The notes beneath the pieces were generated by a model. That model did not search any database, was not told the DNA's origin, and worked only from the letters and a program-made list of their open reading frames with translations. From Branchiostoma floridae (lineage: Eukaryota > Chordata > Leptocardii > Amphioxiformes > Branchiostomatidae), in the NCBI RefSeq assembly GCF_000003815.2, contig NC_049983.1:23971939-24035938 (forward strand): 64,000 nt of DNA, written 5' to 3'. Shown here piece after piece: positions 1-64,000 of this stretch. The position numbers were made by a program, and so were the translations under genes. Each line of letters opens with the position of its first letter. Position 1 is the stretch's first letter.

Positions 1-907
1 AGGTATACATAGGGAAGATGGGGAGAACAGTTGACTGCATATTAGAAAAACAGTACAGTAGTACCTTGAAAAAGCAAAACGCATCATGGAGGCCAGGTAC
101 ACAATAGCTAAAACGAAGGAATATGAGAGGGTCAAGGGTGCATGTGTACAAATCAGCAGTGACAGTTACTTACTATAGACTGGGTGATCACCGCCCAATG
201 TGATAGAGGACAAAAATGGATTTGCTGGATAAAGAGGCTGTATCAATCAAATTATCTAATTCTGCCGTGAACTGTGATGATAGAGTATGAATTACATATC
301 ATATGGTTGGTGTTTATGGTTGTGTAATTTTTAACTAATGTTGATCATGTATGATTATGTAGCAATTCATTTTTGGAAAAATAGGTGCACTGGTAACCTG
401 AGAATTTAGGTGCATAACATATAGGTTTAAATTAGAATATCAACAAAATCTAATCAAAATATTACTGCCTGCCATCAGAACTTGAATCTGAAATTGTACA
501 TTGTATGGCTATCTTCAACGGTTTTCTTTTCTTTCCCTTAGATGCCAAGAATATACTGTATACACAAATTTCTAGTGTCAAATAGTATCTTTACATCTGT
601 GTACATAAGCCTACACAGACATCTAGGTGCACCAATGTACCCACAGTCAAAACTTAGGTGCAACTGTTACAGTACATTTATATTTCCAGCCTTGTAATCA
701 ATTTTACAAATTTGGGGGATGTCATAAATGCCGTTTCTTTTGTCAGGTCTTGTAAGATAAATTGCTATTATATGTCGTGACTCGGGTACTGCCTTCATAT
801 TTGTCGACAGCTTAATATATTCATTTAAATGTATCAGAACTCAGTGTATTGTGCCTTGTGGTAACAAATGGTTGCAGGTATGTTAAACTTTATTTTTATG
901 TTTCAAG
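1..907. other. Intron or upstream sequence of the glycosyltransferase gene
   Basis: No coding exon is recognisable here. The sequence is AT-rich and carries short motifs of the type AGGTGCAC near 384, 408, 625 and 655, which recur in repeats elsewhere in the window (16.7-17.4 kb). The first visible exon of the downstream gene starts at 908, so this is probably intron of a gene that begins outside the window. Confidence 0.4.
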
Positions 908-970
908 ATGACAGTAGCAGGGTGGATGACCTCCCGACAGAAGCCAAGCAAAGTGAGCGCAGTGCAGGAG
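908..970 (+). CDS. Penultimate coding exon of the GT4 glycosyltransferase gene
   Basis: A 63-bp exon follows an acceptor AG at 906-907 and precedes a GT donor at 971. Read from the second codon position it gives an acidic, Ser-rich linker (DDSSRVDDLPTEAKQSERSA). It ends with one base of a codon (G), and the next exon begins with GC, so the join restores a Gly codon and an open frame (...SAGG-FEVRVVLLVND). The exon begins with two bases of a split codon, so more exons lie upstream, none of which I could place. What is seen is the matched phase and splice sites; that it is a linker between an unknown N-terminal domain and the glycosyltransferase is inferred. Confidence 0.6.
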
Positions 971-1668
971 GTATATCTGCCCATATATTTCATACAATAA
1001 TGAAATACAATAAAGCCACATCATACACCCCCCCCTTAGCATTAAACGACAAGTCTGCCAGCTCTAAAAATGTCAGCAGCAGTATAGCCGTCATTATCTC
1101 AATCATGTCATGCTTCTTGGAACTGAACCCAATTGAATGTAATAGGGTAGATGTTTTAAGCAAAATTCTTTTTGGTTTTGAAATCTCGCAACTTTTTGGT
1201 GATTCACAAATGGCCGAAGCCTGTTAAATGTGTGACACGGGGTTAATGTATGATTCAATGAATCTGCATGCATACTGGCATTGATCTCTAGGAATTACTA
1301 ATTCCACTGTCAGAAGTTACCTTGTTTCTTTGCATGACGCATAGAATTGACAACCACCTTCTTCAAACGCAATGCAAATGCTTAGGCCGCAGAACCTTTT
1401 GTCTGTTTAGAAATTGATCTGAACCTGAAGTTCCAATACTCCATGTATTTTGATTTTTGTTGCATTTTTTTATTCTTTCTCCAATTGAGTATCCTAGCAT
1501 CAAGAAGCCTTCATGGAATATTATCCATTTGATTAACATTGTACACATTGTGTCCCTTGCCTTTTCTTTTTATAAACATTAATTAACATCGGGAGGGGCA
1601 TATCCAGCGTAAGTATTTTAAATGACTTTGCTTATCCTTATCCTGTCTTGGTTTTTGTTTTCCTCAAG

Positions 1669-2906
1669 GCTTTGAAGTGCGAGTAGTCTTGTTGGTTAAC
1701 GATGAGTATGGAGCCTCCAAGGGGGGAGTCTCTGCCATCAACTGCCAGCTGGGCCAATTGCTGGCTGAGGCTAAGGTAGTTGTGTACAGCACAGCCCTGC
1801 TTGTTCCTAAACAAGATCAGGAGGCAGCAGACAGAGACGGCGTCCAGCTGATACAGGCAATTCAACTGCACGATGAGTCTGTGCCTACTCTAGATTGGCT
1901 GACCTACTACCACAGCCTCCACTACCCAAACCTCCCTCAGGACGTCACCTGCATCATCGGCCACGCCGACATCACAGATACGGCGGCACGAAATATCTGG
2001 GAACAGCGCTATCCACAGGCAGACCTCGTGACGTTCACCCACATCCTACCCGAGGACACAGAGTACTACAAGGGAGGACGGAAGGCCATGAAGGCTAAGG
2101 AGAAAGAGAATGATATGCTGGATAAAGCCAACAACGCAAAGGCAGCTTTCTCGGTGGGCAAGCATACCTACGACCACTTCGACACCCTGTACAAAGGAGA
2201 CAAGAAGCCACAGAGTCACTTCATCTTCCTCCCAAAGCCATCAAAGATGTTCCTGGATATCAATGTGAGACCAGGTGGACAACAGAAGGTCGTCCTGGCC
2301 GTCGGCAGGGTGTACAAGGCCGAGAATCTGGAAGGCCATGACCTTACAGCACGGGCCATGGGAGAAGTAGTGGAGGTGATCAATAACGTTGCTTTGAGGG
2401 TCAGAGGGTTGAGCGAGGATGACTGGGAGAGGAGCAAGAAGATCATTGAGGACAACCTAAACAGCGACAAACTGAAACCAAGTCTCCTGCAGTATGGAAC
2501 ACAAGAGGACATCAGGAACGACATGATGACCGCTCATCTGGTCCTCATGCCGTCCCGCTCCGAGCCGTTTGGACTGGTCGGCCTGGAGGCTATCGCGGCG
2601 GGCATCCCTGTCCTCATCTCTGACAAGACCGGCCTGGCAGAGTTGATTCTCGAACTGATCAAACAGGGGAAGCTCCACCCAGACCGCAGGCAGGTCATCG
2701 TGAAAACGAACGTGAACAACTCCGATCTTGCAGAAGATGCTAAGAGATGGGCGAGCAAAATCGTGGACATCCTCAAGTACAGCGACTCAGAGTTCGAGAA
2801 AGCTGCCAAGTTCAAGCAGGAGCTGGTGGAGTCCAGGTACTGGGAGGAATCCCACCTCACCTTCCTGCAGGCCTGCGGTGTCATGGCTCGAGCAACAGAT
2901 CAGTAA
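1669..2906 (+). CDS. Terminal exon: family 4 (GT-B) glycosyltransferase domain
   Basis: A single large exon of about 412 codons opens after an acceptor AG at 1667-1668 and stops with TAA at 2904-2906. The N-terminal half has a GT-B style nucleotide-fold start (VVLLVNDEYGASKGGVSAIN) with a glycine-rich loop. The C-terminal half begins near VVLAVGRVY and carries the E-x7-E signature in SEPFGLVGLEAIAAGIPV (about 2559-2612), typical of retaining GT4 enzymes that bind a nucleotide sugar. GC content and codon use rise sharply over the flanks, as expected for a real exon. I recognise this as a C-terminal module that in amphioxus and cnidarians is often fused to Death, CARD or TIR-type domains; that is recollection, not something this window shows. 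Substrate is unknown. The GTG at 1677 is an internal Val codon, not a start. Confidence 0.88.
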
Positions 2907-3905
2907 AGCTCATGGGGCAAAAGTGGATGCGCTGAACAAAGCAATGCACTGGCAATGAAACATTTTGGTTGATTTGACCATTTTGTACAGTAAAGGATTG
3001 TTTTTTTTTAGGACAGTTGTTAAACTTCTCTCGTTCCCGTACTTTCTGCTCAAATGTGAAAAATCGAGATTGTAAGGTTTGGATTCATATCATTTACTTG
3101 TATTAAAACTGGTGGCCAGTGTGTAAATGCAGTGACTCTAAAGTTGCTACTGTGGTAACTTGCCAGTATACAGGTCTACAGATGCAGCGACTGTAAAGTT
3201 GCTGCACCAGCTTTGTAGGAAGATAGGCTTATCTTAGGTCTCCTGTAATGATAGGACACAGTCGTTGCCATATAGACATAAGATGTAAAACATTTTCAAA
3301 GGTAATTTTGGATTGTATGCCTCCTTAACATGCAAAAGGACATAATTATAAGTGAGCTTCATGAGCATAGCGACAGCTTTACAAAGTACATGTACAGTAG
3401 ATGATATGCTGTAAAACTACCTGCTGTTTTGTACATAGTGAAGGACTGCTGATAGTTGACATCTTTATTAAATCATCTGTATGTAAATAATTTTTTGCAT
3501 TTTAAATATTTTGTACGTTAAATATTTTTGTGGTTAGAGAATGACAGTAAATGATTATAGTGATGTTTATCTGCGCCATGTGAATATGTATATAAGTTGT
3601 ATAAATATTATTACTAGGTTTTCCAAAGACAGCGACATAGCCAGTTGATTTCGAAATTGTTCACAGAAGCTTGTAACAGTTTGCTTTTATTCTTCACGCT
3701 AACGGTTCGTACCTGTGCACAGATAATAGTTGTTCACATTAATTTCAAGATATGATTTTAATTTAATACTACAGTGCTATTGCACTATCATTATGACCTT
3801 GGCTATCACAAAGTTCTAAGCACCTTAGTACAAAGTGGTAACGTGTAACATTTCCGTCATTTTTTGTAATGAAAGAGCACCGTTTAAATAAACATCCTAA
3901 CTGAA
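2907..3905 (+). other. 3' UTR of the glycosyltransferase gene with poly(A) signal
   Basis: AT-rich non-coding sequence follows the stop codon. A canonical AATAAA lies at 3887-3892, about 980 bp after the stop, followed by a GT-rich stretch (TTGTGGCTTGGTCTGT) that fits a downstream processing element. Earlier TATAAATATT near 3595 is less likely. A 3' UTR of about 1 kb is normal for amphioxus genes. Confidence 0.6.
3887..3892 (+). terminator. Poly(A) signal AATAAA
   Basis: Exact hexamer about 980 bp downstream of the TAA stop, with GT-rich sequence about 15-30 bp further on. It is the best candidate for 3' end formation of the glycosyltransferase gene. Confidence 0.55.
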
Positions 3906-4160
3906 ACTTGTGGCTTGGTCTGTCATCACTGTAGAGAGAGACTTCGGCATTTTCTGGCTATTTGAATAGACAGCCATCAGTGAAAACTGTATAAAAAAAG
4001 TAGTTTGGCGTGTCATGGTGGTCAGAAAGCTATGTTTTTTTACACTCTTTGAGTAAATATCTCTGTTGGAGCCCATTGAAATAGGGAGGCTGCGTTTTGC
4101 ATATACAACGTTCTACAGACATAAGTGTAGGTTACTTATGGCCAATAGATAGAAAAGTTG

Positions 4161-5498
4161 CTGTCCCTGGTGCTGAATTACAATCATACTAACAGGACCG
4201 TCCCTGGTGCTGAATTGCAGTCACACTAACAGCACCGTCCCTGGAGCTGAAATGCAGTCACACTAACAGTACCGTCCCTGGTGCTGAATTGCAGTCACAT
4301 TATTAGTACCGTCCCTGGTGCTGAATTGCAGTCACACTAACAGTACTGTCCCTGGTGCTGAATTGCAGCCACACTAACAGCCCCGTCCCTGGTGCTGAAT
4401 TGCAGTCACACTAACAGTGCCGTCCCTGGTACTGAATTGCAGTCACGCTAACAGTACCGTCCCTGGTGCTGAATTGCAGTCACACTAACAGTACCGTCCC
4501 TGGTGCTGAATTGCAGTCACACTAACAGTACCGTCCCTGTTTCTGAATTGCAGTCACACTAACAGTACCGTCCCTGGTGCTGAATTGCAGTCACACTAAC
4601 AGTACCGCCCCTGGTGCTGAATTGCAGTCACACTAACAGTGCCGTCCCTGGTGCTGAATTTCAGCCACACTAACAGTACCGTCCCTGGTGCTGAATTGCA
4701 GTCACACTAACAGTGCCGTCCCTGGTGCTGAATTGCAGCCACACTAACAGTACCGTCCCTGGTGCTGAATTGCAGTCACACTAACAGTACCGTCCCCGGT
4801 GCTGAATTGCAGTCACACTAACAGTACCGTCCCTGGTGCTGAATTGCAGCCACACTAACAGCCCCGTCCCTGGTGCTGAATTGCAGTCACACTAACAGTG
4901 CCGTCCCTGGTACTGAATTGCAGTCACACTAACAGTACCGTCCCTGGTGCTGAATTGCAGTCACACTAACAGTACCGTCCCTGGTGCTGAATTGCAGTCA
5001 CACTAACAGTACCGTCCCTGTTTCTGAATTGCAGTCACACTAACAGTACCGTCCCTGGTGCTGAATTGCAGTCACACTAACAGTACCGCCCCTGGTGCTG
5101 AATTGCAGTCACACTAACAGTGCCGTCCCTGGTGCTGAATTTCAGCCACACTAACAGTACCGTCCCTGGTGCTGAATTGCAGTCACACTAACAGTACCGT
5201 CCCCGGTGCTGAATTGCAGACACACTAACAGTACCGTCCCTGGTGCTGAATTGCAGTCACACTAACAGTACCGCCCCCGGTGCTGAGTTGTAGTCACACC
5301 AACAGTGCCGTCCCTGGTGCTGAATAGCAGTCACACTAACAGTGCCGTCCCTGGTGCTGAATTGCAGTCTGACTAACAGTACCGTCCCGATGCTGAATTG
5401 TAGTCACACTACCAGTACTGTCCCTGGTGCTGAATTGCAGTCCCACTAACAGGGCCGTCACTGGTGCTAAATTGCAGTCACACTGTACTAACCATCTT
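4161..5498. repeat. 37-bp minisatellite, about 36 copies, with 13-unit higher-order repeat
   Basis: The unit can be read as GTCCCTGGTGCTGAATTGCA followed by GTCACACTAACAGTACC (37 bp). Single-base variants mark individual units. The variant series GCCCCG, TGCCG...GGTACTG, CCCTGTTTCTG, ACCGCCCC and GAATTTCAGCC recurs in the same order exactly 481 bp apart (4380/4861, 4541/5022, 4601/5082, 4661/5142). Since 481 is 13 x 37, a block of 13 units was duplicated in register. Units at both edges are more diverged. No open frame runs through the array. Confidence 0.95.
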
Positions 5499-6535
5499 GT
5501 CCTTAGTGCTTATTAATGCTGCTGTACACGCTACACACGATACAACATTCCTCATTGAGCCTTACATATGCACACTTACTAATGTCATTGCATCACCACC
5601 ACTGCAACAACTTATTAGGCGCACCTAGCTTTAATATACATTTCCAACAAAACTTCCAATATTTCTGTCGTGGTGACTCCCTTGGGAAAATGCTTCAAAG
5701 CCAGTCAACAGGTGCTAACAATTGATATGAAAGTCCACAAAATTTTCCGAACGCAGTGCATGGACAGGTACAGGCTAGGTGGCGGTAGTCATCAGAAATA
5801 ATAGCAGTATTATTAGCACAATTCTAGTGTTATCCTCACTTAACGTTACACACTGTAGCTCAGACAGCTCAATGACAGTACCTATAGTAACCGCAAGGCG
5901 GCAGTGCTTCCAAGAGCTCTCTACAAACGTGGCCGTGGCTGGTGGCCTGATTCACCCCTCGTCCTGAGTGGCACAGCCCGAAAGGTCAGAGTTCATTCCA
6001 GACGGAAACTTCACAAACTTTTGAAGAGGTATGTTGAAGTTTATCATTCCGTTCTGTTTAAAGTTAGCGTTAATTTTGGATGTGAGATTGAAACTTGTGT
6101 TGAAGCTTAGCCCCATAGTTATGGAACTGGCATGACAGTGTATGAAGAATACATCCTTTGAGTGCCAATTAGTTTTACGCATGAGTTTACACGTGGGTAG
6201 GTGGGTGGGGGGCAAAGTTAAGTTTTCAGATTTTTTCACCCAATTCACCAGCTCTTTACAAATGACACCAAGATGAGTCTAAATTGTCGCTGTACTTTTG
6301 TATCTTTTTTTTGCAGTTAAATCTTGAGTAACAAAACTAGTGATTGAATTTTAGAGTCGATGCAGATTTAGGATTAAAACGTTATTAAATTGCTTGCAGA
6401 TTTTTATAGGATAGAGATTATGTGCACCCGCAGAAAAAACACTTGGGTGCATAGCTCCAATTTGGGGTGCACATGCACCCAGTATTTCGAGCCCTCACTC
6501 ACACAGCCGCACTTGATTTCTGATCTCTGTGAATA
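5499..6535. other. Intergenic sequence without a recognisable gene
   Basis: Several short frames occur but none has exon-like borders or family motifs. Near 6425-6495 is a fragment with GGGTGCACATGCACCC and ...TATTTCGAGCCCT, which matches the end of the GGGCTCGAAAT-type element seen complete at 18071-18418. The rest is unassigned. Confidence 0.4.
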
Positions 6536-6778
6536 AGCCTTCTCACACTAGTTACCATGCATGAGCGGATGAAAGGAACATTGGTAATAGTACGTCAGGT
6601 TGTAGGCCGCAAGAAAATCAACATTTCGCCATTTTGCATGTGCCATTACGTTCCGGATATTGTTATACAAATCGAAACAATGGTAGAGACTGTTGACGTC
6701 TGAGGGCCTTCAACTTTGACAATTATCACTCAGAGTTCCTTTCACCCGCGCATGCGTGTTAACTAGTGTGAGAAGGCT
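6536..6778. mobile_element. Mariner-like MITE with TA target duplication
   Basis: The left end AGCCTTCTCACACTAGTTA (from 6536) is the exact reverse complement of the right end (to 6778), and both sides carry a TA dinucleotide (6534-6535 and 6779-6780). The 243-bp body has no coding frame. TA duplication with short TIRs fits a non-autonomous Tc1/mariner-type element. Confidence 0.75.
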
Positions 6779-7326
6779 TAATTTATAAGCCCATTCATGG
6801 GTCCAAGTGCTCATGCACAGGTCAAACTCTAAGGTGAAGGTCCTGACTTGTAAACAGTTGTCTCAATGATACAGGTGGCCTCCGTCAGTCAGTTTATATA
6901 GAGTACAACTGTATTCTGTATCTCCCGTGTTACTAGCCCGACCACGGGTAGGAGGCCAGAGGGCGATCGGACTCGCAGGTCAGGGCTGGGACCGAGGGTA
7001 ATGCAGAATACATCGTGCTGAAATTGTTATTTACGTCATACCCATTGAAGAAAACACACGTCTCAATCTGAAATGGCCTGGAATTAAAAATAGCGATTCC
7101 TATGTCTGAATCTGCATGGCCGGCCAGGTTTTGCAAATTTTCAACAGTGCTGGCCCACTCTAATTGAATTAGAGTGGGCCGGCTATGTACTAGTATACGA
7201 TAAACAGTGTCGAGTTAAAATAGTTGAGTTTATGGACAGACCAGTGTCTAAGATTCCTTCCTTTCCCTACAGATCACCTATAACATGTAAAGCAGAGCCC
7301 AGTGTCCTCAATGTTGGGTTATTGTG
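6779..7326. other. Non-coding stretch with a perfect short palindrome
   Basis: No gene is seen. At 7152-7180 there is a perfect inverted repeat, GGCCCACTCTAATT and its complement around a single base, flanked by GGCCGGC motifs on both sides. It may be a footprint or end of an unidentified element. Confidence 0.45.
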
Positions 7327-7713
7327 AATGAGTGAGTGCAGGCGAGTGAGAGTGAGTGTGTGAGTGTGTGAATGAGTGCATGTGTGAGTGAGTGAGTGTG
7401 AGAGTGTGAGTGTAAGTGTGTGAATGTGAGTGAGTGTGCGAATGAGTGCATGTGTGTGTGACTGTGAGTGTGTGAGTGAGTGTGTGAGTGAGTGTGTGAG
7501 TGACTGTAAGTGTGAATGTGAGTGTATGTGTGAGTGTGTGTGTGTGTGTGTGTGAATGAGTGCATGTGTTAGTGTGTGAGTGAGTGAGTGAGTGAGTGAG
7601 TGAGTGAGTGAGAGTGCAAGTGAGTGAGTGAGTGAGTGAGTGAGTGAGTGAGTGAGTGAGTGAGTGAGTGAGTGAGTGAGTGAGTGAGTGAGTGAGAGTG
7701 CAAGTGAATGCAA
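7327..7713. repeat. (GTGA)n-type microsatellite
   Basis: About 390 bp of GTGA/GTGT tetranucleotide repeat, interrupted in its first half and nearly pure GAGT from about 7576 to 7695. The reverse-strand frame through it, rich in Thr-His-Ser-Leu, is an artefact of the repeat. Confidence 0.95.
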
Positions 7714-7844
7714 GTTACTAGTAGTGACTCAGTGTGTGAGCGAGTTTCATACAGTCCAGCATAGATGACGAAACAAAATTCAACTTGATCTTAAAGGAAT
7801 TTTTCTTCAGCCAACTTTTTTTCTCAATTAATGCGTGAAGCTCA

Positions 7845-8212
7845 GGCCACACCAATTTAATTTCTTGGTTCACGGATTTTTTCATGAAAAATATGGAGCG
7901 AGAGGGCGAAATGAAAATGAAAATAAAAATTGTAAAATGGTTGGGGTAAAGGTAACGGCTAATCCAAAACATAAAGAAAAAAAGTTTTCAGCTTGAAAAA
8001 AGTACAAAAACACTATTATTGTACAGTAACAGCACCTGTACCCACACTTTAAGGAGCTTATAATAATAAAGGCCAATTTGCTACACCAGAAAGCTGGTGA
8101 ATGGTTTCATTAATGGTGAAAATTTGCTGAGTGGTAATTTTTATTTTTATTTTTTTTCCCAAAAAATAGGAGCGAGCGAATCCGTGAACCAAGAAATTAA
8201 ATTGGTGTGGCC
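7845..8212. mobile_element. MITE with 34-bp TIRs and TCA target duplication (PIF/Harbinger-like)
   Basis: The left end (from 7845, GGCCACACCAATTTAATTTC and on to ...CGGATT) is an exact inverted copy of the right end (to 8212). TCA flanks both sides (7842-7844 and 8213-8215). Sub-terminal AAAATAAAAATT / AATTTTTATTTTT segments extend the symmetry inward. There is no coding capacity. The 3-bp duplication and the GGCCACA start also occur in the element at 41816-42303, so both may belong to one PIF/Harbinger-like group. Confidence 0.8.
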
Positions 8213-8587
8213 TCAGATGTACTTGGAAATACCACCCAATCCAACTTTGAAGACACAGTCCCAGTATATATTACTTATTATGTATGATAATTAGTACTGT
8301 ATAAAATCTTCTTAGAAATTAAACTTAAAGGGTTTTGTTTGATATGTCTTGTCCTCTCTTTTGCAGCACAACTGTCTATACCTTCAGTGTGTACATGTAT
8401 GTGTGAAGCTCAGACATTACAGCACTCATCAAACCAACATGGAGGACTTCAGCAGTGCAGGAGAACACAGGCTCCACGGGAAGTGTGGCATCACCTGTCA
8501 CCTCTCCTCTCACCTGCTGCTCCACGGGGAGTGTGGCATCACCTGTCATCTCTCCTCTCACCTACCTGGATTCTGTAGGAACATTGA

Positions 8588-8722
8588 TCAACGTCTTACA
8601 CACCGTTCCGCGGGAACATCAAAGTCTTCCCGGAAGACTTCAAGGTCATCGAGATGGACAATGACAGGAATTTGGTGTGTCTTTTGGAATGGATTCCTGA
8701 GGGGTGGGACAAAAATGCATGA
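8588..8722 (+). pseudogene. Unidentified coding-like fragment with frame break
   Basis: The frame at 8606-8719 reads NIKVFPEDFKVIEMDNDRN then LVCLLEWIPEGWDKNA, which looks like real globular protein. Just upstream (8455-8570), in another frame, is a Ser/Thr/Pro-rich linker-like stretch with two near-identical 48-bp units (TGSVASPVTSPLT and TGSVASPVISPLT). A splice-like pyrimidine tract plus AG precedes 8366. The two parts do not share a frame and no clear splice joins them. I do not recognise the family. It could be a decayed exon or a chance frame. Confidence 0.25.
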
Positions 8723-8982
8723 CTCCGAGTGCTTAATATGTGCTGGCTGTATTCAATGGTAAGTTGGCAATCTTAGATGCACTAACATGTGCTTATAAAA
8801 CTAGTGGTAGATTATTACTATTAGAAGAATTAAGAGACTCTTCGTACACATCCATTTCTTTATTCTCACCAACGTTTCAGTGACTGTCATACTGACTGGT
8901 TCACATTGTAATTCAGCTCTACTGTAACCCAGATTACAGTTACAGATTCGGTCATAACGTATCTAGTATTTTACAATGTGTT

Positions 8983-11125
8983 CCTCTGTGAAAATTCAAG
9001 CGTCCCAGACGGTGAAACGCCGTTTGCGACAACCGTCCAATGCGTCTCAAATTATTGGGACGCTTTGGACGGTTATGGCAGCGGACGGCATGGGACGGCC
9101 TTTAGAACGCCCGAAGAAACGTCAAAGACGGCCCGAACGGCATAAAAAACGCTTGGACGCGTCTAGATTGGCACTTTTGACGCGTCCAGAGGGACGTCGG
9201 GGCCGTCGGAAACGGCGTCTGAAAGCGGGCACCCAGACGCTCCCGCGTCCGTAGGGCGCCCCCCCGCTGGGAACAGACGTCTCCGCGGGCGAACCGGACG
9301 CCGATTGCGACGGACGTAGATGACGTAATCCAGGCTGCTGGGACGGTCCGGACGCCGATTGGGACGGTCGTAGATTACGTGATCCAGGCTGCCAGGACGA
9401 ACTGTAGCCTTCGCCAGGCCATCCCACGGGGGTATGGATCGTAAAATTCGACAGAAAATGGAATAGCCAAGGAATAGCCAATAGAGTCAGTCATCGCCAA
9501 GGTTAACATCTGGACCAAACGTCTAGCAAACTTTTCTCCTTCAAGACGCAACTTGTAGTTTAATAGTAATATAATAGTCAGGCAGTATGGGAGGGGCATT
9601 TGGAACGTGTGCAGACGGCTTTCCAGACGCCGTTTCTGACGGCGTCTGGTCACGGCTATGATTTTATGGCCTCTAGGGATAAGCGTTCCCACATACCAAA
9701 CAAACAAATATTCAGCCAGGCAGTGAATTGTAGAAGACCACCCACCACCGGGCCGTCAGGTTTAGCTAAAATCAAACACAACTTGAACAAATTTCTTCGT
9801 AAATTCAGACATACACGTACTCCGCGGCGTTTAATCAACTTTGCTACATGTACGAAATTCAATCCGGCCTTCAATCGTGTCCACGGCTTTTTGTGCCGCC
9901 GTGCCGACACGTTACATCAGAATGGACGAGCCCAAATAACATCAAGGGTAAATACAGGACGTTTGAAATTTTCTATCGTAAATTTTAATTGCACCAGTAT
10001 TTATTAAAGACTGGATATATAAATGTGAAATAACGTTAAATTTTCTACAAAGATCATAAGTCATTTTTATTTCGAGGTAGCGAAATAAAGTCTTCCGTTT
10101 CATAAGTTCCTAACCCCAAGTAGTTGGAAGAGCCGACTAAGATTTTGATTGGCACCGGCAAAATCGGTAGGTGCTATCTCATTATCTGTTGTCTAAATCT
10201 ACATTTTAACAGCATTATCATTCTTAATAGAAACAACAGATATTTTTTACAAGTATTCTACAACGTGTTCATAATTCTTTTTATTTTGTGGCATCAAAAC
10301 AAGATCCTAAATTTTATCATTTCTTCGCGTATATGGGGAGGGCACCCGAAACAACAAGTCGTCGGTAAACTTTGCAACAGATGAATGTACAAAAAATGAG
10401 AATAAAATGCGAAGTATTCACTTACCGGCGCCTGCAAAGTATCGACAATCAGCTAACGGAAGAACCGCTGCTTCTTTTGACGTCTGTCACATCTGTGATT
10501 TCTGCTGTCCAAGGTTTGCTGCTTCGAGTAAGTAGTAGTAGTATAATTTTTCCCTCTTGTCGGCGCACGACAAATAATTTTTGTACATTCTTTTTAGTAT
10601 AAATAACGGATACAGTGATCGCCGTAAACCCAACCTCAGCACAATGTCGTACAAACATCAGCTGCTACGTCTAGACGTGAAGTCCTTGGTCCAAAAGTGC
10701 GCAAAATTTAACAAACGGACATGAAATCCACAGAAATAGTCACCTTCTGAACATAAGTCCTGCAACCGCCGGAGTGTTCAACGGTCTGAAATTCGAATTC
10801 ACCCGCTGAAATTGGCGCATGTGCAGAAGTTAAAACGTCATGTTTCCTGTGGGGATCATAAGAAAAGACGCAGCCGTCTGCCGGCGTCGGGTGACTAAGT
10901 ATTTTATAGCCCCGTCAGTGGCCGTCTCCGACGGCAATGGAAGGTCTTTCAGCCGTTCGGGCGTTCACCATAAAAACTGACAGAACGGCACGGACGCTCA
11001 CGATGTGTCCGCGGCCGTTTCGGACCGCAATGAACGCGTCCAGAACGTCTGAAACGCGCTCGGACGCCATTGGACGCTTGTAGACGCCGTCCGGGCAGTT
11101 TCGGACGCTTGAATTTTCACAGAGG
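8983..11125. mobile_element. CpG-rich TIR transposon with GGACG subterminal repeats
   Basis: The ends carry a 23-bp perfect inverted repeat that begins CCTCTGTGAAAATTCAAGCG at 8983 and is mirrored up to 11125. Inside each end, for about 250-350 bp, the motif GGACGC or GACGG recurs every 10-20 bp in many variants (about 9000-9310 and 10865-11110), making these ends far richer in CpG than the flanks. A 60-bp unit near 9296-9410 is duplicated. The 2.1-kb body shows no transposase I can recognise. No clear target duplication was found. Dense subterminal repeats usually serve as transposase-binding sites, so this is probably a non-autonomous DNA transposon. Confidence 0.7.
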
Positions 11126-11138
11126 TACATCTGGTGAG

Positions 11139-14100
11139 GGGTTTTCGGAAAAACCTGTCCAGTCCGGAATGCGGAAAACCCTGTCCAGTCTGAAAAGAGG
11201 GTCTGCATGGGGGTATCCGTTGTATACAACATAACTTTAATATGGCTAAGCACAGAAATAACATCAACTTGAAGTGTGACACAATGTCATACAAAATGTC
11301 ATACAAAATGTCATACAAAAATTATAATTTAACGAAAATCATCCATCATTGTTACTTCTGTGCATCATATAAAAAAACTTCTACTCTTTAAGTCTTTGAG
11401 ACTGAACATGCTATTAGCCTTACGGCATAATTTTGCAAATAAAACACATTATTTTTAAAAGGATACATAGTTCTATATAGCTCACAACTTGTACTAGGGT
11501 TTGAAAAATGCCATCTCGGCTTTATTGTAGTGCATTGTAAAATATATGTAATGTTATCACATTGTGTACTAAAGTCGTGTTGATCTTTCTTTAGTCTTTA
11601 TTCAAGTTGTAACAGGACAACACACTGCGTATTGTGGCCACAGACATATAAATATACAATACAAAATGGACATGTATATACAAGCAATAGAATAAAATAG
11701 TTTTTACATTAAAAGCAGTTAAAGCTAACCCTTTTGTACGAACTAGCTAAGGATTTACTGGACAGAGGTACGGCTGGAAGTGAATCTTTTGGTAGATATC
11801 GTGTACACACACAGTGCTTCTGAAAGCTGTCTATTGGTGACAGCGTCATGGTCAGGTGAGCCCTGGAGCAGGAGTGAAACAGTAGGCCGTTGTTGTACAA
11901 GGCGTTCAACGGTGGAGGTGAGTTTGCTACGCTGGTCGGAATACAGGGGGCAGTGTAGCAGGTAGTGTTGAACTGTTTCGGAGGAAGCCCCACAGACACA
12001 ATGTTTGCTCTTGATGTTCATTTTGTACAAAGTACTGTTTAGTTGGCACCAACCCATGCGTAGCCTGGCAGCTTGGATGTTACTGTGCCTTGGGCCGAGT
12101 CGTCGGTAAGTTTGGTGGTGCCTTGTGGATAGCAGATGCTTTTTGCTAACTCTCTTGAAATCAGTGAGGCTTTGGGCGTCTCTGACTGTCTGCGGTAGCT
12201 GGTTCCAGAGTGACGATGTGAAAGGAATAAAGCTGTTTTTGAATGTCTGGGTCCGGCAACGAGGAACATGAAGGTGAGTGTTGTTACGTAGCTGTAGACG
12301 TGTTGTAGACTGGGCGCCTCTTGTTGACGGAGTAAGCAGCTGTAGATGTGGGGGTACACGTCCGTTCATCATGTTGTACATGATGGTGAGTGAGTTGAGC
12401 TGTCGTCTGGTGGCTAGAGTGTCCCATTCCAGTTCTTGCAGTAGGTTAGATTTTGGAGTACCTTTCATCGCCCCTGTGACGAGAAGGCCTGCTTGGTACT
12501 GGACCTGTTCTAGCAACCTGCTAGCTGAACTTGCCAAGTCACCCAGTAGCGCTGACGCGTACTCCAACTTGGGTCGAACTAGAGCAAAGTATGCTGTTTC
12601 TAAGGCCTGTCTTCCAAGTTTGCCACTGACTTTGCGCAAGAGGCCTAGCAGTTTTCTACTCTTGCCTGTGACCACCTGTACGTGTTCCGTCCATCTGAGG
12701 GATTGGTGAATGGTGACACCTAGATGGCTGTAGAAAGGCACTTGTTCCACAATCTTCCCGAGTAAGTAGATAGGAGGTAGCTGGACGTTGTTACGATCAG
12801 ATTTTATGCAGACTACCTTACACTTATCAGGGTGTAAACTGAGGCCCCAGTCAAGAAACCAGGTGGATACTAGTTGTAGATCTATATTTGTGGTGGCTGC
12901 CACTTCCTGCACAGTCTTGGCTGAGTTGTAGAGAGATGTGTCGTCTGCAAAACAGTTTAGTGATGACCTGCATGGGAGGCTCATCAGATCATTTAGGTAC
13001 AGCAGGAACAACAAAGGTCCCAGTATACTGCCTTGAGGAACACCTGCTGCCGTTGAACCCCAGGATGAGGTCACACCGTTTATGACAACTCTTTGTTGCC
13101 TTCCCGTTAGGTAGCTATGGAACCAGTGTAGTAGAGGTCCCCCCAGACCGTAGCGCGTAAGCTTGTATGTCAGTCCCTGGTGCCAAACTGTATCGAAAGC
13201 TCGCTTAACATCTAGGAAAACCACTGCTGTGCAGGAGGTGTTAGGGTCATCTATCGACTTGGCCCAGTCATGTACAAGTCGAACTAACTGGAGGACGGTT
13301 CCATCACCCTTTCTAAAGCCTGACTGGTGGCTATGTAGAAGGTTGTTTTCATCCACGTAGCTGCACAGGTGGTTGTGCACGAGCCGTTCCATCACCTTAG
13401 CTACTGTTGGTAGCAGGGATATTGGTCTATAGTTGAAGGGGTCAGTTTTGTCGCTCTTTTTGTATACAGGGGTTATATTGCTCTGCTTCCACTCTGTGGG
13501 GAATAGTCCAGTCGCCAGGGAGTTGTTGAATAGGCACCGTAGCGAGTCACAGATTTCAGGCGCAGCCTCCCTGAGTAATCTGTTTGGGATGCCGTCAGGT
13601 CCCGGAGCTTTGTTCACTTGGAGACTCTGTAGTACGGTTAGGACTTCCTCTGAAGTGACTTGGAGTGATGTAAACTGCTTGGAGGTAAGTATTGGTAGTT
13701 TCTTTGTCCTGTCAGGGTGGTTGCAGTCTTTGGTGATGTTTACAAATATTCTATTTAGGAGTTCAGCTTTGTCTTTGTCTTTGTCGACTAGTAGACCCTC
13801 GTTAGAGAGCGTTGGTATGCCTCTGCTTCCTTTGCCAGTAAGCTTGTTAAGAACTGACCAGAGCAGCTTTGAGGCGTCTGGACTCTTACAGGTGTCACTG
13901 ATGGTTTCATAGTACTCACGCTCAGCTTTGCGAAGCTCTGAGGTGAGCCTGTTCTTACAGTTAGTGTAGATTTTCCAGTCCTCTGTCGTGTTGATATTGA
14001 AACCTTTTGCAGTCATTTTATTAATCCAGGATTTAAACAAACCAGCTCTCAAAATGAGTGCTGCACACTTATCACTTAAAGAAAACCTTTCAAAGCCTGT

Positions 14101-14459
14101 CTTTGTAATGTATTGCCACTATTTAATAACCGGAAATTGACGGACACTCACTATCCATTGTTTGATGGACAATGTGTGTAATTCTCTCCCCCTCATGTCC
14201 TACCAGATAAGTGTTAATTGGGTACTTTGCATTTGACAGAACTGACTTTGTGTGCATGCATATTGCACCTTTGGGTCACTCATTATGCTGCCTATTCTAT
14301 GGTTGGTCATGGTTATTGTGTATCAGTATAGTGTAAGTGCAGTCTGAAGTAATAGTTTTAAGCATTGCCAGGAACCCCTATGCAGACCCTCTTTTCAGAC
14401 TGGACAGGGTTTTCCGCCCCATTTCCCTGTCTGGACTGGACAGGGTTTTCCGAAAACCC
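11139..14459. mobile_element. MULE-like TIR element with 9-bp target duplication, hosting a LINE
   Basis: The nine bases TCTGGTGAG occur directly on both sides (11130-11138 and 14460-14468). Immediately inside are inverted arms of about 75-85 bp starting GGGTTTTCGGAAAA; each arm holds two copies of a GGAAAACCCTGTCCAGTC-type motif and ends GAGGGTCTGCAT (11139-11213; 14374-14459). The interior is mostly a minus-strand LINE (about 11585-14100). A 9-bp duplication with repeat-structured arms fits Mutator/MULE-type elements. It lies 5 bp from the end of the preceding transposon, so this spot has been hit repeatedly. Confidence 0.75.
11755..14052 (-). CDS. LINE reverse transcriptase ORF (5'-truncated non-LTR retrotransposon)
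   Basis: An uninterrupted 765-codon frame on the minus strand. It has the non-LTR RT motifs in order: KAPGPDGIPNRLL, NYRPISLLP, HQSGFRKGDGT, FLDVKRAFDTVWH, GVPQGSILGPLLFLLYLNDL and the catalytic FADDTSLY near residue 368 (Phe in place of the usual Tyr). The C-terminus has the zinc-knuckle-like C-x-C-x7-H-x4-C pattern in HCVCGASSETVQHYLLHCP. The upstream endonuclease domain is missing, so the copy is 5' truncated, as target-primed reverse transcription often leaves it. AATAAA on the minus strand lies near 11597-11602, close to the element's 3' end. Clade is CR1/L2/Jockey-like but not resolved. The intact frame suggests a young insertion. Confidence 0.93.
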   Translation of the reverse strand: MRAGLFKSWINKMTAKGFNINTTEDWKIYTNCKNRLTSELRKAEREYYETISDTCKSPDASKLLWSVLNKLTGKGSRGIPTLSNEGLLVDKDKDKAELLNRIFVNITKDCNHPDRTKKLPILTSKQFTSLQVTSEEVLTVLQSLQVNKAPGPDGIPNRLLREAAPEICDSLRCLFNNSLATGLFPTEWKQSNITPVYKKSDKTDPFNYRPISLLPTVAKVMERLVHNHLCSYVDENNLLHSHQSGFRKGDGTVLQLVRLVHDWAKSIDDPNTSCTAVVFLDVKRAFDTVWHQGLTYKLTRYGLGGPLLHWFHSYLTGRQQRVVINGVTSSWGSTAAGVPQGSILGPLLFLLYLNDLMSLPCRSSLNCFADDTSLYNSAKTVQEVAATTNIDLQLVSTWFLDWGLSLHPDKCKVVCIKSDRNNVQLPPIYLLGKIVEQVPFYSHLGVTIHQSLRWTEHVQVVTGKSRKLLGLLRKVSGKLGRQALETAYFALVRPKLEYASALLGDLASSASRLLEQVQYQAGLLVTGAMKGTPKSNLLQELEWDTLATRRQLNSLTIMYNMMNGRVPPHLQLLTPSTRGAQSTTRLQLRNNTHLHVPRCRTQTFKNSFIPFTSSLWNQLPQTVRDAQSLTDFKRVSKKHLLSTRHHQTYRRLGPRHSNIQAARLRMGWCQLNSTLYKMNIKSKHCVCGASSETVQHYLLHCPLYSDQRSKLTSTVERLVQQRPTVSLLLQGSPDHDAVTNRQLSEALCVYTISTKRFTSSRTSVQ

Positions 14460-14614
14460 TCTGGTGAGGAAGGGTCAAAGTCCAGTCTGCATGTTTGTAC
14501 CTGACTTGCTGATGTGGCAGTCAGGCTGCCATGTTGTAATTTTGGATTTATCAGTCTTCTGAGCCAATATGACGGACACCTGAACACCATCAGGGATCCC
14601 AGAAATAGTTGACA

Positions 14615-14642
14615 ATGTCTACAGATGAAGACTTCAGTCCAG
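14615..14642 (+). CDS. Exon 1 (candidate start) of the Ank-Roc-COR-CARD gene
   Basis: ATG at 14615 begins MSTDEDFSP and the exon ends with one base (G) before GTATAA. The next exon begins with two bases (AG) before its own ATG, so the split codon reads GAG and the frame is kept. The evidence is the phase match and a plausible acidic start; the exon is too short for any family signal. If wrong, the ATG at 19901 in exon 2 serves as start. Confidence 0.42.
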
Positions 14643-17600
14643 GTATAATCTTAGGAATTGTATGATCTTTACCGGGGGAGGGCTGGTGCAGGGAGGGGGG
14701 GGGGGGTGGTTGTACTTGTCATTTATATTTTTTGGGGGGAGGTGGAGGCCCATTGGAGACCCAAATGTTTTGAGCCTTGGAGGGGGAAGGGATAGAAGGC
14801 ATCCTTAGATTAGCTTATACAAATGCAATAGCCTCAGTGCCAGCAGAATTTTACCATGAAAATGTAGAAAATGGCATTTCAGAGGGTAAAAATTTCACAA
14901 TTTCCTTGGACCAGACTGACTCTCATGCAACGTTTCACACCTTTGCCACTTTAAAAAACATGTTGGCGGATCCTCAATAACTTGAGCTGTAAACTTTGCG
15001 TACGTTTTGCTAGAAATGCCAGTAAACTTAGGGTCTGCCAGCAAAATTTCCTCCTTAAACTTAATGCAGGAAATGGCAGTTCAGAGGACCAAGATAGTTT
15101 CAAAAAATTTCTTTAGAGAGCATGCTCCTGCTCCCAGTCAATGTAAGGTATGCTTTGGGTAATCCACATGCCGCAAATTGAGTCAGGAATATTTTGCCCG
15201 CCCATTATTGATCAAAGAAGCAGAAGTTTGATTATTACCTTTGCCATGAAGGTTATGTTTTGGGTAGCGTTTGTTTGTGTGTTTGTATGTAGAAGACCAG
15301 CATAACTGGAGAATGCTGGCGCTTGGATGGATTTTATTGACATTTGGTATTGGGTAGGTTTTGACGAGACCTGGAAACAATTAGATTTTGGGCCCCCTAT
15401 CGGCCTGTTATGGTACTGCAGCAAAACTTCCGGGTAAGACTGCAGTAGAACTTCTGGGTTTGATATCTCGAGTTCTGGACATGCTGACTGGCTATGGTTT
15501 TTGGTAGACAGCTCTTGATGCCGAAAGGGTGATGACACTCGTATAGGTCTGGGCCCCCTAGTGGCTTGTTTTCAATTGGAACTGCTGGGCAGTTTTTGTT
15601 TGTTTGATTTTCAGTTGTTTGCACCATTATTTATTCATGAGAAGCTCAAATCGGCCTTTTCATTGAGATCATGAGGGAGGTAAGGGTCAGATTACATTGA
15701 GTACTTAGTCTAATAGATCAACCTACATTGTTTTGTAATTATCACATAGTACATACATCGTACAAAACATATAGTAGGGTGAGAAGTGTTCATAGTCCGT
15801 GTCCATCCATTTTGGTCATTATGGTTACTTTAAGAGTCTCTTAAGGCAGGTCAGATTTGGAGCCGTATGTGTGTCTGGCAGTAGGTTGTTCCAGACACTT
15901 GGTGCACGGTAGGCTATTGATCTTCTGATGTTGGTTAGCAATGTTGATACAAGTTTTAACGTAAGAAGTTTGGTGTCCAGCATGGATCTTTGAAAGTGTG
16001 GATTGATGACACTCGTAATTCTCAGCCAATATATTATTTGAGATGGTTCCCAATTTCAAACATAGAGGTTAGCAGTCTCTCCATGAAATGTGTCATGGAG
16101 GTAATAACATATTTACTTATATTTTCAACTGCCAAGTTCAGCAGCATTTGTGTGTGTGTGTCTCTGTGTCTGTTCATGAAAAAAAATTACTCATTCATTT
16201 GTTTCACATTTGTTGTGTTGGTAGGGTGCAATAAAAACTGAGTACATTTTAGGCCCTCCAGCAACTTTCCTAGGTTACAACAGCAGTGGAACTTCCAGTT
16301 TTATATCTTGTGTTCCTGACAAGCTAATGTTCATCATTTGGGGTGTTTAACTCTTGTGCTCAGGAAGAAGTGACTGTTTTTTGGGCCTCCTTGCACAAGT
16401 TTTGAAGTTGTAGGGACATTTTTGTTAAACATTTCTGAGGAGGATGACTGGTAAGCAAGGAATGATAGATTTTCCTGATTTTGGTCTGTAGGTAGCTTAG
16501 ACAAAGATGTACAAAATGAAATACATATTATGCTAATTAGGAGGTTATGTGCATAATTGATGACAATATTCTATCATTAGCAATTTTTCAATGTATCTCT
16601 TGTCCTGCACATGATATGGCTTGATGTTTGGGTGGAACCGTCCAGGAAACTTCATCATGAAATTTGGTGACTGAAACAAGGAGTGAGCAATTTCCCCCCT
16701 TACTCGTAGTGTGCTGGGCTCAAAATACTGGGCTTTTGTGCACCCAGGTGCACCCAAAATTGTGTAGAGTTGTGCACACAATGTTTTTCTGTGGGTGCAC
16801 AAATGCACCCAAATATTCATGGGTTAAGATAATGTTAAACTAAAATGTAAAGATGTGTTGTTTGTCCGTCGAGTCGACGAGGACCGCTTAACTAATAAAC
16901 ACCATAATCTTGACATCTATGTGTTAAAAAGATAATAAAATGTCTGTCTTGTTAAAGAATTTAGAATTTGTGTTTATATTATAATTAAGATATGCTCCAA
17001 AACAGCATGCGTGCCAAGCCAATATTGAGTGGCGCACACTACTGGACTTCTGAGTTCCACAGGTAACTCTGGACTTGGGAACACTGACTGTCATGTGTTT
17101 AGAACATGACATCATTTGTTTCAGGAGTTTTTTTATACTTCTTATGATAACTGCTGGGACAAGAACATGTTAAATTCATGCATTTTCTTAACCTCACTGA
17201 TCTCCATACCCACGTCGTCACAATCTCTGGATTGGCAAAATTTGGTATTACAATTCCTAGATGTCAGAAACAGCATGAAAATGTCAAAGCAAGTATCCCT
17301 TTGCAATTAGGTTATTCTGATAAATCTACTTTATTTTATGTGGAGCACCCAAAAATTTCCTAGGTTGGGTACGGTGCACCAGTGCACCTAATCCCCAAAA
17401 ATGAATTCCGAGCCCTGATGCATGCAGACACATCTTAGAGTTGCAGCCAGTGTACAACAGAAGAGGATTTTTTTATTGCTATATCTAATCTGTCAAGATT
17501 GTCAAGATAACTGAATCAGACCACTGAAAGTAAAGTAAACTTTAAGGCACATTTTTTATCTTAATCTTAATCGATTGAGATGCCCTCTACACTTAGGCAC

Positions 17601-20600
17601 GATTTAGACAGTTTTCCCCAACATATGGAGACGACATCTTGTCACCGACATCTTTTTCTCAGTGTCTAGATGGAAATGTAGATGCTGCACTCCAGATGTT
17701 GTATCTATATCTAATCTGTCAAGATTGTCAAGATAACTGAATCAGACCACTGAAAGTAAAGTAAACTTTAAGGCACATTTTTTATCTTAATCTTAATCGA
17801 TTGAGATGCCCTCTACACTTAGGCACGATTTAGACAGTTTTCCCCAACATCTGCGAGACGACATCTTGTCACCGACATGTTTTTCTCAGTGTCTAGATGG
17901 AAATGTAGATGTTGCACTCCAGATGTTGGCAAAAGTTTCCCCCGACAGGTACGTAGTATTTGCCCGACAGGGCAGCAGGTGTCCCCAACAACTTCTGCAT
18001 GTGTGTAGATGTATCCCGATAGCAGGAGGGCTCATTAGCATATAAGGCAGGCTCATAAGGCTGTACAGCTCAGGGCTCGAAATAGTTTTTTCTGCATACC
18101 TGCACTGGTGCATTGGAAATTACCTGCACTAGACAACTTTTACCTGCACCACTCTGAATTTAGGAAGTATGGATTATACTTCAATTGCTCAGGAACCATT
18201 GCTATTTTTTTCTTTTATACCTTACTTGTATATAGGTGATAACATTCATTGCAGCTAATAACAATCCACATATCTCTACATCATATGACATTTATGTATA
18301 AAACCCAGTAATATTACTGGACCAGTGCAGGTTAGGTGCAGGTAGACATCAGAAATATCTGCACAGCGCCAATTTTACCTGCACTAACCTGCATATGCAA
18401 ATAGTATTTCAAGCCCTGCAGCTGTATCAGTTTGTGATACGAGCAACTACGACTGTGCAGTTGTACAACTCTTGTGCCACTCTGCTTCACTTAGTTTGTC
18501 AAGGATAAGTTGTGTTGCTCCCAAACGTACGTGGGACTCCTTGCATGATGCGAGATTGAGCGGCAAAGCGACTCGCCACCTCCGCCTTGATGAGGGCAGT
18601 GACGAGGAAAGCAGGGTTGATCATAGAGGGCCAGTGTCGTCATTCCTGATATTCTCATGTTTCAAAACATGCGAGAGAGATAAAGAGAGATTCTGACTTC
18701 TGAACATCATCTGATCTGTCATGAGCAGAAATGCTGAAAGTTCTGCCGCCATTTTGAAAATTGCGTGATATATTAATTATTATGACTGCAATCCAATTTT
18801 TTTAGGTGGTTCAGAGTCCGGTTGATTTGATTTTGATTTTGAAGACATAGTTGAACTAGGATCTCCCCCATGGCCAAATGGTTTTTTCAGCCTAACCCTT
18901 ACTGAATATCCTACAGTTCCTTACCACATCATGATGCATTTGCATGTGTCTACACCATCGTCACGAGATAGACCGACGATGTTGTTCCGATGTTGCTCTT
19001 TTAATCCATGAAAGCTCTAAATCTACAGAGCAGGACCTCACACTGCCAACCTCTCCGTCACCTGACCCCCCTACTCCCTAGTCATGCGCAGTTAGCCCTG
19101 GGCATGCCTAAAAGTATTACAGTGACTCTGTCACAACCATTATACGTGTACAGTCAAACCTGTATTAGCGGCCACCTTTGCATAGCAGCCACCTGGCCAT
19201 AGTTGCCACTTTTTGTCGGTCCCTTGGATTCGTAATAATTAAGAAATAGGCTTAACGGCCACCTGTCCAACGTGGCCACGGCCACACGATTTCTGGTCCC
19301 GTTGATACAGAAACAATATAATTGCAACCATACTGCAGCCTTATGTCACCCTGCACGAGTTTGAAATTGTAGTTTGCGAGGATTTGGAGTTTCTGACAAG
19401 GTCAATTTGGCGGTAGCAGAAGGTATGCATACCTTGAGCATTAAAGTGCAACTCTTTGTCGGTGAATTTACTGATCGAGACAATGTTACTTGGTGAGAAA
19501 GATTAGTGGGAACTGAAATCATGTGTAGCTTGCTCATGGTCCATTGATCAACATTTTCTCTATAGTGGCCACCTGTCTATAGTGGCCATATTTCTCCAGT
19601 CCCTTGAGTGGCCGCTATAGACAGGTTTGACTGTGCACCAGATCAAACCAAGCTACTGCATGGGTTTTTATGAAACATTTGCGTCTTGTGCACTAGACTT
19701 CAACTTCAGCAAGTTGATCAACTTATTTCTTCAAGTTACACATTCAATTAAATAGTGGCATCAGTAACTGTTACAGCATTTTTCAAATAAAACTAATACA
19801 TACATGTATATAATCTAGATGCGTCAAACTTTGTAAAAAAGCAAAAAAGACATCTAGACACCCTTTGAGTCATGTTGTCCATTCTGTGTTGCCCCCAGAG
19901 ATGAACCTGGACGCATTCTTCAGGGCTGTGGGGAAAGGTGATGTGCAGACTGTGAGGAGGGGACTGGAGGCTGGGGTGGACATCAACGCCAAAAGATACT
20001 TGGTAAGGGTACTGATGAAGGCAGGAGTTCTGATGCATCAATGTGATTTAACAGATGGACAGAATTGTAACAGACACAATATATTGTGGTGCAATTCTGT
20101 TTTCTATTAAGAAAAGCGTTGAGGATACATGTGTGAACTGCTGAAAAGGTATTTTTAAATACCTTTAAAAGGGTAGATAAATGAGTAATTCAAGCCAAAC
20201 TACCTAATATATTTAGCAGAGCATGACATTGTGTGTTCTGCCAGTAACCTGCAGACTTGAAATATGTGATTTGATACATTTTGAGCAACATTTCTATAAA
20301 TAAGTTTTATGTTTATACACTCAGCAGGAATTATTTCACACTTTCCCAAATATGAGTGACTTACTCGTAGTTAATCTGAAACCGCTGTCACCTTGTACTC
20401 CAGAGACCAGGGTGAAAGTGAATCATAAAAGATGTCACAATACCACTGATATTTATGTTTTAGATTTAATATTGATTATCATATAGCCAGGCAATGCAGA
20501 CCAATCAGAAGACCCCATTACATGTTGGTTATGATGCCGTAACACATGGAAAATCATTCTTTCAATCCCCAGTTATTAAACAGTAATCATAATAAACGGG

Positions 20601-23600
20601 GTTTGAAAGAATTAACCAATCAGAAGGACAGATACACAGGACACTGACCAATCAGAATTTTGATAGATACACAAAACGACGAAATTTGATCTTTATCATG
20701 CCAACCCAACGAACTCAAGTTTATCAAAAGAAAATAGCAAAAGACGTGTCATTAATACACATCTGGTCAACAGCTTTACTTGTCAATTTGAACAAAAGAA
20801 CCGCAAGCGCGCAACTAAAGGTTTTTTGATTTTCAACAACCATGTATGAGCGCAAGCATATAGTCGAGTAGTTCAAATCGAACTATGGTGCCCTTGGCAA
20901 TACTGTAAAATGCCACTGTAAGTGAAATGGAAACAAGAACAACAATGCTTATATCTGTTTGGATAGGCTATATGATAATAGAATTAATGACCCACCCATG
21001 TGTTCCTCTGTGTAAATGGTGTCATAATGCCTGGTCCTTTGTTATAACCACCTCATAGTTCGATAGTTATAGTAAAACACCAGGCATTATGACACCATAT
21101 ACATGTACACCTCGGGCGGGGCAGGTCAGTAACCCTAGGCTTAATTAGTGTCCAGGTATGACTTTATAGTGGGGTTAAACTTGTTAACAGTCATCATGAT
21201 AGATTGGTTTTAAACGCTGATCAGCGGCCGGGCAGAGCATTTGGTATTGGTACTTAACACAGCTGCCCTCCTCACTCACAAAAATAAATTTAAGGTATGA
21301 ATAAACCAGATTATCTAAAAATTCTTTTAAATGATCTCTTACTTTTAAAGTGATAATCCATCTATTGATTTGATCATTGTATTTATATTTCAGCCATACC
21401 ACAGGTATGGCTGAAATACAATGTATATTGTATTCGTATATAAATGTTTCTTCTTTCTTTCTTTCTCCTGTCAAATCTTCAAATTAATTCATCTCCGTTG
21501 TTCCTGGACCGAAGGACCTGAAATTTGGCAAAAAAGGTAGAGTGGGCAATGCCCTCGGAACTTTTTTTTCTTCATTTTTTTCATATCTGCCTTTTAAATG
21601 ATTTTATTGAGGTTTTGATGTCATTTTTTACCAAAGCGGCCTCGGCTTTAGTGATAGTTGATTGAATTAATTAGCCAGCCAATCAGCGATGAGGAAGGCA
21701 AATGCTAATTAATCTTCATAAGCGGGGCCTTCCAATCCCGTATATCGGAAACACATGCATATTACGGCCTTACAGCTGCCATATGTCAGCCTGCGCCCGC
21801 GTTTAAAATTGTAGTTTGCGAGGATTTGGAGTTCAGACAGGGTCATTTGAGCGGTAGCGGAAGATACACATGCCTTGAACGCTGTACAAGTCTTTGTCAT
21901 TGAATTTACCAACATTCCGCATGGCAATATCAATCATTTTCGGTAGATTTGACTTTCAAATTGGTAGGATTAGTTGAGACAATCGAGAAAATGTTACTTG
22001 GCGGAAAACGCAGGAAAATTGGCCAGTTTGTGTTTAGTTTTGATACGTAAGTTTGACAGTGGCGAGAATGATTATTTTCTCATCAATAGTAATTTCTCTT
22101 CAGAATTATTTGAACTGTAAATTTAAACAATTGGCTTACCTGTTGAATAAGATCAGTGGGTACTGAAATTATATGTAACTTATTGCTCTTAGTCAATAGA
22201 TCAGCATTTTCTCTATAGTGGCCACCTGTCTATAGTTGCCACATTTCTATCACTGGACTGGAAAGAAAATTTATGTATTTTTTCCCGAATGTTGGTACTT
22301 CTAGTGTTTTTGTTGTTTTTTTACATAAACTTTGTACATTCAAATGCTTGCGAACATGGGTTTTTAACACAGACTGAAGGTAGACAGAAGGTGGACTTAC
22401 TGCTGGCAAAAGGGGAGTTAGTCCCAGAATAAGTCCACCCCATGTTACCATGTCTAAGGGCTGTTGGTGTTAGCTTTGGTGGGCTATTATCCGCACTGAG
22501 TCCTTCACACTGATTAAGAGAGTAAGTCCATCTTCAGTCCCTATTATGTCCTGCTCATTAATCACCAGTGCTGGGAGAAGGCCCAGCACATGTGTAAGAT
22601 GGGCCTGTCTGTTCTTTATCTCTGGGGCTCATCATGGGGTGACATCAATTTGTCATGCATCTTAGCTCAACTTACAGGAAGGTCCTGCAGAAGAAAACTA
22701 TAGACTGTAAGTGTAACTTAGTGTGAGCTGAGTTAACATGGGCTGGTTCATCAAGTTGATCATAGTCTACAAATTAAACATTGCTACTTACATGACAATT
22801 GTTACAGAAAGGCCAATTATATAGAGAAATACCATGACCAGTAGCTGTTAGTGTCCTGGGGTTACAGATCACCTTTGATTACAGGCAAGACAGATGAGTT
22901 TTTAATAGCTGACTTGTACTGCTGAGGGAGGTCACAGAGAAGGAGAGCCCCTGCAATTGCTGGCTTTATTACATCTTCAAAAGTGTTCTTCTACAGGGTA
23001 CCTTGATAATTATACAGATGCAAGTGCACTGTAATTGGATCAAGTTTCCGTTTTTCAAATATGATCAGCTATGATGAAAATCAAACCCCACCTGTGTACA
23101 TTTTTACATGTATCTGATGTGCTCTGAACAATTTAACACTAACAGGCACAATCCAATCCTGGTGATTTCCTCCTTTTTACAGAATACATAACACTGCCAG
23201 CCAGGCACATAAGGGTAGAGACAGTGGTAGACTGTAGGTATCATTTGGAGTCAGCATTAATTTCGTGTGACCACTTCCACTGTATGCTGCCCAGGGACCC
23301 TGGAGTATCATGTTTACATGTGCCTACAATTTCCTTCAGTTCTGTGGAAAAGTCTCATACCTCCAGATTCTTGCAATTGGCTTATTTATATTTCATCATT
23401 TATTTAAAATATACTGTGGATTGGGAATGAAGCAACCTGTCTTCCATACTCATGTTCATCTTTGATAAACCTGATAGCAGTCTGAGTGTGAACTGACCTT
23501 TCAGTGACCTAGGCGTTGGTCCGCGACTTTCAACGTTGACTATGTTCTCTTGTGCCGGGAAAGGGAGTTTGCCGTGGAAGGGAGTTTGCTGTGGAAGGGA

Positions 23601-26600
23601 GTTTGCCGTGATAGCGAGTCTTCGGACGGGCCANNNNNNNNNNNNNNNNNNNNNNNNNNNNNNNNNNNNNNNNNNNNNNNNNNNNNNNNNNNNNNNNNNN
23701 NNNNNNNNNNNNNNNNNNNNNNNNNNNNNNNNNAACTCCCTGTTGAAGAAGGCAAATATTTTATCTCGTATTATCTCATATTAACATTTATTATTATAAT
23801 ACCGGTACGTTTAAGACGATTTCTGTAGCCATACTGATTTGACAAATTGTCAAAGCATCATTTTCTTCAGTTGCATGTTGCTGTTATAGCTTACCCTAGT
23901 CACTTCTTTTGTATAACTTTTCTGCCACTGGTGTCCTGCTTAGAGATTAGTATCGTGGTAATCTCAGTTCCGGAGCAAACTCCCTTCCTCGGCAAACTCC
24001 CTTTCCCGGAACAAAAGAACATAGTCGACTAGTCAACGTTGAAAATCGCGGAACAACGCCCTCCCCCCCCCCAAAAAAAACAGCCCCGTTCCGAAGACTG
24101 CAAGGGAGTCTAGGTGATACAGTTGTCGTTCCTAGATGAGGGTGGTTTCGCTACCCAAACATGAGAGCCGTTTCGACATTCCTCCGCACTATTTCCGTAG
24201 AAAGCAAAGTCAAATGCCGACTGCAATATCATCGCTACAGTTGTATACGGAAGTTCCTTGATCCTTGAAGCCATGGGAGAGAACTTTGGCCCGACGGTGG
24301 TCCTGTTATTATTAGTTGCAGCTGACGTCCTGTCGTCCTGTTCCGCGATCTTGAGTAGAAACTCCTTGCTGATGTAAAATAATGACCAATGTTCCTCGGT
24401 ACCCTCAGATAACGCACCCTGGTATATAGACACACTTGGACAGCAAGAACGCACATCCACACGCAAAGACGCGGAATTCACAATACCAACTCAACTGAAG
24501 AATTTGAAAATTGTGACTGGCACGTTGAGTGGCCGAAGGTTTGACCCTATAATTGTGCGAGGAGAAATTCTATTGGCTTTTTCTGAAGAATTTGCATGGG
24601 CACAGACACAAAGAGCTGTGAACTACCGCTAGTACCAGCCATGATGTCTATTGTTACAATCACGTCAAGGAGGTTGTTTGAATTGCCAGATTACCCGTAT
24701 TTCACAGTAAAACAATACCTGCCTAGAAAGATGTGAAACATGCCGCTGTGATTATCAACAGCTTGAAACATCGGTAGAAATTTAACGTTCAACGTTGTCA
24801 TTTAGTTTATACAATCAAGAACATAACCCGGGACAAAAATTTAGTACATCGAGTCAAGGAGGTTATATCTTAACATAGATCATTTCACTCAGTTTGTGCG
24901 TCGACAGTAGCCAAAGTTAGAGACAGTAACCAAGAAAATGGACTGTATTTTGTCCCGTGTTCTCTCTATTCTTTTGACAAAAATCTGCCCATAAATCAGA
25001 TCGCAGTCCTATCCTGGTTTTCCCTATGTCCAACGTCGTTTCAGTTCAACTTCCTCGCTATGACGCGACAGGCACTCTATAAAAACATCGTACATCACTA
25101 GTTTACGAATTTCCAAATTAAACTTCTTTGGTTAGTTTATTTTCCTAGCTCAGAGGTGTGAGAGAGAGTTCAGTGATCATAAGTGCTGAGCTGTAGCTGG
25201 TGTAGTTCTGACCAAAGATTATCTTGCAGGCTCTCTGCTGTACTCGCTCTATTGACTTATAATTAGATTCAGCAACAGTCAAACCTGGATGCCATGCTTG
25301 GCATGCGTATTCGAAAACCGGGCGCACATAACCAATATAGACAAGAACAAGGTCACATGTAGTCAGGCGATACTTGGAATGACTTGAAATTTGGCTCAAG
25401 GGTAGAGTGGGCCAATACCCCATACTTTTTTTTCATGTTTTTCATATCTGCCCCTAAAATGATTTTATTGAGTTTTTTTTTTGCAATATTTAGACCAAAA
25501 CTGTATATTTTGGCCCTTGTACCCTGGTTTTACATCAGAATGACCTGAGATTTGGTACAGAGGTGCCTTGATCATATGCCCACATGGAGTCAATAACGAA
25601 GAGATCTTTATTTGCATGTTCCTGCCCACATGGGCTAAATGCAGTGATTCAATAGTTGCATGGAATACTAAAGACAGATACTATTACAAGTAGTGCTACA
25701 ATCAAACAATTGGATTAAAAATATATTACTAGAGTGTTAACTAAAATGTTACACTAGAGCTATGCTATTACTAAAACTATTGTTTACATGCCTCTTCCCT
25801 CTTTTTAAAACGTATATACGAACTCACATAGTTTTTGTTGTACATGTACAATGTTGTCTCTGGCTGTCATTATATATACAAATAGTTCGTCTTTGGTTAA
25901 CTGTTTACATCGGGGGTCTACAAGGAGAACACTGTTAAAAGAATTGCGTATATCACTGTATATGGGACACTCTACTAGAAAATGGACTACATTTTCTATA
26001 AGGTTGGAGTTACAGAGTGTACCGAGTCTGTCATTCGGAGGAATCTGGTTGTATCTTCCCACTTCAATTTGTAGAGGATGATCACTTATTCTTAATCTAA
26101 GCCAAGGCGCGGCGATGGTTGAAATTATGTGACATATACTGTATATTTAGGTACTGTTCTCTTTCGTATGCATGTTTGATTTTTTTATATGTTCTTGATT
26201 TGTTTCCTTGATTTTCGTTTTTACCATTAAGGGTTCAGGCCTGAGTAGAATGTTTGAAGGAAAATGTCCTTTAGTCTTTGCTTCACTTCCGACTGCGCTG
26301 ATGGCATATTACGGTCGTGACTTAACAATAGGTAGGCATAACCAGACTCCTCCAAAATCTTACTTACATTAGACAGCCAGCATGGTATATTACGTCCATG
26401 TAAGTCTTGTTGTACCAGAAATGCTTCATATTATAAACTATTTATTGGTACATCTCTAGTTAATGTACAGTAATAGGAATAGAGTCTGATGTAAGCCTTG
26501 ATCCACAAAGGAAATCTGCCGAGTTCCGCCCTTATAGCGAGGTTACTACATTGTAGCATTTCTTGAAGTTGATGATGATGATGATGAATGGTTTATTGGT

Positions 26601-29600
26601 AAAAAATCACTCGCAGCCTGTTTGGCTGAATTGCGGATTTCGTACACATAATTTTGTCCAGCCAGAGCTAATTCTAGAAATATTAAAACATCTATAACAT
26701 CAATTATATCTTAAACATTTAAATGACAATTAAAATTCTGACATTGATAAAGCCAAATAAGTGAGTGTAGCAACACTTTAAAACACAACAGATATCCTTA
26801 GATACAAAGACATTAGGCATTCAAAACGCGCACAACGTAGGGGATCGGCGAGTTTCTTCAAGTCTGTCAGTCCTACATTTCACATGTCGATATTTGTCAC
26901 AGTTTCTGGTGGTTCTGTTGTGATAGTCCGATCCCTTTGGTGGTAGCATTGACGGTCTGTGTCTGTCCAAGTAGGTTCCGAACTTAAAGCACAGATCTCG
27001 CCTGCGGTCCGACAGCAGTGGGATGTTTAAGTTCTTCCTGGCTTGTTCGTAGTTGGTGAAGCTTCTGCCTAGTATTGTCCGAACAGCTCTCCGCTGCACT
27101 GCTTCAAGCCTGTCTGACTGTGCACAGGTGAGGCCCGGATGCCAAACTGGCGCGCAATACTCCAGTACTGGTCTTACAAACGATGTGAAAATGGTGACAA
27201 GGTCCTGAGTGGGTAGGTTGAAATGTTTAAAGGGGAACTAAACCTTTTTTTGTAAAGCATTCTGCAATATTTTAAATACATCAAAAAGTCCAGTTTTTAC
27301 TTGTTTTACGTTAGTCCATCATAGATTAGCGTTTCCACAACATTTGAACTTCGCGGCGTTTTGTTGTCGAGCCCGGGAAGTACCGCGACCTTTGACCTCT
27401 GTGACGTATTCCGACCACCAACCTCCATACTGCTAAATACGCCAATACGCTATACCACGGCTTTGTCACCACGCTACTCTCCCAATGATGGATTCTGGCG
27501 ACTTGGAGGGAGTAAACGAGTTTGAGGGCTTTGAGGAGTACGAGGGGTTTGACCCACAGAATATAACTCCGTTCAACTACCAGCCCAGGCGCCCAGCGAG
27601 ATCGGCCGATGAGACTGGGGAGGGCGGCGCCGTTGGAGCTACTTCTGTCGCCCCGTCGACACATCCAGAACTTATCGAGGCTGTCAGCGTCGTCGAATGC
27701 GACGGGACCGATGTTGAAACCTTTCTTGCGGGAGTTACTACAAACTACGCAGGAAGGCATGGCGCCCCCCTCCCCACATTTCAGCTGGACGAACTCGCGG
27801 GGAAAAAAAAAACTCCTATTTTCTGGAAAACTCTATTTATACGATAAGTTCCCGCGCAGTCAAGATGTGTGTTGGACATGCGAGCTGGGGCAGGTTGGTG
27901 GTCGGATTACGTCACAGAGGTCAAAGGTCGCGGTACTTCCCGGGCTCGACAACAAAACGCCGCGAAGTTCAGATGTTGTGGAAACGCTAATTTATGATGG
28001 ACTAACGTAAAACAAGTAAAAACTGGACTTTTTGATGTATTTAAAATATTGCAGAATGCTTTACAAAAAAAGGTTTAGTTCCCCTTTAAGCTTCCGCAAG
28101 AAGAAAAGCCGACCGTTAGCTTTCCCTATCATTCTGGTGACCTGCGTCTCCCATTTCAAGTCTTTCTGCAGCCACACCCCCAGAAGAAGCATGATTGGCA
28201 CAACCTCAAGGGGTAATCCATTAATGGTGAGTACTGGCGGAGGGGGCGGACATTTCATAAAGCAGAACGTGATGACTTGGCATTTGTCTGGGTTAAGTAA
28301 CATGTGGTTATTGCGAGACCAGTCAGTGAAACCGTCCAATTCATTCTGCATTGATGATGGTTCGAGGTAGTGGCGCGATTCTGCCATGGACAGATCATCA
28401 ACATATTTCCACTGATTAAGCAGTGCGTCCCTCATAGCGTCATCAAACACCACTAGAAAAATTAACGGACCTAGGAGCGTCCCTTGTGGCACTGAACAGG
28501 TCAGTACCTCCCAGTCAGAGAGTTGGCCTCCATAGCGAACTCTTTGCCGCCGCTGGGTTAGAAAGTCGCAGACCCACGGGATTAGTTCCCCCCGTACTCC
28601 GAGTCGTAACAGCTTCTGGATGGCTAAAGTGTGGTCTATTCTATCAACTTAGGCTTTTGAAAAGTCTGTCATAACCATAATTGATTGTGCAAATGTTCTT
28701 GGCCTTTTCAGATTCCCTACAGAGGAAGTCTATCAAGCTGACCAGATACAGTGTTGTAGAGCGGCCTTTTAGGCAACCAAACTGCTGTTGGTCCAGTGAC
28801 GCACTTATGTCCTCCAAAATCCAGTTCGAAACGAAGGACTCTGTGACCTTGGCGAGTTGAGATGTTAGAGAGACTGGTCTGAGTTTGTCGACTGATGGAG
28901 GTTGTGACTTGGGTAAGGGCACTACTGTGGCGTCCTTCCATACTTGTGGGACGTAACCTTCCTTGAAAGAAGCATTCATCATGTCTGTGACCGGACCACT
29001 TATTTCACATGCAAATTCCTTCAGGATTCTAGTACTCAACTGGTCTGGCCCCGACGCCTTGCCGGCCTTCAGTTTGCGCAGACGGTTGTAGGTATCCCAC
29101 ACGTTGACCTCAGGTGGGCATGACTTGACGGGCCTGTATGCTGGTAACTGTTCAGGATCCAGGGGCGGTCTTCCCTGTGCCACCTCTGCAAACTTCTTGT
29201 TGATGTGGTTTGCGATGAAAGTGTTGTCTGCTTCGTCTTGACCGGGGATGTTGAGTGAGAGCTCTGACTGCTGTATATTCAGGATGGTCTTTATCTCTCT
29301 GTACCAATCCGCCGGATTTTCTACCTTGAGATTTTGTACCCTGTGCCGATAGAAAGACTTTCACGCTTTTTTTACTTCTCTGTTCACCTTGTTACGCAGG
29401 TATTTCCACAAGGCAGTCTTGTTTTCTGAGAATGCTTTCTGCCGTCGGCGAATCATGTCCTTGATGTCTGGTTTTAACCACGGCTTGTCATTGCTGTGCA
29501 TTGTTACCTGCTTGGTTTGGAAAAACTTGTTTATAGCATCTTCCATTGCTGTGTAAAAGGCCTCGGCCTTGCCGGCACAGGTAGGAGATGTGTACACTTC

Positions 29601-32600
29601 GTCCCAGGATTGAGAACATATCCATTGGCCAAAGACTCGGCGGTCGGAGTCGCGGATAGGTCTCACTGTCTTGCACTTGGTAAAGTTCTCTTTCCTTGTT
29701 ATCTGCGGTTCCCACAAAACCGTGCTGTGATCACTCAAACCCAAAGGGCTACATACTTGGGGAATTTTGTAGTGTTTCTCTAGATTGGTGATAATCAGGT
29801 CTAACATAGCCTGTCCTCTCGTTGGTTCTTTGACGAACTGGGATAGGTTGTTTCCGTTGCAGAGTTGACCTATATCCAGGTGGTTGAAATCCCCCAACAG
29901 AATCATTCCAGCATCAGGGTTACGTGTTCGTATGTCGTCTGTGGCAGAGACGAGGTGTTCTAGTAGCAGTTCCTGGTGAGGTGAGGATGGCAGGTTGTAG
30001 ACGGCACCCACGACAACTTGTGACACCCCTCTGGGCAGACGTCTCGGTCTTACTGACACCCATATACACTCCAGCTCAGGAGGAACAGTAATATCTGGTA
30101 CCAGTCCAGCAGGTATGGAATTCCTTACGTATACGGCCACCCCTCCGCCTCTTCTTGTTGTGCGGCACTTGGAGAAGAGTAACCCTTCAATAAAAAGACA
30201 GGACTCAGGGATGGTTGGGGAGAACCATGATTCAGCCACTACACCAATATCCACAGGGTGGTCTGACAGGTAGCTTTGGTACTCATCCAGCTTGTTGACG
30301 AGCGATCTGGGGTTGCACAGGCAAACAGAGGGAGTTGTTGCTTGTGTGACACAAGCTACGTCTTTCTTGGGATTTATTTCACAGATAACCCGACTGTGTG
30401 TCCTTCGCCATGTGTCATTGTTGTTGTTAAAAACGGGGATAATTCGGTTCATTACTTGGGCGGTGATCTGACGAGCCAAGTTTCTGCCCCCTCGACATCC
30501 TCTCGCATGGAAAACTCTTTTGATACCACAATCAATGAGAGAACGCTTTACTGCATGTGTAAGTTTACTGTATGATCGGAGGGCTCAAAGAGTTGTCGAC
30601 GAGTAGACCAGCTGTTTTAAAGACATCGTGTTAGGTGTGACCTGGAGTAACCCCGCCACGTAGCATACACAAACAGGTAAAAAGTTGCTGGTTTGTCCTA
30701 TTTCCCCGATCCAAAAGTGACTTATACGTTAAAACATGTGGAGATTGTTCAAACTTGCCATGATCAGGATGATGTACTCCTGTATCCAAGGACAACGCTC
30801 CTCAGGACGCTAAATAGCAGGGTGGTTGGGGAATTCCTTTGTCTTGTAGTAGCTTCCCTCCCCACGGTCGGCGTCACGCCAGGATCATGTCGAAAATCTC
30901 CGTCAATTTAGGCAAAAACGCTTCAAAAGGAGAGTCAGAAGTTGGAAAAGTCATAACTACACGTTTCTCCTTGTAGATTCCCCCTCGATGGTAACTTTCT
31001 GCACTGGAAACACACTTTTTGGGCCTGGAAAGTGCAGGAGCTAAAGTAAGGTGGGGCTGCTGTAAAAGCGCCGCCTATCGAGTTGAAGGTGAAAGTGGTG
31101 CTCAATGCAGCATTAGAGCCAGAAGCTTTCATGCTTTATTAAGGTGGCACTGGTGCCGTCTACCATGGTAATTTCATGGTAAGTATGAGCTGTCCAGGTT
31201 TCCCTCCCCAAACTGTCAAGGAAGGAAAGCTTTGAAGCAACAAGAGGGGATGGTGCTGCATTGGAGCCATTTCCTGTCACGGTGATTATCGAGTGGTAAC
31301 ACTCCACCATTAGATTGACCCCCTGTGCCCTTTGAAGCACAGAATCTGCTGTCTTTCCAGTTGAAATGGAACTATTGTTTTGAAGAAATTATCTGTAGCT
31401 ACATTTTTTAAAGTTAAAATATACCTTAAAAGTTTTAAAGTTTTACTATTTTGGAATTTTCATAATTCATGTTGACTATTAACTGAGTGAACTTGAAAAA
31501 GTTCTTGAGAACTATACAGGTCCCAAGTCCATATATGGTCACTATTTGGCTCCTATAGCATAATTAAATAACTTAAGACTTGTAGATGCCCTGACATGTG
31601 CAAGAAAAACATTATTCCTACTGTAGACGACTAGATAATGGACAAGAAATGTGGTACGGATTCAAACATGTTTTTGAAGTTCCATGTCAGCTGTTAACAA
31701 GTCTGCAGAATACATGTCAGACGCTAACTATATGTCTTTCTCGTGGTTAAATAATTGTCTATTTTAACCCAAAGGATGTCTTCACTTTTACTATTCAATC
31801 TAGTGACTTAGGTATCTATATTGCTTTTTGTACATAGATATCAAACCACCTGAATTACGCTTAGCTTTCTTTGATTTTGTTCTATGACTACTAAAATAAA
31901 GGAAACTAGAGTTCGGCGACCTCATACCTCCATGAAAATTTAGAGCTTTTGTAAATTTCATGTAATTGACTAAAACATTAACATAATTTATGCATGGTGT
32001 TGTTCATCATTGAATGACGTACACATGTCACAATTATAAAATTCCCATTATTAATCATAAAGCGGTTTTGCGATTTTTCCATAAATTATGCAAATAAGTT
32101 CCTCATTACCATATTTGGTATCTGCTTACATTCCACCTATCATAATTACCATGTGTTACATTTATTGAAGTCCAGTTATTAAAAACAATGGAATTATACA
32201 ATTTCCTCATTAATAATGCAAATTAAGTCCTCATTTGCATAACATGTATATCATTATGAAAATCTTTGCCTAAGCTACCTGCATGCCTAAAATGCAGGCA
32301 ATCCGTCGTTCCTTTCTGCAGTTATCCTCTTTGGAATGTCTTGACAAAAACGCCCCTGCAGTTCTACAATTAAATGTTAGAGGGCTGAAACTTGCCCCAC
32401 TTTGTCATGTCACTAAAAGCTATCTACCACCTAAATGTCAGGACCATAGCATGTCTGGAACAAGAGATACATTGAAAAAACTGCTATGATAGAATATTAT
32501 CATTAATTATGCAAATGTACTCCTATTTTGCATAATTAGTATCTTATCTTGTACAACATTGTCTAAGGTACCTACATACCAAAAATCATGAAAATTCGTT

Positions 32601-35600
32601 GTTCCCTTCTTGAGTTATCGTCTTCAGAAGTTTTTGACAAAAATGCCCCTGCTATCCCAAAACTAGACGCTAGGGGGCTCAAACTTATGTCATTTCTTCC
32701 TGAGCACAAGAGCTATCTAATACTCAAAAATCGTGGCCATAGCTTGTTCAGAACACCGAGATAGCAAAACCGGAAGTTGCGCTGCAGTACCAAGGGAAGC
32801 CGCTAGGGGGCCCCAAATCTAATCATTTCCAGCTTTCATCACACACTACCAACACACCAAGTATGAAACCAATCCACCCAGCCGTTCTTGAGTTATTTTG
32901 TTTACACACACACACACACACAAACACACAGACAGACACACAAACGCAGGGTAAAATATAACCTCCATGACATTTCATGGAGGTAATTAGGAAAGGACAA
33001 CTCACCGGTATGCCAGGTTTCGGATAAGGATAAGAAGTCGAACCCTTCAATCTGACTAATGAAATCTCTATCATCTAATTTACTACCTAAGCCGTGTATG
33101 TTCAAGAAACCAAAGGATATGCCAAAGTTTCTACTGCTACTAGGAAGTCATTTCTGCGGCACTCCTTAGTCTGTTTGCTCTTATGAGGGATGCACATGAT
33201 CAGCGGGATCCATGAGGTCTGTCACTGAGTCCGAAAGACGGGTCTGGGGGATGTCCATACCAGCCCCTGTCCATGTGGAAGTAAGGGAAGGGTGGAGGTC
33301 CTATCCACCGGTGCTGTCCGAAGCCCAAATAAGCGAAGTAAGGAATAGGTTCTAGAGCACTCGTTCGATGACAACAGCCCGGCGCCTGCATGCGCAAGGG
33401 GACGCAAGGCTTTTCCGGTGTTGGAACACCGGTTCGAACGAGCGTTTGAACCCATTCCATAATTTGCTCATGAGTAGGGACCAATCAGCGCCTGCTTCCG
33501 AAATTTGGACGATTCCAGACGTTTAGATGGTCCGTGTTCCCATACGGAAACACAGAGAAGCGACTGTATATAGTGTAAAATGAATGTCAGAGCTAGTAGC
33601 GACTGTTTATAGTGTATAATGAACGCCGGAGCGAACTACTTTCCGGATGGTACCCAGACTAGGCCTTGACATGACTTTGCGTAAAACTTAATCAAAGAGG
33701 CAGCCAATGATCTAGCCTGACTCAATATCCCAAGGAGGATTCGGCAGCCAATCAGCGAGCCTGGTGTTATTTGGAAGAGTCCATTCATGCACGGGGGACT
33801 TTCTTTAAAAATCTAATTCCTGACTGGGTTTCTTATACAAAGACTGTGTTTTCAGTTGGAGTATTTCTGGACTGGTCTAATTTGCAATTTTAAAGGGGTG
33901 TGCTGGAAGATTCAATTCTTGAACAGAAGGGGGCATTTCATAAAATACATTTTTAGACTTTGGTGATAATGTCAATGTCCTATTTTAGTGGAAGTATTTT
34001 TGTCTGCTCCACTTTACACAGGGGTATCACAGGAAGAGTCCATTCTTGCACGGAGGGGTTATTTTTTTCACATTTGGTTTGGATGGGTGATGATTCAAAA
34101 TTCCATTTTTAGTGGGAGTGTTTTTGGACTGGTCTGTTAATATACCTTTTCATGCATTCATAGCTAAATTCAATTTTGGATTCGGTTTCTTATTCAAAAG
34201 GCCAAGTTTTCAGTGGCAGTATTTCTGGACTGGTCTACTGTGCAAATTCACATGGGGTGCACTGGAGTCCATTCTTGCACGTGGGGATTTTGTAAGATTC
34301 ATTTTTGGCTTAAACTGTCATTAGTAAAAGTGATTTTTTCAAATGGGTGATTTTGGAACAGTCTATGTTGCATGGTGAGGGAGATGGCTGAAATATGCTG
34401 TATTTGCTCTCAAGAAAATGTCAGCCTTTTTAGTTCATATCATAAGAATGTTATAATAATAAATATACCTGTGTATACACTCATTTTGTAAACAGTTATT
34501 GTCCCAACTGTTGTTCTATCCAGCGTGGCTGGACATCTCTGCATGCGGCCAGCAAATACGGGCAGACTGAGATAGCAGAGCTCCTTATCCAACATGGTGC
34601 TGACCTGGAGGCGAAGGACAACGTAAGTAGCTACATGTATATCCCTGCCCTCATTTTTTCTGACATGGAAACACGGGCGTGCATAATTACTGTTTCCTGT
34701 CCTGTCAATCACCATGATTGACGGCACTCAGAAGTAAGAATCCTGGATATCCAGTTCACATATTACGTTTTGGGCCAAATCCTGAGAAGTACAAAATACT
34801 TCCACTAAAAAGGACTTAGACATAATCACCAAAGTTCAAAAATGAATCTTAAAAAATGCCCCCCTCCATACAAGAATGGACTCTTTCAGCACACCCTCTT
34901 TAAATTAATCAGTCCAGAAATACTCCCACTGAAAACACAGCCTTTTGTATAGCAACCCAGTCCAAAATTGAATTTGAAAAAAGTCCCCTTTGCATGAATG
35001 GACTCTTCCAGATAACCCCATGCTCGCTCATTGGCTGCGAATCCTCCACAGTATATTAATTTATGCTAGATCATTGGTTGCCTGCTTGATTAAGTTCTAG
35101 ATACAGTCAAACCTGCCCAAGACGACCACCCGGGGGACCGGGCAAAAGCGGTCGATTTGGACAGGTGGTCGCTGAGAAGAGTATTGATTCACATTATGTC
35201 CGATACATAGTATAAATGGTTTCCGTTGTGTTAAATGGCAAATAGCAGTAAGCACATGGACGCAAAGAAGTTAATGTAAGTGTCATGAGGTGTTTGATGT
35301 TAAATACAACATGCCCTGTGGTGAAGTCAAATACATGTAACGTGAAAAAATTGGAACAAATTGGAACGTGACATTCTTTCCTGCGCCAAAAGAACTCTAC
35401 TCTTAAAAAGATATGTTACTTCCTTTTTCAAATCAAATTTATACCATACAGTGAAGTTAACGTGCTGTACATGTTGCATTCCTACGACCAGTATTATTCG
35501 TGTTTAGTTGGCTATACAGTTTCTCTTTTAAAAAACTTCTGTAAAAACTAAATTCAGACTTTCTTACAACTGAATTTCCTCCCATAGACCCACCTATTGA

Positions 35601-38600
35601 CCACCACCTTCTTTATTCTAAACATAACATCGTAATGATATCGTAATGGCAGTCAAAATCCGACGCAAACTGGCCGGTTTCAGCACAAAATTGTGCTAGT
35701 ATCATCGTAAATCGATGACACCTCAATGTTGCAAATGACGCGGTCGTTATTGACAGTTATTTTGTCATGTGCAGTCCCAGTTTTTGACGGATGCGTTCGC
35801 GTTGGCCAGGTGGTCGTTGAGAAAAGGTCGCTTGATGCTTCCGTCAATCAAGGGGAAAATTTTCGGGACCGAGATATCTAAAAATAACGGTCAAAATGGC
35901 CAGGTGGTCGCTGAGAAGAGGTGGTCGCTTGGTCAGGTTTGACTGTATGTCCAGGCCTGGGCCTAAGAGAAGGCTTTAGTTGGGGTCAATGACCTTAATA
36001 ACCTTAAAGCTATTTATAGTGGAACAGGAATAAATGACTTGTAAAAAAGCAAGGCATTTGTAACTAAGTTTCTTTAATATCAGACTTCTGCCACTTCCCC
36101 CGAGTCCCAGACACTTATAATTTTTTTCTACAAAATGCATTACGGAATAGCAAAATTATCTATTTTGACTGTTTCAATTGAACAAAATTCCTCCATGAAC
36201 TCAAAGTTTTACTCCACTTAGTACTGAGTTGTGTGTGTGGATGTCACCCATCAAATCAAGTCAGTCTGTCAGTGACTGGTCTAAAACATGTGCTACATGT
36301 CTTCCACTAAAGGCATTATACATTTTAAGTTTCTCATTGATTTCACAAACAAGCCTTTACAGTGTCTGGTTACGTAGTGCCTTTGTCCACCATTGTGGGT
36401 TTGCTGGAATAGTTGTCAACATGTTGTGTTCCTTGAATTGCACCTACTGTCATCCTTTGTTGATACCACATGCGTTCCATATTGTTGCTTCACAAGTTGA
36501 GTGGTGACACAATTTTGACCAAATTAAACAAATACCATTACCACCTGGTCGGCCTCTTAATGAATGAGCCTGAATAGGGAGAGTTTGTGTTACTCAGACC
36601 ACCTTATCACTTTTCTCTGTGCAGGACCAGAACACACCCTTGCATGAGGGTGCTGCTTTGGGCCAAACCGGGTTTTGTGAGCTTCTGATCTGTTGTGGAG
36701 CTGATGTCATGGCCCAGGACAAGGTAAAACATAACACAATGGGTACCTAACTGCCTATGGCACTGGCTGCAAATACACCCAATATTTCAGCCATACCATA
36801 TAGGTATGGTGAAATATATTGTATTCGTAATGTTTCTTCTTTCTTCTTCTTCTCCTATCAAATCTTCAAAGCACTGAATGACTGAATGACTTGAAATGTG
36901 GCACAAGGGTAGAGTGGGCCAATACCCCGATGCGTTTTTCTCATTTTGTTAATATCTGCCTCTAAAATGATTTTATTGAGGTTAAAGGTAATTCTTTTAC
37001 CAAAATGGTATATTTTGGCCCCCTGTAGTAGTATTAGTAGTCCACTGTATTCTGCTGATGCAGTGGTCTGGACACTCTGCATCAGCAATCAGTACTAGTA
37101 CCCTCAGGCTGGTATTACAATTGAATGACCTGAAATTTTATATAGATATGCATTAGATAGTTGGCAAAATGATCCAAGTAAAATTTTTTGGCATAAACTA
37201 CTTTAAAATGCTTAATTTCAGCACTTTTCTGAGGGGAAATTGATTTTCTTTCGGTCTCCATGCCTTTTGGACGTTCACCCCAGAGCCCCACACAGTTTGC
37301 TTTTAGTTTTAATACGTAAGTTTGACAGTGGCAAGAATGATTATTTTCTCTCAATATTTCTCTTCAGATTGATTGGAATTGTACATTTAAATGCAATGTT
37401 TATATGAGTAAAGATCAGTGTACTGAAATCATGTGTAACATATTGCTCTTAGTCAATAGATCAACATTTTCTTTATAGTGGCCACCTGTCTATAGCTTAA
37501 GTGGCCACATTTCTCTCACTGGACTGGAAAGAAAAGTGTTGTATTTTCTCCCGAGCAAATGTAGGTGTTTCTAACTTGTTGATGTTGACATAAACTTTGA
37601 ACATTCAAATTGTAAGTAACTTTTAACTGCCAGAGTTTCAGCCCAATAAAACACTCTCAGTGCCAGGGTATGAACAGACTGACCTCTGAAAAGAAACCCT
37701 CGAACAAGGTTGACAATCCTATCTTCCTTGTCTCGCACGCTACCCACAGGAAGTTGTTACACTAAGGTTAGGCCAAAAGGCGGATATGCATACAAAGTAA
37801 AACAGTTTAACAATGGTATACAGAATTATATACTTATTATATAACAAAGAAGAAAAAATGAAATAATTGATAAAGCCACATCAAGTTATAGTAAGTTGTT
37901 GGTCCTGGCATTTTTCAGAAAAAATGACGGGGTTAAAATTCTTTTAAAATTCCAGACGTCTCCGATTAGGTAATGGCTCATACAAAATAAGAAGGATGTT
38001 TAATTTTTCAGCTTGAAGAAAACAAACACTCCTACTACACAGTGTGGTAAGGTCGCCTGTGTGGCGGGAACCTGTGTGGTAACGTACCCTGTGTGGCGGG
38101 AACCTGTGTGGTAACGAAGCCTGTGTGGCGGGAACCTGTGTGGTATTACGTAGCCTGTGTGGCGGGAACCTGTGTGGTAACGTAGCCTGTGTGGCGGGAG
38201 CCTGTGTGGTAAGGTCGCCTGTGTGGAGGGAACCTGTGTGGTAAGGTCGCCTGTGTGGAGGGAACCTGTGTGGTAAGGTCGCCTGGGTGGCGGGAACCTG
38301 TGTGGTAGGGTCGCCTGGGTGGCGGGAACCTGTGTAGTAAGGTCGCCTGTGTGGCGGGAACCTGTGTTTGTAGTAGAAACGCATGTGCTGGGATTAGAAC
38401 ATGGAACTACATTATACTTGCATATTCCTGGCTCTATGCCTGATGATTGGCAAGACTCAGCCAGGGTCACAGCCAAAAGATAAACAGGAGATGAAAGAAG
38501 TACATGTTACATGCACATTCAGAACTGACTGCACCTCTGACTGGGCCACGTTTGCCTTCATGATTAAACATAGTGGGGTGAATGGGACTCCTTTCAGTCA

Positions 38601-41600
38601 CAAGAAAACAATGATTCACAATGATAGTACAAAGTTGTCACTGATTATGATCTTGCTCCTAAGTGGAGATATTGAGATCAACCCAGGGCCTAGACCACCT
38701 AAGTGTCCCTGTGGGAGCTGTAACAAAGCAGTACAGAATAAGCACGCTGCTATTTGTTGTGATGACTGCAATACGTGGTATCATAAGGACTGTATTGAGC
38801 TTGGCTCTCAGGTATACACTGTATTAGCAACCCACCGATCATACTCATGGATATGCTGTGACTGTGGCATACCAAACTTTGCATCAGACATGTTCGACAT
38901 CACTGATGACAGCTGTCATTCGGTAAATTCATTTGATACGCTGAACTCCAGCACAAGTTTGCCAGGTGACACACCAACGGCCACATCCACTCCACTTAGA
39001 TCAAAGCACGGGAAAACCCACACTAGTGGTAATGGCCACAAAAAGAGTACTGGGCTAAACTCCTCCTGGTCAACTGCCAGAGTGTCAGAAACAAAACTGC
39101 TGAATTGGCAACTGTGATTGACACGTATAAACCAGACTGTATATTAGCGGGCACAGAGTCATGGCTCAATGAAAACATATCAAGCAGCGAAATATTCCTT
39201 GACAGCTATATATATAGTATACCGTAAAGACAGACAAACTGACACAGGAGGTGGTGTATTTCAGGCAAACAGGGATGATCTGATTGTCACCCACAGACCA
39301 GATCTGGACACAGACTGTGAGATCATTTGGACACAAACCCAACTTGCAGGAAAGAAACCGCTTATGATTGGTAACGGGGGCCGCCCTAAGATGGTTCCCG
39401 TCGTAAGACGGTACGGATTTTTTGCTGATCTTATTATCCATAAGTACACCGTGTTTGTTGCCTGACTGACTATGCTGATTACAAAGGTAAATAAACCAAG
39501 TCCATGCACACAGCTTTAATTTGCATTCCAAGTATACTGTAACATATTTACTTCATGTTTTTTTAAAAACAGAATTCTAACAGTAATGTTGACAGTGCTG
39601 AATCACTGCGGTCACCGGCCTCTGCGTATTGGCGGCTCGTGTCGCTAACTATACGAACTCTTCCAAACAGTCACACAACTGCCATGATACACATAAATAA
39701 AGCTCCATAAAACACTATGAATATGGGTCTTCAAATGTTTGTTGAGTAGAAAAGCAACCAAAAGGAAGCGACATAAACATTGCCACCATTGTACTCCCAA
39801 GGGAGTGTGGCCGTGAAGGTGGCAGACTAGAGAACGCTCCAAAGATTTATTTGACTGTAACAAATGATTCGTGATGTCTATGAAAATAAGACTTTTGTTG
39901 ATGTTGGCGGTGTCGTTTTTTCGTAATGGTTTTTTTAGTCGGGCATTCACAATCAGTGCATTCAGCCCATTGCCCGTAAAAACATCAGCTGGATTGTTCT
40001 AGGTACAGCCTTTCTCATGTGAGACAAGAAGTACATACAGTCACGATTTTACTGTCAAAGGAAAGCTAAAATATCATTCTATTAATTTTTTTTCTGTGTA
40101 CTTAAATTTACCACTTACTTCTGAAGAGAGCAAAATGTAAAAAAGCGTACCAAGTTAGGCACACTGTCCAGCATAGCACAAAATTGGAAGGTTACATACA
40201 CGAAATTGTCTCACAGTGTTTGCCACTTGTAACACGCAACGCGAAAGGTTCATGAACCACATGAATGCATTTCTTATTCAAGTATGTTGTTCAAATCTAT
40301 GTGTAAAAAATTCAGTCATCAAAATTTGACCACTCTCAGGCAACTAGCGATGGAGCGCCATGAGTTTGAGCACAAGAAAAAGCGTACCGTGTTGGGGCAC
40401 CTCCCGTTACATACTACGCATATACAGGCCACCATCGGACCCACGCAATAGTCTGGATGAGCTTCACAGCTCTATAAATAAAATCCAACTTAGATAAACT
40501 CTGACAACGTAATCATTTTTGGAGATTTCAACACCCCTGCAGCTGGTATAGATTGGGATGCCAGCACAACAGACAACGATCAGAACCATACAGGACAGGC
40601 ACAGAAACTACTGCACTTAGTGGATAACCATAACCAAACAGTTCAGGAACCAACTAGAAATGGTAATATTTTGGACCTGGTCTTGGTTAATAACCCAAAC
40701 ATAATTGAAAAAGCCACAATAGCTCCGGGAATAAGTGACCACGACATGGTTCTAGTGGACGTTAACTTGGCACTTAACATGCAGAACAAAAAACCAAAAA
40801 GGAAAGTGTACATTCGCACAAAATCTGACGAGCCAGCTATCAAGAATGACCTTGAGGACTATACAACAAACTTTAACCTGAGAACAAAAGACATGTCAGT
40901 GACATAGAAATGGGATGACTTCAGGTCTCATTGATGTATTACCCCGAGTGGGTACCCTAAAAGAGATCCGAGCCAAAAAATAAACGGCTGCATGGACGAG
41001 TGTTTTTAGCGGTGAGAAATTCCCTTTAGCCAGCGGAACTGATCTCAAAAGTTAGATTGGTGAAAGCTCGTTTGTAACTGAAGAAATTAGCAGGTAAAGT
41101 TTTGCAGCCGCGCTCTAGGTCGGAGGTACACAGTCCCCAGGGTTCTGAGTGGTGCGGTTGTGCACTAGCAGCGAAAAAAGTGCCTTTTGTGGGGATTAAC
41201 TAATCGTAGTTTGTAATTGCTATAAAAAAAGAACCTACGTATAGTTGACGTTGGCAATTTTTTCCCACGATATAGGGTAAATGTGCTCAACATAGAAAAA
41301 TCTGCTAAAATTGCACTTAGCTTCATTATGAACACGCCCATGTAAACCACGAATTATAACATAGAAGTCTATGGGAAAAAGAAACTCATCAATGAGACCT
41401 TAAATGAATATGAAAAATATTAATAAAAAATCCACGGATAGCGCTGGAGCAAAAAATTGAAAAGGTTTTATAACCGGGTGCTACCCCGCATCTTTTGGCT
41501 GTAGATGACGCCATGTACCTATTTCCGTTTCCATGGTAATGGACCAGTCTACATTTCCAAAAGGCGTTATTATTGTTATTTTTCTTGTATCGTACTCTAC

Positions 41601-44600
41601 TGGATATGGAAGCCATTTGAAAGATGACTAAGGTTCTAAAGCTATCTTTCTTGGTGCAAAGTACCTCCAAGTTATTTTTTGCCTTCGACGCCTTTTCTAT
41701 TACGCCCTACCACCCCCCCGCTAGGCGACACCTATAAAAGGCCAATCAGAAAGGCTCAGTTTGGCTTGCGCGCTTCTGGCATAAGGGACCTTGAAACGCA
41801 GCTAAGGCCACAGCAAGTAAATTTTATGGATGACATCCGCGCGCTCATTAATTTTCGCCTGATTTCAGAAAAAAAAACAAGAATTTTTTTCTTCTTCAGG
41901 GAAGGCCGCATCAACGAAATTGGGTAAAGGTTGTGTTGTAACCTAATCATTGAATTTAGAATTGACGCTAGAGACTCTGTAGCATTGACTGTAGTTGCAG
42001 AAGCAAAACTTGATAGATAGTTGTAAGAGTGGCACAACTATGGAAGCTGTGTAGTTGCCAACATGGTTAATGATACCAGTCTACCACACTAGTGTCACTT
42101 TAACTACACTGGTTGCACTTCTTAAATACAGGAATGAATGCCTTGTTGGCTGTGATGCCAATGTCACTTCAAGTCTTGTTACAACGTCTATTTTGAAAAT
42201 TTGCCATCTTGTTTTTTTTACCCATCTTGTTTTTTTTTCGCCCTATCTCATTATTTTTGCAGTCTGCAGAGGATGTCATCCATAAAATTTACATGCTGTG
42301 GCCTAACGTCAATTTATAGTTGTTAAGCTCTGTTTTGACTTTATGAGCTATGGTACCTTCACCCGATCCTCTATATAACCGTTTATTTTTGGTAGAAAGA
42401 TCCGTATGAATCTCGTCGTGCCTGTCGTGCTGAGATCCCTTTCACGACTATTCTCTGAGATATATTCCAATTAAACAAAGACGAAGAAGCACTCAGTTCA
42501 CAGTTTAAAAGTGTATTCACAGAAGAAGACACCACAGACATGCCATCTCTTGGGAACCCCTGCACCCCTCCTATGGATTATAGAAATTTCTACTTGAGGT
42601 GTAGAAAAAATGTTGCAAGGCCTTAATCCGTCCAAAGCATCCGGGCCCGACAAAATACCTCCTTGGTTCCTCAAAATGACAGCCAGTGAAATCGCACCTG
42701 TTTTGACTAACATTTTCCAACAATCGCTTGACACAGGAGAAATCCCCCAAGACTGGAGGGATACAAACATATGTGCAATTTTCAAAAAGGGAGACAGAGC
42801 GGTCCCCAGTAACTACAGACCTGTTTCACTTACCTGTATTTCCTGTAAACTACTCGAACACATTATCCATAGCCATATCATGAAACACTTAGAAGGCCAC
42901 AATATACTAACAGACTACCAGCATGGTTTCAGAGCATTTAGCAATCCACAGAAACACAGCTTATTTTAACAGTTCACGACATAGCTGGGGCACTGAACAA
43001 TAAAAGACAGGTGGATCTAGCAATACTTGATTTCACTAAAGCCTTCGACAAAGTTCCCCATAGCAGACTCATATCAAAACTGGAGTACTATAATAATGGA
43101 ATTCAAGGTACTACATTAAACTGGTTAAAGGCTTTCCTGACGAATAGAGAGCAAACGGTAGAAGGGAAGGCCTCAGCTCCAGTTAGAGTAGCATCGGGAG
43201 TTCTGCAAGGGACTGTCCTGGGACCATTGCTCTTCCTCTTTTACATAAATAACTTGCCAGACCAGCTCGATTCAAGTGTGAGGTTATTCGCCATGATTGT
43301 CTGCTATATATAGAGGCATCTGCAAAGAATGACTCACAACTTCTTCAGAAGATCTGAACACCCTGGAAGAATGGCAAAGGAAATGGCTTATGCAGTTCAA
43401 TCCTGATAAGTGCTATATGATGCACATAACAAACAAACGCACACCAAATGTGTCCCCTTACCAGTTTTGTGGTCAGACATTAGCAACCACAAAAAGCCAC
43501 CCATACCAAGCCTAGGTGTTACGTTAACAACTGGGCTGAAGTGGGGTGTCCATGTTAACAATTGAAAATAACAACCAAGGCTAAACAGACATTCGGGAGT
43601 GATCAAACGCAACTTGTGGGCATGCCCAGCCAGGGTTAAATCACTTGCATACACGTCACTGGTAAGACCTAACCTTGAATATGCTGCAACAGTATGGGAT
43701 CCATATACAAAGAAAGACAAAGATAAACTTGAAAGGGTACAGAACCAAGCTGCCAGATTCTGTACAAACAACTACAACAGGGATGCTAGTGTTACGAAAA
43801 TGAAAACAGATCTGCAGTGGACATCACTTGAAGACAGAAGGAAAATGTCCAGACTTTGCATGATGTACAAAATGACCAATAAGCTGGTGGACGTACCGAC
43901 TGATAAGTATCTACCAGCTCAAAAAAGAACAAGAAACAGCCATGACTTCAAGTACCAGAATTACCAAGCTAGGATTGATGTGTTCAAAAATTCTTATTTT
44001 CCCAGAACTATTGTAGAGTGGAATTTGTTATCACCAAGCACAGTAGGGGCATCTTCTCTGGATAGTTTTAAAGAACGCTTGCAGATAGATGTGCAAAAGT
44101 TAGGTGTGACGGATCGTTCAGTGTAATTTAACCAGCTGCTGCCACACTGCGTGCCTGTAAAGCTGGTGTGTTACGCCGAAGGGCGGTTATACCGGCTATA
44201 TAGATACAGATACAGACTCTTACAGGTGGCCCAGCAATGCAGTTTCATTACGTGAAGCTGGGGGGTTATACACACCACACAGGGCAATGGACGATACCTC
44301 CCGTGGAAGCCAGTGAGGGCGTAGGTGCACCCACACACATTCCAAGTCCGATGGAACAAGTACTATGTCCAGAACTTTAGCTGAAATGGTTGCTTTGGTG
44401 TACACTGCTACACCTCCTCCACATTTGTCAGGTTGACATTTAGAGAACATGTTAAAGTTTCGCACATCTGTAGCTGAATTCGGGAGGCAGGGAGTGAACC
44501 AGGTCTCGGTTACTACAGTAAAAAATAAACTGTGATCTCAATAGATGAGGTGGTCAAAACTGCTTCAAATTCATCAATCTTATTCACTAGCGATCTAGCA

Positions 44601-47600
44601 TTTGACAGATTTTGAAGTATTCGAGGCATGTGTCTTTGTTGACTTGATGACTTCACTTGTCGATCGATTTGGATTGGATGCAGCTGTGCGATACGGTCTA
44701 CACATTGTTGCATCTCCAGACCTGATTTGCATGTAAACGTTGGGGAGGGCCGGGGACGGTGGCCGACAATCGTAGTGATTTTACGTACCTTATTCCTTCC
44801 AGCCTTTTTCCCAGGAGGTCTGCGTGTAATAAATAATTATGTAATTCTGACAGGAAACTGCAGACTTGTAAGACATGATATGATTTAGATTGAGAGTATC
44901 TCTATGCAGAAATTTAATGTCAACAAACAAAGCAGAAATTATTTCAGACATACCCAAAGATGAGATTTACCGTGTCTGACACATAATTTATCTCAAAACA
45001 CCATCAAGGTATAAGGAATTCAAGATCAATGTGAAAGTGAATGTGACATGACACAATGCCACTGATATTCACATAACATTTTACATACTGATAGCGTTCA
45101 GGCATGACTTTTACAGCGGGGTTAAACTTGTCACATAGATGGACATAGCTTAGTTTGGTATTACTACCACAAGATAATTCACAAGAAGAAAGGTACCTAC
45201 CAAATTACAATATACTTTGAAATCAATCTTTTTTTTTAATTATCATAATCTCACGCACACACACTTACTATCTGGTTTAGCGTCCGTTGTTCCCAGTGTC
45301 TTCCAGAGGTTAGACGTCAATTTATCTAATTCAAACACGTTTGTCTCTGTCCAGACATTTTGTTGTGAGTTATTGTCCCAACTGTTGTTCTATCCAGCAT
45401 AACCAGACATCCCTGCATGTGGCCAGCGAGTATGGGCAGACTGAGGTAGCAGAGCTTCTGATAAAAAATGGGGCTAACCTGGAGGCGAGGGACAGGGTAA
45501 GTAGCTGTAACCCTGCGCTCATTTCTCCTGACCTGTACCGGGACAATCGTGCCCCTGTCACAACACTCACAACATTGATAGTCATCTACTAAATTAAATG
45601 ATCCCTTCCAAGAAAAAGTCTCATTCAGAGATTAATTGACGCTATTGTTCTGGTGTAAGCCGTAAGGTAAATTTGAATAACTTGTATATAAAGGCATTTT
45701 GTCACTGAGTTTTTTTTCCATATTCTATTAATAAATAAATAAATGAATAAATATTCCTTCTGTGGCTTCCCGACCAACACACATAGACTAACTACTTGAA
45801 TGTGCATAATGTACATAATCATTCCCAAACGTCGCTATATTGCAGAATAATAATAAAAGCACCTGTTTCAAATGTTAAAAATGGACACACTTTCTTCAGA
45901 CATGAACCTGCGGTTTTTGACTTTCACCTACTAGCCAGTTGTGCATGTGGATGTCATCCAAGTCAGTGTTGCAATATAGTAAACGTAATACTAAGGCTAC
46001 ATGTACATGAATGACTATTCCATTATTTACTATCATCTACAATGTATGCACGCAGCGGTTGGTGCAGAAGATTGTGACCTTTTCATCATAATTATGTTCT
46101 TTTCGCACTCCCCATGCGCTAACCTCTGCTGCATGCTTCAAAGCGCCACACTTAAAACTTTACACAGAAGAAAACAAATACTAAGTTAAGTAACTCTCTG
46201 CCATCTACCTTATTCTATCAAACCAATAATTAGAAATACTTTTGATATGATCTCTAACATTTGAAGTGATAAAAAAAATTATATTTGTATTCATTTCTGT
46301 CCACGTTTGCACTTTTTCATAGCATTTTATGACAGTATACTTGTCTCTTGGCAGTCATGTTGTATTCATTTTGTTCAAACTGTTGTTCTATCCAGTTTGA
46401 CCGGACATCCCTGCATGTGGCCAGCAAGTACGGGCAGACTGAGGTAGCAGAGCTTCTGATAAAAAATGGGGCTGACCTGGAGGCGAGGGACGAGGTAAGT
46501 AGCTATAACTCTGTCCTCCTTTCTACTGACCTGTACCTGGACAATGGTGCCCAATTGTTACCCCTGTCATAACACTCTCAATGTTACTAGTTACAAGTAT
46601 CTACTCATGGACCAATCCCAAAGCTCCGCCCCCTGTTCGATCATGTTCTATTTCGAACACCTCCGTCAAAAACAGCGCTTGTCAGACAGAACTGGCCGCC
46701 GCCGCCGCTGTTTAGCTGATAATAACGACTGACTTCGGTTTAGCTCTTTTGACCCTGAAATCCTCTCAGACCGGGCCGAAAAAAATGCGCTGACTTCTTT
46801 GTTGAAGGCTACAATTCCACTGGGTACAGTCATCTGAGGAGGGGGCTGATATAGTTGTGGTACGGGCGTCATAATTTCAGTCAAAGCGGAAGCGGGAGGC
46901 ACCGCATATCTTACCTTGTTGATGGGCAGAAGTGTCCAGTTTTTGACATACATGTACAACAATGTACGGTCGATGCAGGTGAAAACCAGGTACATCATTC
47001 TATCTGTGACAGGGTTTCTACTGCGTTTGTTGCATGCATGACAGCTGCATGCATGCTCATGATAAAAGCGAAATCAAAAAGAAAGCAGCTCAGGCACTCG
47101 TGGAGAGGAAGTACTACGCACCAACTAATGTGACACTTCTACAAAGTCTACCAGTGCAGAGTCCCGTGTCTTATACCCTGCTCTACACGTGCAACCTGAA
47201 ACAAATCAATGTAATATGCTATGCAGTGGCTGTCCCTCTCACAATACCTATACTCGGTGGGTGTAGCCTTCAACAAAAAATAGCATAATTGCATTTTTTT
47301 TGGCCATTTCTGTTCAACCAGGGCTGTTTTTTGACGGAGGTGTTCGAAACAAATAAACAAATACTTTACTGCAATTTCTCAAGCAATGCTAATTTGGCAA
47401 ATGATCAACGCATTATTTTCTCCAGTTACATGTTGCTGTTACAGCTTACCTTTGCCACTTCTTCTGAGTGTGTATATTATTTTGTCTCTCTTGTCCTGCT
47501 AAAAACATAATATCGTAATTGGAACACACCGCGGAATTGCACGGAGAACGGGCGCGTGGTTGGAAGGGGGTGCAATAATACCGGCCGAACGAAACACGGC

Positions 47601-50600
47601 ACAATTTACTGCCGCTATCTACCTTTATACATCCTCTGTTGTTCCTTCCTTTCCTGTTAGTGTTGCACAAAACAAAAACCTGCATGAGCATACAAAAAGT
47701 CATCAGAAAATGGGCGTGTACTGACAAGAATTTTCATTTAATTTTGGTCTGTCACAACCGCTATGACGTAAAACTTTACTGCTGGCGTAGCATTAAAAAT
47801 GGCGGGAAAATGGCGGCGTACGTTCAATTTGACCCATTCAGCCGTAGATCCGGGCGATAATGCAATGGTTCCTCACACTTTTACACGAGTTGTAGGTCAC
47901 CAAAAGAAATTCAAGATTGCTGTTGAATCATGCTCGTCTTGTGCCGTGAGCACATGTGATTATTATCTACAAATCTGGCGATGAACGTGACAGTGTGTTT
48001 GTCCCACGACGAGCTCGCCAGCCCCGAAAATGAACTGAAAACTTTTGGACTTGTTGTCTTCGAATGCATTGTTTATCGATGCTTTGTAAATAATGTATTG
48101 GAGACCTAGATGTCTGAAGTGTGCATACCTCAGAAATAACTATTGTTGCATGTGTAGATCTCTTTAAATTCCATTATTTTTTATCGGCCGGTATAAGTCT
48201 TACGGCCGGTATTATGCCAATGCATGTTACATGTTATTGGGTGTAAAGATGGGCATTGGTGATGTTATGACTAAAATATGTCATTTACTACTACATCCTC
48301 TCTGTCATCTGTACAATACAGGACCAGTCCAGTCCCCTCCATAAAGCAGCTGCTGGGGGCCATACCGGGACTTGTGAGCTTCTGATTCGTTCTGGGGCTG
48401 ACGTTACGACCAAAGATAAGGTGACTTATATTTGTTTCGACTTAACCTTTATCATATATTTTTTCTATGAATAGTACCAGTCCTCACCCTTGCATCTGAC
48501 TGCTGCTGGAGGGCACACTGATTTGTTCTGGAGCTGATGTTATGACAAAGGATGCAATAAAACATAGTTTAACTTATTTTGAAATGGACCTTTATAATTT
48601 AGATTCCGATGTAATTGTCGTCTTTTGTGTAATGTTACATTGATGTCTACACAAGAACAATGCATCATGCAAAAATAACACTGACTCAAAAACAACATTA
48701 AGTCAATAAACTCTGAATACATGTTATCAAGTTGGGCATTGGCAATGTTAGTTTAACTTATTTTGAAATGGACCTTATTAGATTTATATATGGATGTAAT
48801 TGTCATCTTCTGTAATGACTTACATTGAAGTCTACACAAGAACACCGCATCATGTAACAATAACACCGACTAAAAAACAACATGGATAATCTAAACTAAT
48901 TGGGCATTGGCACGGTTATGTCATTAACATGACTATACTATACTTCCCATGTCTGTCCTCCCTGTACAGTTCCAGTCCACTCCCCTGCATAAAGCTGCTG
49001 CTGGAGGTCATGACGGGATATGTGAGCTTCTGATTCGTTCTGGAGCAGACGTTAACACAGCCATAGATAGGGTGAATACATTGCTTTAAAGGAACATTTA
49101 GATAGTACATGAAATTAAAATTGGGCGTTGATGATGTTATGTTGTACTATACGCAACTACTGACATGTTAGAAACGTGTTAGAAACATGTTTTTGCGTTT
49201 CGTCGCCCTCTGGCGACGAAACGCAATGTATTGGGTTTTACCTTCAGTGGTTGCTTCGATGCATGCTTGGTGCTTGGTTTGGTTCAACACGACCGCATGC
49301 AACTGCTACAACTGTATGTTCGGAAATACCACTGCATTGTGGTTTCGGACTTCAATATCCTGGAAAATGGCCATATAACATCTATTCCACAAGATTGCAC
49401 AAGAAAAAAAATGATTTTATCAAGAAAGCGACCGAAAATCGACATAAATAATACTATGTAGTGAGCTTAAAGCATAATGTACACTCAGATATAGTACACG
49501 TGACAACTTAGCTCAATCGGTAAAGCCTTCATATCCGAATGTCCCTGGTTCGAAACCGAGAGTGGATTTAAATATTGAAGATATTCTATTTATTTATTGA
49601 TATTATATTTTTATATATCATTTTTTATTTATTATAGTATTCATTTCATATATGCAAGGCCTTTGTCTTATGAACAGGACTTCATAGATTCCAAACCCGG
49701 CATTCGAATTTTTCTGTTCATGGTAATGGAAATACCGTGCAGCGGCTCCTATGCGCGGTAAGATGATTCTCGCAAAACACTCGCCACTAAACTACTATTC
49801 ATGATGTAAACAGAGGCTCTTGATGTTGTTTGCATGAAACTCCATCAAAAACAGCGATCCTTTCTTACAGTAGCAAATGCTCCATTGTTCAGTATCGACT
49901 ACACTCATCTGCACTATACGTAACAACTTAGCTCAATCAGTAACGTCATACGCCTTGGATCCGAAAGTCCCTGGTTCGAAACCGAGAGTGGATTTTTTTC
50001 TTTTTAAATATTGAAGATAAATATATAAATATTCTATTTATTTATTGATATTATATTTTTATATATCATTTTTTATTTTTTTATTTTAGTATTCATTCCA
50101 TGTATGCAAGGCCTTTGTCTTATGAACAGGACTCCATAGATTCCAAACCCGGCATTCGAATTTTTCTGTTCATGGTAATGGAAAATACCGTACAGCGGCT
50201 CCTATGCGCGGTAAGATGATTCTCGCAAAACACTCGCCACTAAACTACTATTCATGATGTAAACAGAGGCTCTTGATGTTGTTTGCACGAAACTCCATCA
50301 AAAACAGCGATCCTTTTTACAGTAGCAAATGCTCCATTGTTCAGTATCGACTTCATTCAGAAGTTTTCAGACAACACGGATGTGGAAAGTCACACCGCTC
50401 GACACAAAAGTATGGAAGTTTTCATGAATATTAGCAAAATTATCCAGAAAAACAAGGAAGAAATGTTGTAAATGCGGAAACCAGTATAATAGAGATGAGG
50501 TAGCTGTTAATTGGTTTGGATATTTGTTTGACATTTGGTAGTCAATTTAGATAGAATCTTGTCACAGTGCTGATGGTGCTTTTTCAAGTGTACATAAGTA

Positions 50601-53600
50601 CCTGAGTATATTGATAGATTTTATAATGAACTTATTGTACATCTAAAATAAAGTTGTAAGCCAAGACCAGCTATTAAACAGTACTCCTTTCCAAAATAAC
50701 AACTTTTCTTATAGACGCAACAGCCCTTGAGTGAACAGATTTTACTTCAAGGAAAAGACAGTTCACACTCATAAACGTAGACGAAACGCCAGCTTTTTTT
50801 AAAAGCACTTGTTTAGTATAAAGTCTGTTTTTGTTCAATGTCGGCACTAACATAAGTTGTATTTTATTACTAACTAATTGGTTTATCATCTGTCCTTGTT
50901 CATTTATATAATAGTTTGCTTGATAAAATTTAAGCTAAACACTGCCCGTCCTCCCTGTACAGGACCAGGACACACTCCTGCACCGGGCGGCTGCTAGGGG
51001 TGACACCGAGACCTGTGAGCTTCTGATCAGTTTGGGAGCTGACGTTATGGTCCAGAATAAGGTAAAACAAACTTGTTTGAAATAGACTTATCAAGACCTC
51101 AAGTGTATGTAATCTTCTTCTATAGTAACTTTAAATCTAACAGTACACAAGAGCATAGCATCATATAACAATCAAAACCGACATAATCTCTATATTTATA
51201 TTGCAATCCATACATAGTATGGGATTGCAATATATTGTTATATTGCAATCCATACATAGTATGGGATTGCAATATATTGTTTTTCCTTTCGTTCTCCTCC
51301 TGTCAAATCTTCAAATGGATTCAACTTGTTCATTTTTGGGCCAAATGAGCTGAAATTTGGCAGGGTGGTAGAAGTAGCAAATACCCCCAGGCGTTTTTTT
51401 CACTTTCTTGATAGAGGCCTTAGAATTTATGATATTTAGGGTTTTTGGTCATTTTTAGACAAAATATGTATATTTTGGGCCCCTGTGCCCTGGTATTACA
51501 AGCTAATGAACTGAAATTTGGTACAGATGTGCATTAAACATGTGAGCACAGAAAACCATCAACACTTTCTTCATAGATTGCTTAAAAAATGAGTTATTTT
51601 AGGGTTTTTGGCCATTTCTTACTAAAAATGTATATTTTTGGCTCCTATGCCCTTGTATTAAAACCAAATGACATGAAATTTGGTACATAGGTGCGTTTGG
51701 CATATGACCACAGAACCCCATCAACGCTTTATTCATTGTTTACTCCAAAAATGAGTTATTTTAGGGTTTTTGGCCATTTTTGACAAAAAATGTATATTTT
51801 TGGCTCCTATACCCTTGTATGAAAACCTAATGACCTGAAATTTGGTACAGAGGTGCATTGAACATATGCTCACAGGACCCCATTGACACTTTCTTCATAG
51901 ATGACTTCAAAAATTAGTTATTGTGGGGTTTTCAGCCATTTTTGACTAAAAATGTATATTTTTGGCTTCTATGCCCTTGTATGTAAACCAAATCACCTGA
52001 AATTTGGTAGAAAGGTAAATTGGACATATGACAACAGGACCCCATCAACACTTTCTTCATAGAACACTCATAAAATGAGTTATTTTGGGATTTGTAGCCA
52101 TTTTTAACTAAAAAATGTATATTTTTGGCTACTATGCCCTTGTATTGAAACCAAATGACCTAAAATTCGGCATGAAGGTGTGTAGGACAAGTGCCCACAG
52201 TACTTCATTTTCCCTTTGAGCAAACATTACTTCAAGTTGTTGAATTTTGGGATTTTTTCAAGGATGAAGATGGATTGCAATATGCTGTATTTGCTCCTAA
52301 GCAAATGTCGGCCTTTCTAGTTTTTCCTTTCGTTCTCCTCCTGTCAAATCTTCAAATGGATTCAACTTTTTCATTTTTGGGCCAAATAAGCTGAAATTTG
52401 GCAGGGTGGTAGAAGTAGCAAATACCCCCAGGCGTTTTTTTCACTTTCTTGATAGAGGCCTTAGAATTTATGATATTTAGGGTTTTTGGTCATTTTTAGA
52501 CAAAATATGTATATTTTGGGCCCCTGTGCCCTGGTATTACAAGCTAATGACCTGAAATTTGGTACAGATGTGCATTAAACATGTGAGCACAGAAAACCAT
52601 CAACACTTTCTTCATAGATTGCTTAAAAAATTAGTTATTTTAGGGTTTTTGGCCATTTCTGACTAAAAATGTATATTTTTGGCTCCTATGCCCTTGTATT
52701 AAAACCAAATGACATGAAATTTGGTACATAGGTGCGTTTGACATATGACCACAGAACCCCATCAATGCTTTATTCATTGTTTACTCCAAAAATGAGTTAT
52801 TTTAGGGGTTTGGGCCATTTTTTGACTAAAAATGTATATTTTTGGCTCCTATACCCTTGTATGAAAACCTAATGACCTGAAATTTGGTACAGAGGTGCAT
52901 TGAACATATGCTCACAGGACCCCATTGACACTTTCTTCATAGATGACTTCAAAAATTAGTTATTTTGGGGTTTTCAGCCATTTTTGACTAGAAATGTATA
53001 TTTTTAGCTTCTATGCCCTTGTATGTAAACCAAATCACCTAAAATTTGGTAGAAAGGTAAATTGGACATATGACAACAGGACCCCATCAACACTTTCTTC
53101 ATAGAACACTCATAAAATGAGTTATTTTGGGATTTGTAGCCATTTTTATCTAAAAAATGTATATTTTTGGCTACTATGCCCTTATATTGAAACCAAATGA
53201 CCTAAAATTCGGCATGAAGGTGTGTAGGACAAGTGCCCACAGTACTTCATTTTCCCATTGAGCAAACATTACTTCAAATTGTTGAATTTTGGGATTTTTT
53301 CAAGGATGAAGATGGATTGCAATATGCTGTATTTGCTCCTAAGCAAATGTCGGCCTTTCTAGTTTTTTCTGAGTTTCTCCTGTCAAAATCTTCAAATGGG
53401 ATTAATTTTTTCATTTTTTGGCCAAATGAGCTGAAATTTGGCAGGGTGGTAGAAATAGCAAATACCCCCAGACGTTTTTTTCACTTTCTTGATAGAGGCC
53501 TTAGAATTTATGATATTTAGGGTTTTTGGTCATTTTTAAACAAAATATGTATATTTTTGGCCCCTGTGCCCTGGTATTACAAGCTAATGACATAAAATTT

Positions 53601-56600
53601 GGTACAGAGGTGCATTGGACATATCAGCACAGAAAACCATCAACACTTTCTTCATAGATCACTTCAAAAATGAGTTAATTTAGGGTTTTTGGCCATTTTT
53701 GACTAAAAATGCATATTTTTTGCTCCTATGCCCTTGTATAGAAACCAAATGACCTGAAATTTGGTACAGAGGTGCATTGAACATATGCTCACAGGACCCC
53801 ATTGACACTTTCTTCACAGATCACTTCAAAAATGAGTTATTTAAGGGTTTTTGGCCATTTTTGACTAAAAATGTATATTTTTGGCTTCTATGCCCTTGTA
53901 TGTAAACCAAATGACCTGAAATTTGGTACAAAGGTAAATTGGACATATGACAACAGGACCCCATCAACATTTTCTTCATAGAGCACTTATAAAATGAGTT
54001 ATTTGGGGATTTTTAGCCATTTTTGACTAAAAAATGTATATTTATGGCTCCTATGCCCTTATATGTAAACCAAATGACCTAGAATTCGGCATGAAGGTGA
54101 GTAGGACAAGTGCCCACAGTACTTCATTTTCCCTTTGAGCAAATTATTACTTCAAATTGTTGAATTTTGGGATTTTTTCAACGATGAAGATGGATTGCAA
54201 TATGCTGTATTTGCTCCCAAGCAAATGTCGGCCTTTCTAGTGTATATGTAACTTTTCTTTACTGTAACGTTATGATAAAATGTTCAAACTCATTACCTAT
54301 CTGTGTCACATTTTGTTGCCCAGTTTAAATACGAATTTTAAAAATCCTGACAGTGCAGTACAGTAGAAGCCGTTTAATTGCACATTCCATTTGCCAGTGT
54401 ATTTCATGCAATTATCCTGGTGGAGCAACAATGCAAGTCAAGCTGAAGACTTTGGCTTAGCTTTGTTTTCTTTGGAATCCAAATTGTCTTCAGGCTGAAT
54501 TGTCTTACAACGTTTCCTATTGGACAGCTGAAATTGTCTTCATTCATAGTTAGAGTATAAAAGACCTGTTTCTTCCAGATCTCTTCAGTGTCACTGACGA
54601 AGGATAGTGGATACTATCCGAAACGTCTGACCGTTTCAAAACCATATCCAGTTGCTTGAGTAATTACTTTTTGGCGTATCTTATTACCTGGATGTCTAAC
54701 CTACATCGACGTATAGTAGAAGCCGTTTAATTGCACACCCCATTTGCCAGCGTATGTAATTATCCAGGTGGAGCAACAATGCAAAATTATCCAGCTGGAC
54801 AGGGAATTTGAGATTCTGTGCAATTAACAGAAGCCACACTGCCTTAAATACAGTACCCCAGTCTATACTGGTTTCTTTGGCTGCCAAGTAGACACCACAA
54901 ATATAAATGTGTACGCCATATTTCTAGACAAACAAACATCAAAGCTAGTTCAGCAGTGAGGAAGAAATTTCAATTTGTAAATAAAATACTTAAATTGAAG
55001 GGATTTTGCTTTGACATTTTGAAAACCAATAAGAAAAAGACTAACAGCTATTGTTCCTCCTAGTAGACAGGACTAGGATTTTTTTCAAACTGTAGGATAG
55101 GGCACTGTACAGATGTGGAAAGAACTTCCTTATTGTTGTTGCTCTGGTTTTCTGACAGTTTAATGTGAATGCACGGATGCAAACTTGGGCTTTGGCAATG
55201 TTGCTTTGAACTATATACAGAGACTTACTCTTCCTGTCTTCCCTGTATAGGACCACGACACACCCTTACACAAGGCTGCCGACGGGGGCCACACTGGGAT
55301 TTGTGAGCTTCTCATTCGTTCTGGGACTGACGTTATGGTGAAGAATAAGGTATTAGTTACTTGTTTCAAGTAGACTCTATGGACATGATATATGTCTGCT
55401 GTAATTGTACATTGAAACTGGGCTCTTAAACGTGCATGTTACGTGGGGTGTGTCTGTCCTCAAACACTGTACCTCAATTTAACGTTCTATCTGAGAGACG
55501 GCGCTAACCAAAGCTACGTAGGTACTAATTTTCCCCTGAGTGATGAGAAAAATGGTTGTGCCTTTCCCAATGGCACGGCAGGAATCTAACCCGGTATTTT
55601 TGCCTGAGCCCAGTGTACTGCCGATTACGCCACCCAATCACACACCTTTCACAAGATACATACTCTGCAGTTATTTTTACTTAGTACTTAACTTTGTTGG
55701 TTGGCAAGCTGTTTTTTTGCCTCCTTCGGTCTTAATGGACCATGGGAGATTGATTAGTAACAGCAGGATATTAAACACATCTTTCATGCTTACATTACAG
55801 GACGGGAAGGCTCCCTTAGATTATCAAAGGGATCCGGAGACTCGACGGCACTGGAAGGTAAATCAGTTCAAGCAGCAGACAACACTTTCCTTGATCCATT
55901 TCCTAGTGTACGATTAAATCATTATACTTCCTAGGTCTGGTGCACTTTGAAGAGTAGAAACAGGATTCCATTCCAAGTCACTGAGTGGATGTTTGTTGCC
56001 ATTGTTTAGAATTGATTTTAAAACTTTGTAATTATATGTTTAGTAGGAGATTTGATACTTCAGAAATGCTTTTAATGCTGTTTCAACTTTACAAATATTT
56101 CCCTCACTGGTTCTGTTAAACTTTGGAAATATTCATTATGTGGAATTGGATACTTCTAATTGTTTCTATATAATGATAACAGCCTGCCACATTATATTAT
56201 TAACAGCATTCTAACATCAACTTTGCAGCCCCGTAGCACCCGCATTGCATTGATGTCACAAAATAAGATAGCACTTCAATCATCATCATTACACTTTGAC
56301 AGCAATTTGAGATAAAAGCGGGATAGAACAATATCAATATGAAATCTTAAAATCTATTTAGAATTTTCAACATTTGGATAAACAGTGAGCTTTTTGGGCT
56401 AGAGTTCGCGTTAAAAAATCTTGTGTCGGTTTGTTTTACTATGTCGTGTTTTCAGTTATTGTTGGGTGTCGCAACAATGGCCGGGCACCAGAAAGGGCCC
56501 ATCAGTGCCAAGCAGTGAAATCTAAAAATATACAGAGACAACAATAGGGCATACTTTTATGGGGGCAATAAACTAATTTTACAATTTGACAAAGTTTACA

Positions 56601-59600
56601 AATATTTGTAAATGTAGAAGATTCACACAGTTTGACAATTATTCTAAATAAAGATTTTTTGGTACAGTTACTTTCAAAACCTTTCTAAGATATTCAAAGG
56701 AATTCAAATATTCAAAAAGTTTCTTAATTAAAAAAAAAAAAGATTATTTATTGTGGCATAGATATTCGTTCATGCAAAATAATTCAAAGTTATTACAAAT
56801 ATCACCTAAAAACCCTCATGGTGACTTGGAATGGACTCTAACAGTACTAGTGCGGGTTAGTGTATTAAACAGACTGTAACACGCTACCAGCTTATTACTC
56901 TGTGGATTGTTGCATGATGGGAAGAATTTGATGTTATCGATTATGAAACATTTGTTCTCTCAGAACCTCGACAAACAGGTGAAGCAAGAGAGGTCCTACC
57001 ACGAGTTGATGCAGAAGTCAGGCGGTGTGAAGGTCAACAGGTTTAAAGTGTTTGTGGGAGGGAAGGAGGCAACTGGGAAGTCTACTCTGAAACAAAGTCT
57101 CACAAAGGCACGTTACATGTACCTTAGTCATGACCTTTCAAATCCTGTTTAATCCTTTTCCTTCTATAATAAAGAGAAAGGTGGGAATTATTCTTAATTT
57201 TCTAAAGTGATACGCTGCACTGTTTTTTTTATTTATTTTTTATTTTTAACGAGTTTGCTCAGTGCATGGCAATTGATCACTTCTAGGCACTGAACTACAC
57301 TCACTGTGGCATCTCTTCTCCCTAAGTGAGAAACACCGAGCCTCTGCAAGCTCGACTAACTGACCCAAAAGGCAAAGCAGGGGTTACGAGGCTGCTCGCC
57401 ATTTGGCCAGAATGGTTTGATCCACTCACACCGCTCCATCGCACAGGAGGCGGGTTCTTTTACGTGCCCGGGTTATGGCTCTCCCCAAACACAGGACCTT
57501 TATTTAAAGTCCTATCCTAATCGAAGCTAGGTACTTATTTTCACCTAAGTAAAATGAGGAAAGCTGTGTAAAGTGTCTTTCCAAAGGGCACAAGATCGGT
57601 GACACGCGGCCGGATTCGAACTAGAGACCTCTCGGTCCCAAGCCAAACACACTGCCGCTGTGCTATGCGATCTCATAACTCTTATTACTGGACATAGTAT
57701 TACGTATCAGATATTATATACCAGTCATTTAACACCAATTGTATATACCAGTAATGAGACCAGCATCTTACACAATAGGGCCTGCTGTCTGCACTGATCG
57801 AAAGACTCTCCCGACGGCCAGTGAGCCAACCTCACGACCCCACACCAGGGGTGGATATTGGAACGTTCCATGTTCCAGGGGTGGGGGAGGTCAGCGTGTG
57901 GGATTTTGCTGGGCAGGCGGAGTATGCGGTGACACACAGTATGTTCATGGATGCAGAGAACACCGTCTTCGTTGTGCTGTACAACATCATGGACAATAAA
58001 AAGGCCCAAGAACAACAGGTACAAGAATATAGTCTTTACCGGGTATAAAACTGGACTCAAAATTTTGAGGATAGAAGCTTGGCACGACATGCAATGATTG
58101 CTACATAAACCGGTACAATGGTCTAATGAGCAGGTTTTGTCCCTTTGCATTCAGTAGGTCACAGTTGCAATCCCCAGCGTTGGGCTGTCACACTTTAATG
58201 GCCAATACTGCTTTCTCGGCTTAGCAATCATTTGGAAAAGATAGTAGATAAATTTAAACATCCACTACTATACCAGTGTAATGTAAATTTGCATTTGTTG
58301 TGTGGCCAACTTAGGCTAAAGAAACTGGCCCACCCTATACACCATGGACAGTGTGTGAAGGACTTGATCAACTGGCGTACATTGTGACAAACATTTGAAT
58401 GAAGCTAATGTATCACCAAATGGAATGCACAATGTGACTGTGCACTTTTACCACTTAGTGCAATCAATTATTTCTAGTTGTAAAAGGCAAAATATCTGAG
58501 AATTTAATGCACAAATATAGATGATGTCGTTTTCTTTCAGATATTGCAGCTGATTTGACATAACTTTTTAATCCTTGTTACCATAGGTTACCTGGTGGTT
58601 GTGTTTCATCAAGTCCTGCAACCCAAACCGGCAGCCTGACGTCATCCTGGTGGCCAGTAATGCGGACCAGGTGGATGCCGCCATAGGTAAGGAAAAATTT
58701 CGGAAACCTCATACCTCCATGAAATGTTTAGAGCTTTTGTGAATTCAAAGCAATTACCTAAAGACCATCATTTGAATAGATCATGCTAGTTAAGGCTTAT
58801 TTTGTAATCGATTAAACAAAAGCTCTAAAAATTTCATGTAGGTATGAGGTCTTCGAACGTTTTTTTTTCTAATTGCATTGACATCAATTGCTATAACTAT
58901 CGATATATGTCTAGAGCAGTTTCAATTTTTCATCTTTCGACCACAGATGCACTCAATCTGTTTAACCCAAATACGTTTAGTTTCTAATAATTAAATCAAA
59001 TATTCATTGGCACAACTAGGACAGGACCGAGCGGCCCTTGTTGTTCAGACGATGCAAACAGAGTTCAGAGACCATCTGCGTATCGCAGATGAAGTGATCC
59101 TGATGGACTGTAGGAAGACTCGGACACCTGAGATGGACCGACTGAAGAGTCTTCTGGTCAGGATAGGAGCAGCATTGATTCATGTGAGGCTCTATAACTT
59201 AACCAACTATGTTGCTTTTTACTGTACGTGTTTACTTGCCTTTACCATTAGATCATTTAAAAACATGACTGTTTTTATGTCAATCACACACATACTCTGT
59301 GACGTAGACCGATTACAATACTCTGTCAATGGAGGTTACCCTCCAGTCACAGAGTAACAAACTAAATAAAAGAAAGTACGCATATATCTTCAGGAAGCTT
59401 ATTTCAGAATACATGAAATTATTTCTGGATATAGCAGAACAAAAACATGCCACATTATGTGAAGACCACAGGAATCCTTAACATGTACAGCTTGCTATTC
59501 ACAAACCAACAGCATCAACGCGATATGCCCAAGCTGTGTGCAAAGGTCATGAAGCGTCTACCAAAGTGGTGCAAGAGTAAAACCAGCACTAAGTGTCCGG

Positions 59601-61330
59601 TGATGATGTGGTCTGACTACGTGAAGGAAGTCAAGGAACTTGACAGATTTGTGACCGAGGACTTTCTCAAGAAATCTTCAACATTCTTGCACCATCTGGC
59701 AGAGGTATTGAAATGCTTTATTATTGGCAATGCTTCAATGAAAGGAGGTATCATATGCAAGTGTTCTGCAACCTCATGTTTTGCACATAAATAGATTATG
59801 CTGTTAGTAGATAATGCTTATTCTTTTGTTATATCTTGGTAGTTTACATCACGTGCTACGTACATACGATTTTGTAAAAATTATGGTGTTAATTTTAGGC
59901 ATTTTATCATTTGTTATGACAAAAAACTTCAGTAAATAGATGTACAGTGGCCAGGTGTGAAATGATCATGATGCCGATTTATCTCTTAAACTTTATTTCT
60001 AACGCAGATTCTGTTCATCACTCCGGCCACTTCTGACCCCATCATTGTCCTGAAGCCCAACTGGCTTGGCACAGACGTTTTCGGTCGAGTCATGGCACCA
60101 GACTACTTTGAAAACCACCTAAACAGAACAAGTGAAGACTACGTCACCAGGGAGGAGCTGCAGCGTGTGTTCCAAGACGTTGCTGACGTGGATCTCGTGA
60201 TCACCCTGCTGCGAGAGTTCCAGCTCTGCCACACCTTTGACAAAGAGACCTACATCATCCCAGGGCTGCTGACACAAAACATGCCTGACGAGGTGTGGCA
60301 ACCACCAGCAGAATCGAAGATGGTCTACTTTGGGATGCAAATCCAGTGTGCCGACTCAACTGACATGCTCTCATCTGGATTCTTTCCCCAAGTGCAGACC
60401 CGCCTGATGAGGGAGCTGGAGAATCGCCCGTCGCTGTGGAGAGATGGCGCCAAGTGTGTGGACAGGGATGTGGAAGGTCTGATCAAACTCTCTCCGGACG
60501 GCCGTGCAGTCAACATTTGTGTCCGGAGTTTGCAGGGGGACAAGCTGAAGTGTGGAGAGATGCTGCAGCAGCTGGAGAACATCAATGCTGATGTGCTCTA
60601 CGAATGCAGCCCAGGAACAGGCACAGTAGAGAAGGTGCTCAGTTCTCGTGCACTGAAGGAACACAGGGACCAATTCTACTCCTATGGCAAGGAGGAGATC
60701 AAGCAGGCATGGGAAGAGGGAGGTACAATCGTCCATCGCACTCTCGCGATAGAAGAGTACATCTGCGACCTGCTGTGTAGGGAGGATGAGGACCCACTCG
60801 CCATTAACCGCCCAGAGCTGGTCCAGGTCTTGAGGCACGTGGAGCCAATTCTGGATCAACTGCAGGCACATGGCACTCTGACTGCTGAGGAGTGTGACGT
60901 AATCAGGGCAAAAGAAACACCCCAAGACAAGGCAAGGAAACTGTTGGACACAGTCGGAAGGAAAGGTGCACCTGCAAGTCGTGACTTCAAGGCTGTTTTG
61001 AAACAGATCATCCCGCATGCAGCTGAGATGGTCCAAGGACACGCCAGTGACCTGCTGTGTAGCGAGGATGAGGACCCGCTCATCAGGAACCGCACAAAGC
61101 TGATCCGGGACCTGACGTCACGTTACGTCCAAGAGAGAATCCTGAACCATCTCCTGCAACATCACCACTTCAGTGAGGAGGAATGCGGCATCATCAGGGC
61201 CAACAAAACAGGTCATAGCACGGCAAGGGAACTCTTGGACATTGTCGGAAGGAAGGGACAGGCTGCGCGTCAGGCATTCAAGGAAGTCTTGGAAGAAGTC
61301 AGCCCTGATACTGCCAAAATGGTGGAGTAA
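14615..61330 (+). CDS. Ankyrin-Roc-COR-CARD-CARD protein (17 exons, about 1048 aa)
   Basis: Gene-level entry; exons are listed separately. All 16 joins keep the frame, and the spliced product runs: N-terminus 1-44, eight ankyrin repeats 45-309, linker 310-328, Roc GTPase about 350-545, COR about 545-750, CARD1 about 868-950, CARD2 about 958-1048. Roc signatures seen are the P-loop GGKEATGKS (360-368), TPGVDIGTF (switch I), WDFAGQ (417-422) and SNADQVD (480-486). Roc-COR pairs are dimerising GTPase switches; ankyrin repeats bind partners; CARDs recruit caspases or adaptors. The Ank-Roc-COR core is closest in style to DAPK1, but there is no kinase domain and CARDs replace the Death domain. Role in apoptosis or innate immunity is inferred. 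Exon 1 is the least certain part; translation could instead start at the ATG at 19901. Confidence 0.85.
15180..16440. repeat. Composite dispersed repeat
   Basis: Contains repeated phrases such as CAGCAAAACTTCC / CAGCAGTGGAACTTCC and GGGCCCCCTA, two GTGTGTGT tracts (15270, 16150) and CTCCATGAAATGTGTCATGGAGGTAA near 16079-16104, which is a near-palindrome also found at 32959-32987. These link the region to the repeat at 31.9-33.0 kb. Exact boundaries are not visible. Confidence 0.45.
15780..15990 (-). pseudogene. LINE C-terminal remnant
   Basis: One minus-strand frame reads RRSIAYRAPSVWNNLLPDTH and continues to LTCLKRLLK, the usual last segment of non-LTR reverse transcriptase ORFs (arginine-tyrosine-rich strand, WN-LP, then a Lys/Leu helix). 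No catalytic part is attached. It is a short 5'-truncated or broken copy. Confidence 0.5.
16713..17416. mobile_element. TIR element of the GGGCTC-AAAT family
   Basis: Begins GGGCTCAAAATAC (16715) and ends GAATTCCGAGCCCT (about 17415), imperfect inverted ends of the same kind as the element at 18071. TGCACC/GGTGCA motifs cluster next to both ends. No coding frame was recognised. Two adjacent short copies rather than one 700-bp element are possible. Confidence 0.4.
17481..17930. repeat. 226-bp tandem duplication
   Basis: The segment 17481-17706 is repeated at 17707 to about 17930 with very few differences (for instance ATATGGAGACG versus ATCTGCGAGACG and ACATCTTT versus ACATGTTT). The near identity points to a recent duplication. 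Confidence 0.9.
18071..18418. mobile_element. MITE with CAGGGCTYGAAATA inverted ends
   Basis: The left end CAGGGCTCGAAATA (18071) pairs with TATTTCAAGCCCTG (to 18418). CAGCT lies directly on both sides (18066-18070 and 18419-18423), a possible 5-bp target duplication. The interior alternates TACCTGCAC and its complement near each end. Fragments of the same family occur at 6425-6495 and 16713-17416. Confidence 0.65.
19151..19633. mobile_element. TIR element with CAGTCAAACCTG ends
   Basis: The left end CAGTCAAACCTGTATTAGCG pairs with CGCTATAGACAGGTTTGACT on the right. Related ends occur at 35104-35945, where a TA target duplication is intact. The inner part (ATTGTAGTTTGCGAGGATTT and on) is shared with 21770-22250, so that region is a damaged relative. 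Confidence 0.75.
19899..20002 (+). CDS. Exon 2: N-terminal ankyrin cap
   Basis: Acceptor CCCCCAG (to 19898) and donor GTAAGG (20003). The 104 bp give two bases of a split codon then MNLDAFFRAVGKGDVQTVRR and LEAGVDINAKRYL, the second helix pair and loop of an ankyrin repeat. It runs directly into exon 3 (RGWTSLHAAS), which supplies the start of the next repeat. Phase 0 at the 3' end. The in-frame ATG at 19901 is an alternative start codon. Confidence 0.85.
21387..22280. repeat. Helentron-like fragment plus damaged CAGTCAAACC-type element
   Basis: Starts with a perfect 14-bp-stem palindrome, ATTTCAGCCATACC and its complement (21387-21417), then T/C-rich sequence, TCCTGTCAAATCTTCAAA and GACCTGAAATTTGG. 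The same order occurs at 36782-37060 and, in another subfamily, at 51196-54240. From about 21770 on it matches the interior of the element at 19151-19633, ending near TAGTGGCCACCTGTCTATAG. Confidence 0.55.
23512..24061. mobile_element. TIR element containing an assembly gap
   Basis: The left end GGCGTTGGTCCGCGACTTTC and following CAACGTTGACTATGTTCT pair with the right end ending GCGGAACAACGCC at 24060. Inside, GGGAGTTTGCCGTGGAA is tandemly repeated on the left and its complement recurs on the right. A run of 100 N (23634-23733) sits in the repeat, so the true length is unknown. Confidence 0.65.
23634..23733. other. Assembly gap (100 N)
   Basis: Exactly 100 N, the conventional placeholder for a gap of unknown size. 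It falls inside an inverted and tandem repeat, which probably caused the break. Confidence 0.99.
25145..25423 (-). pseudogene. LINE fragment, RT thumb region
   Basis: Minus-strand translation contains YIGYVRPVFEYACQAWHPGL and IERVQQRACKIIFGQNY, the typical post-catalytic segment of non-LTR reverse transcriptases. No catalytic motifs remain. The upstream end is cut by helentron-like sequence (about 25380-25620). Confidence 0.75.
25805..26062 (-). pseudogene. LINE fragment, C-terminal zinc-knuckle region
   Basis: Contains LCNSNLIENVVHFLVECPIY, matching the C-terminal Cys/His segment of the LINE ORF at 11755-14052. On the minus strand it lies upstream of the thumb fragment at 25145-25423, the wrong order for one element, so two insertions or a rearrangement are needed. 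Confidence 0.6.
26821..27226 (-). pseudogene. LINE C-terminal segment beyond the insertion
   Basis: Reads HFNLPTQDLVTIFTSFVRPV, LEYCAPVWHPGLT, then QRRAVRTILGRSFTNYEQAR. It continues directly from RLFFLRKLK on the other side of the TTAA element once that element and one TTAA are removed, proving it is the same LINE. Confidence 0.88.
27231..28085. mobile_element. 855-bp TTAA element (Kolobok- or piggyBac-like) with ~188-bp TIRs
   Basis: Both ends read AGGGGAACTAAACCTTTTTT inward and stay near identical for about 188 bp (roughly three differences). TTAA flanks each side (27227-27230 and 28086-28089), and removing the element restores the LINE reading frame. The interior has a 120-codon plus-strand frame (27485-27847). 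TTAA duplication occurs in piggyBac and Kolobok elements; the interior frame leans to Kolobok-type, but no transposase core is present. Confidence 0.85.
27485..27847 (+). CDS. Small acidic ORF inside the TTAA element
   Basis: 120 codons starting MMDSGDLEGVNEFEGFEEYE and containing PQNITPFNYQPRRPARS. The acidic head followed by an I-x-P-[FY]-x-[FY]-x-P motif recalls the N-terminus of proteins encoded by some metazoan TTAA elements that carry a P2X7-like cysteine-rich C-terminus. That C-terminus is absent here; the frame runs to WKTLFIR and stops inside the right arm. Probably a truncated remnant of an element-encoded protein. Confidence 0.4.
   Translation: MMDSGDLEGVNEFEGFEEYEGFDPQNITPFNYQPRRPARSADETGEGGAVGATSVAPSTHPELIEAVSVVECDGTDVETFLAGVTTNYAGRHGAPLPTFQLDELAGKKKTPIFWKTLFIR
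28090..29340 (-). pseudogene. LINE reverse transcriptase domain, broken
   Basis: Minus-strand motifs in order: KAGKASGPDQLSTRILKEF, LRPVSLTSQLAKVTESF, QQQFGCLKGRSTT, a TDFSKA block followed by an in-frame stop, SVPQGTLLGPLIF and catalytic YVDD in KYVDDLSMAE. The segment 28490-28672 links the last two blocks in one frame. A frame change near 28690 and the stop near 28660 inactivate it. Confidence 0.88.
29361..30479 (-). pseudogene. LINE AP-endonuclease domain
   Basis: A 372-codon minus-strand frame with NPRSLVNKLDEY, the catalytic Glu in VVAESWFSP, RRGGGVAVYVRNS, the catalytic Asp in LLGDFNHLD and the His in LSDHSTVLW. This is the endonuclease that nicks target DNA during LINE insertion. The frame ends at EVKKA because of a slip in an A7 run; the reverse transcriptase continues in another frame. 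Confidence 0.9.
31915..32990. repeat. Dispersed repeat with CCTCATACCTCCATGAAA end
   Basis: Begins TTCGGCGACCTCATACCTCC, the same end as the MITE at 58699-58857. It continues through AT-rich stretches with repeated TTATGCAAAT, two related blocks of GACAAAAACGCCCCTGC / GACAAAAATGCCCCTGC, an ACAC tract (32908-32945) and CCTCCATGACATTTCATGGAGG (32964-32985). It is probably a composite of old copies. Confidence 0.55.
32998..33150 (-). pseudogene. LINE endonuclease N-terminal fragment
   Basis: Minus strand reads NIHGLGSKLDDRDFISQIEG then FDFLSLSETWHTG, the first strand and catalytic-Glu segment of a LINE AP endonuclease. The rest is gone; the adjacent ACAC-containing repeat cuts it. Confidence 0.65.
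34524..34622 (+). CDS. Exon 3: ankyrin repeat, class A
   Basis: 99 bp between TATCCAG and GTAAGTAG, phase 0 at both ends. Encodes one repeat: RGWTSLHAASKYGQTEIAEL then LIQHGADLEAKDN. The intron sequence before it (TTATTGTCCCAACTGTTGTT) and the GTAAGTAGCT after it are shared with exons 5 and 6, showing common origin. It is the most diverged class A copy at codon level. Confidence 0.93.
35104..35945. mobile_element. 842-bp TIR element with TA target duplication
   Basis: CAGTCAAACCTGCCCAAGAC at the left pairs with CAGGTTTGACTG at the right; TA flanks both sides (35102-35103, 35946-35947). Several GGTGGTCGCTGAGAAGAG copies lie near both ends. No transposase frame. It sits inside the right arm of the fold-back-like repeat. 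Confidence 0.85.
36625..36723 (+). CDS. Exon 4: ankyrin repeat, class B
   Basis: 99 bp between CTGTGCAG and GTAAAACA, phase 0. Encodes DQNTPLHEGAALGQTGFCEL then LICCGADVMAQDK. Class B exons start DQ/FQ/DH and carry CELLI and GADV; this one has an unusual Cys pair (ICCGAD) and Glu-Gly where siblings have Lys-Ala. Confidence 0.93.
36782..37560. repeat. Helentron-like fragment plus CAGTCAAACC-type remnant
   Basis: Same order of blocks as 21387-22280: palindromic CAGCCATACC/GGTATGG start, TCCTATCAAATCTTCAAA, AGAGTGGGCCAATACCCC, then GTTTTAATACGTAAGTTTGACAGTGGC and TAGTGGCCACCTGTCTATAG. Two independent copies with the same composite order suggest a single compound element. Confidence 0.5.
38040..38372. 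repeat. 32-bp minisatellite, about 10 copies
   Basis: Unit GGTCGCCTGTGTGGCGGGAA followed by CCTGTGTGGTAA, with variants (GTAGCC, GTACCC, GGAGGGAA). It stops about 30 bp before the ATG of the LINE first frame, so it may be a variable 5' region of that LINE or an unrelated array into which it inserted. Confidence 0.9.
38401..39117 (+). pseudogene. LINE first-frame protein with 2A-like motif and PHD finger
   Basis: 238 codons. LLLSGDIEINPGP (about residues 86-98) matches the 2A consensus D-x-E-x-N-P-G-P, which causes the ribosome to skip one peptide bond. Right after it comes a C4HC3 zinc finger of PHD type: CPCGSC..., ICCDDCNTWYHKDC and WICCDCG. A low-complexity Ser/Thr tail follows. At about 39055 the real LINE frame shifts to LLVNCQSVRNKTAELA, the endonuclease start, so the stop at 39117 is a damage product. 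2A-like motifs are known in APE-type LINEs of amphioxus and sea urchin. Confidence 0.85.
39066..39375 (+). pseudogene. LINE endonuclease, 5' part
   Basis: In a frame different from the 2A/PHD frame: LLVNCQSVRNKTAELATVID, TYKPDCILAGTESWLNENIS (catalytic Glu in GTESW), then GGGVFQANRDDL. A frame break near 39225 separates the blocks. It is interrupted after ...LAGKKPL by insertion 1. Confidence 0.8.
39380..40405. mobile_element. Insertion 1 in the LINE: TIR element with GTAACGGG ends
   Basis: LINE endonuclease coding stops at about 39375 and resumes near 40405. The insert begins GTAACGGGGGCCGCCC and ends GGGGCACCTCCCGTTAC, an imperfect inverted pair; the subterminal AAAAAGCGTACC motif near the right end recurs at 40140. 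No coding frame or clear target duplication was seen. Confidence 0.6.
40405..40934 (+). pseudogene. LINE endonuclease, 3' part
   Basis: Frames give RPPSDPRNSLDELHSSINK, then FGDFNTPAAGIDWDA (catalytic Asp), QEPTRNGNILDLVLVNNPN, and GISDHDMVLVDV (catalytic His), ending KWDDFRSH just before insertion 2. One internal stop (TAG at 40905) and one frame break are present. Confidence 0.82.
40935..42405. mobile_element. Insertion 2 in the LINE: TIR element with AAATAAACGG ends
   Basis: The left boundary has GATCCGAGCCAAAAAATAAA (from 40967) and the right has the complement, CGTTTATTTTTGGTAGAAAG ATCC (about 42379-42402). LINE coding is absent between FRSH (40934) and NKDEEALSSQF (42477). The insert itself contains the smaller MITE at 41816-42303. 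No transposase was recognised. Confidence 0.55.
41816..42303. mobile_element. PIF/Harbinger-like MITE with TAA target duplication
   Basis: GGCCACAGCAAGTAAATTTT and on to ATGGATGACATCC at the left are repeated inverted at the right with one difference. TAA flanks both ends (41813-41815, 42304-42306). The 488-bp interior has no gene. The GGCCACA start and 3-bp duplication match the element at 7845-8212. Confidence 0.85.
42477..43320 (+). pseudogene. LINE reverse transcriptase domain, broken at the catalytic site
   Basis: Frames give LNPSKASGPDKIPPWFLK, IFKKGDRAVPSNYRPVSLT, DYQHGFRA, then LAILDFTKAFDKVPHSRL and GVLQGTVLGPLLFLFYINNL. At the catalytic box the sequence reads VRLFAMIVCYI: one base is missing in what should be F-A-D-D, so the aspartates are lost. 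Another break lies near 42950. Confidence 0.88.
43400..44126 (+). pseudogene. LINE C-terminal segment
   Basis: Reads LVRPNLEYAATVWDPYTKKD, KLERVQNQAARFCTNNYNRD, RRKMSRLCMMYKMTNKLVDV and ends SLDSFKERLQIDVQKLGV with a stop at 44124-44126. This 175-codon tail is intact and typical of CR1/L2-type ORF2. Confidence 0.85.
44219..44720 (-). pseudogene. Older LINE endonuclease fragment (minus strand)
   Basis: Minus strand reads PRILQNLSNARSLVNKIDEF, then ETWFTP, FSKCQPDKCGGGVAVYTKA and ECVWVHLRPHWLPREVSSI. It resembles the endonuclease at 29361-30479 (NPRSLVNK, GGGVAVYVR, ECIWVSVRP), so it is the same LINE group. It stops at 44219 where the plus-strand LINE tail begins. Confidence 0.8.
45398..45496 (+). 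CDS. Exon 5: ankyrin repeat, class A
   Basis: 99 bp between TATCCAG and GTAAGTAG, phase 0. Encodes HNQTSLHVASEYGQTEVAEL then LIKNGANLEARDR. Nearly identical to exon 6, including about 30 bp of intron before and 70 bp after, so one is a recent duplicate of the other. Confidence 0.95.
45497..46395 (+). other. Intron 5
   Basis: No gene. After the shared post-exon segment, 45930-45985 matches 36215-36290 (GTGGATGTCATCC, CAAGTCAGT) and 46205-46275 matches 21295-21360 (ACTTTTGATATGATCTC versus TCTTTTAAATGATCTC, AAGTGATAA), traces of the duplicated ankyrin blocks. Confidence 0.5.
46396..46494 (+). CDS. Exon 6: ankyrin repeat, class A
   Basis: 99 bp between TATCCAG and GTAAGTAG, phase 0. Encodes FDRTSLHVASKYGQTEVAEL then LIKNGADLEARDE. 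Differs from exon 5 at only a few codons. Confidence 0.95.
46641..47355. mobile_element. TIR element with TTCGAACACCTCCGTC ends
   Basis: TTCGAACACCTCCGTCAAAA (46653) is mirrored by TTTTTGACGGAGGTGTTCGA (to about 47349). The 0.7-kb interior has no recognisable frame. Target duplication is not clear. Confidence 0.7.
47570..48222. mobile_element. Possible TIR element with ATAATACCGGCCG ends
   Basis: GCAATAATACCGGCCG near 47571 and CGGCCGGTATTATGCC near 48213 form an inverted pair; a second CGGCCGGTATAAG sits 18 bp inside the right end. The interior is unremarkable. Support rests on the ends alone. Confidence 0.45.
48322..48420 (+). CDS. Exon 7: ankyrin repeat, class B
   Basis: 99 bp between CAATACAG and GTGACTTA, phase 0. 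Encodes DQSSPLHKAAAGGHTGTCEL then LIRSGADVTTKDK. The intron before it carries TGGGCATTGGTGATGTTATG, a phrase repeated before or after other class B copies. Confidence 0.95.
48475..48558 (+). pseudogene. Dead ankyrin exon (class B) with 17-bp deletion
   Basis: After an AG at 48473-48474 comes YQSSPLHLTAAGGHTD, matching class B, but 17 bp covering the CELLI part are missing compared with exons 7, 8 and 10. The frame shifts and meets TGA at once. The 3' end reads AAGGATGCAATAA, so the GT donor is also lost. Only 54 bp separate it from exon 7. It would be skipped in splicing. Confidence 0.8.
48970..49071 (+). CDS. Exon 8: ankyrin repeat, class B
   Basis: 102 bp between CTGTACAG and GTGAATAC, phase 0. 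Encodes FQSTPLHKAAAGGHDGICEL then LIRSGADVNTAIDR, one codon longer than its siblings in the inter-repeat loop. Confidence 0.94.
49193..49226. other. Perfect 15-bp stem hairpin
   Basis: TTGCGTTTCGTCGCC, a CTCT loop, then GGCGACGAAACGCAA. The stem has no mismatch. It lies 120 bp after exon 8 and starts a stretch (to about 49460) with no recognised gene. Confidence 0.85.
49490..50345 (+). repeat. Tandem pair of a tRNA-like-headed repeat (~430 bp each)
   Basis: Two copies start at about 49497 and 49919. Each begins AACTTAGCTCAATCGGTAA (pol III A-box-like TAGCTCAATCGG) and GTCCCTGGTTCGAAACCG (B-box-like), then an A/T stretch with TATTTATTTATTGATATTAT and a shared tail (GCAAGGCCTTTGTCTTATGA, CATGGTAATGG, AACTCCATCAAAAACAGCG). 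It looks like a tRNA-derived SINE that was tandemly duplicated. The heads do not fold into a clean cloverleaf by eye. Confidence 0.65.
50346..50962 (+). other. Intron sequence before exon 9
   Basis: A frame ending at 50471 (DFIQKFSDNTDVESHTARH and following KSMEVFMNISKI) starts within the second SINE-like copy and continues beyond it. It looks protein-like but has no family I know. The rest is AT-rich intron. Confidence 0.3.
50963..51061 (+). CDS. Exon 9: ankyrin repeat, class B
   Basis: 99 bp between CCTGTACAG and GTAAAACA, phase 0. Encodes DQDTLLHRAAARGDTETCEL then LISLGADVMVQNK. The following intron (51120-51185, ACACAAGAGCATAGCATCAT) matches intron pieces at 48645 and 48835. Confidence 0.94.
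51196..54240 (+). mobile_element. Tandem array of three helentron-like elements with 162-bp inner repeats
   Basis: The head holds two 43-bp copies of a palindromic start (ATTGCAATCCATACATAGTA TGGGATTGCAAT). Three copies then follow head to tail, ending at 52320, 53362 and 54240. Each ends with GGATTGCAATATGCTG, a short hairpin ATTTGCT-CCT-AAGCAAAT (CCC in the third loop) and CTAG followed by T, as Helitron/helentron 3' ends do. Inside each copy are units of about 162 bp beginning GCTCCTATGCCCTTGTAT. Copies 1 and 2 have period 1042 bp; copy 3 is one unit shorter (about 878 bp). No Rep/helicase is encoded. Confidence 0.78.
54340..54830. repeat. Repeat with duplicated AGAAGCCGTTTAATTGCAC block
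   Basis: The phrase AGTAGAAGCCGTTTAATTGC with CCATTTGCCAG and GGTGGAGCAACAATGCAA occurs at 54363 and 54716. Between them is ACTGACGAAGGATAGTGGATACTATCCGAAACGTCTGACC, a type of sequence I associate with 3' ends of Penelope-like or related retroelements; that assignment is uncertain. Confidence 0.4.
55251..55349 (+). CDS. Exon 10: ankyrin repeat, class B
   Basis: 99 bp between CTGTATAG and GTATTAGT, phase 0. Encodes DHDTPLHKAADGGHTGICEL then LIRSGTDVMVKNK. The Ala of GADV is Thr here. It is the last full ankyrin repeat. Confidence 0.94.
55405..55655 (-). mobile_element. tRNA-derived SINE copy (minus strand)
   Basis: On the minus strand: TGGCGTAATCGGCAGTACAC (A-box-like), GGGTTAGATTCCTGCC (B-box-like), then GGGAAAGGCACAACC and TCACTCAGGGGAAAATTAGT. 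The middle segment is shared with the better copy at 57220-57674. Confidence 0.6.
55801..55857 (+). CDS. Exon 11: linker after the ankyrin repeats
   Basis: 57 bp between ACATTACAG and GTAAATCA, phase 0. Encodes DGKAPLDYQRDPETRRHWK, a half repeat that caps the ankyrin stack (D-x-x-P-L-D-Y in place of the T-P-L-H start). Confidence 0.82.
55858..56963 (+). other. Intron 11
   Basis: AT-rich intron of 1.1 kb. Nothing recognised except an A12 tract near 56731 and short repeats of ATTCAAA. Confidence 0.5.
56964..57107 (+). CDS. Exon 12: start of Roc GTPase with P-loop
   Basis: 144 bp after CTCTCAG. Encodes NLDKQVKQERSYHELMQKSG, then VNRFKVFVGGKEATGKSTLK and QSLTK. The P-loop GGKEATGKS binds the phosphates of GTP. 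The frame to the next exon is kept only if the exon ends at AAG (57107) with a GC donor (GCACGT) in place of GT. No in-frame GT donor is nearby. Confidence 0.88.
57108..57109 (+). promoter_or_regulatory. Non-canonical GC splice donor
   Basis: ACAAAG followed by GCACGT. Splicing here to the AG at 57777-57778 gives QSLTK-GLLSALIERL, a natural Roc continuation. GC-AG introns are a known minority class. Confirmation needs a transcript. Confidence 0.65.
57220..57674 (-). mobile_element. tRNA-derived SINE (minus strand)
   Basis: On the minus strand: GATCGCATAGCACAGCGGCA (A box TAGCACAGCGG), GGTCTCTAGTTCGAATCCGG (B box GTTCGAATCC), then TTTGGAAAGACACTTTACAC and a long unrelated body to about 57220. 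The head is clearly tRNA-like. The middle segment recurs at 55405-55655, so both belong to one SINE superfamily. Confidence 0.78.
57779..58018 (+). CDS. Exon 13: Roc GTPase switch regions
   Basis: 240 bp between CACAATAG and GTACAAGA, phase 0. Encodes GLLSALIERLSRRPVSQPHD, then PTPGVDIGTFHVPGVGE, VWDFAGQAEYAVTHSMFMD and NTVFVVLYNIMDN. TPGVDIGTF is switch I and DFAGQ is the G3/switch II motif characteristic of Roc domains. Confidence 0.94.
58019..58586 (+). other. Intron 13
   Basis: No gene or repeat recognised in this 568-bp intron. It begins GTACAAGA and ends TACCATAG. Confidence 0.6.
58587..58686 (+). CDS. Exon 14: Roc GTPase G4 region
   Basis: 100 bp between CCATAG and GTAAGGAA; ends with one base of a split codon. 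Encodes VTWWLCFIKSCNPNRQPDVI then LVASNADQVDAAI. SNADQVD is in the place of the guanine-specificity motif (N/T-K/H-x-D). Confidence 0.92.
58699..58857. mobile_element. 159-bp MITE with ACCTCATACCTCCATG ends
   Basis: Left end TTCGGAAACCTCATACCTCC through GCTTTTGT pairs with the right end ending GGTATGAGGTCTTCGAA, with a few differences. The same end begins the repeat at 31915. It sits 12 bp after the exon 14 donor. Confidence 0.8.
59020..59183 (+). CDS. Exon 15: Roc-COR junction
   Basis: 164 bp between ACAACTAG and GTGAGGCT. Two bases complete the Gly codon from exon 14, then QDRAALVVQTMQTEFRDHLR, ILMDCRKTRTPEMDRLKSLL and VRIGAALIH. The DCRKT segment is in the position of the G5 strand of Roc domains. 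Confidence 0.92.
59184..59512 (+). other. Intron 15
   Basis: 329 bp with no recognised element. An earlier AG at 59489-59490 would put the next exon out of frame with a stop after 29 codons; the AG at 59511-59512 is the working acceptor. Confidence 0.6.
59513..59704 (+). CDS. Exon 16: N-terminal COR domain
   Basis: 192 bp between ACCAACAG and GTATTGAA, phase 0. Encodes HQRDMPKLCAKVMKRLPKWC, VMMWSDYVKEVKELDRF and SSTFLHHLAE. The LPKWC...W-x-x-Y...LH-x-L order fits the start of a COR domain. Confidence 0.88.
59705..60007 (+). other. Intron 16
   Basis: 303-bp AT-rich intron with no recognised element; ends TCTAACGCAG. Confidence 0.6.
60008..61330 (+). CDS. Exon 17: COR C-terminus and tandem CARDs
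   Basis: 1323 bp from the acceptor ACGCAG to TAA at 61328-61330. COR part: IIVLKPNWLGTDVFGRVMAP, YVTREELQRVF, LVITLLREFQLCHTFDKE and YIIPGLL. A charged linker (to about residue 865) is followed by CARD1 with VEPILDQLQAHGTLTAEECD, VIRAKETPQDKARKLLDTV and GRKGAPASRDFKAVL. CARD2 has LLQHHHFSEEECGIIRANKT, TARELLDIVGRKGQAARQAF and KEVLEEV. The DLLCxEDEDPL phrase precedes both CARDs, showing they arose by duplication. CARDs form death-fold contacts with caspases or adaptors. Both keep the usual I-x-A-x-x-T...A-x-x-LLD core. Confidence 0.95.
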   Translation: MLFITPATSDPIIVLKPNWLGTDVFGRVMAPDYFENHLNRTSEDYVTREELQRVFQDVADVDLVITLLREFQLCHTFDKETYIIPGLLTQNMPDEVWQPPAESKMVYFGMQIQCADSTDMLSSGFFPQVQTRLMRELENRPSLWRDGAKCVDRDVEGLIKLSPDGRAVNICVRSLQGDKLKCGEMLQQLENINADVLYECSPGTGTVEKVLSSRALKEHRDQFYSYGKEEIKQAWEEGGTIVHRTLAIEEYICDLLCREDEDPLAINRPELVQVLRHVEPILDQLQAHGTLTAEECDVIRAKETPQDKARKLLDTVGRKGAPASRDFKAVLKQIIPHAAEMVQGHASDLLCSEDEDPLIRNRTKLIRDLTSRYVQERILNHLLQHHHFSEEECGIIRANKTGHSTARELLDIVGRKGQAARQAFKEVLEEVSPDTAKMVE

Positions 61331-62217
61331 ACGTTTCTTATTGGAATTTAAGGTGTAGGAATGCCAAGCTCATCTTGTAGTAGATAGAAGTCTTTTGGTT
61401 CTGCCTAAACATAGCCTTAAGAATGCGCCTTAATTGACAGTTCATTAGTGCATTTGTTGGTAGATTTCATTCAAAAGCAGAATGCTGCCCAGCCACTTGT
61501 GCCAATCCAGCCCTTTTCAAAGTAAACATGATCCGCTTCTTCCAGCAAGCGACATCATGGCGGCGGGAATCATACAATAAGTTTGTCCCAGAACGTTTGG
61601 TGCAAAGTTACTGAACTTACGCTTGTAAATAGCAATAATCTGATACATACGTCTAGCAAACGGTGTGAATGTAACATAGCCATTGAGGAAATGATGAACA
61701 CTCCATGTTTATTATACTTTTACATAAGAATCTAACATAAAATCTTCCTAGACATTGTATAAAATATCTTGCTATAATTTTGTAGATAATTTGTGTACTT
61801 TTGTTACATTGTGTAATTTTGTTAGTCATTTTGATCTGCATAGCAAATTCAGTTGTATGTGGAGTAGAAAAGGCATTCTGATTTTGTATATACTGTGTAA
61901 GAGGAAAATCATTGAATTATGTGCTGGATGAATTTGGATGAACACAGCATTTTGTACGCAAAGGTTCATGAAATCCTTCTTATTGATGCCTTTGTCGCTT
62001 ATCAAATGATGTTTGGCCTTGTGCTGTACATACCTAACCATTGGAGACTAAGGGATGTCAGTCACAAGACTGCAGGACTTTTCTCCTCATCATAACGACA
62101 TAATGTCACAATTGTGCCATGTAAATCTATGTAGCACATATAATACAGTACCACTCTATGTATTCAAATGGCACATTTACAAATTGCGCATGTGGTGATG
62201 GTATCAGCGGAAATAAA
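61331..62217 (+). other. 3' UTR with poly(A) signal
   Basis: AT-rich non-coding sequence follows the stop. AATAAA at 62212-62217 is the first canonical signal, giving a 3' UTR of about 0.9 kb. No competing gene is seen. Confidence 0.55.
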
Positions 62218-62334
62218 AAAGTACAATCGAAGTTGACCGTGTGGAGATAAGTATTCTTCTGGAAGTGTTTGGAACAGCTCCTTTTTTGTATCGGAGATGG
62301 GTGCAGTTCACAGGATTGGTGTCCTTCGAACTGA

Positions 62335-62810
62335 CACTGCTGTCCCTGGTGCTGAATGACATTCACACTACCACTTCTGTCCATGATTCTTGATGGCATT
62401 CACACTAACACTGCTGCCCCTGTCCCTGGTGCTGAACATTCACACAGACACTGCCATCCCTGGGGCTGAATGATATTTACACTGACACCACTGTCCCTGG
62501 TGCTGAATGACATTCATACTGACAATGCTGTCGCTAGTACTGAATGACATTCACACTGACACTGCTGTCCCTGACACTGAATGACATTCACACTGACACC
62601 ACTGTCCCTGTTGCTGAATGACATTCACACTGACACTGTTGTCCCTGGTACTGAATGACATTCATACTGACAATGCTTTCCCTAGTGCTGTATGCTGTAA
62701 CACTACTGCCCATGCTGTTAAATGATATTCATTGTAACACGACTGTCCTTGGTGCTGAGTGACATTCATTATATCACAGCTATCCCTGAGTGACATTCAC
62801 TATAATACTG
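62335..62810. repeat. Minisatellite related to the 4.2-kb array
   Basis: About 12 diverged units of roughly 35 bp: CTGTCCCTGGTGCTGAATGA followed by CATTCACACTGACACTG. The core GTCCCTGGTGCTGAAT and the CACACT half match the 37-bp unit at 4161-5498. Homogenisation is poorer here. Confidence 0.85.
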
Positions 62811-63279
62811 CTATCTGTTGTGATAAATGAATGCATAATGATATCAGATAACGCATCTTACATCAGGGCGCATCAACCCTCACTGAACCGTGACGGTGGT
62901 AGTTTCCATCTTCCCGCCACTTGGTTTCTGTTCTGGCGTCACTTACGACTTCCGGAACGTCAGTGCGTTGAGTCAATCATTTGATGAAGGTCAACGAGTT
63001 CGACTTAAAGTTCACGGTGAGCGTTCTCTTTGTATTGAAAGGAAGCTCAAAACTGTTAAGCTATGGATTCTACCAAGTAAACACAGATGAGTCTTCGTTC
63101 GGATATCGAAGAAGAAGCGTAAAAACACATCATTTGCTTGTGTCCTGGGTTGATCTTCGTACAACTTCCGCCTTGTGACTACACGTATTACTGATATCTT
63201 CGTAATTCATTATGCTAGAATTCCATGCATTGGTATCGTATCATTCAGAAAAGAAAGGTCACCAAGCACGCTTTCAGCA
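62811..63279 (+). other. Downstream flank with possible first exon of another gene
   Basis: ATG at 62984 gives MKVNEFDLKFT and is followed by GTGAGC (63017), a good donor. The sequence before it is somewhat richer in CpG. No second exon can be seen before the gap, so this is only a candidate. Confidence 0.22.
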
Positions 63280-63379
63280 NNNNNNNNNNNNNNNNNNNNN
63301 NNNNNNNNNNNNNNNNNNNNNNNNNNNNNNNNNNNNNNNNNNNNNNNNNNNNNNNNNNNNNNNNNNNNNNNNNNNNNNN
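63280..63379. other. Assembly gap (100 N)
   Basis: Exactly 100 N, a placeholder for a gap of unknown length. Confidence 0.99.
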
Positions 63380-64000
63380 CAGCGATATTGCACGTGTTAT
63401 GATATTATCACACGGAACAAAGGTTCATGTTACGTGTGTCCTTTGTGCACGTATCTTTTTATCCCCTAACACCATCAAGCATAACCTTATATGCCTTTTG
63501 TCTTTTAGTGTTAGGTCATGTTGATTTAAATCACGTTTTCGTACCGAAAACTTTTAAACCATACACTAAATCGTACAAAGCAGATTGCGAAAAAAAATAT
63601 CACGAACGTCACAGAATGTTACTTTTCAACTGTCAGTTCATAGAATGAAGATGTAAAAGAATGAAAATGAAAAGTTATTGTTCGATATACTATTTTCTGT
63701 TAGTTATATCAATGAACTTTTCTAACCACTTTTATTCCATAACAAGGCATTTTGGGCCATTTTTTTTTATTCGCACGCTGGCATCAGTTTTGAATATTCC
63801 ATAGAACGTCATCCATATAATCAAATCAACATGGCGTCACTGCTGTGAAAGTTTTCCTCCGGAAGAAATCTAAAAACTGTTAACTTTGATAGTTCCTTTT
63901 TGAATGTTATATCTTGAAGTTATTAGATCTCTTTACCTCCCTCATTACAGTTGGTATCTCACTGCACTTGCAGTACCGATGCGGCACTGAGGCGTTCGAA
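63380..64000. other. Unassigned sequence after the gap
   Basis: AT-rich; no exon, repeat or RNA gene recognised. The short plus-strand frame 63427-63648 lacks family motifs. Confidence 0.4.

What the first reader, a model, noticed from the sequence alone, without database searches (positions are those of the whole stretch)
14615..61330. Kinase-less DAPK1-like Roco protein with two CARDs at the C-terminus
The exons seen join in frame into Ank(8)-Roc-COR-CARD-CARD. Roc and COR motifs (GGKEATGKS, TPGVDIGTF, DFAGQ, PNWLGTDVFG) and both CARD cores are visible. From family knowledge, animal Roco proteins with ankyrin repeats are DAPK1-type and end in a Death domain. A CARD pair would tie a GTPase switch to caspase or CARD-adaptor recruitment, a design I do not know to be described in detail. 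It is the best candidate here for a new signalling system.
Basis: partly seen in the sequence, partly recalled or inferred. Interest (0 to 1): 0.88.

Follow-up and report, generated by a model that had tools for sequence, protein, structure and literature searches.

The report
Amphioxus Roco GTPase with swappable tail
This amphioxus gene makes a cell-death-kinase-like protein that has lost its kinase and ends in two caspase-recruitment domains, and it belongs to a large amphioxus family whose signalling ends have been exchanged between genes, which suggests a GTP-switched counterpart of known immune receptors.

Summary
An independent 17-exon model (14615-61330, +) gives the same 1048-aa product: 8 ankyrin exons, Roc, COR, CARD, CARD. 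COR-B is below Pfam's cut-off. Exon 1 is weakly supported; exon 12 needs a GC-AG splice.

The gene is one member of a family. Of 92 homologues, 87 are Branchiostoma, and what follows COR varies: CARD pair, single CARD, CARD-caspase, CARD-kinase-caspase, GT4 glycosyltransferase, Death, or a short tail. The COR exon, followed by one or two CARDs, lies in 14 of 20 further genomic stretches read. Core and tail have different histories: the window's core is closest to a GT4-tailed protein (90.2%), its tail to a CARD-CARD protein whose core is 78% identical. One origin of GT4-bearing cores is rejected.

Best reading: a DAPK1-derived, kinase-less Roco switch with an interchangeable effector, probably an NLR-like cytosolic receptor. 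The immune role is inferred. CARD-bearing Roco proteins are reported in Trichoplax, so this is a new variant of a known kind.

The parts
14615..14642 (+). exon 1 (28 bp), putative start MSTDEDFSP|; weakly supported
   Evidence: open frame, CCAG|GTATAA donor, phase fits exon 2; some relatives have comparable short leaders, others start in exon 2
19899..20002 (+). exon 2, ankyrin N-cap MNLDAFFRAVGKGDVQTVRRGL...; alternative start codon at 19901
   Evidence: 28 relatives carry GDVQTV within their first 200 residues
34524..34622 (+). exon 3, ankyrin repeat, 99 bp, phase 0
   Evidence: related with flanks to exons 5 and 6
36625..36723 (+). exon 4, ankyrin repeat, 99 bp
45398..45496 (+). exon 5, ankyrin repeat, 99 bp
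   Evidence: 86% to exon 6 over 214 columns, intron flanks included
46396..46494 (+). exon 6, ankyrin repeat, 99 bp
48322..48420 (+). exon 7, ankyrin repeat, 99 bp
48970..49071 (+). exon 8, ankyrin repeat, 102 bp
50963..51061 (+). exon 9, ankyrin repeat, 99 bp
55251..55349 (+). exon 10, ankyrin repeat, 99 bp
55801..55857 (+). exon 11, DGKAPLDYQRDPETRRHWK linker
   Evidence: 19 of 19 residues shared with P0016
56964..57107 (+). exon 12, start of Roc with P-loop GGKEATGKS; GC donor
57779..58018 (+). exon 13, Roc with TPGVDIGTF and DFAGQ
   Evidence: (Roc 35.4 bits on the containing frame)
58587..58686 (+). exon 14, Roc, includes ASNADQ
59020..59183 (+). exon 15, end of Roc / start of COR
59513..59704 (+). 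exon 16, COR-A
60008..61330 (+). exon 17: end of COR-A, COR-B, hinge, CARD1, CARD2, stop
60698..60769 (+). hinge after COR-B (SYGKEEIKQAW...DLL); similar stretches follow COR in the relatives of other tail types that were printed
60770..61015 (+). CARD1
   Evidence: fold model; PDB matches
61076..61321 (+). CARD2
   Evidence: fold model; PDB matches
60782..60795 (+). repeat GAGGATGAGGACCC (encodes EDEDP) before CARD1; homology to L009 and L011 ends at 60796
   Evidence: exact copies in 7 of 28 loci, not in L009 or L011
61064..61077 (+). second copy of the same repeat, before CARD2
   Evidence: 0 of 100 shuffles had two matches
1626..2903 (+). open frame with GT4-conflict glycosyltransferase (likely exon from about 1665); effector-type exon, owner gene not resolved
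   Evidence: (E 4.6e-69, residues 22-408)

Best explanation
The gene encodes a cytosolic, kinase-less, DAPK1-derived Roco protein. Shown: 8 ankyrin repeats, a Roc GTPase-like domain with P-loop and DFAGQ motifs, COR, a short hinge and two CARDs; membership of an expanded Branchiostoma family in which core and C-terminal domain have different histories, so that the domain after the hinge has been exchanged between genes; purifying selection on core and tail. Suggested, on two paralogues: a break at a repeated EDEDP-encoding sequence. Inferred: the ankyrin array is the sensing surface, diversified by exon duplication; ligand binding changes the Roc nucleotide state and the Roc-COR dimer, as proposed for other Roco proteins; this releases or clusters the CARD pair, which nucleates a CARD assembly that recruits a CARD-bearing caspase, kinase or adaptor, possibly the CARD-caspase paralogues of the same family. 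It would then work like an NLR, with a GTPase in place of the NACHT ATPase, and the exchangeable tail would decide the response.
For: Domains. Two CARD folds in the model (10-residue pLDDT means 79-89 and 75-89 over the two cores), with TM by target length 0.81-0.85 to NLRC4 and CARD8 CARD filaments and the Apaf-1 CARD 1cy5, at Foldseek E of 0.005-0.08. A relative with the same Roc-COR-CARD-CARD plan (P0010, mean pLDDT 78.7, pTM 0.50) matches LRRK2, LRRK1 and C. tepidum Roco (best E 2.9e-18; TM 0.70-0.72 to the COR domain 3dpt). Family with varied tails. Genomic copies in the same genome. Different histories of core and tail: window-P0003 has core 78.0% and tail 94.7%, the most extreme of 190 pairs (mean tail-minus-core -15.6, sd 11.8), while P0016, GT4-tailed, has core 90.2%. 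dS against L009 is 0.24 in the core and 1.43 in the tail; against L020 0.45 and 0.61. DNA homology to L009 runs through introns for 3.2 kb and stops at 60796. On 44 effector-bearing cores tail type needs 20 changes (least possible 8; shuffled mean 22.2), and one clade of the nine GT4-bearing cores is rejected, p 1.2e-7. Selection.
Against: No transcript, expression, infection or biochemical data were available. The partner of the CARDs is unknown: a search with the CARD region found only members of this family (5 of 5 hits; lengths limited to about 242-770 aa). The window-exon model has low confidence in its COR part (mean pLDDT 60.9, pTM 0.30); only 6 of its PDB matches have E up to 0.001, all Roco, and the match spanning both CARDs (MDA5, 7dni) has TM 0.36 and rmsd 16.6, so how the two CARDs sit together is not known. 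COR-B is below cut-off. The G4-like motif is SNAD where the consensus of 30 aligned relatives has SHAD. Tail types are somewhat clustered on the tree (as few changes in 7 of 200 shuffles; with the short-tailed rows in, 24 changes against 43.0, 0 of 200), so exchange is frequent, not free. The break at 60796 holds for L009 and L011; homology to the other copies runs on to 60908-61032, and in L020 and L021 to the stop; the exact 14-bp repeat is in 7 of 28 loci and not in L009 or L011. The GT4 group was named after the tree was seen. Many tail labels rest on NCBI gene predictions. Gene conversion of part of the gene would give the same signal as a moved tail.
Confidence: 0.6

Rival explanations
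1. A developmental or housekeeping apoptosis regulator of DAPK1 type: the CARDs simply replace Death as a scaffold contact, and the expansion reflects tandem duplication, not immune selection.
For: Ankyrins to COR align co-linearly with fish DAPK1 (24.7%). A Death-tailed, kinase-less amphioxus protein outside the expansion (P0102) aligns at 40.5%.
Against: A large family with tails that include caspase, kinase and GT4-conflict domains, frequent exchange of tails and a neighbouring Roco-type gene with Death and FIIND-like exons fit conflict genes better than a conserved regulator.
Confidence: 0.18
2. A decoy or inhibitor: without kinase or protease of its own, the CARD pair caps or sequesters CARD assemblies, as CARD-only proteins do (recalled).
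For: This copy has only CARDs after COR, whereas paralogues carry CARD plus caspase.
Against: The CARDs are under purifying selection (dN/dS 0.28-0.40) together with the core (0.27-0.37); a decoy would not obviously need Roc-COR and eight ankyrins.
Confidence: 0.12
3. The window copy is a recombinant, poorly expressed or dying gene; the finding is real as sequence but not as a protein.
For: Very long introns that hold retrotransposon frames, a weak first exon, a degenerate ankyrin copy, a family relic upstream, and no protein seen at 97% or more identity.
Against: All 17 exons open and in phase; dN/dS well below 1; P0003, 83% identical over residues 330-1048, is an annotated gene with 3 member sequences.
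Confidence: 0.1

Closest known systems
DAPK1 (death-associated protein kinase 1), Roco group 3
   Same: Ankyrin repeats, Roc and COR in the same order, co-linear at 24.7% identity with a fish DAPK1; a death-fold domain at the C-terminus
   Different: No N-terminal kinase found; two CARDs instead of one Death domain
CARD-bearing Roco proteins of Trichoplax (Civiero et al. 2014, PMC4104024; passages read)
   Same: Roc-COR with CARD or death domains in one protein, at least 17 Roco genes in one genome
   Different: The passages list TPR, LRR and AAA partners and do not mention ankyrins, a tandem CARD tail or exchange of tails; Figure 1 itself was not available
Bacterial AP-GTPase (Roco-like) conflict systems with variable effectors (PMC8195603, section 15 and passages read)
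   Same: Roc-COR switch with an interchangeable C-terminal effector, GT4 and caspase among at least 24 kinds, several paralogues per genome
   Different: LRR, not ankyrin, sensors; prokaryotic; for animals the section names only the DAP kinase. Its Figure 6A (animal GT4 architectures) and source data were not seen and may show related proteins
Amphioxus AIG1/GIMAP GTPases with N-terminal CARD (PMC12373286, passages read)
   Same: A GTPase joined to CARD in an expanded, variable amphioxus family
   Different: AIG1 GTPase, not Roc-COR; CARD at the N-terminus; no ankyrins named in the text
Brown-algal LRR-ROCO genes, candidate immune receptors (PMC11378527; passages and section 10 read)
   Same: Expanded Roco family; repeat array cut into repeated exons
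   Different: Variation is in the LRR exons; C-termini simple, with a peptidase or DUF900 in three members each, no death-fold domains named for the algae
Animal NLRs and tandem-CARD RLRs (recalled)
   Same: Repeat sensor, nucleotide switch and CARD output (NLR); two adjacent CARDs (RLR)
   Different: Roc GTPase instead of NACHT or helicase; CARDs at the C-terminus

Membership tests
Roco family | Roc GTPase-like domain | tested here: met
   Pfam Roc 40.7 bits, cut-off 27
Roco family | COR domain directly after Roc | tested here: met
   COR-A 35.7 bits, cut-off 35.3; COR-B 18.8, below its cut-off of 27; the relative P0010 has the COR fold, TM 0.70-0.72 to 3dpt
Roco family | GTP binding and dimer cycle | not testable with these tools
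   Motifs GGKEATGKS and DFAGQ present; no biochemistry
DAPK1 group (defined as in PMC6337361, passages) | Kinase before Roc-COR | tested here: not met
   No kinase family on the product; no kinase-like exon in the window by tblastn with 92 relatives at E 1e-4
DAPK1 group (defined as in PMC6337361, passages) | No LRR; ankyrin repeats before Roc-COR (the latter recalled) | tested here: met
DAPK1 group (defined as in PMC6337361, passages) | C-terminal Death domain | tested here: not met
   CARD pair only
CARD superfamily (each C-terminal domain) | CARD profile above cut-off and CARD fold | tested here: met
   Two stretches, 106.5 bits together on exon 17; TM 0.81-0.85 to known CARDs, Foldseek E 0.005-0.08
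NLR / STAND receptors | NACHT or NB-ARC ATPase | tested here: not met
   None on the product at E 0.1; resemblance is in design only
Effector-exchanging conflict gene family | One core with several unrelated C-terminal effectors whose distribution does not follow the core tree | tested here: met
   partial clustering remains (7 of 200 shuffles as low)
Effector-exchanging conflict gene family | Role in defence | not testable with these tools
   No expression or infection data

The most novel reading that the evidence does not exclude
Amphioxus has built a GTPase-switched class of intracellular immune receptors, parallel to NLRs, on a kinase-less DAPK1 core. Ankyrin exons are duplicated to vary sensing, and effectors (CARD pair, CARD-caspase, GT4 glycosyltransferase, kinase, Death) are exchanged by recombination at a repeated hinge after COR. 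CARD-pair members such as this one would recruit the enzyme-bearing members in trans.
Probability: 0.4. Interest if true: 0.86.

Novelty: new variant of a known kind. Interest (0 to 1): 0.68.

Why it matters
The best-known animal intracellular receptors with swappable outputs, the NLRs, use ATPase switches (recalled). An animal family that couples a Roc-COR GTPase to exchangeable caspase-recruiting, protease and glycosyltransferase tails would be the animal counterpart of the bacterial AP-GTPase systems. It would give Roco biology, best known from LRRK2 in Parkinson disease, a tractable case in which the output of the switch is a death-fold assembly. It also offers a natural swap experiment: similar cores with different effectors.

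Tried and rejected
Rejected: that the CARDs come from a neighbouring gene by mis-splicing (they share one uninterrupted exon with COR). Rejected: that a kinase exon was overlooked in the window (E 1e-4). Considered and not supported: that the GT4 frame at 1626-2903 is an N-terminal part of this gene; in the 9 relatives with GT4, it lies after COR. Its owner stays unresolved, because no Roc-COR of this type was found in the 20 kb upstream and part of that stretch reads N. Tried without result: Pfam on 34 short-tailed relatives for a RHIM-like motif (RHIM is not among the 25 families shown of 49 at E up to 10); CARD-region search for other CARD partners. A whole-genome count of the COR exon and of GT4 could not be made.

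Results against my reading, told again: low confidence of the window-exon model, weak E-values of its CARD fold matches, COR-B below cut-off, weak exon 1, no transcript, tails of most relatives known only from gene predictions, partial clustering of tail types on the tree, and the hinge break seen for 2 of the copies only. Rows dropped: 10 of 92 proteins before the tree (fragments and distant hits); for one search also the 37 short-tailed rows, the fish DAPK1 and P0044, P0087. In one search one double-CARD relative (P0015) and the fragments P0036 and P0051 were not used. Three tail labels were set by hand (P0022 and P0046, P0032 by ignoring a partial CARD hit). In one search the breakpoint test (0 of 5000 shuffles) covered residues 310-860 only and includes the hinge, where P0016 has another tail type, so it partly restates that difference; I do not lean on it. 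One search used 5 of the 7 double-CARD loci.

Full report
What is there. Pfam finds 8 ankyrin stretches, Roc (40.7 bits), COR-A (35.7), COR-B (18.8, below its cut-off) and two CARDs (103.3). Exon 17 alone holds the end of COR-A, COR-B and both CARDs in one open frame.

Doubtful details. Exon 1 is 28 bp and rests on a frame and a donor only; relatives start either at the exon-2 ATG or with a comparable short leader. Exon 12 ends at GC, not GT; P0003 and P0016 cross that join without a gap. The ankyrin exons 3-10 are 99 bp (one is 102), phase 0, and several are related together with intron flanks (exon 5 to 6, 86% over 214 columns; exon 3 to 5, 80% over 186). A broken ankyrin-like copy lies near 48.5 kb. 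Frames of retrotransposon type lie upstream of the gene and inside its long introns.

Where it is. The window is C5:23971939-24035938 of a 513-Mb genome in 431 contigs. The lengths of C5 and C6 (29550017 and 28086088) equal those listed for Branchiostoma floridae proteins, so the species is B. floridae by inference.

The family. A search with residues 330-1048 gave 92 proteins (E up to 1e-3; only the 7989 candidates sharing most words were scored), 87 of them from Branchiostoma by the source names, the rest a fish DAPK1 and four unnamed. Probing the tails by BLAST and scanning 8 proteins with Pfam shows, after COR: two CARDs; one CARD; CARD then caspase (P0033, P0034, P0040, P0041); CARD, kinase, caspase (P0038); CARD and Death (P0022); two Death domains (both halves of P0002; P0039 by probe); GT4 (P0016, P0031, P0043, P0045; P0032 with a partial CARD hit); CARD and GT4 (P0008, P0026, P0029, P0030); or a short tail without a Pfam domain found. 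Of 84 core rows: short 37, CARD pair 21 (the window included), single CARD 5, GT4 5, CARD-caspase 5, CARD+GT4 4, Death 3, CARD-Death 1, CARD-kinase 1, unassigned 1, fish DAPK1 1. A profile search (120 of 125 hits listed) added two Ank-Roc amphioxus proteins with Death domains (P0101, P0102), DAPK1-type proteins of other animals and a brittle-star protein with ankyrins, Roc, a CARD and a kinase (P0118, 28.6% to the window product).

The same in DNA. To be free of gene predictions I read 20 stretches of 10 kb of the same genome: 18 around CARD hits, chosen mostly for long open frames and so biased towards this family, and 2 adjoining the window. Fourteen of the 20 hold the homologue of the COR exon 17, with most of exons 12-16 before it in order (L017 from exon 14 on; L026 without exon 14): seven with two CARDs (L009, L011, L018, L019, L020, L021, L027), four with CARD and caspase (L015, L016, L017, L023; L015 and L017 with a further CARD hit beyond the caspase), three with one CARD (L022, L024, L026). 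The other six are L010, L012 and L025 (CARD or Death-like hits without this COR exon) and L013, L014, L028 (no hit). dN/dS against five of the seven double-CARD copies is 0.27-0.37 for the core and 0.28-0.40 for the tail.

Core and tail have different histories. (a) The window's core is 90.2% identical to P0016, whose tail is GT4, but its CARD pair is 94.7% identical to that of P0003, whose core is only 78.0% identical; among 190 pairs of 20 double-CARD proteins the window-P0003 pair is the most extreme, the mean tail-minus-core difference being -15.6 and the tail the more similar part in 17 pairs. (b) Within one genome, dS to L009 is 0.24 in the core and 1.43 in the tail, while to L020 it is 0.45 and 0.61: of the five copies tested, the nearest core and the nearest tail are different genes. 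(c) DNA homology to L009 runs through introns, 57715-60796, 81.5%, and stops; the CARD part resumes some 400 bp further on in L009. L011 breaks at the same base. The other copies do not break there: homology runs to 60908-61032 in L015-L019, L022-L024, L026 and L027, and to the stop in L020 and L021. (d) That base is one past a 14-bp repeat, GAGGATGAGGACCC, at 60782-60795 and again at 61064-61077, before each CARD; 0 of 100 shuffles of the window gave two such matches. Exact copies occur in 7 of 28 loci, but not in L009 or L011, so its part in the exchange is a suggestion. (e) Elsewhere on the chromosome CARD units stand in other order (L010: a CARD2-like before a CARD1-like unit) and as a relic (L012). 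(f) On the tree of 44 effector-bearing cores the tail types need 20 changes (least possible 8) against 22.2 for shuffled labels; 7 of 200 shuffles are as low, so some clustering remains. Holding the nine GT4-bearing cores in one clade is rejected (p 1.2e-7), with the caution that I named the group after seeing a tree. With the short-tailed rows included the labels are clearly clustered (24 changes against 43.0), because the short-tailed proteins lie apart. The P0016 tail is unlikely to be a prediction error: P0031, from another assembly, has nearly the same linker and GT4 join on a different core.

Structure. The window exon was modelled with 21 relatives: mean pLDDT 60.9, pTM 0.30; poor in COR, good in both CARD cores (79-89 and 75-89 per 10-residue block). 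Foldseek matches with E up to 0.001 are six Roco chains; CARD matches follow at E 0.005-0.08, with TM by target length 0.81-0.85 for NLRC4, CARD8 and Apaf-1 (1cy5) CARDs and 0.66-0.76 for NOD1. The match spanning both CARDs (MDA5, 7dni) has TM 0.36 and rmsd 16.6, so their relative placement is not known. By sequence the nearest solved CARDs are NOD1 and BIRC2 (E 5e-6 to 7e-6). The relative P0010 (Roc-COR-CARD-CARD, pLDDT 78.7) matches LRRK2, LRRK1 and C. tepidum Roco; pTM 0.50 says little about how the CARDs sit on Roc-COR.

How it most likely works. Shown: architecture, family, discordant core and tail, constraint. From established knowledge of Roco proteins: Roc-COR cycles between nucleotide states and monomer-dimer forms (PMC6337361, passages read). 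Inferred: ankyrins sense, Roc-COR switches, clustered CARDs seed an assembly that recruits CARD-bearing enzymes, possibly family members with caspase. I put 0.6 on this class of mechanism and 0.4 on the full immune-receptor reading.

What is in print. Ten literature searches (a library of open-licence PMC papers only) showed, in their listings and the passages I opened, no description of this amphioxus family. Closest: Trichoplax Roco proteins with CARD or death domains (PMC4104024, passages; [quoted passage not shown] bacterial AP-GTPases with at least 24 effector types (PMC8195603, section 15 and passages); amphioxus AIG1 GTPases with CARD (PMC12373286, passages). Term searches within amphioxus papers found no 'ankyrin' in PMC2575513, PMC3196919 or PMC12373286, and no 'Roc' in PMC2575513 and PMC12373286 ('Roc' was not asked for in PMC3196919). 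Figures, supplements and subscription papers were not seen, so earlier mention, for instance in the figures of the Roco surveys or in Figure 6A of PMC8195603, cannot be excluded.

Verdict. A true observation, read too narrowly. The tandem-CARD Roco is an authentic member of an amphioxus family with interchangeable effectors; the family, more than the single gene, is the point of interest.

Noticed in passing
window 1626-2903 (+): Single open frame for a GT4-conflict glycosyltransferase (E 4.6e-69), the effector type that ends several paralogues; the gene that owns this exon was not found.
   Followed up: partly
L012:8512 to L013:5932 (C5, about 4-11.5 kb upstream of the window): A second Roco-type gene on the same strand: Roc-like frame (18.8 bits, below cut-off), a frame with WDFGGQ (no Pfam match), COR-A (46.5 bits), Death (33.3 bits) and FIIND (31.4 bits) exons. 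That they form one gene is inferred. FIIND is the domain of NLRP1 and CARD8 (recalled).
   Followed up: partly
L012:7529-8107 and exon-11-like frame at L012:6352: Relic of the same family: an exon-11-like piece and a frame with part of a CARD and one whole CARD, with no homologue of the Roc-COR exons found between them.
   Followed up: partly
P0033, P0034, P0040, P0041, P0038 (relatives): The caspase-like tails carry SGHG and LD[AV]C motifs and a cysteine-rich piece before the caspase part (letters); this looks closer to metacaspase or bacterial-type C14 than to classical QACRG caspases (recalled).
   Followed up: no
34 short-tailed relatives of alignment A1: Conserved C-terminal stretch with consensus VYGxGNxxINAGDGA, somewhat like RHIM or amyloid signalling motifs (recalled); Pfam gave no support.
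   Followed up: partly
window 48480-48570 (+): Degenerate ankyrin-like exon copy with a stop and frame change, between exons 7 and 8.
   Followed up: no
window 11758-14118 (-), 28064-30584 (-), 38398-39114 (+), 40494-40904 (+): Frames with reverse transcriptase, endonuclease and PHD-finger matches, typical of LINE-type retrotransposons (recalled), upstream of the gene and within its long introns.
   Followed up: no
window 62330-62760 and L011:7096-9482: Repetitive DNA just downstream of the gene, also downstream of the paralogues L011 and L009, at about 70% identity.
   Followed up: no
P0118 (Amphiura filiformis): Brittle-star protein with ankyrins, Roc, a CARD (CARD_2 38.7 bits) and a C-terminal kinase, in the order Ank-Roc-CARD-kinase as in amphioxus P0038; the design may be older than amphioxus or convergent.
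   Followed up: partly
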